This document shows positions 1-64,000 of a stretch of 64,000 bases of DNA, one piece after another; position 1 is the first letter of the stretch, and every line of letters starts with the position of its first letter. Made by a program: the position numbers and the translations under genes. The stretch comes from Amphiura filiformis (Eukaryota > Echinodermata > Ophiuroidea > Amphilepidida > Amphiuridae). The notes under the pieces were generated by a model. It saw nothing but the letters and a program-made list of their open reading frames with translations. It was not told where the DNA came from and did no database searches. The DNA is taken from contig NC_092646.1 of assembly GCF_039555335.1 (NCBI RefSeq), positions 34,935,380-34,999,379 of the forward strand, read 5' to 3'.

Positions 1-23
1 TTGTCCATGGGTTTTTTCTGATT

Positions 24-1953
24 AAAGACAGAATTAAAAAGACTAGTTTGCATCCGACGCCACTGTCAATCAAACACACTTTGACCAAAAGTGTCATATT
101 TTCTCTTAAAACTAATGTAACTTTGTAAAGGGGAAACTGTTGTACTGCCATTGTGCATATGTCATACCTAATAAGTAGTCAAACCAGATCATTAAAGTCA
201 AAATATAAATAATTGTATTAATCAGGAGTTATGAGGGGGCTAATTTGGTGAAATACGGAAAACATGTGCATTTTTGGGAAAAATAGAAATTTAGTTTGGA
301 TTCCTGTAGATTCCTGTACTGAAATTAATTTTATCATTTGTATACAAGTCTTAGAACTATGTTGATGGCAATTTTGTTTGCAAATATTTGCCAGCCTGCA
401 TTCTAGGGTCCATCCAATGGACCCTATTTGCTCACTTTTCAGCTAATTTTGATAGATCAGTGCCCAGCGTACGTGTTTATGCATGCGCCCTCATAATGCT
501 TACATACCCTGGGGATTTTGCGGTTTTCACATAACATTGTCAAAATTCTTTGAACATTAACTTTCTTAAAATGTACTATTTCTCACAGAATTTGCATTAG
601 TTTTGTGACTTTTTAAATCATGATAAATGACATCATAAAACAATGTCATGAAAGTAGCTCAGTTACACAGTTTAGATGAAAAACGCTGTTATTAAGGACA
701 TGTGATAGGCCGCTAGGCCTAAAGATGTGGTTGTTTTGGTCGAAAAAAAAACTAGATTTGGGATTACGTCTACTTTCAAAATCTAATTCACATTTCAGTA
801 TTGGCCTATAACGACCAAATAACATGACGTAACTGTGTCATGTGTCTGGGAGGGGATAATGGAGAATTGCAATTTGAATCAGATTACATCATTTTAGTGT
901 CATTCATGATGGTGTTGAGGGTTAATAAATTGTAACATCCTGGGTGGGGTCTCCTATTGACATGGTATACGTATATGTGCCTGTTGGTATAGCGATGGGT
1001 GGTTTTTCACCACAGACGAAAGCGCCCAATGCCCCAATATCACTGTGTATTTTGAGAAACATGTTGGTAAAAGCACCCAATTTGGGCAAAATCGGGTGCT
1101 TTTCAAGGAAATTGGTATAGGCCTATTGATGGGATACAAGTTAGGGCCAAAAAATGGCGACGTTTTGGAGTCCGGCAGGAACATTCATGTACAAATTTTG
1201 GGAGAGACCCCCCCATCTAGTCTGGTTGGTTGTTTGCTTGCTTATTTTTTACAATTAAAACGTCGGCATTTTATTGATGTCATATTTATTAGAAAATGCC
1301 GTTAGTACATTTTGCTTGAATATGCTATTTGATAATACTTTTCTAATCAGAGATTTGAATTACTGTTGTAAGAGTAATTAGCCAATCACGGCTCGGTATT
1401 TTAATGACGTCATATGCCTTGGAAAAAAGCTCTATTGGATTGGATTCTGCAGTCCTTAAAACCCCCGATTTGCTAGTTTTTGATCATAATTCTTACACAA
1501 GCATTTAAATAACTGTGGGAGGAGTAATTGACCAATCACCGATCAGCATATTAATGACTTCATACGCTTTCTAAAATGTCATCATTAAATTTTGCACCCC
1601 TTGGAACCCCTATTTTACCTTTTCAATTAAAATTCCAACATATGTCATTTAAAATACTGGTGTTAAAATAATCGACCAATCACCGTTCAGCATTTTGATG
1701 ACGTCACACATGTTTGAAAATGCTCCTATTGGATTCTGCAGCCTCAAAAACCCCTAAAATAGTCTTTCTACCGTGTTTGTATTCATTTGATCATCCGTTT
1801 ATAATTTTGGCACACTTTGAGGCGATTCTGGCCCACTGTGCGCCGCCTTCACTTCAGGAACTCATCATCACGATACTTATAAACAAACCGTGCCCGAGTT
1901 TGAATGACAGATGACGTCAGACGCAAATTAGTCTTTTTAATTTTGTCTTTCAT
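24..1953. mobile_element. TIR element in intron 8 of gene 1, with internal tandem units
   Basis: The left end (GACAGAATTAAAAAGACTAG, then TTTGC) and the right end (1910-1953) are inverted copies. The same termini bound elements at 10752-12106, 36068-36230, 44334-44498 and 47262-47400. Between about 1255 and 1720 a unit containing CCAATCAC and a nearby TGACGTCAT recurs about every 147 bp. No transposase is visible, so it is non-autonomous. Confidence 0.6.
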
Positions 1954-2260
1954 TATAGAGTAGTGATCAGCCAGGGAAAAATAATTTGTGATCAGCGAAA
2001 ATTGCATTTGCCGGATTATATTATTTGGTACGGGGTACCTTATTGATCATGATGGTATACGGGTATGTGCCACAGTTTTGGATGCATTTTGAAGAATGTT
2101 GGTATAGTGTTGTCCCTCACACGCACATTGGGCGCAATTTGGCAAATTTTTCCTCAAGCGCACCCAAGTCGATCAAAATTGGGTGTTTTTGTGTGAAAAG
2201 TTGGTATGTTGATGGACTCTAAAAGTTACTTCTTACGGCATAACGATTAAATATACTAAC

Positions 2261-5200
2261 CATGAGCAGCAGGGTCATCTATATCATTACAGATCTCACG
2301 GTATGCTCTTGAATTGACAAGTTTGTTAAAGGCCGGATCCCACCAATTCTTCAAAAGAGAGTCTTTGCGCATCATCATTGAGTCGCCTGTTAGTAAGAGA
2401 AAAGGAACTATGTTGTCAAAAGTCCGTTGATTTCAATTAAGTATTTTTAAGGTCCGTTCATACTGCGCCGCAATTGCTTTACGGTACGATACGTTGCCGA
2501 TATATCGATTACTTTTTGCCACAATTCAACGAAACTCGTCTCATTTCCAAGTTAAAATGTATTTAAATTTATACCGCAAGGGATTATTTTGCACGGATAC
2601 AGTGCGACAATGCACCGCATCGCAAAGCAATTGTGGCGTAGTATGAACGGACCTTCAGTTCACAGTAGACAACACTAGGTGAACGAACGTTAACGCGTTA
2701 CGCAGACGTGAGATGTCACATGATGCTGTTTAACGGATGGGCACTCTTTGAATAACACCAAATTGGATCTCATGCGTTCATGTACCGGCTTCATGTACCG
2801 CGTTCACGTGTCGCGTTAACGTATCGCGTTCACGTATCGCGTTAACGTACCGCCTTCGCGTATCACGTTCACGTACCGCGTTAACGTTCAACGTTTTCGT
2901 ACCGCGTTAACGTATAACATTCACGTACCCTACCACGTTAACGTACCGCATTATAAACGTACCTCGTTAATGTATCCCGTTCACGTACCGCACGGAAATC
3001 GACAATATATGCCATGATAATTGACTGAATTTCCGGTTTTTAAAGGTGACGGAAAAGAAATTTTGGTCAATTGGTGGACGGACTTATGAGTCAGTCGGAT
3101 GGGATGTTTGCAGACGATGAGCAATCAGCGTGTTTATAGTGGGAGCAGCTGTGCGGTACATTACGGTATAATTTCTATCCGGTCAGAAATTATCCGTGAA
3201 CTTTCTCACTGAAAACACTAGCCATATTTGTATGTACCGCACATCGATATCCTTCTCAACCGAAGGATATTGGCGCGAGATATTTGCTCTATAAACACAC
3301 GAGGATAAATGTGCTGTATGACCGAAAGTAGCAGCTTCTTCATGATGCGTAGAATACGCACAGGACATTCAGAACGCTTCTCACCCCAAGACAGACGCTT
3401 GTTTGCCGCCAAGATCATACTGTTGAATAGGCTGTTTATAGCTCGCGCCACATTATTTACACATTCCCTGTGTGACCTTGGGGTCATTGTAAATGTACGG
3501 TAATGGTAGTTGGTATATAATTTGTATGATAACTGTATCTCACTATAAACAGCAAGAGTTTCGGTATATATTCAAGGACTATCGTATACGGTATACTCAA
3601 AACTCGGTATTCATTATAAATACGCTGTGCATTGTCGCAATCATAGATAAAATACAATACCGATCTTTTCGAAGACATTTATCTTACGGTGTGAGTGAAA
3701 CGTACATTGACTCAGCAGCATAATATGAAATTTTAATAGAATTGCGATCCAGGTCTTTGTGTCTATTCTTTGACAATCGATGGTGCGCTGCAGAGTTACA
3801 GCGTACGTCTAGTGCAGGACAATATATTATAAAACATGTTGTCATCTATCGCCATGGTATTTAATCCTGCTACATCATTACTCCTACGGCTACGGCAAGT
3901 CATGTCACTTGTTCATATGCATATTGACAATAACCAGCAAACTCTTATCGATTTGCGGTATATATAGTCTGTCCTAACTGTTGCACTTACCTCCCAACAG
4001 ACAAGGTTCAAATTCTCTGACTAATTCAAGACTTCCATCCGTAGCCCTTGGTAGTCCTCCTGAGATAAATATGGCATCAACCTTTAAAAAAAAAGAAGTA
4101 GGATTAATGTAGTGAAACGACTTTGGGATGGCAATATTATTTTTCTCCTCCCTCCCCTCCCCTCCCCTCCCCCTCCCCTTCCCTTCCCGTCCTTTCCCGT
4201 CCCGTCCCGTCCCTTCCCGTCCCTTTCCTTCCTTCTCTTCTCTTCTCTTCTCTTCTCTTCTCTTCTCTTCTCTTCTCTTCTCTCTTCTCTTCTCTTCTCT
4301 TCTCTTCTCTTCTCTTCTCTCTCTTCTCTTCTCTTCTCTTTCTCTTTTCTTTTCTTCTCTCTCTTCTCTTCTCTTCTCGACCGACTCTCCTCTCCTCTCC
4401 TCTCCTCGACCGACTCTCCTCGGCTCCCCTCCTACCTCTCTCCTCTCCTCTCTCTCTCCCCTCCTCTCCTCTCCTCTCCTCTCCTCTCCTCTCTCTCTCT
4501 CTCCTCTCCTCTCCTCCTCCTCTCCTCTCCTCTCCTCCCCTCCATTCCCTCTCCTCTCATATCCTCTCCTCTCCTCTCCTGTCACCTCTCATCTTCTGCT
4601 CTCCTCTACACCCAGCTCCAATCCACTCAACTCCTATTCTCCTTTCCCCTTCTATCTCCTCTCCTGGCCTGTCCTGTGCTGTCCTGTCCTCTCTTATCTT
4701 GTTTTCTCTTCTCATTGGTCTTCTTGTAGTACCGTTTTAAAAATACATTTACCTCACCACCATCAAGCCCTGCTACCAAAGTATTCAAATTATCATCTTG
4801 GTTATACGCAAACACTTGGTTATCTCTGATGTCATAGCCCTGTATAAACCATTAAATAAAAAAAGCATAAATAAGTTACACGACCTCTTACTAGGCACTA
4901 CCAGTATTATAAGAAACATTGGAATCAGTTTTCAGGCTTTCTATGTAGCAACATGCAATTTCGCAAACAAATATGCTAATATAAAGGCTTCTTACACGAA
5001 GGCTTCTTACTAAGAGTAAACTTATCGTTGTATCAAACCACCTACACCCCAGGTTTGATCAATAGTATGCAAATGATTACATAAGGAGTGGGGTGAGATG
5101 CCATGTTCCCACGGGGACCCATAAAAGGTGTGTTATTTTTCAACGGAGTTGAGGTGTGCGGATCGCGCTACCGAACCATTATCCATTTCTGAGAGTAACT

Positions 5201-8200
5201 TCGTCCTTAATGAAATGGGCTAAAGCATGGTTAGTAGGTCAATAACAGTTAGTCGAGCTTGACTTACAGTGACTCTGAAGATACAGTATGCGTCAGCCCA
5301 CCATCCAGCTAGTATACCGATCTTGATTCCATTAAGGTTGTCTGCATTAACGCCGCTTGGATTGCCGCGGCGAGTAAGCAGTACAGGTCGAGTTGCTTTA
5401 ACAGTACTTGTTGAAAACTTAAGGGATCGGACCCTATCCGCTGAGATGGAAAAACCTGACAAAAAGGATACATGGGAGACATTAATATTAAATTCGGGTT
5501 TGTGCTTTGGATTCCAAAGGGGCTGAATATGATATAAAGTTGCGGTAGCAACTGAGACCTTTTTTTTTTTTTTTTTGCGAATGATGTTGAAAATGAACCT
5601 GGTACCTGAGTGGTTGCTGGGGATATTTTTGTTCAGTCTATTGAATTATAAAATGAGTGTTGGGGCAGCGGTTGTTCATTCGCATTGAACCACTTAGGTA
5701 CCAGGTTCAAGCCCCGGCCGTGCGCAAGAAATGTATGTGCACTTAGTTTATCCCGCCCCATGCTCGCTCTAGCATGTTTTCTCCGGTATCTCCGGTTTCC
5801 TCATGCTTTCAAAATCGGTGATTAGCTGTTTGATTATCAAGAATTTCCTTCACTCAATGGAATTTGGGGAGCTGCACAGACAATTGTGTGGATGTTACGG
5901 TGCAAGCGGAAAAGCTTTTTTTAGATCATGGTGTGTGTGTGGGTAGGAACTTGTCCTTTATATGCACCTTCAATAATTCAATGAATCCTCCGAGATCTGA
6001 AAAAGGCGCTAGGTAAATCCAAAATGTATTAATTATTATTTATAAATGCCGATTATAATTGATAATGGTTCTTGATTATGCAATTTGATCATAAAAAGTG
6101 GCCATTGATTTAATTTATATTGAAATCTCAAGGTAAAGGTTAAGCTTACCCATACAACCGTCCACCCATCTGCCGAGTAAAGCTTGTTGTGGAAACCCAT
6201 CAAACCAACAATCTCGCCAATTACTGTGAACAATCTCGCAGTTCTTTCCCGCAATTTGGCACACTACAAAATACAGGAATGAAACGGATGTTAACGTATC
6301 CATCCAACTTAATATGTGAGCGTACACTACGAATGAGCCGTAAAGTCGGCAAATTGTATTCTGAGATACAGTGTAAAATGTGCGTGAAGGTCTTATTCAT
6401 AGGTTTAGTTTTCAGAAAATTAGTGTTGCCGCCCAATTTTGCAGTCTCTGAAGTCTGCTCCAAGTAGAACTGCATTGGCATAGTCGAGACGAGAAAGAAA
6501 TAATGACCTAACAATGTGGTGGAATGTGTCTCTGTCTAAGAACCGGTGTTTGTTTGCTTTGGCTAAATCATGTTCAAGTGGTGGGTTACAATTATATTGT
6601 ATTTTGTCTAGGTATGTATAACTAACAATTAACAATGAGAGGACATTCCTGAACCTCGTTGACTTGGGGACGATTTGAAATGATCGCCAATTATGACTTT
6701 ATTACCAGCAATGTGGAAAAAGAGACACATGTAGAACCGAAAAAGGTACCATTTTGTTGAAGGAGCAGAGTTCAACAAACCATAATCCCTCTTTTCCGGA
6801 TATCATTTGAAGTCAAAATGATATACCATTTTAAAGGTTATCATATATATTTTCTGAACACGAAATAAAACAAAATTGATCGGGCCGACTTTACGGAAGA
6901 TTCGTAAGTGTCTGGTCACATATGTAATAGCGAAAGACCGTGACGCTGTGGTCTGAGTAAAAGAAGACAATAGGACATTCCCATCACGGCATGTTATATC
7001 ACCTACGTAACTCAAATTAACACGTACTCCTTTGTATACAATATGATATCCTGTAAAACATGCAATTTTCTTGATCATAATAAACTGGGTAAATACGTAC
7101 CATTTGCAATATTTGGGCATGCTGTTTTCATTAAAATTCACATTTTGTCACAATATATTCATGTTAAGCTGTTACGAGTATGTTGGAAATATGTGACTTT
7201 GAAAGGTCTGAAAAGCCCGGTTAATAAGCTACAAAACCTGGCAATATTCATGATTCTTACAAATATTATGATTCTTATAAAAAAAGAGAGAAAAGATGAG
7301 ATAAATATTAAAAATTAAGCAAAAGGTATTTGATCTAGATAATCATGCTCGACTGTCATCGGTTTGTTTTACCTTCGTTTATAACATCAATGAAATGGCC
7401 TCGATGTTGCCTGGTTTTCCGGTCTCTGAAAAAAGAATGAAAATAAAATTGCCAGATATAGTGTGTAGCGGATTCAGGTTTTTCGGATTGGTACACTCAC
7501 CAAGATTAGTGGACTCCTATTTTAAAGGCTTACGAAAAGCTGAATATGTTTTTAGGAAACGCAAAAGTTTTGCACCTACACACAACCCGCTACCACTTAT
7601 TCGAAATTACATTTGTTTCATGTTTTCTTTCTTTCTCTTGTTCATTTTTTCTGAGGTATACCTGTCCCCTTATCCGTACATGCATACATTATGCATATAT
7701 CGACTAGACAGGTATGCACACGCCTCAACAGCGTGAACTGCTCCGATGCGGGCATTCGTGTGGGGTAGTGGGTAAGCTGCTTATAGGACGACCCAAAGAC
7801 GTGACACGCGCGGAAATGCCATTTTTAGAGGAACATCATGGTGTGTGTATGTGTATGTGGGTGGGCAGTTATGTGCAGGATCGGATTTACCATTGGGCCG
7901 GATGGGCTCGGGCCCAGTGCCCCCAAACTTGCCCTGTGCATCTTCCTTTTTTAGCACAATGCAGGAAGGGAGTATGGTGCTGATAGCTGTTTGTGGGTGT
8001 AGATCCCGGGGTGTAGATGTATGCTAAATAGGCTTTTAAGCTTGCCTACATGTTCCTGGTTTAGGTACAGGTGATTATTACGACATAGTACTTACATGTA
8101 GATGACACGGTTGTCGTTATCTCCGTTTTGGAAGGTCCAAATTGTTTCATCATAATGCAAATAATCCCCGGATTGCCCCTGACGCCATGGTGTAACACTA

Positions 8201-9225
8201 CCACCACTGTCACCATAAGAATGATCTGGAACACGATTACGGGAATACAAGTAAATGTATGGGGAGTCTCTATGATCGACATTTAGGATAAGGAGTGATT
8301 TCAAACATACACATCCCACCACTAACCACCACACTCTACCCCACCACAATCCCCATATATAAACGACCGCATCCACGCAGACATACCCACCCACCAAGTA
8401 AATGTATGGGGAAATTTAGAGTCACTCAGATTTCAAGGTTTTATATCAGAAAGGTTGTGAATTTCCAATTAGTACTTAATCTACTAAAATCGTGTTAAAT
8501 TAATCCTTACTTTTATGATTACCTATTTACTAAGGTCCAGTGATGAAGTTTACGATCAATACATTAACCAAAATCAGGGGGGAGGATACGTCCTTCTTTC
8601 ATATCTTTCATATCGCAGCAAACACAAACATTGTCGTTTCTCAAAAATTCTAATTTTTGCAGAAATCTGTCGTGCTAGTTGGATCAGTTCTTTTCTGAAA
8701 AAATATACTTTCATGTTCATCATTATTTTCAAAGGTACAATTCATACACAACGATATCTAAAATTTCGTTGAGTGAACAAGCCACCTTAATAACATTTAA
8801 ATGTCGGGTTTTATAAGATCATGAATACGTTTTTTGTAAAATATTTTAGGCGAAAATTTTGGTACAATATTTTGTCAACACTTAAATAACATTCAGCTGA
8901 AATGTTTTGCATCACCTTTTCAAAAAATGTTTTATAATTATTTAAACGTTTTTACCGTTTGTATAACCCGACATTACGACACGACACGTTTTTGTAAAAC
9001 GTTGTGTGTTAGCTGGGTTTAAATACCTGCATTACCTCCTCTCGACCCGCCAGAATCGGAACCGTCCACATTGATATTAATAGGTGCATCACCGCCTCTG
9101 TTATAATTCAATACTGCCATTACCATTCCAGCCGCAGCTACAATCCCTACAATAAGAACCAGGATGCACAGGAGGACAAACACACTGCTTCCTTCATCTT
9201 CTTTTGCGTATTTTCCTTGTCCCAT
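2261..9225 (-). CDS. Gene 1: type II membrane protein with SBP_bac_3-like ectodomain (3' end outside window)
   Basis: Eight exons in transcription order: 9225-9027, 8225-8096, 7425-7373, 6263-6150, 5455-5268, 4839-4753, 4081-3991, 2386-2261. All have AG acceptors and GT donors and join in frame (988 nt); exon 9 (47 nt in paralogues) was not found in 1-2260 and should lie to the left. The N-terminus (MGQGKYAKED) precedes a hydrophobic anchor, then a Gly/Asp linker. The ectodomain shows C-x6-C, a GFSI-x-x-DR motif, a TRRGNP crossover, the NADNLNGIKIG motif, LVAGLDGGE/VDAIFISG across the exon 6/7 border and MRKDSLLKNWWDPAF. This order matches bacterial polar amino-acid binding proteins; ligand unknown. 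All four exon 4 cysteines are present. Exon 1 is 9 nt shorter than in the paralogues, and its donor (GTATTT) abuts a repeat. The start is the ATG shared by four paralogues. Confidence 0.8.
2449..2655. mobile_element. 207-bp MITE in intron 7 of gene 1
   Basis: Terminal inverted repeats of about 28 bp beginning AAGGTCCGTTCATACTGC and ending with its complement (GTATGAACGGACCTT). No coding capacity. Confidence 0.7.
2690..2998. repeat. CpG-rich 12-bp minisatellite
   Basis: About 20 imperfect copies of a 12-bp unit near CGTTAACGTACC / CGTTCACGTATCG. CpG density is far above the surrounding AT-rich, CpG-poor DNA. It lies in intron 7 of gene 1, next to the MITE. Confidence 0.7.
2999..3984. other. 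Rest of intron 7, gene 1: no gene seen
   Basis: Intronic sequence up to the exon 7 donor. Short open frames on both strands here have no recognisable motif and no splice context. Some short inverted segments (3130-3720) suggest an old element. Confidence 0.4.
4140..4730. repeat. Polypyrimidine/polypurine microsatellite filling intron 6 of gene 1
   Basis: About 590 bp of CTCTT, CCTCT and CCCGT arrays on the plus strand, so the transcript carries pure GA-rich RNA. It occupies most of intron 6 (4082-4752) and ends about 20 bp from the exon 6 donor. The long Leu/Ser/Pro-rich open frames here are artefacts of the repeat. Confidence 0.9.
5585..6050 (+). mobile_element. tRNA-derived SINE-like element, intron 4 of gene 1
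   Basis: A B-box-like GGTTCAAGCCC at about 5706-5716, a body with TCTCCGGTATCTCCGG, and a 3' part reading GAAAAAGGCGCTAGGTAAATCC before an AT-rich tail. A partly inverted copy of the tRNA-like head lies at 5593-5613. This layout is typical of deuterostome tRNA SINEs; the family is not named. Confidence 0.5.
6440..6640 (-). mobile_element. LINE reverse transcriptase fragment, intron 3 of gene 1
   Basis: The minus-strand frame 6635-6420 contains HHIVRSLFLSRLDYANAVL, the C-terminal thumb region typical of non-LTR reverse transcriptases. No complete ORF remains. Confidence 0.6.
6640..6915. repeat. Dispersed repeat, copy A
   Basis: Inverted copy of 28500-28790: the GACATTCCTGAACCTCGTTG end and the CCGACTTTACGG end are shared, suggesting the tail of the neighbouring LINE or an independent interspersed repeat. 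Confidence 0.55.
8791..9016. mobile_element. Fragment of the AACGTTTT/AATGTCGGGTT repeat beside exon 1 of gene 1
   Basis: Contains AAATGTCGGGTT, ATTTTGTCAACACTTAAATAACATT and an AGCTGGG end, all diagnostic of the element complete at 28817-29402. Its edge lies 10 bp inside intron 1 from the exon 1 donor at 9026. Confidence 0.65.
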
Positions 9226-10620
9226 TTTATTAGTAGTAGGTCTACAATCCTTTCCTTCGCATAAAAGATACTGTTTAACACTATCTGCAATGTTATCGTT
9301 CTAGCAAGTTTCTATACTTGATAGTCTTTTGTTAGCTACAGTAAAAAGGATGCGATGCCCCTTTTGCCCGTTATGGTTGGTGATTATGATTAACCTACAT
9401 TATACTATTTATCATATCATTGGTACAATGAAAGAATAGAAAACTGTGACCCACTAACAGATTTTGCGCCCAAATAGCATCACATCTATATTTTTAATAT
9501 AATTGCTAACTTGGGTGCTGGCTATGACAAAGGAATAACAGACATCAAAAATAATCTACCCATTAGTAACTTCATGTAGTTCACTATACACTATGGACCA
9601 CAATAGCCTCATCCCAATGGCATAGTTCAATAACCTCAATTAAACAATCATAGTGCAAACAAATTTGTACTCAAATTTTTAAAGGTCATATAATACAAAT
9701 GTATTGGGGGTTTAAGAACAGCTCCCTGATAGATGAGCATGTTGTGGCTCTTGTTGTGATACTTGATCACGGTTGTCGCCTTTGTATAATTATGTGTGAT
9801 TGGTTGCAGTTTTTTATGTGAAAACTTCGATTTAAAGTGATCTTATATCTATAACAGTTAGAGAGTATTAGTGTACATCCGTGTTGTGTTTTGCCTTGCA
9901 TTGGTCTCAAAATTTTAACCATTGCCTTTAAACCCTGATCAATATGATCAAATCCGTCCACTAATCAAACACGGATTATAATGATGATTGGTAAAAATTC
10001 AAACTCAAAGTACGAAAGAAATATAAACATTTATAAATTTTATTTTTCTGGGTTCATTACTTTATAAAACACTACAATTCAAGTGGTTACAAATGTGTCA
10101 ATGTAAACTTTTCATCAATGCGTAATTAGCTGTCAATTTCTTAGAACTTGTTTTTATCATCACCTTAGGCATCGAGATATAAGACATAAGAATGAACTCA
10201 ATGAACTAACATCAGTCGGCATTGAAGATCATTGGATGCTGGTCGCAGGCACAAATCCCCCCCCCATTATTAGCCTGAAAACTTAAATTCACCTTTCTCG
10301 GTAAAAACCATTATTTTAGACACAAGTCTAAACAGTGGTAATAGCGCCCACAACGACCACTTATTCATAACCAGTTTTTGACTAAATCAGGATACAAAAT
10401 GTACATCTTTCATTTTTCTACTAATCAGTTATGTCATGATATAGTCGTGATAATTCAATTTAATGCGCAATCTTTGGGAGCTTTTGGGTGCATGCGGTAC
10501 GTTATATCTCACATATTAAAGATCTTTAAAGATCTGCAATAATTAATTTTTCTCAATATCCCAGTTGTAGATACCTCTGCTACCGGTAAGTATAGAGGTG
10601 TCTATTGGTATTTATAAAAT
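9226..10620. other. Spacer between genes 1 and 2
   Basis: Holds the upstream region of gene 1 (with the 17-mer at 9459) and the far 3' flank of gene 2. No other gene or clear repeat is seen. Confidence 0.4.
9459..9475 (-). promoter_or_regulatory. Conserved upstream 17-mer, gene 1
   Basis: The minus strand reads ATTTGGGCGCAAAATCT, identical in four paralogues. It begins 234 bp upstream of the start codon. Much of the surrounding sequence of gene 1 has diverged from the others, but a GTGACC just upstream in transcription is also kept, so the site appears selectively conserved. It is nearly palindromic and distantly like an E2F site; the factor is unknown. Confidence 0.5.
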
Positions 10621-10751
10621 CGTATGTATAAGACAGATTGTGCAAATCAGCTCTGCGAGACGTAAGACGTGAACGTGATGTCATCACTTTATGCGATTCC
10701 TTTGTTTTACAAGCAATCACCGTCATCCATCGCTGATCCGAACTCTAAATT

Positions 10752-12106
10752 GAAGACAGAGATAAAAAGACGTCTGATGTCACCGTCAATCAAAACTACG
10801 ATCCTTGATTGGTTAATAAAAGGAAGGTCGACTTACCTGGTGCCGATCGGAGAAAAGGAAGCAGAAAATGGCGAAAAATTACGTACTTTACAAGGCAAAA
10901 AGCAACTTTTCTAGGTATTGTTGACATGGTGCCTTCGCGAAAGAAAGTTTCCTACTATAATGACATAACCTTTGAGATGGTTTGTATGTTTGAAGGTGCA
11001 AAATAATGCGCCCGGTTTATCGCCGCGATCAGCAACTCGTATCATCACGACACTTGTAAACAAATCGTGCTCGAGTTTCATTGACATACAGGGCGTCCCC
11101 CAAAAAGAGGCCCCTCATTGCGCCCTCTTTTTCTCCTATTTCTGAAAAGTTGATCAAATATATTTTGGTATGTAAAGAAACCTTGCTTGAGTCGTTACCT
11201 TTAATAAACCAAAACAATTATATCAATCGGCTCACAACTTTTGAAGATATGCTCTTTTAAAGAAATGTACCCGTTTTTCACTCTGTCCTCGGAGAAGGTT
11301 TGGCTACTTCAAAGATTGAAAATGAGTACACATACCATGCATGAATATCAAACATTCCTCAATGATAACTTTATAAAATAACTTTATTTATAGAATGGGC
11401 TTTACCGGTGGGATTTTGTTAAAAGTGTCATTAATTTGTGGGTAAAATGGATGCCGAATGGTACTTCTTTTGCTTTACTTGCAATTACTTATTTTTTCTT
11501 GGTTATTTATGCCTGTTTGTTTTATTATGTTTCTTACTTTCATACTTTGTTGTTTCTTGCTTTCTTTTTTGTTTACAACATTAGTCATTTCTCTTAGGAT
11601 AAAAGGTAGCCCTAAAAGGTTATTGGTTTGTCTTTAGTTCTTCTGAAGTGAGTCTACTGTGCTGCTCTGCCCCCTACCTGGTTGCTTCAGTGGCGAATAC
11701 AGGTTTCAGCCCTGGTCCTCATTGCATCAATTGCGTTGCGTACCATCCTTGTGCGCCGGATAATTGCGAGTGCATTCAGTAATACGTTTGCGAAAATCTT
11801 GGATTTTGCCACAAAGGAACAAAAATCAAGTTGTGTGAGGTATGCGCCATCCCAACCACTCTGTTTGCTATCCGTGGACAGAGTGAAAAACGGGTATTTT
11901 TTTTTATTCAAAAGGGCATATCTTCAAAAGTTGTAGGCCTGTTGAAATAATTGTTTTGGTTTATTAAAGCTAACGATTTAAGGTTTCTTTACATACCAAA
12001 ATATGTTTAATCAACTGTTCAGAAATAGGGCGCAATGAGGGGCCTCTTTTTTTTGGGACACCCTGTATGACGTCAGATGCAAACTAGTCTTTTTATCTCT
12101 GTCTTC
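10752..12106. mobile_element. TIR transposon in the gene 2 3' flank
   Basis: Ends GAAGACAGAGATAAAAAGAC and its inverted partner before 12106. Genes 3 and 4 supply the empty site (GAACGCTAACTGTCATG at about 33511-33527), which proves insertion. It contains a second element nested at 11089-12065. Confidence 0.75.
11089..12065. mobile_element. Mariner-like element with long TIRs, nested
   Basis: Bounded by TA-CAGGGCGTCCC and GGGACACCCTG-TA, with TIRs of about 200 bp. An internal minus-strand frame (11911-11687) ends NAIDAMRTRAETCIRH, like the C-terminus of Tc1/mariner-type transposases. A second copy at 18031-20387 has the same end. Non-autonomous remnant. Confidence 0.65.
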
Positions 12107-12308
12107 TAGTATAACTGTCATGTTGCCTCTATACTACACCTGCTTGCAGAGTTGCGGCCGCATATTGTCGGCGGTTTTGTTTGTGACGTCACATCTCCCG
12201 GAGTTGATTTGCACAAATTGTGTCAAAACGTCTCGTAAAAGTCTTGACTTATTTGTAGCCAGAGGTAAAGTTTCATCTTCCATAAAAATGCATCTTGAGT
12301 GACTTCGA

Positions 12309-15300
12309 TTAAAGATTGACACATGTGTCAACAGCGGTATCTCCCAACTTGAATCCTGTGAAAAAGAGATATAAGCAGACGGGACACGTTAGATCAGCTG
12401 AGACTCTTTTAAATACGGTTTTGCTACAGTTTGATAAGACTTGAAATAATGAGAATAATTTTATAACGTTAATTTAAACTAACATTGTGTTTCACATTTT
12501 CATGTCAGCAATAATATTAATAGGCCTAGTTCCTTTGTTTCAAATTATGGAACTTTAAATGGACAATCAAATTTGCTTAAGGTTACTACAAGAAACGCAT
12601 AAAAACGTATAAAAGAGGTATTAACTTGTTCTCCAAAACCAAGTTGTCTCAGCAATTAAATATCCCAGTGAAATCTAATTGTATATCTTCTTTCTTGTTC
12701 ATTTCTCTCTTTCTTGCTTATACTTTGATTAATTCGCTGACTGCAGTGATTGATTTTTTCCACTTTATATAATTTCGAAATGTACATGAACATTTTTCAC
12801 AAAGTCGATTTTAAAATATAGTTGTTTTAATTATTCAAAAGTTATTGTTGTAGTTATTTTTACATATTATTGCGTAATCGGGGCAATAGCAGCACTGATT
12901 TATTTCACCAAAGATATCAAGGATGATTTAAAATCAACACTTTTTCCAGATACGATGGTGTAGCGTCATGGGAGACATGGGAAGTCCCCAATCGACTTTA
13001 AAATTGAACAAATCCCATATGAAAATCAGGCCCATCAGGTCCGTTTCCTTATGCCAATCAACGGGTTATGAAATGTTTAATGAAATAGTCATGTGAAATG
13101 AGCATACAGTGTATGAAAGATCCCTGTTATATAAAATATGCTCACCATGAGCAGAAGGGTCATCTATATCATTACAGATTTCACGGTAGGCTCTTGATTT
13201 GATTAGCTTCTCAAAAGCTGGATCCCACCAGTTCTTCATCAGAGAATCTTTGCGCATCATTATTGCATCTCCTGTAAAAAAGAGAAGGTAGGTATATAAA
13301 TTAAGCTTTCTGTTTTAAGTCAAGAGTGATGTTTGAATTGACTAGATGTAAAACTATAAATATGCAGAACCAGTTTTCAATATTTGAAGAGCTTGTTTCC
13401 AAACCACGTCCACAACCACATGTTTCTCATTTACTTGTGTTGTACCCTCAGTAAGCCATTATTTACCACAACAATGCTGCTTAACAATATGCAGACTATT
13501 GTTCTCATTTGTGAGCCAAAGGCCTCAAACAGTATTGTTACTGTGCATCCATCCACTGTTTGCTTTGTAATAGTGCATCCAACTGAAATTACTATGCCTA
13601 TAACATCTCAACACATAGCAATATCGCACAGGTCAACAAGGAAACATGTGTTTGTGAACAAAGCTCTTCATTTATAGAGTACAAACTGTTTCAGATACAC
13701 ACTGGAGATATATATTTTTGGATACGTTTCTTTGCAGTAACCAACCCTTATATAATCAAGGACAAAATTAAAAAGACTAGTTTGCGTCTGACGTCAGTAT
13801 ACCGAACCCAAGTTGCAACACATACCTCCTAGCAAACAGGGTTCATATTCCCTGACTAATTCAAGACTTCCATCCTTAGCCCTTCCCAGTTCACCTGATA
13901 TGAATATGGCATCGACCTACGCAAACGAAACATGCATGAAATATATAGTTAAATATGATTATACTGTCATCTTAGTTTTTATCGCGAGAAAAGTTTACAA
14001 AGAATAAGCTGTCATTCTGTTTTATAATTGAACTAGATCAAAATCTTTTTCGTTTTCTCCTCGCCGCTATCTGCTTTGCCTCCCTCTTTCCCCTCGTTCT
14101 CTTTCAGCTGGCCTTATGGATCTAACATGTTCAATACAAACATCCATCAAAAAATAATTATCCCTTTAAATAATGGCCATCATTCTTTAACCGTATTTGT
14201 ATGCCAAAGTTAGTATACACCGTCGAAACAGAATTTATTGCTGCGCATAATGACACCTCATTTGCTCTATTAAATGATCCCAATAATGATAATGTCGCAG
14301 CGTACAGTTTAATGAAAGTAACCCAAGATTTGAAAGGTTTAGCAAAATCCTATTGCCTTGTATTCAGTATCCATTGAAGGAAAATCTTATCAGCTTTCAT
14401 TGGATTATTTTGTTTCAAGCATTTGGAGGGGATCAAAATATGTGATAATCACGAACAATTGTCATTATTTACATCAGTGATCATTATTCACGTATAATGT
14501 CAAGTTGAAATATGAAGATTTCAATATTGTTTTTCGACTACGAGTACATGTGCTAAATATAGCCTACAGTTGCAAGTTGTCCTTTCAGTGGTATACATTG
14601 AAAAACAGTCACCGATTTAAAGTTTAAACATTTATTTGTATTGTGCTATAAACCGATCAAAATATCGCCATTTATCAGGTCCAAATGCAGTACCGATTAG
14701 ATATTAGAAGCCCGTTTTGTTTGTTTGTTTGTTGTTGTTGGGGTGTGTGTGTGTGTGTGTGGGGGGGGGGGTGTCTGTGTGGGGGCATTTTGTCGAATCT
14801 TGCATGAAAAAAACCTGTTTCGATATATTAATTATTATCTTGATTGTGGAACGTTATTTTAGTTATCTAGCTATAGTCTGTATACCTTCACCGAGTCAGT
14901 AATTTAGATATTATTATTTATTGTATCTCTAAATGTAATGATGAGAAGCATATACAAGTACACATTTTTTGAAAGGACATGATGCCAGGAATCCAACTAG
15001 CAGAACAGATTCCTGCAAAAATGAACATTTTTTGAGAAAATCTCAAAATTTAATTTTACTTTACTGACTCAAGGAAGGTATACGGACTATACCTACATTA
15101 TTTCTCAATATTCTTCCTGTAACTATCCCACTTCAATTTCACTCCAAATTGATGTTACTATTCCAAAAACCGAGGTTCTTTATAACTTAATTGCGGACGT
15201 GTTAATGTCATTCTATTACACACAATATCATCGCTATAAATTTCGTAAGATATTGCGTGGCATTATCAATAAAGCGCTATCTATTTTGATATATAAACCA

Positions 15301-18300
15301 GCATAATGTCGACACCTATGTGGAGCAGTGTTTTGGTATTTTAATATGATAGCGACTGTTTATTCAGTAAATGTATTTTCAAAGCACAAAACAAGCAAGA
15401 CTATTTATTCCAGCTCTCTATTCACAATATTGTACTTGTTGCATTCTATCCTGTCATTGCATTCAATTAACACAAAAACTACTTTTTACCTCGCCACTTT
15501 CGAGCCCTGCTACCAGTGAATTCAGATTCTCGTCTAGAAGATATTCAATCACTTGGTCATCTCTAAGTTCGTAACCCTACATGAATAATAACAAGCAATA
15601 CACAAGCGGATCGAGTATTGTGGAATCATTTTTAATAATAGGTAAGTATGTCAAAAGAGTCAGAATACTTATTATTAAAAATGATATCACAGTACTCGAT
15701 CCATTAGTCGAATCCTCCTAATATTTTCATAATATGCAAGATCCAGAGTAAGAAATCAATGTATTTTGCCATTTACACCCTGAAGATAAACTAAATTTTT
15801 ACATGAAATTCAATCCCTATGTCCCAGGAAAATTTTGGTTGTGTTAGTGTTTTGACTGCTAAAACCCGGAATAACATACCGTAATACTGAAGATACAAAA
15901 GGCATTAGCCCACCATGCAGTTAGCATACCAATCTTGATTCCGCTCAGGTTGTCTGGATTAACACCACCTGGGTTACCACGAAGAGTCAGCATCACAGGT
16001 TTGATAGCTTTAACTAAAGGGAGTGAAAACTTGACTGATCGGAGCCTATCCCTGGTGATGGAAAATTTGGTTGTGTTAGTGTTTTGACTGCTAAAACCCG
16101 GAATAACATACCGTAATACTGAAGATACAAAAGGCATTAGCCCACCATGCAGTTAGCATACCAATCTTGATTCCGCTCAGGTTGTCTGGATTAACACCAC
16201 CTGGGTTACCACGAAGAGTCAGCATCACAGGTTTGATAGCTTTAACTAAAGGGAGTGAAAACTTGACTGATCGGAGCCTATCCCTGGTGATGGAAAATCC
16301 TGTTAATAAAGAACGGTGTGACAATGTTATTCGATTGATAAAGGCACAAGAGGATTGTTTGAATTCTGATATGAAAGAGACTGTAAACAAACAATAAGTG
16401 AAATAAGTGAATATTAAGCTTCCCGCGCATTGTCCCCTTCAATGTTCAAACTTGATCATTAGTCTACAATTGGCATTATTTCAGGGTTTCGCGCGGAGTT
16501 GTTCCAAGAAGTTTAATATAGGGCCAAAAGTAGCCACTTTCGAATTGCATTTTTTTTGCGCTTCTCGCGTATTTGTCCCATTCAATGTTCATACATGAGC
16601 ATTTTACCATGAAATAAGCATTGAAATTGGCAAATTTTCTCCACTTTGCGCGGAAGTTATTCAGAGAAACTTAATATGGGAGCAAAAACGCCACTTTAAA
16701 ATGACAAATATGTATTTGTCTCCGTGAATGTTCATACCAGTAGCAGCTAAACACGCTCCGTCTCAACATGTATTCAAGGATTTTACACCAAACTCCCTCC
16801 CCCTTTGGCGGGCCCCCATGTCACAACAAAATTTACGCCACTGCTGTCCTGCACCATCACACAGTGTCATCGGCCCGATATCTTCATGGCAGAAAATGCC
16901 ATGGTAGGTTGAATCCACAGCCACGGATGGCCATTGTATTCCCACCTGTTTAATAGTTTTTAAATGCATAGTGGGCTGAAGGACATCCGACTAAGGCTAA
17001 TGACATTAGCCTGTGACTGACCTCTGTACGGTCAACGAGCATACATTCGCCATTGTCATATGCTTATAGACTGTCTCTACGATAGTCTCCTACACAGCCA
17101 GTTTGTGTCAGTCGGTCTGACACTCGTCGATCCTGTATGTTCGTGATAGCCACATATAGTCTGGCCTGAGACTACCTCCACGAGGTTCTACGCTGCGCTA
17201 TTTAAAATCTTGAATTTTGGTCAGTCTTTTTCAGCTCAAGACGCAAGCTACTCTCTCAAAGCGCAAACTAACGACTATCATATCTGTTCAACACGTATTT
17301 TCAAGTGTATGAGACCACATCTGGTTTCTTGAGTAAAAATCATTTACGGGAGATATTCATCATTTTCCAACTCGGTATCCGAAGATTTTCGTCTGATATC
17401 AAAATCGTGCATAGCAATTCACGTGTATCGATCCCGTGTATTTATTTTAATATCTCTGCTGCATCAAATAATTATTAGCCAGGCGATGTCGGTGTGCATC
17501 ATATCGCTGATCAAAGGGACCCGTGCGTTCATTTTACTCCCGGGCCCGTAATGGCTCTCGGCGGCACTGTATATCAACCACGAAAAAATTTCCAAAATGT
17601 CAGTTGATTCCGAATTTGCGTTTGGGAGTTATGTATGATTATGTGCCTCTCATTCTGTTCCATAGGCCACTGTGTGTAATTTTTTTCTGGTACATGCAGA
17701 ACGTAATTCAATTATTTTTATTTTTTTAGAATAGTAGGGGATGAAGCTGTGGATCAAGAAATGCTCCATAAACTAAATTGATCTTTCAAATGTCCACTTG
17801 TGCTAAAATGCGCGCGAAGCGAGCGAAAATTTTGACTTTCATCGTTTGAAGGGGGCGCAGAATCGATGCTGAATTGTTAAATTCGGCTCCCCTAGGTGGC
17901 GGCCAAGGCACGTGTCCCCCCCTGCTAGCCCGTCAATACGCCACTTCAGATTTTCTAGAAAATTTGTCGTTTTTTTGCAACATTGTGAGCATTAGTGTGA
18001 GAGTTTTCGTCGATAATAATGTATTATATACAGGGTGCCCCCCACCCCCAAAAAAACAAACAAAAAAAAAAAAAAAAAAAAAAAAAAACCCACAAAAACA
18101 CATAAAAACAACAACAACAACAAAACAAACAGAACCCTCATTGCGGCCTCTTTTTTCTCCTGTTTCTGAAATGTTGATAAATATATGTAAAGAAATCTTT
18201 ATTCGTTAGCTTTAAAAAACCGATGTTTCACAACTCACAACTTTTATAGATTATGCACTTTTAACATGTTTAAAGAAATGTACCCATTTTTCACTCTGTC

Positions 18301-21300
18301 CACGGAGGAGGTTTGGCTAATTCAAAGCGTGAAAAGGAGTACACGGATACCATGCATGAATATCAAGCATTCCTCAATTATAATTTTATAAAATAACGGT
18401 GCAGGGGCTATGGGCTAGGAATTGTACTAAGTGTCAGTAAGTTGTCGGCAAAATGGATGTGGGAAGGAACTTCTGATTGATTGATTGATATTATTTTATT
18501 GCAAATTCGGGGCCCGAGGGCCAAATTTCATGCAATAAATTACAATATAAAAATACACTTATAAAAACAATCAGAATTAAATATTAAAGCAAGAAATTGC
18601 ACATGATAAGAAACACACAAAAATATAATTGAATTAACATTATTTTAAAAAATGGCAGATAAAAATCACAATTATTATGAATATTGCACTTTTTAACATT
18701 ATAAAATGACATGAATAGATTAGCATAGAATAGTATAGTACATTCACTACTACATTGCATGCAGAACAACTCTGGGTGGCAAAGAAAAAGCAAAAATTAT
18801 TTATTAAGAATATCAACAAAAAAAGGAAGAAGACTATTTTTGAAGCGGTTAGTCCTGGTCCTAAACTGAGAAAAATTATTACTTTTACGCACAGAACGGC
18901 CATGACACTCCTTTCTGGTAGGAGGGATGAGAGAACTTGTGCGATTAGTTTCAAGGTTCGTAGCATGAACAACCGGGAATTAGCCTTTTTTAACATCGCG
19001 TCCATCTGGACATTCCATTTAAGGTTGTTCTGTAGCCACAAACCAAGAACCTTTGCTTCGGTGACGTAGAATAGTGGTTCAGTCCCAATTCTTAAGTCTC
19101 GATGTGGTGGCAATGGATTAGAAAAAGAAATTTGCATGGCTTGACACTTGCTGGGGTTCAATTTCAGGTGGCTGTCACTAGCCCACTCTGAGAACTGATC
19201 AAGATCATCCTGAAGTGAACTAGCACATCCACCGGAAAAATTCTCAGCAAATGTCAAGTCATCAACATATTTCCAACAGCGACTACCAGCTTCTTGGGCA
19301 GCTTCATTTATAAGAATTTGAAACCCAATTGGGCCAAATTTTGTACACTGGGGTACACCACCATGAAGAGTTGTATAATTTGAAAGTACACTGTTGTATC
19401 TGACACACTGTTGACGGTTGCGGAGGAAATCGCAAATCCAAGGAACAATGGACATACGGACTCCCATATCGACGATCTTACCAATAAGAAGCGTGTGGTT
19501 GACAAGGTCAAACGCCTTCGAGAAATCCGTAAGTACCGCTGTCTCTATGTTGCGACTCCTCTCCGCTGCCTGGAAAAGATAATGAACAAGAGAAACTAAA
19601 TAAAGTGAAGTTGACACTCCTTTTACATTACCATATTGGCGGATGTCAATATCATTTTGAATATCATTTAGGACCCAATCAGTAATGAAACCTTCAGCTA
19701 TTTTGGCAAAAATTGATGTGAGTGAAACAGGTCTCAACTTGTCAATACTTGATACTGTTTAGGAATAGGGATGACAATTGCCTTCTTCCACTGCTCAGGA
19801 ACATAACCTTCACTAATTTTTTCTTAGTTATTTATGGCCTTTTGTTTTATTATGTTTTTTACTTTCTTACTTTGTTGTTTCTTTCTTTCTTTTTATTTAC
19901 ACCATGTCAATTTCTCTTTTAAAAGGTAGCCTGAAAAGCGCTGTTTGGTATGTCCTCGGTTCTTCTGAAGTGAGTTAACTGTGCTGCTTTGCCCTGTACC
20001 TTGTTGTCTCCTTGACAAACACAGGTTTCAGCCATGGTCCTCATTGCATCAATTGCATTGCGTACCCTCCTTGTGTGCCATATACCTGCGAATACAGCAG
20101 TAATACGGTTGCGAAGATGTTGGAGGCTAGCTGGCGATCCTCGCTCATAGTGAATGTGTTCCAAGGCCTAGTGTTATTATCTATCCATGTCATTAAGCTT
20201 GTGTTTCGTGGATAGAGTGAAAAACGGTAACTTTTCTTAAAGAGGGCATATCTTCAAAAATTGTGAGCCGATTGAAATAATTGTTTTAGTTTATTAAAGC
20301 TAATATAAAATACATTTGATCAATTTTGTCAAAAAATAGGATAAAAAGAGGGCGCAATGAGGGATCTGTTTTTATTGGGACACCCTGTAATACTGCTTTG
20401 ATGATCAGGTTTAACCAGCAAATTAAGCCATCCAAGTAATCTTGTGACGCCTAAATTAAAAAGCAACCAACGTATATGAATGTGACTTACCAAAACTACC
20501 GTCCGACCATCCACCGAGTAGTCCTCGTTGTGGAAACCCATCAAACCAAGTATCTTGCCAATTAGCGTGAACAGTCACACAATTCTTTCCCGCAATATTA
20601 CAAACTTTAAAGAAAGAAGGTTAGATACTTGGTAACGTTTCCGTCAGCGGAGTAAACATAGACTTCTTCGTAGGCCATTTGCCCATTTTGCATACTCTGG
20701 CTATTATATTTAAGCATAAAACTCTGATTTGTATTAATTTGTGTGCAATTGATAGATTTTCACATCTGTTATTTTCAGTCACCGTATTCCCTCTGTTTGT
20801 TAGCTTCCCAAGTGACTACTTACTTTGGATTGCGGTTAACATTCTTAACAAGGGTCTCTGTAAAAATAGGCCAATTTCTGGCCTACTAAAATTGGCCATG
20901 ATGTAATGCATCTTTAAATAAATCTGGCTTGTGATTGGTCGTCCAGATCTCGTTATAGCTTAAAATCCTCCGGGCACGTGCCATTACCATTAACTACATT
21001 ATACACAACGTCTGTGTAATTTCCGGCGCTTAATTGTGCTGGCGCGAAGGTGCATGGACATACGTAATAGCGCGTCCTGTACTACCATGCTTAGTGTTTG
21101 TGGTTAAATTGGATTGATAAACAAGTATGATTGACAGTGTGTGTTAGAGATAAAGTCCCTGGGTAAAGTTTTGCTTAAAATCAAAAGTACATAGTTGGAT
21201 TTTTACTCGAGCTTTCGCGATCAATAAACTGGTAGATTACAAAATCAGAATTGTTCAGTATTGAAGTGAGCCATTATAATTATGCAAGATATGTTGCATT

Positions 21301-24300
21301 CAACAAAATAGCCCTACGTATACTTTACTTTTACTGTCACTAATTATATAAACTCTCTATGACCATTTTACTATTGAACACTATAATTTTAATAAACATC
21401 AGTATAATTTTGAGTTCAACGGAATGCGTACATCATGGTGTACAAAATTGCAAAATATTTTTGGCCAAACATTTCGTTAACACTTAAGAGGCATTATCTG
21501 TTATTTTGGAGAATTTTTTTAAAATGTTTGCCACGGCCAAAAAATGGATTTCCTTTAAACTTTCATATTTGATGCACCTTGACCTGAAACAAACACACAT
21601 GAAATAAATTTGGGAAAAAATATCCCCGTTGCCATGGTAACAGCCAAATTTTCATTTGAGGCCTATTTTCACAATTTTTGCATTTTTCAGCAGTCAATTT
21701 GTCAAGTTTTGAAGCCAGTGTTACTAATATACACAATATATATATACTGTTTTCTTTATAAGGTATGAATAGGTCAAACCTTAGATGCCGCATTGAAAGT
21801 ATAAAATAATCACCAGATGTCAGGGTGGGTTATACCATTTATTTGAAATAGGGGTGTTTTTCAATTTTTTCAAAGTATGAAAATATACCAACTTTGTATA
21901 GCTCATAAACCATATGGTAGTGCTCCGATTTCAATATCGACCGCAGCATGTTGAGATGATACATTGGTCTTATGAAAAAGTTACATTTGAGTTTGGGGAA
22001 AACACATCTGTATATACAGTGTTGCCAGACATTTTCCTATTTTTCGAAATTCAACACAAATCTCACCTTAAGTTAAATGATGTGAAAATGAAACATCATC
22101 CTTTCAAGGAACATTTATTAGAGAGTTTTTATTCATATCAAATTTGATCAGTTATAATGGTCAGTGTTGTTCTAAACCACATGGGTGTTGCCATAACTGG
22201 GGTTTAATTGTGATTTGTGGATATTTTCAGCTTTTTACAGTCATAAAAATACCAAAATGCATTTCTATAATAAAGAAAGAAACAACATCGACCTCGTCAT
22301 GTTGAGATGATACATTGGCCTTATGAAAAAGTTATTTTGATCTGGGGGGCGGGGTAAGACATCAGTTTATACAGTGTTGCCAGATAAACCACATGGGTGT
22401 TGCCATAATTGGGGTTTAATTGTGAGGTGTGGATATTTTCAACCAAAATGCCAAAATTTTGATCTGGGGGTGGGGGTAAAACATCAATTTATACAGTGTT
22501 GCCAGATATTTTCCTATTTTTTCAAAATTCAACACAAGTCTCGCCCTAAGTTAAAAGATATGAAAATGAAACTTCACCTTCATACGGAACATATCTTATT
22601 AGAAAGGAAGTTAATTTCATATTCAATTTGATCATCTGGGATGGTCAGTGTTATTCTAAGCCATATGGGTGTTGCCATAGCTGGCGTTTAATATGGCAAT
22701 TTAGATATTTCCAGCTTTTTACAAGTCTTAAAAATAGTACACATCCTTAAAATTATTGTGGAATGAACGCAATATTAAGGTTAAAAATTAACCTAAGAAC
22801 ACTTAGTATGTGAATTTAAATTTTAAATTTGAGTTCGGAAAATATTTCCTTCTATACAGTATTGCCAGATATTATCACATATATTCAAAATTCAACGTAT
22901 GTTGAGCTTTTTCAGCTTTTTTTTCAGCTTTTTCACCTATTGTTCAGTCTTAAAAATGCCAAAATGCCAAAATACAATGGCATGCATTCCTAAAATAAAG
23001 GTGTGAAAATGAAACATCGACCTCATCATGTTGAGATGATACACCGGTCTTATGAAAAATTTACTTTGAGCTTGGGGAAAAACATCTGTTTATACAGTGT
23101 TGCCAGATATTTTCCTATTTTTTCGAAATTTAACACAAGTCTCACCTTAAGTTAAATTATGCGAAAATGAAACTTCACATTCACAAGGAAAGTTTATTAA
23201 AATGAAATTTACTTTCATATTAAATTTGATCAGTTGTATAAATGGTCAGTGTTGTTCCAAACCACATGGGTGTTGCCATGATTAGGGTTTAATAGTGAGA
23301 TGTGGATATTTTTATAAGTCATAAGGGTTCAAATAGCGACGTTTTCATGAGACATATATTGAAATTTGCGATATAATACAAATTTTATGGCAAATGATTG
23401 AAAATTGATATTTTTGAAATTTAACAGATCTCAAAAGTAAATTGTATAAATCTAGTGATATGTACTTAAAGTGTATGTAGCTGAAATGAAAAGCCGTCCA
23501 TATGAAAATTTGACATTTAGTATTGCAGATATACATTTTTTCACCAAAACACCTAAAAATGTAGGTCTTTTGGGAAAAAATCTATATCTTCACTATGAAA
23601 GGTCAAATTTTTCAATTAACATTAATTAATTGATTAGTGGTCGGCTTTTCATCCCAGCTACATACACTTTAATACACATCATAGATTTATTAAGTTAACT
23701 TTGAGGACTGTAATATGTCTCACGAAATATAAAAAAATTCAATATACATAATTTACCCTAAAATTTTTATTGTATCTCGAATTAAAAAAATCAAAATTAC
23801 TTTATATCAGAAGGACATTCCTCGTATTCAAAATGCAATTTGGTATGTTTGATGTGCTCTCAGGTCCGACAAAATACTGTGCAAAAGTGGGTGACCAACC
23901 CCAACCCCTTAAAATACAACACAGACAATTTCTTTTTTCTGTTCAAACAAACTTTCTAACATTACTTTAAGTCCTTCATACCTCACTCGACTTCAACTCC
24001 AGTTTTTTTAATCCCAATATGTCCAACTTACTGGATTTTTTATAATTCACTACACTTCAATTTGCGCGCATTTCATTTCGACATTTGAAAAAATCCGCCT
24101 ACAAAATGTATGTTTTTGATAGAGAATAAACATCTTTAAAGTAAAGGTAAAATGAAAATAACAACAAATAATGTTTCTTTTCCTTAAACAAGACAAAGGA
24201 AAATAACAATTTGGGTGCTCCATTTTATTTCAATGCCAAATGAGGTTAAGAAAATAGAGTGGGCTGACATTCAAATTTTAGATGTTTCTTGGACAAGTAT

Positions 24301-27300
24301 TAAAATTGGGTATCGCTATAAAATGTGTCATAAAAACAAAACGGTAAATGCTAATTCCTTGGTTTTTTCACACAAGGTCACTAATGGATATATCATTTAT
24401 AAAATGTTTTAAAAACTAGAAGGTACAAATCGGTTCTTAAATAAAAATGGATTCTTTTCTCTATTGCACTTTTTTTTACTCACCCTGTACGAACACTTTT
24501 GCAGATACTTGCAGGGTTAAAGCAAAATAAAAAATCACCAAATGTTGATAAAATTTGTCTGAGGAAATATCCGTTTCAAGTAGAAAAAGAGGACTACTGG
24601 GCACAGTATACCTATGACATGACCCCGGAGGGGGTTGTCCCTGGTTAAAGGTATACGGGGATATGCCACGGTTTTTGGGGTACATTAAGGCAAAAGTGCC
24701 CATAAAAGCGCCAAATTAGGACAAATTTGTGTGCTTTTTGGGTGTTTTTTGTGAAACATTGGAATACTATAGCTATAACTTTAATAAGGTGTCATTTTAA
24801 AATTGAAAATGTATCCACATTTCACTATTAACTCCATTTATAGTGGCATCATCCATGTGGTTTATTCATGGCAGCGATTTAAACATTATAAATCCTAAAT
24901 TGAGACATACGTTGAAATTTGAATATATGTGATAATAACTGGCAATACTGTATAGAAGGAATACTTTCCGTACTAAAATTTTAAATTTAAATTCACATAC
25001 TAAGTGTTCTAAGGGTAATTTTTAACCTTAATATTGCGTTCATTCCACAATCATTTTAAGGATGTGTACTATTTTTAAGACTTGTAAAAAGTTGGAAATA
25101 TCTAAATTGTCATATTAAACGCCAGCCATGGCAACACCCATATGGCTTAGAATAACACTGATCATCCCAGATGATCAAATTGAATATGAAATTAACTTTC
25201 TTTCTATATGTTCCGTATGAAGGTGAAGTTTCATTTTCATATCTCTTAACTGTTGAATTTTGAAAAAATAGGAAAATATCTGGCAACACTGTATAAACAG
25301 ATGTTTTACCCCCCCCCCGATCAAAATAACTTTTTCATAAGGCCAATGTATCATCTCAACATGACGAGGTCGGTGTTTCTTTCTTTATTATAGAAATGCA
25401 TTTTGGTTGAAAATATCCACACCTCACAATTAAACCCCAATTATGGCAACACCCATGTGGTTTATCTGGCAACACTGTATAAACTGATGTCTTACCCCGC
25501 CCCCAGATCAAAATAACTTTTTCATAAGGCCAATATATCATCTCAACATGACGAGGTCGATGTTTCTTTCTTTATTATAGAAATGCATTTTGGTATTTTT
25601 ATGACTTGTAAAAAGTTGAAAATATCCACAAATCATAATTAAACCCCAATTATGGCAACACCCATGTGGTTTAGAACAACACTGACCATTATAACTGATC
25701 AAATTTAATATGGATAAAAACTCTCTTTCTAATAAATGTTCCTTGAAATGATGATGTTTCATTTTCACATCATTTAACTTAAGGTGAGATTTGTGTTGAA
25801 TTTCGAAAAATAGGAAAATGTCTGGCAACACTGTATATACAGATGTGTTTTCCCCAAGCTCAAATGTAACTTTTTCATAAGACCAATGTATCATCTCAAC
25901 ATGCTATGGTCGATGTTGAAATCGGAACACTACCATATGCTTTATGAGCTATACAAAAATGGTATATTTTCATACTTTGAAAAAATTGAAAAACACCCCT
26001 ATTTCAAATAAATGGTATAACCCACCCTGACATCTGGTGATTATTTTCATACTTTCATTGTGGCATCTAAGGTTTGACCTATTCATACCTTATAAAGAAA
26101 AAACTATATATATATTGTATAAATATTAGTAACACTGGCTTCAAAACTTGACAATTTGACTGCCGAAAAATGCAAAAATTGCAAAAATAGGCCTAAAATT
26201 GAAATTTGCCTGTTACCATGGCAACGGGGATATTTTTCCGAAATTTATCCCATGTGTGTTAGTTTGAGGTCAAGGTCCATCAAATATGAAAGTATAAAGA
26301 AAATCTATTTTTTGACCGTGGCAACTCTATTCTCAAAAATAACAGATAGTTCCTCTTAAATAACGTTATGTTAGAATATTTTACAAAAAGATTTCACAAA
26401 ATGTTTTTTGGAATATTTTGAAAACGTTTTATGCCCTTTTTATACCCTTTACCTACCCCTACATTTAAACGTTTGCTGGCAACCTTTTCTAACCTTTTGC
26501 GAATGTCGAAAACGTTTTGTATTTGCTGGGAAGCCAGCTGTTCTGCTTGCGCATCTATGCGGTGTTTGCGCCAAATGAAATACGCACTGACCACATCACT
26601 GCCACGTCATGGTGAAAAAGGAATAGGGTACCCACACTTGATCTCACTAATAACTTTGATTTCATGGCGAATTTACACAAATACATAAATGTGCCAAAAA
26701 CATGAAAGAAGATTAATCTCTATATACGAAATCTTCGTTTTGAATTATCGGTCCACTTACCTTCATTCATTACATCAAGGAAATAACCTCGGTGTTGCCT
26801 GGTTTTCCGGTCTCTGCAAATTTCAATGTGTAAATGTCCCAGTGTGAAAACGTTTCTGTCGTTTGTTTGTTTGTTGTTGTTGGTTTTTTTTGGGGGGGGG
26901 GAGTGTTTGACAACAGACGATGGTGGACGACATTATTCATGTGGCAACAGCCAATAACGAAACAGACAATATGACGGCAACACTGCCTGGACATTGGACG
27001 TCCCGTACCGAGTTGTGTTTTTAGCTCTATTGGCCCCGTTAAAAAAAAAAAAAAATGCACAAAATATATTTCTCAGTGAATGTATACATTTTCACATAAA
27101 AATAAATATTTTTGGATTCAAAATGAATGTGAAGAAAAACAAAATTGTAGCCGGGAGTGAGTGGGACTCGATCTCGGGACCCTATGCGTGGCAGGCGAAA
27201 ACTTTACCATTACACCACGCTAACCGTGATATACAGTACCTCAACGGATTTTGACTGATAAAATAGTACTTAAAGGAGTATTTCGTGATCCTAGCATCCT

Positions 27301-30300
27301 CTATTTTTGTCATTTTTCATTAGATATCCACGAAAAAAACCTATTCCCAAAATTTCAGTTGATTCCGATTTTGCGTTCGCGAGTTATGCATGATTATGTG
27401 TATTACACTGCTCCATAGACAATGCGTTGTAATTTCGTTCTGGTGCACCAGAACGAAATTCAAATTTCACGATATCTTTGCTAAACGAATTAATCTGCAA
27501 GAAATATTTTGTACATAAACATTATGTAGCCAGAGGTTTCCAGTGATATAAAAATCTCAACTTTTTTGAGAAAAGTGGGGGATGAGGCTGTGGATCACGA
27601 AATGCCCTCTCAATAATTTGAGACATTTTTGTGTTTACGTGTAAAACCAATGACGACGTCAAAATTCAGTCAATCTTGGCCGCCCCCCCCCCCTGTTTGA
27701 CAAGAAACTAGACACAGGTACTCGAAACGGAAGTCCTTTTGACAAAAAAATCACACTATAGCTAAAAGTTAAGGGACCATTCAATATTTACTATTTCATT
27801 TTTTTACATGAACCATGGGGTGGGGGTACTAAGTTTTAAATTGTTTTGTTGATTTTTTTTGGGCAAAAAACCCCCACAAAACAAACAAACAACAACAAAA
27901 AAACCCGCACAGTGTCATCATCCCGATACCTTCATGACAGATATCTCCATGATGGTAGGCCTAATCCACTAGATCTATAGCCACTCATGGACATTTTGTT
28001 CCGACCTGTTTAATAGTTGTGAGAGATGGGCCGATGAACTCCGACTCAGGCTATTGACAATAGCTTGGTACGTTTCTTTCCCACTACGTATGCGCGGCAG
28101 CCCCTCAACTGCTTGAAGGACTCATTTTTATGTTGTCAGTTTTTGATTTCAATACGCAGGCTTTTTTTTAATACGCAGACTGAAGCTTACTATAATATTC
28201 TTTCAACACATATATTCAAGTGCAAGCCTTACAATAGGTTTTTATAGAAACCAAAAATAACGGGAGATTCTGTACCCAAGTCCAAATGTAGAGATTCAAA
28301 GATCTAAGCATGAATATTAATAGCATATGACACCACCATACGTCATGATAACTCGATTAGCCCAATTGAGACCCGCTGATAGTACAACGCCGCCACGTGT
28401 TTATCTTTTTCCAATTTAGCTAGGAATAAAATTATTTCAAGTGGCGGTCATTTCTAATCATCTTATTGCAACTTATTCATAAGCTATTGTATGTATTTTA
28501 TATATGTGACTGGACACCACGAATCAGCCGTAAAGTCGGCCCCTGGTCAATTTTGTTTTATTTTGTGTTTCGAAAATATAGTATATCATTTGACTTCAAA
28601 CGATAGCTAGAAGCGGGGTTATGGTTTGTTGAACTCTGTTCCTTCAACAAATTTGTACCTTTTTTGGTTCTACATGTGACTCTTTTTCCACATTTCTGGT
28701 AATAAATATCAAACATTCATAATTGGCGGTCATTTCAAATCATCCCCAAGTCAACGAGGTTCAGGAATGTCCAATATTGCTAATTGTTGGTTATACCTAG
28801 AGAAATACAATGCTTTCCCAACAAACACAAAAACGTTTTAAAAATGTTTTAAATAAGTTATATTTTGGCTTTTGGTTTAGGTAAAAACGTTTAATAACAT
28901 TAAAATGTCGGGTTATATAAAGGGCATGATAACGTTTTAAAACGTTTTGTATGAAAACACACTACAACAATATTTTTAAATGTTTTCAAAAATGTTATTG
29001 TAAACTATTTTTGCAAACATTTTGCCAAATATTGTGTCAATACTTAAATAACATTATGTTAAAATATTTTATCCCAGCAAACACAGAAATGTTCTTAAAA
29101 TGTTTTTTTCAAAACCTTTTAATAACATTTTTCGCAAAATATTTTTTCAACCCCAAACTAACATTCTGTTTAGAATGTTTTGTATCAAGTTTTCAAGAAT
29201 GTTTTTGGAATGTTATTAAAACGTTTTTATACCCTTTATGTAACCCGACATTTTTGTTTGCTGAGCAGTAGATTATCAAAAAAGTTATGAAAACGTTTTA
29301 TACTCTTAATATACCCTTTATATAACCCGACATTTAAACGTTTTCTGACAACCTTTTATAACCTTTTGCGAATGATGTCGAAAACGTTTTGTGTTTGCTG
29401 GGTTGTTATCCACCACTTGAACAGGATTTAGCCAAAACAAACAAAGACAAGAACTATTCTATAGAAATAGGTAGAAGCTTATTATCCTCTTCAGCAATAG
29501 GATTATTGATTGGTTTAAACAGTGTTTGATGAGATACTTGTCGCTCCGAATTGAGATACCTGTGGTGGGGTAACCGCTCTAGTTTTAATATAGGCAGTAA
29601 AATATAGCTTGTATATTTAAAATTTAATAACTGCGTATGACATGGTAGATTGATATTCATTGTTCTTACATGTAGTAGATGCGATTGTCCTTATTTCCCA
29701 GGAATATAGTCCAAACTGAGTCATCATAATGCAAATCACTCCTGGAAATACTCTCGGTGTGACTCTCTGATGAACCACCCCTACTACCACCTAAATAAAA
29801 GAGGACATAAAGTTATAAACATCATAGTCAAATAAATTCCCGTAACAATCATGCAAATCATGTTAAATTTGCAGTATTTGGCAGAGAGAGACTACTTATA
29901 CCACTTACCATTATAGGCTATGGAGGCATTTTAACAGCCACCTTATTTGGTGGGAAAAGGGCGTTGAACTTTTTCACAAAAGTCAAGTTAAAAATTGCTC
30001 GGACTTGGTTAAAAACACAAGCAATGTGTTTCTCTAGTGATAAGGACTCTGAAAAAGTATAGTTTGACCTATCTACAATGTTCGATTATGAACAAAAAGG
30101 TAACATTGTGACGTTATAGGTCTAATTTTGGCACCACATGTAGCAAAATTGAAAAATGCTCCGATTTTGTTGAAAATGGTCCCAAATTATTCGCCTTTCC
30201 ATGATAGATCAGAAAAAAATAATCTGTGCTATGCAGGATATTTCGTTACCTCATACCTATTGAGTCGCATTGAGTTCTATTGAATCAATTTAACCTGGGA

Positions 30301-32449
30301 GGACGTGTGGCCGAGTGGATAATGCGCCCGACTCATAATGCATAGGTTGTGATTTCGAGCCAACGTGTTGTGTCCTTGGGCAAGGCACTTTATCCTCATT
30401 GCCTACTGGGGGATGTGGTTGGGTTGGATTGGATGTTTGTATAGTTGTTTGTTTCAATGTTGCAATATTGGCGCTGATTAAGCTGCTGCCTGCAAATTGC
30501 ATTGTGTCTGTTTAGGTGTGTTTAATGTTTAATGTACAATTCTAGCAATTTGACCTGCGGGTCACCATTAGAGTTTGTAATAAAAACCTTCCTTTTTTTT
30601 TAACCTTGACAAATAGTACTATAAACTATTTTTGGTAAAGACTATTAGGTGGAAACCTTAACAAGCACGGACCATGCGTTAATAATTATTACAAATAATA
30701 AAATGGCGGAATATGTATCTTAGATCGAACAATGGCGTGACATGGTGTTCGACTTTGCCCTTTTGTACTCTCACCGTTTATAATGGTAGGAGGTATGAAC
30801 AAGAACTCGGAAGTCGTGTATTGTACCGTTCTTTGGCCACTAGGATACAAATGATTGTTTCTAGAATCAAAATCGCTGGATCTAACTTAAAACTTGGAAT
30901 AAGAACGTTTGGACGATGTAAACATTTTTACAACTTGGAATTGGAACGTTTGGACGATGAGCCTCAAAGTAAGGAACAAAGTACAATGTGTTACAATCGG
31001 TTAATGGTAAAATCTCACTTAATAAGTGTATCGGTCACCGTAGACAATCGATGACAAATGACCATCTACCGGATGATATAGTCGTGCTGGAAGTCGATCG
31101 ATAGATGAAGACCTGAGTGCAAGAAGACCTAAGTCCACTTGGCCCCTCAACATGTATAAACTAAAGTTACGTATAGTTTCTTAGGGTTTACAATGTTTAA
31201 TACATGTTCCAGGGTGAAAACATCATGAAAGGTTGTGAAAGATTTATTTTGGCCCCTGAACATGTATATAACATTACCAAACTATACACAACTTTAGTGT
31301 ATACATGTTGAGGGGCCAAGTGAACTTACGGCCTTCTTGTGCTCAGGTCTTCTCATGTTAAAATCAACACACTTCTGAGACACCTTTTGCTATAAAATTA
31401 ATTTTCTCGGTCAAATAAAAGTAACTGTATTTTTCAGTGATATCAGAAAAAACATAGTGCTTATAAATACCTTTTTTAACAACACTGGTGTTAAAATTAG
31501 ACATGAAATTGTGTCTTTTGGTGTAAGATATTTTATTTTTACAGTCGCACATGGCCCATGAATCTTTTTGGTTAACTTTATAGCGTTTCAAACTAACAGA
31601 TTTTCCACAACTCTATAAGGCACAGCGTACGGGTCTAGTTTTGTCAGAATTTCAGTTTTGATTGCCAAAATGTTTAACTCGGTACTTATTGCGAATACAA
31701 CCAGAAGAAATAATCGCTATTTTAATTGCGGCATGCAGAATCAACAATCCGTGGGTATACTCACGGGTTAAAATAAATGACGGTTGAAAGTGCAAAATGG
31801 GGAAATCAAAACAGAAATTCTGACAAAACTATGACATATAGACCTGTATGATAAGCTTTAGAAAGTTTGGAAAAATCTTTCATTGGCGAACTATATTACT
31901 TTGAAAAGTTATAAGGCTGAGCTCACAAAATGCTTACGAGTCAAATTCAGACCTGTCAATATCTAAAATTGAACACTAGAACTTTAAAAACTATATTTCA
32001 AGCCTACGTTTATCACCAGGATTATCAAGCATTGTGAATTTCTTTTGATATTTACTGAAAAAAAAAAGGTTTGATTTGATTTGGTTTGAAAAAAAAAATA
32101 AATTGAAATGATTTAGCTCACAAATTTGCTCATTTCAACACCGAATTCGATCGGTGCCAAATTAAATGACTGAGAGAGCGTTATATAACAATAGACATCG
32201 AAGTTCTGAGTATAATGTTTTGAAGAATATTATTTCCTTACCCATATTACCTGCATAGTTTCCACCATATCCACCTGAATCAGAACCGTCCACATTGATA
32301 TTAATGGGTGCATCACCGCCTCTGTTATAATTCAATACTGCCATTACCATTCCAGCCGCAGCTATAATTCCGACAATAAGGACCAGAATGCACAGGAGGA
32401 CAAAAACATTACCTCCTGCATCTTCTTTTGCGTATTTTCCTTGTCCCAT
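12309..32449 (-). CDS. Gene 2: type II membrane protein with SBP_bac_3-like ectodomain (complete, 344 aa)
   Basis: Nine exons: 32449-32242, 29790-29670, 26813-26761, 20604-20491, 16299-16112, 15576-15490, 13916-13826, 13271-13146, 12355-12309 (TAA). They total 1035 nt, one open frame. Residues 1-13 are cytosolic, about 14-40 form the signal anchor, 42-87 a Gly/Ser/Asp linker, and 88-344 the binding domain. Visible motifs: C129-x6-C136; GFSITRDR (166-173), whose Arg173 sits where HisJ-type proteins hold the ligand carboxylate; the crossover near 189-198; NPDNLSGIKIG (202-212); LVAGLESGEVDA across the exon 6/7 join; MRKDSLMKNWWDPAF (293-307); and a terminal Cys341. Odd points: TLRGNP replaces TRRGNP of all other copies; Thr146 and Ser164 replace a cysteine pair; a dead exon 5 copy lies in intron 5. 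Introns are very large because of inserted elements. Family and topology are inferred from motifs; ligand unknown. Confidence 0.82.
13917..15489. other. Intron 6 of gene 2
   Basis: No second gene seen. A GT array with a G-run lies at about 14740-14771, and a 15120-15215 segment recurs at 36740-36830 in gene 3 and near 35480 and 45510. Confidence 0.4.
15880..16067 (-). pseudogene. Dead duplicate of gene 2 exon 5
   Basis: A 232-bp unit covering exon 5 and its 3' intron edge is repeated in tandem (repeat of 16112-16299 shifted by 232). This downstream copy keeps the reading frame and the GTATGT donor, but the acceptor CAG is replaced by CCAAAT, so it has no splice acceptor. Near identity implies a recent event. 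It is read as an inert remnant inside intron 5 of gene 2. Confidence 0.8.
16850..17490. repeat. Dispersed repeat, copy 1 of 3
   Basis: Shares GTGTCATC-x-x-CCCGATA-x-CTTCATG and GACATCCGACTAAGGCTA with copies at 27905-28290 (same strand) and 58690-59260 (opposite strand). Ends near GCCAGGCGATGTCGGTGTG. No coding region. Located in intron 4 of gene 2. Confidence 0.6.
18031..20387. mobile_element. Mariner-like element interrupted by a LINE, intron 4 of gene 2
   Basis: TA-CAGGGTGCCCC at the left and GGGACACCCTG-TA at the right. The two parts (18031-18473 and 19807-20387) align with the continuous element 11089-12065. A minus-strand frame 20164-19919 reads HLRNRITAVFAGI then VRNAIDAMRTMAETC, a transposase-like C-terminus. 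Confidence 0.7.
18474..19806 (-). mobile_element. 5'-truncated non-LTR retrotransposon (LINE) with reverse transcriptase
   Basis: The minus-strand frame from 19737 gives RPVSLTSIFAKIAEGF, then LTDFSKAFDLVNHTLL, GGVPQCTKFGPIGF and the active-site box KYVDDLTFAEN (canonical YVDD/FADD type). Upstream VPEQWKKAIVIPIPK lies in another frame, so there is a frameshift near 19735. The 3' end is at 18474, with AATAAAATAATATCAATCAATCAATC as a short ATCA tail. Truncated and dead; looks like the CR1/Jockey side of the LINEs. Confidence 0.85.
21488..26355. mobile_element. 4.9-kb foldback element at a TTAA target
   Basis: Arms of about 1.4 kb (21488-22910 and 24890-26355) are inverted copies, with termini GAGGCATTATCTGTTATTTT and GAGGAACTATCTGTTATTTT, flanked by TTAA at 21484-21487 and 26356-26359. 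Arms contain units of about 350 bp built round TGTTGAGATGATACATTGGTC and CAGTGTTGCCAGA. The centre has a further MITE (23320-23890). It sits in a copy of the AATGTCGGGTT element, whose halves flank it. No transposase is seen. Confidence 0.8.
23320..23890. mobile_element. Palindromic MITE inside the foldback centre
   Basis: Inverted halves round AAAATGTAGGTCTTTTGGG; same family as 33978-34637 (shared GACATTCCTCGTATTC and TTTGATGTGCTCTCAGGTC). A one-ended fragment also sits at 61850-61905 beside exon 5 of gene 5. Confidence 0.65.
26356..26535. mobile_element. Right half of AATGTCGGGTT-family element split by the foldback
   Basis: Continues from 21420-21487 across the foldback insertion. Ends GTCGAAAACGTTTTGTATTTGCTGGG. 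Confidence 0.6.
27151..27225 (-). repeat. tRNA-Gly(GCC)-like pseudogene or SINE head
   Basis: The minus strand has an A-box-like GCGTGGTGTAATGGTA, an anticodon arm TTCGCCTGCCACG with GCC, and a B-box-like GATCGAGTCCC, as in tRNA-Gly. The two ends do not pair as an acceptor stem, so it is not a working tRNA. Intron 2 of gene 2. Confidence 0.55.
27272..27615. mobile_element. MITE with ATTTCGTGATCC termini
   Basis: Inverted ends GAGTATTTCGTGATCC and GGATCACGAAATGCCCTC, with a central palindrome TTTCGTTCTGGTGCACCAGAACGAAA. A decayed second copy is at about 17560-17775. Confidence 0.65.
27905..28290. repeat. Dispersed repeat, copy 2 of 3
   Basis: Shares the GTGTCATC-x-x-CCCGATA and CCTGTTTAATAGTT blocks with 16850-17490 and 58690-59260. 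Confidence 0.5.
28500..28790. repeat. Dispersed repeat, copy B
   Basis: Inverted copy of 6640-6915, including GTAAAGTCGG and the CCCCAAGTCAACGAGGTTCAGGAATG end. Confidence 0.55.
28817..29402. mobile_element. AATGTCGGGTT-family element (complete copy)
   Basis: Bounded by AACAAACACAAAAACGTTTT and GTTTTGTGTTTGCTGGGTT. It contains four TATAACCCGACATTT-type blocks and many AACGTTTT/AATGTTAT motifs. A longer inverse copy is at 56876-57560; fragments are at 8791-9016, 21420-21487 plus 26356-26535, and 55060-55330. Confidence 0.7.
30297..30601 (+). mobile_element. tRNA-derived SINE, intron 1 of gene 2
   Basis: Starts with an A-box-like GTGTGGCCGAGTGG, has an anticodon-loop-like ACTCATAATGC, a B-box-like GATTTCGAGCC, then TTGGGCAAGGCACTTTATCCTC, a core seen in many marine SINEs, and ends in a T-rich tail after AATAAAAACC. 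Confidence 0.7.
30602..32241. other. Right part of intron 1, gene 2
   Basis: No exon seen. It contains a palindromic element at 31105-31355 whose arms start GACCTGAGTGCAAGAAGACC and end with the complement, enclosing TTGGCCCCTCAACATGTATA in both orientations. Confidence 0.5.
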
Positions 32450-32675
32450 TTTAAGCTACTATTATCAACTCTTTCCTTTGCATCTACAATCTGCAGAATG
32501 TAGGGGCAACTATAAATCTACAGTAAACGCGTCCAGCCATATGATTGTAGTTTTTGTGTTTTTTTGGGTCAGACCAGTGTTTGCTTGGATATGGTTGCTG
32601 ATTTTAAATTAACCTATATTTGTAGTTGTTCAAATAATTAGAACAATATAGGATCGGAAAAGGTGTGACCGGTAC

Positions 32676-32692
32676 AGATTTTGCGCCCAAAT
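32676..32692 (-). promoter_or_regulatory. Conserved upstream 17-mer, gene 2
   Basis: Same ATTTGGGCGCAAAATCT sequence, 227 bp upstream of the gene 2 start codon, within a roughly 250-bp block (32450-32700) that is alike in genes 2, 3 and 4. Confidence 0.5.
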
Positions 32693-33008
32693 CGAATATT
32701 AAACACTTAATTGTGCTTACCCAGTTGAAATCCATACACCCCTATATGGAATACATTACCTTAATCTTCTACACAGGGAGTGTGAGTTGTGGGATTGCCT
32801 TAATGGGTGACTCCATTTGTGGCGAAATATGTGTGGGAGATTAATATTACGTCTTCTATAGGGGGCGTGTGTGAGGGGTGTATCGAGGAGTGCTTGTGAA
32901 TAATCATCACTGTACTGCTCTTATATATACCATGTATACTGTTTTCATGGAATTAAAAAACGTTACGTATTAAAAAAGGCAATTGGCATTTATTAATTTT
33001 TCAATAAT

Positions 33009-33741
33009 TTTATTGGAAAGTTAAATTTATGAAAGAATATATTCAACTTTTTAAAAGTATAAAATAAATCGACACTGTGGAATGAAAAATAATATTTATA
33101 GTACTGTTTGCTCCAAGTTCTACTCTACCAACTGAATGCAGTTAGTTTTATAAGCAGCATGTTAACCTTGGACGTTAGTCAAAATCAAAAGCATGCTGTA
33201 ATAAGACCCGGTGAGTTTTAAATTTCAAGCACTTTGCCCTCTAGTGACCAGATCAGATGTCAGTCTTTGTTACAGCCGCATTGTTCTCCTTCGTGATAAT
33301 GAACATAATCCAGCTTGGAACCGAGAGTAGCGCTAGCAATATTGAACGCCGTTTTGAACGCCGTTTTTACGCACGGTCCACACAATTGAGTTGCGCTATA
33401 TAAGACACATTGTGCAAAATCATCTCCGGGAGACGCAACGTGAACATGACGTCATCACTTTTTGCGATCCCTTTGTTTTATAAGCAACCACCGTCAGTCA
33501 TCTCTGATCCGAACGCTAACTGTCATGTTCAGAGCTGTCATGTTGCCTCTATACTACACCTGCTTGTAGAGTTGCGGCCACATATTGTCGGCGGTTTTGT
33601 TTATGACGTCACATCTCCCGGAGTTGATTTGTACATACTAAACAAATTGTGTCAAAACGTCTCGTAAAAGTCTTGACCTATTTGTAGCCAGAGGTATAGG
33701 GTTTCATCTTCCATAAAAATATATATCAGGAGTGATTTAGA
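33009..33741 (-). other. Probable 3' UTR of gene 3 with poly(A) signal
   Basis: Sequence after the stop codon is shared with the 3' flanks of genes 2 (about 10620-12308) and 4 (43524-43954), including a stretch around 33435-33720. A minus-strand AATAAA lies at 33009-33014 in a context (CCAATAAAAT) also present downstream of genes 4 and 5. Transcript ends are not proved. Confidence 0.45.
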
Positions 33742-36700
33742 TTAAAGATTGACGCATGTGTCAACAGCGGTATCTCCCAACTTGAATCCTGCGAAAAAGA
33801 GATATAAGCAACCACGTAAGATCAACTAAGACTCTTATTACGGTTTTACTACAGTTTGATAAGACTTGATGTATGAGATTAAAATATATTTTATAACGTT
33901 AGACTAACATTGTGTTTCCCCTTTTCATGTCAACGATTAATAGTTTTCCTTGTTTTAAATTTAGGAAATTTGCTTAAGGGGTGGGGTATGAACGTTTGGA
34001 CAGTATTTATTGTGGGACATTAGAGCACATCAGACATATCGAATTGCATTCTGAATACGAAGAATGTCCTTCTGATATCAAATAATTTTGATTTTTGAAA
34101 TTCGCAATGTAATACACATTTTATGGCAAATGATTAAAAATTGATATTTTTGATATTTAACAGTACTCGAAGTAAACTTTATAAATCTGATGATTTATAT
34201 TTAAAGTAATATGTAGGTGGGATGAAAAACCGACGATCAATTGAAAATTTTGATCTTTCGTATTGAAGATATGGATTTTTTCCCCAAAACAAAAAAAAAA
34301 ATTTGGTCTTTTTGGGAAAAATCCATATCTTCAATATGAAAGGTCAAAATTTTAAATTGATCGTCGGCTTTTCCTCCCAGCTACATACACTTTAAAAATA
34401 TATCATTAGATTTATAAAATTTACTTCGAGGACTGTTATATATCAAAAATGTGAAAAATATCAACTTTTAATAATTTGTCATAAAATTTGTATTATATCG
34501 TGAATTTCAAAACATGAAAATTATTTGATATCAGAAAGACATTCTTCGCATTCAGAATGCAATTCGATATGTCTGATGTGCTCTCATGTCCCACAAAAAA
34601 TACTGTCGAAACGCTCAAAACGCTCATTCCAGATCCCTTAAGGTTATACAAGAAATGTATTAAAAGACATAAATTTGTTCTCTAAAACCAAGTCTTTTTC
34701 AGCAATTAAATATCCCAGTGAGAGGAATTGGTTGCGTTATACAGTGTTATATTATTTTTTATGATTATATCAAAAGGAGACACTTTTGGACAACGTATCA
34801 ATTTTGCGGATTTGATTTTGCTCCACAATGCCGTTTTCCCCAATGAAATCGGACATTCATGAGCGAAGATACTGAGTTTGTAAGTTATGGTATTATAAAA
34901 TTGGAAATTGAGATATCGGCCTTTAACAATATTATTGACAATGTTGAGAGTAGGAATTGCCTTGAAAAATGTCTCAAAAAATACAAGATGCCAGTTATAT
35001 TTTGGTCAGACAATATTTTAAACATTAATAACATCACAAATTCGCAACAAACCCAAATTGTGAAAAAATCACCCCGGGCAGATTTTGGGCTATTTCTCCA
35101 TTTACGATCCTGCCCAAAAGTGTCTCCTTTTAACATGACACGTCACAATTGTTAGAATCCGCTTGAATATCCTTCATGTACATGCTTTTTACGCATCATG
35201 TTCACGAGATCAAAAACGTGTATGTTGGGTTTTTTTAATGCGTGTCCCATAAAAAACCTACGTCGAGTGATTGCTTTCTCCTTTTTTGTATTGTTCTACA
35301 AACCGATCAAAGAAATAATATCAACATTCATCATAACCAAATGCAGTGGCGATCAAAATTTAGATTAAATATTGGAGAATATTGGTATAGCATGGCAAAA
35401 AACTGTTATGTATTATTATCGAAATCCTGATTGTGGAATGTTAATTTGGACATCTAACTACCTACATTATTTCTAAACTTTCTGGCACGCGCTATCCCAT
35501 TTCATTTTCACTCCAAATTGAAGCTAATATTGCCCAAAACGAGGTTTTTCGCCATCGATACGTCAGAAATTCCAGGCCGATAAACTTGTTTATTCTAAGA
35601 GCCATTATGCGGACGCAATTATAATGCCCCCAATCGATTTTGAAATTGAGCAAATCCCATGTGAAAAACTGCTTGTGCACCCGTCCCCCAACCAGGCCCG
35701 TTTCCTGATGAAATATTCATGTGAAATGCGCATTCAGTGTATAATCCCTGTTACACAACATGGACTCACCATGAGCAGAAGGGTCATCTATATCATTACA
35801 GATTGTACGGTAGTCTCTTGATTTGATTAGCTTCTCAAAGGCTGGATCCCACCATTTCTTCATCAGAGAATCTTTGCGCATCATTACTGCATCTCCTATA
35901 AACAAGAGAAGGTAGACAAATTAAGCTTTCTTAGGGTGATGTTTGATTTGACTAGAGGTAAAACGCAGTGCCAGATTTCAATATTTATAGAGTGCAAACT
36001 GTTTCAGATAGAAACTTGAGGTAACATTATTTGGATACGTTTCATTGCAGTAACCGATCCTTTTATAATCAAGGACAAAATTAATAAGACTAGTTTGCGT
36101 CTGACGTCAAGGCCAGGCGTCAAGGCAAAGGCGCGGCGTGATTGGTTGCTGACCTGCGCAATACGGCATTTTCGGTCTAGTTGATAGGACGTCATACGCA
36201 AACTAGTCTTTTGAGTCTCGAATTATACCTCTAAATGAATACAACAGACTGGATTCAATCTATAGTCATGATAGACCAATGGATACTTCATCCGGGACAT
36301 TTCACTTCTAATCTAGAAGGAATTACTAGACCATTTTCGAGCCTGCATGAGCTGTTAATTGTCATCAAATTGGAATTTTATGCGGATTGCCCAATTTGTG
36401 GAATAATTCGGGCAAACAATGTTGTACCAAATATCTCTGAAGTTTGCTAAAATTAATATAAGCAACAAACACAGTGGAAATTCTAAAACTTATGAAGACT
36501 TTCATTCGGTAATCATTTCACATCACCATAATTTTAATTTTGTTTCTTAATGTAATTACATGTACCCCTATATAGTATACCGAACACAAGTTACAACACA
36601 TACCTCCTAATAAGCACGGTTCGTATTCCCTGATTAATTCAAGACTTCCATCCTTAGCCCTTCCTAGTTCACCTGATATGAATATGGCATCGACCTACGA

Positions 36701-39700
36701 AAACAAAACATTGCATGAAATATTAATCAAAGTTTACTAGCGATTATGTCACTTGCTATCACATTTCAATTTCGCTCCAAATTGAAGCTACTATTGCAAA
36801 AACGGAGCTTTTTGTGTCTTCATTTCCAGACCATCAAGTTTATTTAGTATATGAATAGCCTAATTGTGGACACATCCACAATTAGGCTATTCATATAATA
36901 AATAAACTTGATGGTCTGGAATTCATTACCCATATGTCTCCGATAAAATTCGTGTGTTTGGCTGCTAAAGCCCCGAATAACGTACCGTGACACTGAATAT
37001 ACAAAAGGCATTGGCCCACCATGTACTTAGAATACCGATCTTGATTCCGCTCAGGTTGTCTGGATTAACACCACCTGGGTTGCCACGACGAGTCAGCATC
37101 ACAGGTTTGTTAGCCTTAATTAAAGGAAGTGAAAACTTGGCGGATCGGACTCTGTCCATAGTGATGGAAAAACCTGATAAGAGAGGATGCATGTGACAAA
37201 AAAGAGTTTGGTAATGCGGTTTAAAGGGGTACTACACCCCTTGTGAATATATTTGCATTTTTCTCAAAAAACAACTACACACTGGTAACAAATGTATGTA
37301 TATTATAGGGGCAAGGAATTCAATTACTTCACTGAAATTTCAGTGATTCAAGACAAGTGGTTCATTATATATGATAAGAAATGAGGTACATTTAGCGGTA
37401 CCTGTTTTCTTATCATAAATAACGTACTGCTAGACTTGAGTCACTGAAATTCCAGTGTAGTAACTGGATTCCTTGCCTCTATAATATACAAAACTTTTGT
37501 TACCAGTGCGTTATTATTTTGTGAGAAAAATGCAAAAAAGTCACAAATTTATCAAGGGGTGAAGTACCCCTTTAAACGCACAAACTTCAACGTCTAGAGG
37601 ATTATAGAGGAATATCTATTTAAAACCATTATGCCATGAGAGCTTCTAGAAGTTAAAGTGAATGCGAAAATCTATAGTGAGCAGTAAATTATGCACAAAA
37701 ATATGTAAATTTAGGAGGTTCAGAGGCGGCAGCCAAGAGCCTATGAGGGGAGTGAGGTATTATAGGAGGGTGTCAAGTTTGCAATTGTAAATGGAGGGGA
37801 GAGGGAGAATGGAGAAAATATAAAAACAGAATGTCGTGTAAGCAGTCTAGTCTCCTCCACAGCCAGTTTGGTTACGCTCCCTCCACACAAACAGTCTGCT
37901 AACGAATTGGTCCTTTTTGATTTGCTAACGGTTTTCTGACGACGTCATTCAGCTTGACGTCAAACAAGGCTTTCAATTGGTCGATCAGCTAGACGGCTAC
38001 TTCTGAGGTCAATCAAGTTCCCGTATGCACAGCTCTATGTGTACATACGTGTAGCCAATCCGAAACCGCGTTATAAGTGGCCATTGGCAGACTGTTTGCG
38101 TGGAGGGAGCGTAACCAAACTGGCTGTTTGGAGACTAATACGTAGTCATGCAAATGCGCATACCAGCATTTCAGATGCAGTGACATAAGTGGAACTTAAT
38201 TTAGTGTTGCTTTACTTTAGTGCTGTGTTACTTTTCACATTAAATTATCAAAATTTTCAATTAAATGTTGAGAGATGGAGTGTTGTGCATATTTCTATTA
38301 TTGTTCTATTTATGCCAAAGATAGATTATAGATATTAAAAATACTTTTAGTTTTAGCTTATTGACCTAAAGAATGTATTATATATAATCCTTCTTTGATG
38401 ATTAATCTTGTGACACCTATTCAAGAACCAACCAACGTATTTTGACTTACCCAAACAACCGTCCACCCATCTGCCGAGTAAAGCTTGTTGTGGAAATCCA
38501 TCAAACCAACAATCTCCTGGATTAGCATGAACAGTCTCGCAATTCTTTCCCGCAATTTTACAAACTTAAAAGAAAGTAGGTTAGATAACAAATTGTTACT
38601 GACCAATACCAGCCGTTGGTGTTCAGGGCAAAATTCACTAGGGAGGGGAGGCAAAATTGGAAAGTTGAGCAACCGATCGGTTCCCAGAGTGACTTTCACG
38701 GGCAATACCGGGACAATTCGTCACTCGGATGACATACCGGCGTATCAGCTATTTTTGACAAAATGAGATATGTTAAGTTTCATATTCTAGGCTGTCATTA
38801 ATTAATTAGTATCACTTATTAGGTTTGGCATATCTCACTCGATGGAAAATTGTATAATTGCGTAGCCAACAATGTTCCCCGTATTTTGCATGACATAATA
38901 GCGTATCAGTGACTTACGTCACTATTTCGGTATATCCTGGTTGTGTGGCTAATACAGATATGAATTAAAATATGATTCGACATACTGACGTATCACATGT
39001 CATACATGTATGTCAATTTTGAATGGAGAGTAATTTTTAAAAAAAATGACATACTGACGTATAAGTTTAATGACTAATTACAATTAAATGGTAGATGACA
39101 ACAATGTTATTTTACACATCAAAGGTGGGTAACCACCTTTAATTGACCGCCTTATCCCCCCATTTTACCCCATCAAAATGCAGATTTTGGTATCAGGTAA
39201 AAGCTCAAATTTTTCTCATTAGCATGATGAAATTAGGCGTTCCAAATCATTATATTTCTGAAGAAATCATTAAAAAACTGTTGAATTAGTCTCAATTGTG
39301 GTATACCACGTTTGAGACTAATTTAACAGTTTTTGGATTATATCTTCGGAAATACACCGATTTGGAATTTCAATATATTAATGAGAAAAATAGGAACTTT
39401 CATTTGATATAAGTTTATCACAGGATCATGATAGTTAGCATTAGTAAAAACTCTGTAGACTACCAGTATTACGCTGTATAAATGTCAGTAATTCCATAAG
39501 GAATTAGTCACATTTACAAGAAACATTTACGTGTTCTTTTTGCATGAATGCTTGAAAGGGACAACATCTTATGTTATACATAAGTTTTAAAGAATTCGAT
39601 TTTTCCAAATATATCAGGTCACCTTTCTTTAAATGTAATTTAAATATCTGTTTTTTCATATCCATTAAAAAAGGAGACATTTTAATCGATGTAATGTATG

Positions 39701-42655
39701 ACAAACGGGTAAAAGTTACCAAAACTTTAAATGCGATTATCTCAAAATGGACATTTTCGTGATACGTCACTATGTCATCCGACCAACGAATTATACACCC
39801 TGTATATTTGATTTATTAACATGGTGTATCTGGTGTTAATTTTAATAACCCCAATTGTTCAAAATCTCAACATCTAAAACATCTTCACCCTGGTGTGGCA
39901 GTGACGTCAACGCGTTGACGCAGCTGTTTCGCTCGCGCATATATTTGAGCGAATGCCGGCGATTTGAGGCTGCGCCCAATGAAATGCGCACTGACGTCGT
40001 GAGACATCATGGTGAAAAGCTATAGGATAAATATCACAACAGAGGCCTGGGCGATACATTGAAATACGACGAGTAACTATTTGTTTTCATGGCATTCGAA
40101 AAGACTGCATTAAAATCGCTGAAATTGATCAAGTTATATAGCCAAAAAAGTACTTTTTAGAGTTTGATGCTTCAAAATTGTACATTTTCTCTCATTATAT
40201 GACATTTTTGTTGTAATAGTACCAACATTCATACACACGGCTTCGGTTTTTAGTAAATATTCGCCCTATCATATTATAACTTTCAGCTTCGAGGGCGCAC
40301 TGTCATTTTAAGGTGTTTACGGTTCAGTGCGTTAAAACAAGAAAAGTCTCAGGTCAACCTATGTTGAATTTTTGATCATTTGGCATCTAAATCATATAGT
40401 TTCACCTGATATTAGTGGCATTGAACTGTGAGAGTTCTGAATATGAGAAAATTCCACCCGAAATTAGCCATATTACCATTGAAACCCGTGTAATACATAA
40501 TTAGTGGTATTTAACCTATAGCCACGCTTGATCTTAGTGATACTCTGCCAGTTCATATCAGGATGACGGATCAACACAAGTGCATAAATGTGCCAAAAAT
40601 ATGAAAGAAGAATAACCTCGTTTATGCGAAATCCTTGTGTTTAAATATAGGTCCAATTACCTTCATCTATAACATCGAGGAAATAACCTCTCGTTTGCCT
40701 GGTTTTCCGGTCTCTGCAAAATTCAATGCGGATTCAATTCAATTCAAGGATACCAACTTAAAAAAAATTGTATGTATAATTCAATTTGTTTCTTTAAGAT
40801 TATTTTGGGTCGCATTTCTTCTTCTGTCGCCTTCCCCAAAAGCCCCCCCTCAATATACGCCCATGCACAACATCCTAACACAACGAGGACCTCGTCCTTA
40901 ACCCCCTCTATTGCTAAACGTTAAAGGTACGTTCAATATTTACGCCGAGTGGAAATCTGAATTTTGTGCTTGTATCATGAGGGAGGAATGTAAGTAAAAG
41001 GGGAAAATAAGGGGAAATACAAAAATTGCGAATGGACGCAAAGCCGAGGGGGGAACTCAAATTTTTTGTCAATTTTGTTATAAAAAACACAACCACCGGC
41101 GTAAATATTAAACGGTCCCTAATTAACAAAAAAGTAGTGGACTTATCTACAATTAACATTGTACAGGTTATATCAAAATGAAACTATTTTCAGTGATTAT
41201 ATACAAGACTGCCTCATCCATACCGCGGATGAGGGCATGTTGCCTGTTGGGGTCGACGCTAGGTCAGGAGCGAACTCAAAAAATAGCGCAATAGCACGAG
41301 CGTACACAACTGAAACTTCGCGCGTAAGATAAGCGATGTCGCCAGGTCTGAACATTGTACCGGCGTTAGCCGAATTCAAGTACGGATAGAGAGCACATGC
41401 ATGGAATATTCCCATCTATGTGTTATTAATCTATGGCATCATCAACTGCAACACATAGATTAATCTTATGGGAGGTCAAAAATCTTTAAATTCTGCCCAT
41501 TTTAAGAGGATGAAATATTACATTTGGATGAAGTGAAGCAGGCATGTCAATAAATATCACTACCATGGCTAACGATTATTTTGATATAGCCAGTAGGTTA
41601 TTAGCTTGTAAATTTAAATTAAAAAAAACTGCGTATAACATGCATGGTAAATTGATATTCATTGTTCTTACAAGTAGGAGATGCGATTGTCCGTATCTCC
41701 CAGGAATATAGTCCAAACTGAGTCATCATAATGCAAATTTCTCTCGGTGTGACTTCCTGATGAAGTACCTCCACTACCACCTGAATATAGAAGAGGACAT
41801 AAAGTCATAAACATCCTAAACATCGTGTGCATACCATCGTAAGGCAATATAATCAAATTAGTTTGATCTTTCGATTGACCACCGATGCTTGGTCGATCCT
41901 TATTATTCAAAAAACTAATTAATTGACTAATAATGTTAACTTAACTGTGATTACATGTGAATTTGTGCATGTAATGATATTGACCGATAAAGGTTTACCA
42001 GTAATTCTGATTAACTAAATGATGCAGATAGTTAATCAATAACAAGCATCGAAGCAGCATCGACGGTCGATCCAAGTATCTAACAAGTTTGGTTCTGGTG
42101 CAACGATTAATGGTTATTAGGCAATCATTGTGGCACCTAAAACCCTCCATTATCTTCGAGCTGATTACAAATGAATTGAAATAGCTGCGACTTTTAAATT
42201 CGGGTATTTTACTTTACAAACACTCCTGTGTTGTTAATATTGAACACAATTGGACGAATGGGGTATCAAAATGCGCGTAAATTAACCATCCTTATTTTTA
42301 TGTTGAAATATTGTGAAAAAAAGATTAGTTCTGAAGCTATAGGCGTATTTATAAAAGCTTTGTTACTTTTTGTGCAGTCTTTATAACAATAGACATCAAG
42401 TGACTAAAGTTCTGAGTGTAATGTTTTGAAGAATATTATTTCCTTACCCATGTTACCTCCATAGTTTCCACCATATCCGCCCGAATGGGAACCATCCACA
42501 TTGACATTAATAGGTGTGTCACCGCCTCTGTTGTAATTCAATACTGCCATTACCATTCCAGCCGCAGCTATAATACCGACAAGAAGTACCAGGATACACA
42601 GGAGGACAAAAACACTGCCTCCTCCATCTTCTTTTGCGTATTTTCCTTGTCCCAT
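33742..42655 (-). CDS. Gene 3: SBP_bac_3-like type II membrane protein lacking exon 6 (possible pseudogene)
   Basis: Eight exons: 42655-42448, 41780-41672, 40713-40661, 38564-38451, 37173-36986, 36694-36604, 35895-35770, 33788-33742 (TAA). They total 936 nt (311 aa), in frame. The 87-nt exon 6 of the other four genes is absent from the 36695-36985 interval. Since it is phase 0 at both ends, splicing exon 5 to exon 7 keeps the frame but removes 29 residues, including the LVAGLESGE stretch before VDAIFISG, part of lobe 2. All remaining splice sites look intact and no stop is seen, so it is either a recent exon loss, a working truncated form or an assembly artefact. Anchor, linker (GGSGGTSSGSH), C-x6-C, GFSITMDR, TRRGNPGG, NPDNLSGIKIG and MRKDSLMKKWWDPAF are otherwise typical. 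The 3' flank matches genes 2 and 4. Confidence 0.72.
33978..34637. mobile_element. 660-bp palindromic MITE at TTAA, intron 8 of gene 3
   Basis: Arms of about 310 bp. TTAA duplicated at 33974-33977 and 34638-34641. Gene 2 has the empty site (TTTGCTTAAGGTTAC, about 12572-12586) and gene 4 nearly so (TTTGCTTACGG). Tips begin GGGGTGGGG and end AGATCCC. Confidence 0.8.
36068..36230. mobile_element. Short TIR MITE, intron 7 of gene 3
   Basis: GGACAAAATTAATAAGACTAG at the left and ACTAGTCTTTTGAGTCTC at the right. A related copy is at the same intron position in gene 4 (47262-47400), so it probably predates the duplication. A left-end fragment lies at 13758-13800 in gene 2. Confidence 0.65.
36826..36919. 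repeat. 94-bp hairpin where exon 6 of gene 3 should lie
   Basis: Two 45-nt arms with one mismatch, loop of 4 nt, beginning CCAGACCATCAAG and ending CTTGATGGTCTGG. Immediately right of it (from 36920) homology with gene 4 intron 5 resumes at ATTCATTACCCATATG. Confidence 0.85.
37225..37571. mobile_element. Palindromic MITE at TTAA, intron 4 of gene 3
   Basis: AGGGGTACTACACCCC at the left and GGGGTGAAGTACCCC at the right, flanked by TTTAAA. Gene 4 shows the empty site (GCGGTTCAAATGCAC at about 49524). Confidence 0.8.
37848..38142. mobile_element. 295-bp MITE, intron 4 of gene 3
   Basis: TIRs AGTCTCCTCCACAGCCAGTT and its inverse; CAGTTTGGTTACGCTCCCTCC present at both ends in opposite orientation. 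Contains two TGACGTCA-like sites. Confidence 0.7.
38565..40660. other. Intron 3 of gene 3
   Basis: No exon seen apart from the flanking ones. 39190-39410 is an imperfect palindrome with arms round TAGTCTCAATTGTGGTATACC. Repeated GACATACTGACGTAT motifs occur between 38960 and 39065. Confidence 0.4.
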
Positions 42656-42877
42656 TTTAAGCTACTATTTTCAACTCCTTTGCATCTACAATCTGCAGAA
42701 TGTAGGGACAACTATAAATATACAGTAAACGCGTCCAGCCGTATGATCGTCGTTGTTGTTTATTTGGGTCAGGTCAGTGTTTGCTCGGATATGGTTGATG
42801 ATTTCAAATTAACCTATATTTGCAGTTGTTCAAATAATTAGAACCATATATAGGATTGGAAAACGTGTGACCGTTGT

Positions 42878-42894
42878 AGATTTTGCGCCCAAAT
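42878..42894 (-). promoter_or_regulatory. Conserved upstream 17-mer, gene 3
   Basis: Same sequence 223 bp upstream of the gene 3 start codon, with the GTGACC neighbour retained. Confidence 0.5.
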
Positions 42895-43316
42895 CGCCCG
42901 CCAATTCGTTTCAAATGAAACACTCATATTGTGCTATCCCAGTTGAAATCCACACACCTCTATAGGGAATACATTACCTTAATATTCTGCACAGGGGTGT
43001 GAGTTGTCGGATTGCCTGAATGAGTGACTCCACTTGAAATGTACGCCCCATGAGTGGGATATTAATATCATGTCTTCTACAGGGGGGTGTATGGATTTCA
43101 ACCGGAATAGCTTATTGTTACCACCTTGAAATACAGAACTTCGAATGAAGTGTAATCTTGTCGGTATAATATTTGAATATGTGTGGTAATATCATTATGA
43201 ATTGGGTGTGTTTGCATGGGACGGGGGTCGGTGTGTGTGTGTGTGTGTGGGGGGGGGGGGGTGTGGGATGGGGTGGGGATGTGAGTGTGAGTGCTTGTGA
43301 ATAAATTATCACTTTT

Positions 43317-43444
43317 AAGCTGAATTTATACTCCATCGCTGAGCGACGAGCGATTGGCATTTGACCAATAAGGTAGCGCGCTTTTCCCAACGCAACAAAA
43401 AGCGCAAATCACAATTGCTCAGCGATGTAGTATGAATTCAGCTT
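43317..43444. mobile_element. 128-bp MITE, 3' flank of gene 4
   Basis: AAGCTGAATTTATACTCCATC at the left and GATGTAGTATGAATTCAGCTT at the right. One substitution from the copy at 54562-54689; flanking sequence is also shared, so they were duplicated with the gene. A divergent relative is at about 58310-58450. Confidence 0.75.
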
Positions 43445-43523
43445 TATACTTGCTCTTCTACTATCTTCATGGAATTAAATAACGTACGTGAAAGCAATTG
43501 ACATTGATTAATTTTTCATTAAT

Positions 43524-43954
43524 TTTATTGGAAAGTTAATTTTATAAAAGAATATATTTAAACCTTTAGTATAAAAATAAATCGGCACTGTGGAATGAAA
43601 AATAATATTTATAGTACTGTTTGCTCCAAGTTCTACTCTACGTCAGCTGCAACGTGAACATGACGTCATCACTTTATGCGATCCCTTTGTTTTATAAGCA
43701 TGAGCAACCACCGTCAATCATCGCTGATCCGAACGCTAACTGTCATGTTCAGAGATGTTATGTTGCCTCTATAATACTTATAGAGTTGCGGCCGCATATT
43801 GTCGGCGGTTTTGTTTGTGACGTCACATCTCCCGTTGTTGATTGCACATACTGAACAAATTGTGTCAAAATGTCTCGTAAAGGTCTTGACTTATTTGTAG
43901 CCAGAGGTAAAGAGTTTCATCTTCCATAAAAATATATATCCGGAGTGATTTAGA
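43524..43954 (-). other. Probable 3' UTR of gene 4 with poly(A) signal
   Basis: Follows the gene 4 stop and aligns with the gene 3 3' flank. Minus-strand AATAAA at 43524-43529. The equivalent signal downstream of gene 5 is at 54768-54773, about 1.26 kb after its stop. Confidence 0.45.
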
Positions 43955-45049
43955 TTAAAGATTGACGCATGTGTCAACAGCGGTATCTCCCAACTTGAAT
44001 CCTGCGAGAAAGAGATATAAGCAGACACGTAAGATTAGCTAAGACTCTTTTAAATACAGTTTTATTACAGATTGACTTGAAATATGAGATTAAATGTATT
44101 TTATAACGTTAGACTAACATTGTGTTTCACCTTTTCATGTCAACAATAATATTTATAGTTCCTTTTTTCAAATTATGGTAATTTAAATGGACAATCAAAT
44201 TTGCTTACGGTTAACTACAAGAAACATATAAAAATCGTATAAAAGACGTATAAACTTGTTCTCTAAAACCAAGTTATCTCAGCAATTGAATATCCCAGTG
44301 AGAAAAATGTTGGTTGCGTTGGATATATAATAAAAGACAGAGATAAAAACACTAGTTCGCGTCTGAAATTCTGACAACTAGACAGAAAATGCCGTACTGC
44401 CCAGGTCGGCAACCAATCACGGCGCGGCGCACATTTGCCCTGACGTCAGAGGCGATTTAGTCTTTTTTTATCTCTATCTTTCATTTTAACTTTACATTTT
44501 TTGTATGTTTATACATCCGTTTGAATAGCTTTCGGTTGCACAATGTTCACGAGATCAAACACGTGCATTTCTCCTTTTTGCATTGTGCTATAAACCGATC
44601 AAAGAAATAATATCACCATTTATCAGAACCAAATGCAGTACCGATTACATTTAAAACCCCGTTTTGGGGAGCATTTTGGAGAATCTTGCATGACAAAAAA
44701 ACACTTTGTTATTTTATCGATATCCTGATTGTGGAACGTTAATTTGGACATCTAACTCCGAGGGAGGCACTCAACTCAAAAATTTGGTAGGGGCGTACGG
44801 TGCAGAGCGCTAAACTTTGGGAACTAAGAACTGATTTGGTGCAAAATATGGGCTTGATGAACTTAAGTCTCAACATGTTCTAAGGGGGTTTTGAACTAAA
44901 ATTGCGGCAAATTATCGGGTTTGGAGCTAAAATACTCAAAGTGTTTCCCAAATTAAGCTAAATATCTATTTGTTTGAAGATCAATGAACTGGCGCATGGT
45001 GCAAATGTGGGTCTTAAGGGTACATGACATATTGTTGGTCGAAGCAACC

Positions 45050-45084
<35 letters not shown>

Positions 45085-48000
45085 ACTCGATTTTCATCAT
45101 GTTCATTATCTAGATCAATATATTATGAAAAATAACACCTTGATGTTTTGCTAAAGTTCATTCTACAAATCCTATAATTTGCAAACTTGCTTAATTCATT
45201 GTTGTTAGTGAGATATATATGTTTTACAAAAGTGTTGTTAATGTTTCAGCCCTCTTTACAAGATAACTCAAGAACCACCTACAATAGTATTTTGTGATAT
45301 TTGAATTCTTCTAAACGCTCGCTATGAAATGAGCAATGCAAAAGCTTACTACCATTTGCAAGATGCTGTGAACTACCAAATCACAACAGTTTAAAATAGT
45401 TAATAACCTTAAGGAACTGCCGGAGAGCCTGAAAAGGTGATCCTTGACCGCCGCGCCGCACATACCCGTACCACCTAACCCCCTTTACATGACCTCCGGG
45501 ATCTAAATACCTACATTACTTCTCAACTTTCTGGCACTCGCTATTCCATTTCATTTTACTCCAAATTGAAGCTAATAATTGTCAAAAACAAGGTTTTCTC
45601 CATCGGTACGTCCGAAATTCCAACCGACAAGCTTGTTTATTCTATTGCGCCATTATGCTGACGCGGTTGTAATCACCTTATTGCATCAAATATAAGTGTA
45701 CATCTTCTTTCCTGTTCATTTCTTTCTTGCTTATAATTTGATTAATTAGCTGACTGCAATGATTGATTGTTTTTCCAGTTTATATAATTCCGAAATGTGC
45801 AGGCTTACTAAGTCTTGTACATGAATATTTTTCACAAATCGATTTTCAAATATTGTTTTTTTTAAATAATTATTGTTGTTGTAGTTACGCATATTATTGC
45901 GTAATCGGGGCAATAGCAGCACTGATTTATTTCATCAAAGATATCAAGCATAATGTATAATAATCAACAGGAAGGAAAACAAGCAAGATACACCAACTTG
46001 ATGTGGGGAAACAAGTAAAAAACAGACTAGACAATATGCAGGGGGGGGGGGGCAAAAACAGCAAATGTAGACATTAGAAGTAGGTAAAGTTCGATCGCCA
46101 AAAATGACCATTTCCAAGGCTCACAAAAGTGCTAAACCTGCAAAAACAACAAGGATCAATAGGAATACAATGGTGCACTAGAACAAGTGATGAAAATCAC
46201 TGTGCACATAGACAGGCTCGGTAAACCAAACACCCGATGTAGGCACAGTTCGATGGCCAAAATTGCCAATTTCAGAGCCCATCAGAAGTGTTGGCAAAAC
46301 AGTACAAAAGTACACTGGAGCAGATAACTAAGTAGACAAAAAACAACCGACGTTTCGAGCAGATAGGACAGGGACAGACAACAAAATATAAAAGCAAACA
46401 ACGAAAACTACATGATGTAGTTTAAAAACAAATTCAAGTCTAAAACTGTAGGCCTGTTCAAATAGAACTCAGTAGCAAACAAGATTATTATAACTCAGAG
46501 CAAAATAATATGTCTTACCTCTATGAAACACAGTTTACTACCAGTTTACGCAGTTTTTGCCCCCCTGCATATTGTCTAGTCTGTTTTTTACTTGTTTCCC
46601 CACATCAAGTTGGTGTACCTTGCTTGTTTTCTTTCCTGTTGTTCATATTCATGGTTTATTATCTTGTATCATTTATTGATCCTTGATGTGTTTTTTCTTC
46701 CGTTGCATTCACCATTACCCACTTTTTTATAATCAACACATTTTTCCCGATATGATGGCGTAGCGTCATGAGAGACTTGGGAAGTCCCCCAGTTGACTTT
46801 AAAATTTAGCAAATCCCATGGGAAAATTGCCGAAAAACGGCTCGTGCCCCCATCAGGCCCGTTTCCCTGTGCCAATCAACGGGTTGTAATAGTAATGTAA
46901 AATGAGCATGCAGTGTATAAAATATCCCTGAGAACACATAAAATGTACTCACCATGAGAAGAAGGGTCATCTATATCATTACAGATTTCACGGTAGGCTC
47001 TTGATTCGATAAGCTTCTCAAAGGCTGGATCCCACCATTTCTTCATCAGAGAATCTTTGCGCATCATTATTGCATCTCCTGTAAACAAGAGAAGCTTTCT
47101 GTTTTAAGTCAAGAGTGATATTTGATTTGACTAGATATAAATCTATAAATATGCAGTACCAGTTTTAAGTATTTATATAGTGCAAGCTGTTTCAGATACA
47201 AATTGGATATAATATTAGTTGGATACGTTTCATTGCTATATTACCCATCCTTTTATAATCAAGGACAAAATCTAAAAAACTAGTTCGCGTCTGACGTCAG
47301 GGCAAAGGCTCGGCGTGATTGGTGACCTGCGCAATGCAGCATTTTCGGTCTAGTTGATAGGACGTCATACGCAAACTAGACTTTTAAGTCTCGAATTATA
47401 CCTCTAAATGAATACAAGCAGACGGCATTAACCTAGAAGGAATTACTAGACCATTTTCAAGCCTCAAATTGGAATTTTATGCTGTTTGGTCAATTTGTGG
47501 AATAATTGGGAACACAATGTTGTACCAAATATCTCTGAATTTTGCTAAAATCTAAGCAAGAAACACAGTGGAAATTCTAACATTTGTTTCACATCACCTT
47601 AATGTTAATTTTATTTCATAATGTAATTATATAGTATAAAGAACACAAGATGCAGCACATACCTCCTAATAAACACGGTTCATATTCCCTGACTAATTCA
47701 AGACTTCCATCCTTAGCCCTTCCTAGTTCACCTGAGATAAATATAGCATCGACCTACAAAAACAAATCATTGCATGAAATATTAATCATAGATAAATTTG
47801 TTTATACTAGCGACCACTATCCTCCTGCAAAAAAGGATTACCAACATGACCAATGCACTGATTTACTAAATAAGCTTATTAGATTGAACTAAATCATAAT
47901 CTTCTTTGTTTTGCTCCTCGCCTCTATATGTTTTATCTCCTTCTTTACCTTAGCTCTCTTTCATCTACCAAAAGGTAATTACCCCCTTTAAATCATGGCC

Positions 48001-51000
48001 ATCATTCCTAAAACGTTGATTGTATTTGTATGCCAAATTTGGAATATGCAGTCGAAGGAGAATTTGTTTATGCGTATTATGACAACTTATTTACTCCAAT
48101 GATCCCAATATTGATGTCGCAGCGTACGTTTTAATTAAAGTAACCCGAATTGTTCACGTTGCATTCTCTCCTGGCATTAACACAAAAGTAACTATTTTCT
48201 ACCTCGCCACTTTCGAGCCCTGCTACCAGTGAATTCAAATTATCGTCTGTGAGATATTCAATCACTTGGTCATCTCTAAGTTCGTAACCCTGCATGAATG
48301 ATAAAAAAGCAATACACAGTTAATGCACGTAATGTTTGTGAACCTTAATCGACTGTATGTACACGGACCAGAAAACAAATATTATCTCATTTTTATAAAA
48401 AAAAGTCCAAGAGTCAAATTGTTTGTTATTAAAATATATCAAAGTGATCGAACGGCTAGGCGAAAGCTCCTGTCCATTTGCACCCAGCTACGCGTCGCGA
48501 CGGTGGAACAAAGTGGAGGGCAGTGTCGGATATAGAAAATGTACATAAATGGCCGCGACGTAGTGTTGTCTGAGGGAGGATGTGCCTCCTGCGAAGTGAG
48601 AAACTTATGCAAAATGACGGCCCAACTGTAGTCATTCGTTGGACCATTTTGGTACTATTATTGTATTGTGTATACTTGAAGTTTGAAAAGCCGAAAACTG
48701 ATGAAACAGTTAAAGCCATTCGTGGATATCATTGTTTTCACAAGGATTATTGTATAAATTATATAATAGTGTTGGGTTCCAAAATCAGAAGCGAATAGCG
48801 GAGTGTCTGTGAGGAACCCGGTCGAAAAAGTGTGTGTGTGGTGTGTGAGAGTGTGTCCCGCCGAGTCCACCGCCATTATTTGCATCCCAAAGGTAAGCTT
48901 GGTCTTTCCCTGTAATTCATTACCCATATGTCTCCGATAAAATTCGTGTGTTTGACTGCTAACGCCCCGAATAACGTACCGTGACACTGAAGATACAAAA
49001 GGCATTGGCCCACCATGTACTTAGAATACCGATCTTGATTCCGCTCAGGTTGTCTGGATTAACACGACCTGGGTTACCACGACGAGTCAGCATCACAGGT
49101 TTGTTAGCCTTAATTAAAGGAAGTGAAAACTTGGTGGAACGGACTCTGTCCATAGTGATGGAAAAACCTGATAAGAGAGGATGTATGTGACAATTCGCCG
49201 TAGAAGTGACGTAGTTAATCGGATGAACTACCATAGCAATAGAGGAATACAATTTTGACTATATCGCCCTGCACTACACCGTTCACGTGTTACCGATGCA
49301 TTGAGCCATATATGTCAAAAAAGCTGATCACTCGCACCTGTAAGATTAGTATCTTTGAAAAGAGCGGTGTGTATTCAAACTATGTTTGCTGACATACACA
49401 GGTGATTAGTGCAATCTGCTTGTAGTGCAGGGCGATCATTTCAAAATTGTATTCCTCTCTTGCTATGGTAGGTAATCCGAGTATAACGTCACTTCTACGG
49501 CGAATAGAGAGTCTGCGAAATGCGGTTCAAATGCACAACATTTAACGTCTAGAGGATTATAGAGGATTATCTATTCAAAACCACTATGCCATGGAAGCTT
49601 TTAGAAGTCAAAAAGTAAATTATGCAAAAAAAACGCGTTAATTTAAGAAGAATAGTTTTAATATTTCACAAGTTATATTCGTTCTATTTATACCAATGAT
49701 AGATTGTAGATACTAAAACATACTTTTAGTTTATATACTATGCTTATTGAGCCAAAGAATGTATTATATATAATGCTTCATTGATGTTTAGTCTTGTGCC
49801 ACCTAAATCAAGAACCAACCAACGTATTTTTTGACTTACCCATACAACCGTCAAACCATCTATCGAGTAGTCCTCGTTGTGGAAATCCATCAAACCAGCA
49901 ATCTCCTGGATTGGCGTGAACAGTCTCGCAATTCTTTCCCGCAATTTTACAAACTTTAAGGAAAGAAGATTAGATAATTGATAGCGTTCCATTCAGCGGA
50001 GTGATTGTCTTGCAACATCGTAATATTTGAATGCTTATAATTAATAGGGTTTCCCAGATTCCTTTTCCTTTGACCCCAGACGCATGTGAAAAATCCAGAG
50101 CATACGCATAATACAAAAGTTGTTACTTACCAATACCAACCATTGGAGCTCCAGGCAAAATTCCGGGGGGCAAATTTGGAAAATATGTATGCGGCGTCTT
50201 TAAGCGTTGAGTGTACGCCAGCGATATGAGACTGCGCCCAATGAAATGCGCACTGACGGCCGGGACTGACGGCATTGCCACATCATGGTGAAAAATATAT
50301 ACATTTGATCTTACTGATAACTTTCGATTTCATATAAGATTGTCCAAAACATTGAAGAAGGATAACCTTGTTTATACAAAATCTTCGTGTTTAAATATCG
50401 GTCCAATTACCTTCATCTATAACATCGAGGAAATAACCTCTTGACTGCCTGGTTTTCCGGGCTCTGCAAAATTCAATGCGTAAATTCATTACACGGTGGC
50501 GCCGTGTTTAGCGATAGGTTTGGACATTTGATTATAATTTATTATAATTTAATTCAATGTGTTTGTGGGTATAAGGACAACACGGGGGGTAATTATTATA
50601 ATTATAGGCGCTACCAACCCTTCTGTCTCCTCCTTCTTTTACACTAATGGATAACACGCCGACACAACGAGGACCTCGAGCATGACAAGGACTTAGACAC
50701 GGGTCCTCGAAACGAAATTCCTTTTGAAAAATCCTAAACGGGGTCCTAATCCATGTCATATGTAAACCCCCTCTAGGCCTATACCTAAACGTTAAAGGAA
50801 CGTTCAATATTTTCACCGGGCGTGTGTTGGGTTTTTTTAATTCAAAAATTTAAGAAACCCCTTTCTAGATGTGTGTGTTTAAAACACAAATATGCAATTT
50901 ATGTCAATTTGGATACTTGGATAAGTTGTTAGTGTGGACCGAAAAAAATTGTCATGGACAATCAAATTTGGCTCTTTTCTTAAAAAATGTTCATTTTTGC

Positions 51001-54000
51001 AGCTGGATTCCTTGTATCATTTCCTTTATGAAAATGTATACTTTTATGTACTTACCATCATTACCAGTCAACATTAATGGGTAAATTTTCTGGGGAAAAT
51101 GTTCTGGATACGTGACCAATGCGTATCAAGGTGATTGTAACCTTGGTGGTGACCTCGCTATTCAAGTCTTAGTCATTTTGAATTGGAATAGTATTCCTGC
51201 CCGCAATTTCGATAGAAGTTATTAAATATTATGCAGTCTTAATTTCTGCACAATATCATCAAAACGTAATTTCAAAAGTTTTTACCTATTGAAAAATATT
51301 TACCTACAGCAAGTAACTTATTTAAGTTAAAATTATTACAGGGAAAATATGACACAACATCCAATGGGGGAGTAACACAAAATATATAAATAAAGTTAAA
51401 AACCCGACGTTTCTCAAGGGATAAAATAAGAGATCTGCTCTCAGTATAGTGGAGACCTGCTCTGATAAAAAAAAAGAAGATAAAAAGCTGCATTGACTGC
51501 AACATTGATTATAACAGCAGAAAATAAAAGAAATCTGAATAACAGTGGAGGCTGGGGTGGGTTGGGATAGGTGTGAAAAACCAAACGTATGGAGAACCAA
51601 AAGGGAAAAAAGAATGGAGAAAGGCATAAAAAATATGGTCGGCCAAGCAGGTCACAATGAGGGGAAATCGACAAGGGAAGGGAAAATTGAAAATAACCAA
51701 AATCTAATGAAAATGGGGACCACTGACCCCACAACCCGGCACACGGAACAGCCATGCGGTACCAACGTCTATGTGCGTTGGCATGACGTTGGTACCGCAT
51801 GGCTGTCCCATCTATTTCTAGTGTGAACTGTTGTATCCTTTTGGATCCATCCTTTGGTTCCCTGCTGGTCAGTTGGAACAGATTTTCCCTGTTTTTATAT
51901 TCTTTTAAGTTATTTTGCATGAAAGTAGGAATTCTTTCTATTCAAATACATTCGTAGACCACCCGCTGCCCTGGGTCACATTCCATAATGCTAATAATTA
52001 TGTCTGCGCCCATGGTTGTCACGTGTCCAGAAAATTTTCCAGTGAAAATGTACCCATTAATTTGCATTACTTTTCAAGATACAATATAAAAAAAATGTTT
52101 AAAATTTCCCAATTTGAGTGACCTTGCCTGCCCCCCCTTAAGGGGGAAATCATATTTTTTTTGGGGCGGGGTCTTGTGTAGGAAAAGTTTGAACGGACAC
52201 GATTTGTTGTTAAAACTCCCACTCTCCCGGCGTAAATATTGATCAGTCCATATTAACAAAAAAAGTAGTAGACTTACTACAACACAATATAGATTAGTCA
52301 TATGAGAGATCATAAAACTATAAATCAAAATCCTGGTCATTTCAGGAGGATGAAATGTTGCATTTGGATGAATTTAAGCAGGTATGGCAATAATTATGTT
52401 GATATAGCTAGTTAAGTATAGCTTGTAAATTTAAATTTTAAAAACATGGTAGATTGATATTCATTGTTCTTACAAATAGGAGATGCGATTGTCCGTATTT
52501 CCCAGGAATATAGTCCAAACTGAGTCATCATAATGCAAATCACTCGCGGAAATTCTCTCGGTGTGACCTCCTGGTGAACTACCTATTTTGAATAAAAGAA
52601 GACATAAAGTCATAAACATCATAAACATCGTGTGCAGACAATCGAAGGCAATAAAACCAAATTAGTTTGATCTTTTGATTGACTATCGATGCTTGGTCGA
52701 TCCTTATTATTCATAAAACTAATGAATTGACTTTTGTTAACTGTGATTACATGTGAAGCTGTGTATGTAATGATATTGAACAATACAAGTTTACCAGTAA
52801 TTCTGATTAATTCAATTATATAGTTATAATTGAGTTAATCAATAACAAGCATCGAAGTAGTATCGTCGGTCGATCCAAGGATTGAACAAATTTGGTTCTG
52901 GTCCCTAAAGTGATATGTTTTATGGATTTCAAAAAATATATTTCAAAACTCACAACTTAATGTTAAAATTTAATAAATTTTGGTATAGGCTTTTACTAGC
53001 ATTTAATAATTAATTTTTACTACAATTTAATAATCTAAAATGTACTTACAACATCTAAATTTAATCGTAACTCTTTTGTTTGTTATCAAGAACTTTATTT
53101 GCATCAATCACAATATTTCTGAATATTCCTGTAAAAACATGCAACTGCCCACAGTTTGAAATGTATTTTGCCCTAAATGATTAATGTTACCTTGACATAA
53201 TGGTACCCTTAAGGGTCGCCGAATTGACCAATTCAGCATCAATTCTGCGCCCCCTCCAAGTGATGAAAGTCAAAATGTTCGATTAGTTTCCCCGCATTTA
53301 AGCACAAAATCAATTTAAGACCGATATTCAACTTCGTTATAACCTAACTATTAATTAGTGTTAGGCCACATTTGTGCAAAGGTTCGCGCAATAGTGTCAA
53401 GAAGGGGGGGGGGTGCATTATGTATCCTTAGCCTTGAGCTACGCCCACTGTATGGATTTCATCTTAAAATAATGACCATTAGATACCTGACCATAATAAA
53501 AAGGTATGGGGCTACGGACGTTTTCATTCGTAACACCAAATATTTTGATTCTCGCAGTCAAATAGTTCCTACATTGTTTTAACTGGAAAAATGGCTCATT
53601 TCGGGCGGAATTTCTCATATTCAGAACTCTCCCTGTTAAACGCCACCAAAATCAGGTAAAACTACATGATTTAGATACCAAATCATTAAATAATCAACAT
53701 AGGTTGACCTGAGACTTTTCTTGTTTAAATGCATAGAACCGCAAACACCTTAAAATGGCAGTGGGCCCAACGAAGCTGAAAGTTACAATTAGGTAGGGTG
53801 AATTTTTACTAATAACCAATACCGTGATTATAGATTTCCTTACCCATGTTACCTCCATAGTTTCCACCAGATCCGCCAGAATCGGAACCGTCCACGTTGA
53901 TATTAATAGGTGATTCACCGCCTCTGTTATAATTCAATACTGCGATTACCATTCCAGCCGCAGCTACAATCCCGACAATAAGTACCAGGATGCACAGGAG

Positions 54001-54051
54001 GACAAATACATTACCTCCTGCATCTTCTTTTGCGTATTTTCCTTGTCCCAT
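43955..54051 (-). CDS. Gene 4: type II membrane protein with SBP_bac_3-like ectodomain (complete, 340 aa)
   Basis: Nine exons: 54051-53844, 52582-52474, 50463-50411, 49953-49840, 49167-48980, 48289-48203, 47753-47663, 47078-46953, 44001-43955 (TAA). They total 1023 nt in one open frame. Exon 1 encodes the near-invariant start and anchor; exon 2 a short Ser/Gly linker then DLHYDDSVWTIFLGNTDNR; exon 3 RKTRQSRGYFLDVIDE; exon 4 VCKIAGKNC and the DCWFDGF to DGCMG segment with four cysteines; exon 5 GFSITMDR, TRRGNPGR and NPDNLSGIKIG; exons 6 and 7 join as LVAGLESGE/VDAIFISGE; exon 8 MRKDSLMKKWWDPAFEKL and YREICNDID; exon 9 GFKLGDTAVDTCVNL. It looks the most intact member and is the best reference for the family. 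An extracellular ligand-binding role is inferred from the fold; no catalytic residues are seen. Confidence 0.83.
44334..44498. mobile_element. 165-bp MITE of the GACAGAGATAAAAA family, intron 8 of gene 4
   Basis: Inverted ends AAAGACAGAGATAAAAACACTAG and TTAGTCTTTTTTTATCTCTATC, central CCAATCACGGCGCGGC. Confidence 0.65.
45045..45086. repeat. (CAA)n microsatellite
   Basis: About 13 CAA units in intron 8 of gene 4. Confidence 0.9.
45969..46641. mobile_element. Foldback element with about 80-bp TIRs, intron 8 of gene 4
   Basis: Ends GGAAGGAAAACAAGCAAG and CTTGCTTGTTTTCTTTCC are inverted copies for about 80 bp, each running to a G/C run next to CAATATGCAG. AATCAACA flanks it at the left and recurs at about 46733, and gene 2 keeps an uninterrupted counterpart at about 12940. 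Confidence 0.75.
49192..49505. mobile_element. 314-bp palindromic MITE, intron 4 of gene 4
   Basis: TTCGCCGTAGAAGTGACGT at the left, ACGTCACTTCTACGGCGAA at the right. Gene 3 has the empty site (GCATGTGACAAAAAAGAG at 37188). A diverged family member is at about 57995-58290. Confidence 0.8.
50464..52473. other. Intron 2 of gene 4
   Basis: No exon found. A minus-strand frame of 159 codons (51920-51441) overlaps a palindrome around 51755-51805 (GGTACCAACGTC...GACGTTGGTACC). I take it as repeat-derived and assign no function. Confidence 0.4.
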
Positions 54052-54273
54052 TTTAAGCTACTATTTTCAACTCTTTCCTTGGCATCTACAATCTGCAAGA
54101 TGTATTGGCAACTAATCTGCAGTAAACACGTCCAGTCGTATGATCGTAGTTATTGTGTTTTTCGGCTCAGGTCAGTGTTTGCTCGGATATGGTTGCTGAT
54201 TTTAAATTAACCTATATTTGCAGTTGTTCAAATAATTAGAACAATATAGGATCGGAAAAGGTGTGACCGGTAC

Positions 54274-54290
54274 AGATTTTGCGCCCAAAT
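54274..54290 (-). promoter_or_regulatory. Conserved upstream 17-mer, gene 4
   Basis: Same sequence 223 bp upstream of the gene 4 start codon. The upstream block 54052-54300 aligns with that of genes 2 and 3. Confidence 0.5.
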
Positions 54291-54561
54291 CGTCTCAAAT
54301 TAAACACTTAATTGCGCTATCCAAGTTGAAATCCACACACCTCTATATGGAATACGTTACCTTAATATTCTGCACAGGGGTGTGAGTTGTGGGATTGCCT
54401 GAATGAGTGAATCCACTTGAAATTTACGCCCCATGAGTGGGATATTAATATCATGTCTTCTACAGGGCGGAATAGCTTATTGTTACCACCTTGAAATACA
54501 TAACTTCGAATGAAGTGTAATCTTGTCGGTATAATATTTGAATATGTGTTCATTACGAATT

Positions 54562-54689
54562 AAGCTGAATTTATACTGCATCGCTGAGCGACGAGCGATT
54601 GGCATTTGACCAATAAGGTAGCGCGCTTTTCCCAACGCAACAAAAAGCGCAAATCACAATTGCTCAGCGATGTAGTATGAATTCAGCTT
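54562..54689. mobile_element. 128-bp MITE, spacer between genes 4 and 5
   Basis: Near-identical twin of 43317-43444 in the equivalent spacer, upstream of gene 4. Confidence 0.75.
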
Positions 54690-56028
54690 TATACTTGCTC
54701 TTCTACTATCTTCATGGAATTAAATAACGTTGACATTGACATTGACATTGATTAATTTTTCATTAATTTTATTGGAAAGTTAATTTTATAAAAGAATATA
54801 TTTAAACCTTTAGTATAAAAATAAATCGGCACTGTGGAATGAAAAATAATATTTATAGTACTGTTTGCTCCAAGTTCTACTCTACCAAGCAAAATAAACG
54901 TATATGCTCTGTTAGTACGAATAGCTACTGCATGCGATTATTGCTGAAGGTCTGGTGTCTTTTATGGCTGCCACAAACCTCATTTGTTTTTATATATTTA
55001 ATATATTATATATATGCGTGCAATGTAACTCGGCCTGCGGGCCGGGAGTTTGTGCTTATAAAATCACTAAAACGTTTTACATAAAAAAATACACTGCAGC
55101 AACATTTTTTAAAATGGTGTCAAAATGTTACTGTAAAATATTTTTGGTAAACATTTGTGAAAAAATATTTCGTTAACACTTAAATAACATTATGCTGGAT
55201 TGTTTTGAAGCAAGTTTTGACAATTGTTTTTGAATGTTAGTAAAACAATTTCTATCCTATATATTGTGTATCCTTTATGTTAACGCAACATTTAAACGTG
55301 TTCTCTAAATGGGTTGTGTTTGCTCGGTTTACAGCATTACTCGCCTAGGTCATGATGAATATTTCTATACTTCTACAATATCTAAACACCACCATTGTTA
55401 TTTGTGATGCGATCAAGCAAAATCAGTCGAAACTCGGCAATATTGATTTTGAGATATAGCCAAGGAAAGGAAATATTTTCTTTTGTTTCCTATTGTTTTG
55501 GAAACTCTTTAATTGCTCATACCTTTGGAGCTGGTTGTTCAAATTCAATGGGGTTTTCTACAAAATGCAGCTTTGTAAAGGTTTTTACTGTATTATAAGA
55601 AACTGAAAATTGATATTTCCGAGTTCCGACTGATTTTGCTTGATCACATCACATTTTACAGTCACCTCTTGTACGCGTAATTCCTGAATTTCAATTAATA
55701 ACAACACCGAATATTTTTAATTGATATTAACTGCTTCACATAATTGTTATTAAATCTTTATACTTAAAACAATGAAGCTCCAATTATTATTGCCTATAGT
55801 ATTCAGCAAGGTCCCTTAGTAGTGTCCGACTCCTCTTTCTGATTATCGCGTAAAAAACTAGGTCACGCGTTGCTGCGCAGCTTGCAGCTTGATTGGCATA
55901 TGGTGCCAATGTAATGATAACGTGATTCAATTAACTAATCTGTAAACAGCGCCAAATCGGCAGACCGCAGAAGAACCTTGCCGAAAACTATCATATCATT
56001 CCAGAACATAAAAAGTTCCATGAATAAA
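54690..56028. other. Spacer between genes 4 and 5
   Basis: Contains the 3' flank of gene 5 with AATAAA (minus) at 54768-54773 and a fragment of the AATGTCGGGTT element at about 55060-55330. No other gene seen. Confidence 0.4.
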
Positions 56029-59000
56029 CTAGTGATGGAAGCAAATTTCCGCAGACGATTTTCCTGGTATACTTCCTGTATAAATTGAAATATACAATGT
56101 TTATTACTATTAGCCAAAACAAATTAGCAAAAAAATGTGAAGTAGAAATATTTGGGTACCTTAGAATTTAATAAAAATGTGCCGCTGAGAATATGAAAGT
56201 GGACCCATAGATATACCAAATTTTCAAGAAATTTGGACCCATTGATAAACCAAAATTCAAAATTTTCGGCCAAATTTAACCCATATTGTTTTAGTTTTTT
56301 ACAAATTTTTGTGGACAATTTTGTCTACATTGAGGCAAACTGGGTTTTTTTCGAGAAAATTGAAAAACTTTTGAAAAAAGGACCCATTCATATACCAAAA
56401 TTGGCTTAGAAAAAGGGTCATTGATATACCAAAAGGCCGATAATGCTATCCATATTTGCGGCACGTATGGTCATTTATATTAAGTACCACCCTGGAATCT
56501 CATCTACAAGTAGTTGCAAGTCGAATAAGAAAAAAACGTATGAATGTGATGAAACTCATAAATGAAGTTGCTTATTCAAAAAAGACACTTTTTCGATCAC
56601 GGTAACAATTATTTGAATTAATGATAATAAAAGTAAAACGATTATTACTTCACTTACCATGTACACGTGGGTCATCGATGTCATCGCAGATTTCACGGTA
56701 GACTCGAGAGCTGAGCAGCTTCTCGAAAGCTGGATCCCACCAAGACTTCAAAAGTGAATCTTTGCGCATCATGAGCGATTCTCCTACGAATAATAGTATT
56801 GTGAAAATATGTTAATTTTTCCACAAACTTACGAATACAGGAATATTATAAACCGGTTCTATACGTCCCCAGCAAACACAAAACGTTTTCGATATCATTC
56901 GCAAAAGGTTATAAAAGGTTGTCAGAAAACGTTTAAATGTCGGGTTATATAAAGGGTATATTAAGAGTATAAAACGTTTTCATAACCTTAAAAACATTTT
57001 TGATAATCTACTGCTCAGCAAACAAAAATGTTTTACAGAAAACATTTAAATGTCGGGTTATATAAAGGGTATAAAGATGTTTTAATAACATTCCAAAAAC
57101 ATTCTTGAAAACTTGATACAAAACATTCTAAACAGAATGTTATTTTGTGGTTGAAAAAATATTTTGCGAAAAATGTTTGCCCAAAATATTTTCAATAACG
57201 TTTTAAAAACGTTTTCATGACCTTTATATAACCCGACATTTAAATGTTATTAAAAGGTTTTGAAAAAAACATTTTAAGAACATTTCTGTGTTTGCTTGGT
57301 TCAAACATTTTAACATAATGTTATTTAAGTATTGACACAATATTTGGCAAAAATGTTTGCAAAAATACTTTACAATAACATTTTTGAAAACATTTAAAAA
57401 TATTGTTGTAGTGTGTTTTCATACAAAACGTTTTAAAACGTTATCATGACCTTTATATAACCCGACATTTTAATGTTATTAAAACGTTTTACCTAAACCA
57501 AAAGCCAAAATATAACTTATTTAAAACGTTTTTAAACGTTTTTGTGTTTGCTGGGTCGTTACAATACAAAAGAACAATGCTTCTGTATACGGGAATTACA
57601 AAAATTATGACGTGGTTTATCGAAAGGGGACACTTTTGGGCATGATTGTAAATGAAGAAATTGCAAGAAATCTGCCCGGGGGTGATTTTTCCACAATTTG
57701 GATTTGTTGCGAATTTATGATGTTAATAATGTTTAAAAAATTGTCTGATAGTTTCAGACCAGAATATTACTGGCATCTCGTATTTTTTCGGAATTTTTTA
57801 AAAGTCATTACTACTCTCAACATTGTCAATAATATTTTTAAAGGCCGATATCTCATTTTCCAATTTTATAATACCATAACTTATGAACTCAATATGTTCG
57901 CTTAGGAATGCAAAATACTTATATTTAAGATATGCAAAAAACGTAAAATTGATAACCTGCTCAAAAGTGTTTCTTTTTGATATACCACGTCACAATTCCA
58001 TACGCTGGCGAAGTGATGTAATAATCGAATTAACTACCATAGCAATATGTGAAAACAATATATATCGCACTGCACTACAAGCAGGTTGCACTCATCACCT
58101 GCGTATGTCTGCAATCACAGATTGAATACAATACCGGTCTTTTCAAAGATACCAATCTTACAAGTGCGAGTGATCAGCATGATATGATTCAACGCAGAGG
58201 TACCGAGTGAACGTACCAGTGTAGCGCGGTACATTCAAAACTTGTTTTCACCTATTGCTATGGTAGTTAATCACTTTGCCAACGTATAGGGAAGAAAATA
58301 AAACAGAATTTATGCTCCATCACTTAGCGACGAGCGACTGGTATTTGACCAATGCGCGAGCGCTTTTCTCAACACAACAAAAATCGCTTTAAATCATTGC
58401 CAAAAATAAAAACACTTGTCATTTAGCGAAAGAGTTTAACTTCAGATTAAAATTAAATAAAATTCTGTTTCATTTTGAAATCGGAAGTGTATAATATATG
58501 ACGTACCTCCAAGCAAGCAAGAATCAAATTTCTTGATAACCTCTAGTGATCTAGTTGCAACATTTGACAGGTCATCGGATATGAAGACGGCATCTATCTG
58601 AAATAGTGGATTTATGTGATTAAAATATTATGTTCAAGTAGTTCAAGTAAGGTAAGCACAAATAGTTTTTATTGTTTATTTGCTAACATATGGAAGTACT
58701 GTCGGACATGACGAGTTGATCTGGAAGTCTGGAACACACACCGACATCGCCTGGTTAATAATTACATTGTACAGTAGAGACACTAATATCAATACCCGGG
58801 ATCGATACATGTGAATATGCTATGCACGATTTGATATTCAGGCAATAAATCTTTGGATACCGGGGTAGAAAATGATGAATATCTCCCGTAATTGTGTTAT
58901 TCTAAAGAAGCCGCTTTTGATGCTCGCACATATATGAATATATGTGTTGAAAGGATATGATAGTCGTTAGCTTGCGTATTGAGAAAGAACCGTGCGTATT

Positions 59001-61563
59001 GAGCTCAAAACAGTGTAGGCCACTGGTGGAGGCAGTCTAAAAGCAGATGATCTCATGACGTATACCATGCTCACTGACATCTACAGAGGTCAGTCACCAG
59101 GCTATTGTCAATAGCCTTAGTCGGATGTCCCTCGGCCCATTATGCGTCTCAAAACTATTAAACAGGTCGGAACAAAATGGCCATGCATGGCAGTGGATTC
59201 AACCATGGCGATTTCTGCCATGAAGATATCGGGGCGATGACACTGTGGAACATCTCATTGTACAATGTTGTATTGTGTAACCTGATGAAATAACGAACTG
59301 TTCTTTCAAACATTAAACAGAGTAAAGCCTCCAGCATACTTTCCTGCCGCTTGCCGCTGCGGCAAGCGGCAGGGCGTTTCAACCAATGACAAGCCTTGAT
59401 TGTGTCCGTTTGTCTGCAATACGCGTGCGCCACGCCGCTCAGCGGCAAGCGGCAGGGTAGTATGAAACCAGCATAAAGCGCCAAGTGTCTGAAGCAAAAG
59501 TTTTGTGTCTTTGCTCTGTACCAGAAACGGGAAGCAACTGTGGCATGCAAACTTCAAAGAAAATCAATATTTAAAGATTTACATGTAGAGTTGATATTGC
59601 ACAAATAACCTGCCAAACCTTAGGAGGTCACTGTTTATTAATTCAATTCTACATACATTTTCTTTTAAAGCATGATGCAGTCATGTCTACAGTAGAATTC
59701 ATCTCGACCTTTGCAGGACTTAACCCCATTAAAAGCTATTAAACCAAGATAACACTCATTGAAACAGCTCAACTGATTAAATCGGATCTTCTCTGGTTGT
59801 GCACAAGTGACTGTTTTCATGTGCGATATCGCAATAAAGCTGGTATTCATAGCTTCAGTTGGGTAACCGATTATAAAGGAAACGAAAGGAAACAATGTTA
59901 TGTGTGGCTTTGTTCACGAAATCAGACAATGTCGTGCTTTTTGTAAACCAGCATTCTTGAAAATGAGCAACATAATGATTTTTGACTTAACACGGTTTAG
60001 AAATAATTTCTTCATATTTTTGGTGTTATCTGTCGTTTACATGTCCTTCCTAAAACACAAAAGTACGACCCTCTCCAAACACCTAAATTAGCTAAAAATT
60101 TAGGACATGTTACAAAACTTTATTTTCTAGAACCTATTTAGAATAATTTAAATGTAGCTTTTACCGGTTTTTTTGTGGCATCCTTCAGAAGTGAGCGGTC
60201 CGATACCAATATTTTCGGTCAAATCTCCATTCAAATAACACGGGGAGTTGGCTAGCTATGCCTTGCCCTCACTCATATTTTACAAAAGTACGACCATTTC
60301 TGAACATCTAACCTAGCTGTAATTTTAGGTCATGTTAGAGAAATATATTTGCTAGAAGTTTTGGAGAATAAATAAAATATTGGCTGGTTATTTTTCACAC
60401 AGTGATGTTAACTAGGCAAGTGTCCATTCTCCCAACATACATCATTTGTAGGGTCACGCGTCAATGGTGAGAGCACTGTGTATTGTGTATAGGAAAACGG
60501 ACAGTAACTGCAGTATGGAAAGAAGTTTCAATGCTAAAGTTACTGTACTTATACTTTACTAGATTTCGCGGTTCTCGGGTCGGGCGGTTGTCGTTATTTC
60601 TAATCCCCCCCCCCGTATACCCATATACCTGCCCTGACCTTTTAAACTACTATGAAATGCGTCTCTTAATGGCCCAAATGGATACAACTTAATCAACTCT
60701 GTTTTGTATCTGTGATGCTTTCTTCAGTCGGTAGTTCGGTAGGCCTACCCATAATCTGGAAACCCATCATTCGCCTCTTCCAAGCCCTGTCCTGCTACCA
60801 CTTTGGAGGACATTGGTATCTTGACGTGGATATAGGCCGTTACTAAAGTAATGAAATCAATCGGGAGAAACGATACTCCGCGATAGCGCACCGCGAGCAC
60901 GCGATAGTGCACCGCGAGAACGCGAACCGCGCGGACGCGAACGCGATAGCGCGCGGACGGACGGACGGACGGACACTCTGTAAATAGTATTAAGATTTAC
61001 GTTTGTACCACGTTACAAAGGTCAATAATAAATTAAATGCTTTGCCCAGAAATCATATTGAAGAAAATGTTTTTTTGGCTTTTTTTTTTCAAAACTAAGA
61101 TAATAAAGATTGAAGTTGATGCAACATGTCTAATTCTTCATACTTACTTCACCTCTCTCGATTGCATTTGTAATTGTGGTCAAATCCTCATCCTCGAGAT
61201 AGAAAGAAATCTGGTCTTCCTGTAGCTGAATATCCTGAAGAAAACAAATAAAGAAATTAGGAATAAGTTCAAAGAATGACTGATTTCTGTGATTAATTTG
61301 TTGCCCGATTCCTTTGAGGAGTCATTTCTGGTATATGCTATGTAGTCCTTTGCAAGTGATCATCGGAATTACCCAAAATAGAATAATTAGCTTTTAAATC
61401 TACAGTCATTTACAAATCCAAAAAGAGTAGGATATATCAACACATGCAATTGAGTGTTCCTCTAGTTTTGGGTACTGATGAAAGTTAATCAAACAAAGAA
61501 ATGAAGACACAGTGAAGAACTACTAGTATATAAATAGATAAATAAAAAAATACAATCAATCAG

Positions 61564-61621
<58 letters not shown>

Positions 61622-61813
61622 TTACCGCAGTACTTGATAAACAGAACTCATCAGCCCACCAGTTTTGAAGAAATCCAACCTTGACACCTCGTAAGTCATC
61701 CGGATTAATACGAGACGGGTTACCACGTCGAGTAAGCATAACGGGCACAGGAGCAGGGGAAATCGACCTAGTGAACATAACTGAGCGCGATCTGGCTGCC
61801 GAATGTGAAAAGG
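56029..61813 (-). CDS. Gene 5: divergent SBP_bac_3-like paralogue (5' exons not found)
   Basis: Five exons: 61813-61626 (188 nt), 61234-61148 (87), 58597-58507 (91), 56783-56658 (126) and 56075-56029 (47, ending TAG). Their lengths and phases equal exons 5-9 of genes 2 and 4, although the protein differs much more. Exon 5 keeps TRRGNPSR and NPDDLRGVKVG but reads AFSHSAARSRS where others read GFSITMDRVRS, so the Arg that should meet the ligand carboxylate is shifted or replaced and specificity probably differs. Exons 6/7 read ITNAIERGE/IDAVFISDD; exon 8 MRKDSLLKSWWDPAF and YREICDDID. The last exon shares with the others only the 47-nt length, a Gly at its fourth and a Cys at its eleventh full codon. 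Exons 1-4 were not recognised between 61814 and 64000 and probably lie to the right. Confidence 0.75.
56876..57560. mobile_element. AATGTCGGGTT-family element, inverse of 28817-29402
   Basis: Starts CAAACACAAAACGTTTTCG, ends CGTTTTTGTGTTTGCTGGG. It contains the same blocks as 28817-29402 in reverse order, about 100 bp longer. Intron 7 of gene 5. Confidence 0.75.
57995..58290. mobile_element. Palindromic MITE, intron 7 of gene 5
   Basis: TACGCTGGCGAAGTGATGTA at the left and TTTGCCAACGTATAG at the right. ACTACCATAGCAATA is present in both orientations, linking it to 49192-49505. Confidence 0.6.
58690..59260. repeat. Dispersed repeat, copy 3 of 3 (opposite strand)
   Basis: Carries CACACCGACATCGCCTGG, TAGTCGGATGTCC and CATGAAGATATCGGG, the complements of the blocks in 16850-17490. 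Intron 6 of gene 5. Confidence 0.6.
59338..59460. mobile_element. Short GC-rich hairpin MITE
   Basis: CTGCCGCTTGCCGCTGCGG begins it and CAGCGGCAAGCGGCAGGG ends it, with a perfect inner hairpin at 59345-59376. Confidence 0.6.
60880..60975. repeat. GC-rich tandem array ending in (GGAC)n
   Basis: Irregular GCGATAGCGCACCGCGAG-type units followed by five GGAC repeats; strongly CpG-rich in AT-rich surroundings. Confidence 0.7.
61553..61620. repeat. (TCAA)n microsatellite at the exon 5 donor of gene 5
   Basis: About 16 TCAA units. The transcript reads GTAAGATTGATTGATTG, so the array starts at the sixth intron base. Confidence 0.9.
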
Positions 61814-61929
61814 CTACGTACAATAGAAAAACGATAAATATGATAATATTTTTCAAAATGCAATTTGATATGTCTGATGTGCTCTCAGGTCTCACAAAAA
61901 AGACGTGAAAACGTCTCTATCCGAGCCCT

Positions 61930-64000
61930 AAATGCTTTATGCAAATTTTAACTTTCTAACAAATGGTACAGACAAAGGTATTGGTAATGATTTAAGTCAA
62001 CAGCTTAGGCAGGCAAATAGGAAGCCACGTGATCAAAGCCAAAACCAAAATCAAAACTTATTATTTAAAACGTTCGATTGTCATAGATGCGCTAAGATAG
62101 CCTGCTAGTGGTTCATCCCAAATAAGACAAATAAGGCATTTACGTGAACCTGTAATTTATATACTGACAGTATATAATTTAGCTGAATGTATTTGAACGG
62201 GATTTCAACTTCGTCAATACTGGTGTTTTCTTCGTTTTTGGCCATATTTTTCTGAAAATACCATTTGATAATTTGAATGAATATCCTTCACTTTTAAGCA
62301 ATTTATAAACAATTTGGATTTTTTTGTTACACTTGCGCTGGGATCACTGAATGGGACTTTAACTTTAATATTTGAACATTTGCTAAAAATATAGGCTTAC
62401 TATCATAATTGAAACATACAGCGAGTTAAAATATAATATGATAAGGAGATTAGCGCTGTCTCCCGACATAATCCCTGTAGAGAATGGCGAGTCCATTCAT
62501 GTTTATCACTTAAAGGTAGGTAGAGTATTTTGTCTTGAGTGTGACCAACAGCTCACTTAACCACACAAAAGATAGAAATGTTGCAGTAGTCGCTTACGGC
62601 TGTTTGATGTATATAGAATTGGCTTCATTATTAACTAAATGCAAACTATAGATGGCGCTATTTATCCAAAATCATATTTCTTTATTTGCAAGGGTTATGT
62701 GATTAATACCACCATTAAAACAGCTGGAATAGGTAGAACAAGCAACAAGGAAATTTTATAAACACATTTTATCAAACAATAAAAAGACATTATTTGTATT
62801 AAAGGCTTGAAAGGGTAATTTCCAGTAACTAAATAGCGCCACCAATTTTGGCATTAATACATACATTTTATATCTGAAAAAGCTTTGAAAAATACTATAA
62901 ATGTGAATAATTTTGTAAAAGAGAGGAAATTAAAGTTGAGAACGACTCAAAAGCATCTGTATATATTAGCATGATATCACTTTTAGCTGTTTAAGGCCAG
63001 AGTAATGGAAGACGCATTCGTCCACGACCGAATTTGAGATTTTTTGATATTTATCAACACTAAGATGTATTCTTTCACTCGAAACTGATCAAATACAACT
63101 TGCCAATATTTATTCGTATTTTTGCTTGATTGATTTCACTCTTTTCAACTCTAAAAAGTCACATGGCTCAAGACAGCTTAGTAAATTGGCGGGAAATAAT
63201 GAGTCAGAAATGCGAGAATGCGAAATATTGTGATTACGCGCGCGATTCGCGTCGCGTGACGCGGCGCAACTCTGCGCGTATATCCAACGCAGTCAAGGCG
63301 CATTCGGTATGTTGTTAACGCCAGCAAATGTGATGAAAACAAAACAAAAATTTGTAGTGAAAAAGCCACTTAGATTTTTTAATTATTTTGGATTTTGGCG
63401 CACTAAAACCAGACATTATAGATTCATTGGTGCAAAAGATGCATATTTAGACCATGCACCAGATACAGCTTTTACAAGCGTGAAAGTCTTACCGTTTTAA
63501 AATATACGGACGTTTTGTGCATTATTTTAACATTTTTTTACTAAAACGTCGATTTCTCAGAGTTCATTTTTGACAATATTGCACGATTTTTGTGACAAGA
63601 TAACTCGAAAAATATGCAAGCAAAAGGTAAATTTTTGCACTATCGCTTAGAGCACATCAAAGTCTGGGGAAGGTTTTCTCATTTTTTCAAAATATTTGTT
63701 TTGAACAAAAATATACACCAAAAAATAAAATTTTAGCTTAATAGAGTGACAAAATTGCTTTTTCCACATGTTTTTTTTGCAATATTTCGAAAAATAAGAC
63801 GAATTTCATAATAATAAAAAACCTTCCCTAAGTTCATGTCTCTTCTCCATGAAAAACTAACTAATTTTTTTTTACTCCGAACGGATTTTTTTTTTTTTTT
63901 TTTTACAAAAAAATTGGGGTAAAAAAGTGTATTTTTGTGATTTTCTCAAAAACTCGATATTTTTGAACAAATCTGACGTCACCATGGGATTCCTTGACTC
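61930..64000. other. No gene recognised
   Basis: AT-rich DNA with no exon of the array family, no clear TIR element and no protein motif. Exons 1-4 of gene 5 were looked for here without success. Confidence 0.4.

Follow-up and report, generated by a model that had tools for sequence, protein, structure and literature searches.

Five tandem paralogues (A to E) lie on the minus strand of a 64,000-nucleotide stretch of the Amphiura filiformis genome (the window), where they were found via exon homology and span positions 61813-2261. In the two complete copies (B and D), a short N terminus is followed by one hydrophobic anchor, a Gly-rich linker, and one uninterrupted SBP_bac_3-type domain. We favor, with somewhat better than even confidence, the view that these genes are a tandem eukaryotic family of membrane-tethered, cell-surface Venus-flytrap binders of the SBP_bac_3 type, with an amino-acid-derived ligand and an origin in an old bacterial transfer.

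In the exon models, GT-AG sites were picked by eye, and the phases agree across the copies. These junctions, together with exon homology, bear out the same-strand array of five paralogues put forward in the original prediction. The genes and the parts discussed below are as follows.

56658..61813, minus strand: gene A, partial (exons 5 to 8), at 61626-61813, 61148-61234, 58507-58597, and 56658-56783.
43955..54051, minus strand: gene B, complete, 340 aa, from an ATG-to-TAA open frame, exon homology, and GT-AG junctions; exons 1 to 9 at 53844-54051, 52474-52582, 50411-50463, 49840-49953, 48980-49167, 48203-48289, 47663-47753, 46953-47078, and 43955-44001.
33742..42655, minus strand: gene C, without exon 6, frame intact, 311 aa; exons at 42448-42655, 41672-41780, 40661-40713, 38451-38564, 36986-37173, 36604-36694, 35770-35895, and 33742-33788.
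12309..32449, minus strand: gene D, complete, nine GT-AG exons, 344 aa; exons 1 to 9 at 32242-32449, 29670-29790, 26761-26813, 20491-20604, 16112-16299, 15490-15576, 13826-13916, 13146-13271, and 12309-12355.
2261..9225, minus strand: gene E, eight exons, 329 aa read; exons 1 to 8 at 9027-9225, 8096-8225, 7373-7425, 6150-6263, 5268-5455, 4753-4839, 3991-4081, and 2261-2386.
53844..54051, minus strand: exon 1 of B, with the N terminus, the hydrophobic anchor (residues about 15-39), and the Gly-rich linker; equivalents at 42448-42655 (C), 32242-32449 (D), and 9027-9225 (E), minus strand.
49840..49953, minus strand: exon 4 of B, with the C-x6-C of lobe 1 (residues 125 and 132).
48980..49167, minus strand: exon 5 of B, running from GFSITMDR through NLSGIKIG to WWA.
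43955-44001 (B), 33742-33788 (C), and 12309-12355 (D), minus strand: exon 9, which had been overlooked earlier.
15830..16293, minus strand: perfect 232-bp tandem duplication that repeats most of gene D exon 5.

Exons 1 to 4 of gene A were not found within the window and presumably lie past its edge; the gene is 53% identical to gene B. Gene C has an inverted repeat where exon 6 would be, and its second lobe is short with this exon missing. It is probably defective or misassembled; that one of the five copies is damaged counts against our best explanation. Should exon 8 of gene E be unspliced at its 3' end, the reading frame would meet a TAG stop after it. The second copy of gene D exon 5 lacks an acceptor AG and should therefore be skipped in splicing. 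A candidate "exon" located 3' of exon 5 (VHGGPMPFVSS...) was dropped since it is the same DNA read in another frame.

Exon 9 of B, C, and D encodes a 15-residue tail, GFKLGDTAVDTCVNL, with one cysteine, and then a stop. The earlier statement that nothing follows the domain was thus wrong in detail, and there is still no further domain. With exon 9, the number of ectodomain cysteines becomes even (8 in B and C and 6 in D). For A and E, no convincing exon 9 candidate was present in the window.

The motifs reported for the ectodomain were largely recovered. The C-x6-C was found in all four copies that have exon 4, and MRKDS...F-x-KL...Y-R was found in 5/5 copies with small changes. B, C, and D carry GFSITxxR unaltered, against GFSISADR in E and FSHSAAR in A. 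The same three copies match DNLSGIKIG at every position; E has DNLNGIKIG and A has DDLRGVKVG. L-x-x-GEVDA is missing in C because exon 6 is missing. Exon 4 of B encodes two extra cysteines (residues 142 and 160), neither of which is present in D. As predicted, the lobes are contiguous and without a pore, since exons 5 to 8 join them directly.

When searched against Pfam, four of the five copies matched SBP_bac_3 (PF00497; curated cut-off, 26.4 bits). E (30.9 bits; E-value, 2.6e-7) and D (27.6 bits; 2.7e-6) scored above the cut-off, and C (25.6 bits) and B (25.3 bits; 1.4e-5) fell narrowly below it; the partial gene A alone had no Pfam match. The matches cover most of the profile with one contiguous two-lobed domain, residues 103-315 of B corresponding to positions 12-125 of 132 and residues 109-319 of D and E to positions 14-125. 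A profile search of the PDB agreed with a place in the SBP_bac_3 superfamily: the best match was ArtJ (1.1e-4), followed by 8hqr, AncQR, and LAO, and 6/7 matches at E<=10 were bacterial-kind solute binders, one of them a reconstructed ancestor. The identity to three solved binders was 23 to 33% over the aligned parts. Judged from the sequence, the domain would have the PBP type II fold and form disulfides.

The predicted N-terminal anchor was recovered in every copy in which exon 1 was found (4/4). It reaches a 19-residue Kyte-Doolittle mean of 3.1, and no segment after residue 45 is above 1.6. The charges flanking the anchor are ambiguous as to topology; a type II single-pass orientation, with the C terminus outside, is nevertheless what we infer. 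In the model that we propose, a short cytoplasmic N terminus, one signal-anchor helix, and a Gly-rich linker would precede a complete two-lobed SBP_bac_3-type domain outside the cell. Several disulfides would stabilize this domain, and the chain contains no channel, kinase, or transporter. The cleft would close on a small carboxylate-bearing ligand. Most likely, an amino-acid-derived metabolite would be captured or sensed at the cell surface, and the metabolite or a signal would be handed to a separate partner. The genes would most likely go back to a bacterial solute binder, perhaps one like LAO/HisJ, whose gene was transferred long ago and gained the introns and the anchor exon later. This transfer is the least secure step of the model.

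The residues of the ligand pocket were compared with those of LAO, whose numbering is used here. Equivalents of Ser72 and of the carboxylate-binding Arg77 are present in 5/5 copies (in B within GFSITMDR, the Arg being residue 169), and those of C38 and C45 are present in the 4/4 copies showing exon 4. Arg77 is also present in 39/42 control domains; because it is near-universal in such domains, its conservation is no guide to the ligand. Asp161, which in LAO helps to hold a free alpha-amine, is replaced by Ser in 5/5 copies, and Trp-Trp stands in place of Ser120/Thr121, again in 5/5. Ordinary alpha-amino acids may therefore not be the main ligands. OccJ has Ser at position 72 and Asn at position 161, yet it is reported to bind arginine, more weakly (PMC5740067, PMC4192606). 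This precedent and the conserved Ser72 suggest that the five copies may bind amino acids too.

Many marine invertebrates produce opines of the alanopine/octopine type. The copies could conceivably recognize opines, or N-substituted amino acids like them, at the cell surface, with an acquired bacterial binder retuned via Asp161 to Ser, which removes part of the hold on the alpha-amine, and Gln122 to Ala, though we rate this specific reading as very unlikely. If it were true, the animal would sense anaerobic metabolites from itself or from its neighbours. In LAO, the single change of Gln122 to Ala is reported to allow octopine binding; the copies resemble OccJ in having Ser at 72 and Ala at 122 and resemble NocT in having Ser at 161 (PMC5740067, PMC4192606). 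Of the five residues of the opine (ketoacid) signature, 72, 122, and 161 thus match OccJ or NocT, but 92 (Lys, Arg, or Val in the copies) and 121 (Trp) do not; the copies also differ from both proteins at the arginine-side positions 11 and 117. The Ser72/Ala122/Ser161 combination was found in 0/42 control domains, and neither OccJ nor NocT was among the PDB matches of the animal profile.

A bacterial-type solute binder is favored over a glutamate-receptor derivative from sequence comparisons, in which the bacterial sampling consisted of Pseudomonadota, and the C-x6-C in common hints at kinship with the LAO/HisJ branch. TIGR01096 (LAO type) was the best NCBIfam match (3/5 copies at E<=1; best, 9.4e-6), with scores far from its cut-off of 256.35 bits (B, 13.9 bits), so that the copies are not classed as members. 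Within the LAO/HisJ residue set (C38-C45, Ser72, Arg77, and Asp161), Asp161 is Ser in all five. Among 398 Pseudomonadota genomes searched with the animal profile, 10 were matched at E<=0.01, and C-x6-C was present in 10/10 matched proteins. After both cysteines were masked, C-x6-C was still found in 4/5 SBP matches versus 8/42 control domains (binomial p 0.006) or 8/28 control loci (p 0.026). In hhalign comparisons, two control sets without C-x6-C gave 94% and 55%, the LAO set, which includes one profile-found protein, gave 80%, and unselected C-x6-C controls gave only 38%. These values speak against a specific LAO link, as do the animal-profile scores of the unselected C-x6-C controls (-1.0 to 12.1 bits, half of them within the iGluR range). 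The narrow claim of a descent from LAO was lowered, because the masked-cysteine AU test allows kinship with ionotropic glutamate receptors (iGluRs) and a set without C-x6-C beats the LAO set in hhalign.

The main alternative for the origin, which appears unlikely to us, is an animal iGluR that lost its channel, so that the ligand-binding halves fused and left a pore-less domain. A clade of the copies with GluA2, GluK2, and GluN1, three controls whose sequences were entered by hand, is compatible with the AU test (p 0.433); the best masked-cysteine tree, on the other hand, puts the copies with the C-x6-C proteins (90/95.5, not starred), and C-x6-C is found in 0/3 of these iGluRs. An SBP_bac_3 match alone does not discriminate, since GluA2 gives one as well (72.3 bits), but PF10613, for which GluA2 gives 157.7 bits, was unmatched at E<=10 in every copy, and no iGluR chain was among the PDB matches at E<=10. 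The EPC cysteine before the last strands and the near-C-terminal cysteine resemble the C-terminal disulfide of iGluRs. Against the animal profile, the three iGluRs scored -1.0 to 1.9 bits, and -0.6 to 3.3 bits after masking. This is inside the range of the unselected bacterial SBP controls, which puts more weight on the iGluR alternative and less on our best explanation. ArgT and HisJ, neither of them chosen by the profile, scored 18.2 and 14.6 bits, and 15.8 and 6.1 bits after masking, and hhalign gave 1% for the iGluR set versus 38 to 94% for the four bacterial sets.

Other alternatives concern what the proteins do. That nothing here is functional, with chance frames or decayed repeats resembling an SBP, is scarcely credible: an exon is missing in one copy and duplicated in another, but two full nine-exon frames have GT-AG at the listed junctions, the family E-values go down to 2.6e-7, and dN/dS over exons 3 to 9 was 0.15 to 0.30 in 9/10 pairs, the tenth being saturated. 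Purifying selection was significant in the four pairs tested (Fisher p 1.4e-14 to 3.7e-5). A chance origin is ruled out by the reading frames, selection, and family matches. We also think it improbable that the domain no longer binds a ligand and, its pocket decayed, has a structural role or acts in recognition, be it as a decoy, in adhesion, or in immunity. The Trp-Trp and Ser replacements in all five copies and the part of lobe 2 missing in gene C would fit such a loss; the pocket changes, however, are identical in all five, the distant A included, under overall purifying selection, which suggests a new specificity that was kept rather than decay. Finally, the protein could be a secreted binder whose hydrophobic segment is cleaved off as a signal peptide, which we doubt to a similar degree. 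The segment starts after just 14 residues and contains AAAG, but at about 25 residues it is above the usual signal-peptide length and no clear cleavage motif was seen by eye; the flanking charges do not decide.

If the tethered-binder reading is true, several solute binders of bacterial type are maintained in an animal as membrane-tethered proteins whose chain includes neither transporter nor channel; a bacterial sensor domain would then be at work on the surface of animal cells in one more instance. Among the literature matches listed, considered by titles and abstract starts, there was neither this layout nor such an animal family, in line with the original suggestion that no named animal family looks like this. 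An iGluR survey, in the part considered, excluded from its final trees sequences with fewer than 4 residues of the pore motif SYTANLAAF (PMC6307864), so pore-less proteins of this kind could be overlooked. No relatives were found by alignment in non-animal genome-contig or viral-contig collections (few peptide patterns), by one protein in viral contigs, in plasmids at E 0.1, or in one enterobacterial genome; since the collections searched were not of animals, this absence says little. Rfam and tRNA scans gave nothing.

The copies share with bacterial SBP family 3 (PF00497) the whole-domain motif order, the lobe 1 C-x6-C, the Ser72/Arg77 equivalents, and contiguous lobes. Unlike these proteins, they have eight introns, an N-terminal anchor instead of a cleaved signal, extra cysteines, and the pocket changes at Asp161 and Ser120/Thr121, and no transporter gene was recognized beside them: no permease or ATPase was present among 10 further ORFs of the window tested, the sole Pfam match being a reverse transcriptase, whose appearance, like the introns, fits an animal genome. 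The iGluR ligand-binding domain (PF10613 with PF00060) is of the same superfamily, has the T-x-x-R Arg, and belongs to a eukaryotic surface protein; it differs in the pore between its lobes, its PF10613 match, and, in the three iGluRs compared, the lack of C-x6-C. SBP_bac_3 domains also occur in eukaryotic gut fungi, where they are explained by transfer from prokaryotes, separately in two species; the part of that report considered mentions no anchor or tandem intron-rich array such as we describe here (PMC11291939). Venus kinase receptors of invertebrates, from the part of the report considered, likewise have an extracellular Venus-flytrap module in a single-pass membrane protein, but their flytrap is of the class C receptor kind and is coupled to an intracellular tyrosine kinase, whereas the copies have only a predicted 14-residue cytoplasmic end (PMC2680970).

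Exon homology revealed five tandem paralogues on the minus strand, ordered A, B, C, D and E from high to low coordinate. Their junctions were GT-AG (splice sites picked by eye) and a single phase pattern was common to the copies, which bears out the original prediction of five same-strand paralogues. Gene C kept its frame without exon 6. The array probably runs on past the window edge beyond gene A, and perhaps beyond gene E as well.

Genes and repeats of the array
Minus strand: gene A, partial, exons 5 to 8
54051 to 43955, minus strand: gene B, nine exons, unbroken frame, 340 aa
32449 to 12309, minus strand: gene D, nine exons, unbroken frame, 344 aa
Minus strand: gene E, eight exons, 329 aa
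36803-36942: inverted repeat with arms of 68 nt (85% complementary) separated by 4 nt
18643-19758, minus strand: ORF for a reverse transcriptase (RVT_1, E 5.8e-21), inside intron 4 of gene D
15830-16293: perfect (100%) 232-bp tandem duplication spanning most of exon 5 of gene D
4150-4660 (intron 6 of gene E): long simple-sequence repeat, rich in pyrimidines on the plus strand
21976-23324, 26427-29355 and 57191-57490: further repeat families

The reverse transcriptase ORF, non-LTR by its look, may account for part of the greater length of gene D, and the duplication in the same gene is either very recent or an assembly artefact. The inverted repeat sits in the shortened exon 5-7 stretch where gene C is without exon 6. 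The further families include a three-copy repeat with a spacing of ~480-600 bp and dispersed units of 60 nt, several of them containing AACCCGACATTT.

The claim that nothing follows the domain did not hold in detail, though no second domain comes after it. A 47-base exon 9, which the original prediction had missed, lies 0.8 to 3 kb beyond exon 8 in B, C and D and codes for GFKLGDTAVDTCVNL plus a stop; the donor at the end of exon 8 is CATG/GTGAGT in B and C. With exon 9 counted, the predicted ectodomain has 8 cysteines in B, 8 in C and 6 in D. Two exon 4 cysteines are both missing in D (GDCW to QDTW and DGCM to DGSF), and this joint loss suggests a disulfide between the two.

Over exons 3-9, dN/dS was 0.15-0.30 in nine of the ten pairs of copies, dS being saturated in the tenth; Fisher's exact test on four pairs gave p values from 1.4e-14 to 3.7e-5. 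Exon 2, of variable length, was left out, and exon 1, treated separately, gave 0.14 to 0.37 (six pairs). When the anchor exon of gene E (9027-9225, first 55 codons) was compared with those of B, C and D, dS was 0.14-0.24 versus 0.66-0.73 in exons 3-9, a synonymous deficit with Fisher p values of 9e-5 to 0.009. This exon looks like a product of gene conversion.

The proposed assignment to SBP_bac_3 (PF00497), a bacterial-type solute-binding domain, stood in part. Genes E (30.9 bits) and D (27.6) scored above the Pfam cut-off of 26.4, C (25.6) and B (25.3) fell under it, and a Pfam search with partial gene A gave no match. The sole further Pfam match was a weak one to RNF220 in D (E 0.18). A PDB profile search (E<=10) returned seven sequences: ArtJ (1.1e-4) led six bacterial-type solute binders, which included a reconstructed ancestor, and the seventh was a weak match to an unrelated protein. 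Four binders (best E 0.0048) came up when a single sequence was searched, along with two unrelated matches. As controls, the ionotropic glutamate receptor (iGluR) GluA2 scored 157.7 bits with PF10613, the iGluR ligand-domain model, and 72.3 bits with SBP_bac_3, and the bacterial binder ArgT scored 19.5 and 140.9 bits, respectively.

A five-copy profile matched 10 of 398 Pseudomonadota genomes (E<=0.01), and all 10 matched proteins had C-x6-C, a lobe-1 cysteine pair, at the positions equivalent to C38/C45 in LAO. Because the profile rewards those cysteines, both were masked and the phylum was searched anew. Nine of the 398 genomes were then matched (E<=0.05); five of these matches were SBP proteins, four with the pair, and one of them was already in the unmasked set. 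The pair was found in 8/42 control SBP domains, or 8/28 control loci, these being the best Pfam matches rather than a random draw, with an alignment seeded with C-x6-C proteins. Thirty loci were fetched from 20 genomes, and 28 of them supplied the 42 domains, several of which lie in one multidomain protein. The chance of at least four of five with the pair was 0.006 per domain and 0.026 per locus.

In a 51-row tree (rows <190 aa left out, rows partly selected by the animal profile), D and E grouped with 20 C-x6-C proteins in a set of 23 rows (99/98). This grouping stayed, at 90/95.5 and not starred, in a 53-row tree that had masked cysteines and included three iGluRs, a set on which an AU test did not reject a clade of animal copies and iGluRs (p 0.433). 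In hhalign comparisons, the masked profile gave 1% with iGluRs, 38% with unselected C-x6-C controls (n=3), 80% with an LAO set (n=3, one found by the profile), and 94% and 55% with two pair-less sets (n=3 each); the unmasked profile gave 66.5% with ArgT alone. When 54 sequences were scored by profile, the iGluRs ranked 30, 40 and 42 (masked, 23, 34 and 40), amid unselected controls, with ArgT at 18.2 bits and HisJ at 14.6 bits. Taken together, these results, with Pseudomonadota as the phylum sampled, favor a bacterial-type SBP over an iGluR and only hint at kinship with the LAO branch; transfer from a donor is a putative step.

The equivalents of Arg77 and Ser72 (LAO numbering) were kept in all five copies, and in all five Asp161 was replaced by Ser, Gln122 by Ala and Ser120/Thr121 by Trp-Trp; the alignment was uncertain at positions 11, 14 and 17, ahead of the Cys pair, and at 52. 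The LAO, OccJ and NocT papers describe the ligand carboxylate as bound by Arg77 and the alpha-amine as held by Ser72 and Asp161; NocT (Ser161, Gly72) is described as not binding arginine and OccJ (Asn161, Ser72) as still binding it, more weakly (PMC5740067, PMC4192606). From these residues, our best guess is that the copies would bind a ligand by its carboxylate and grip the alpha-amine less firmly. This guess is a weak one because Arg77 is nearly universal (39/42 control domains) and, of the 37 controls in which position 161 is occupied, 19 have neither Asp nor Glu there.

Literature searches aimed at such an animal family showed none among the papers listed, and relatives may sit in databases under no name. 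The arrangement and the host were without a description in the literature searched; the domain itself is known, and transfer of SBP_bac_3 to two gut fungi has already been described (PMC11291939).
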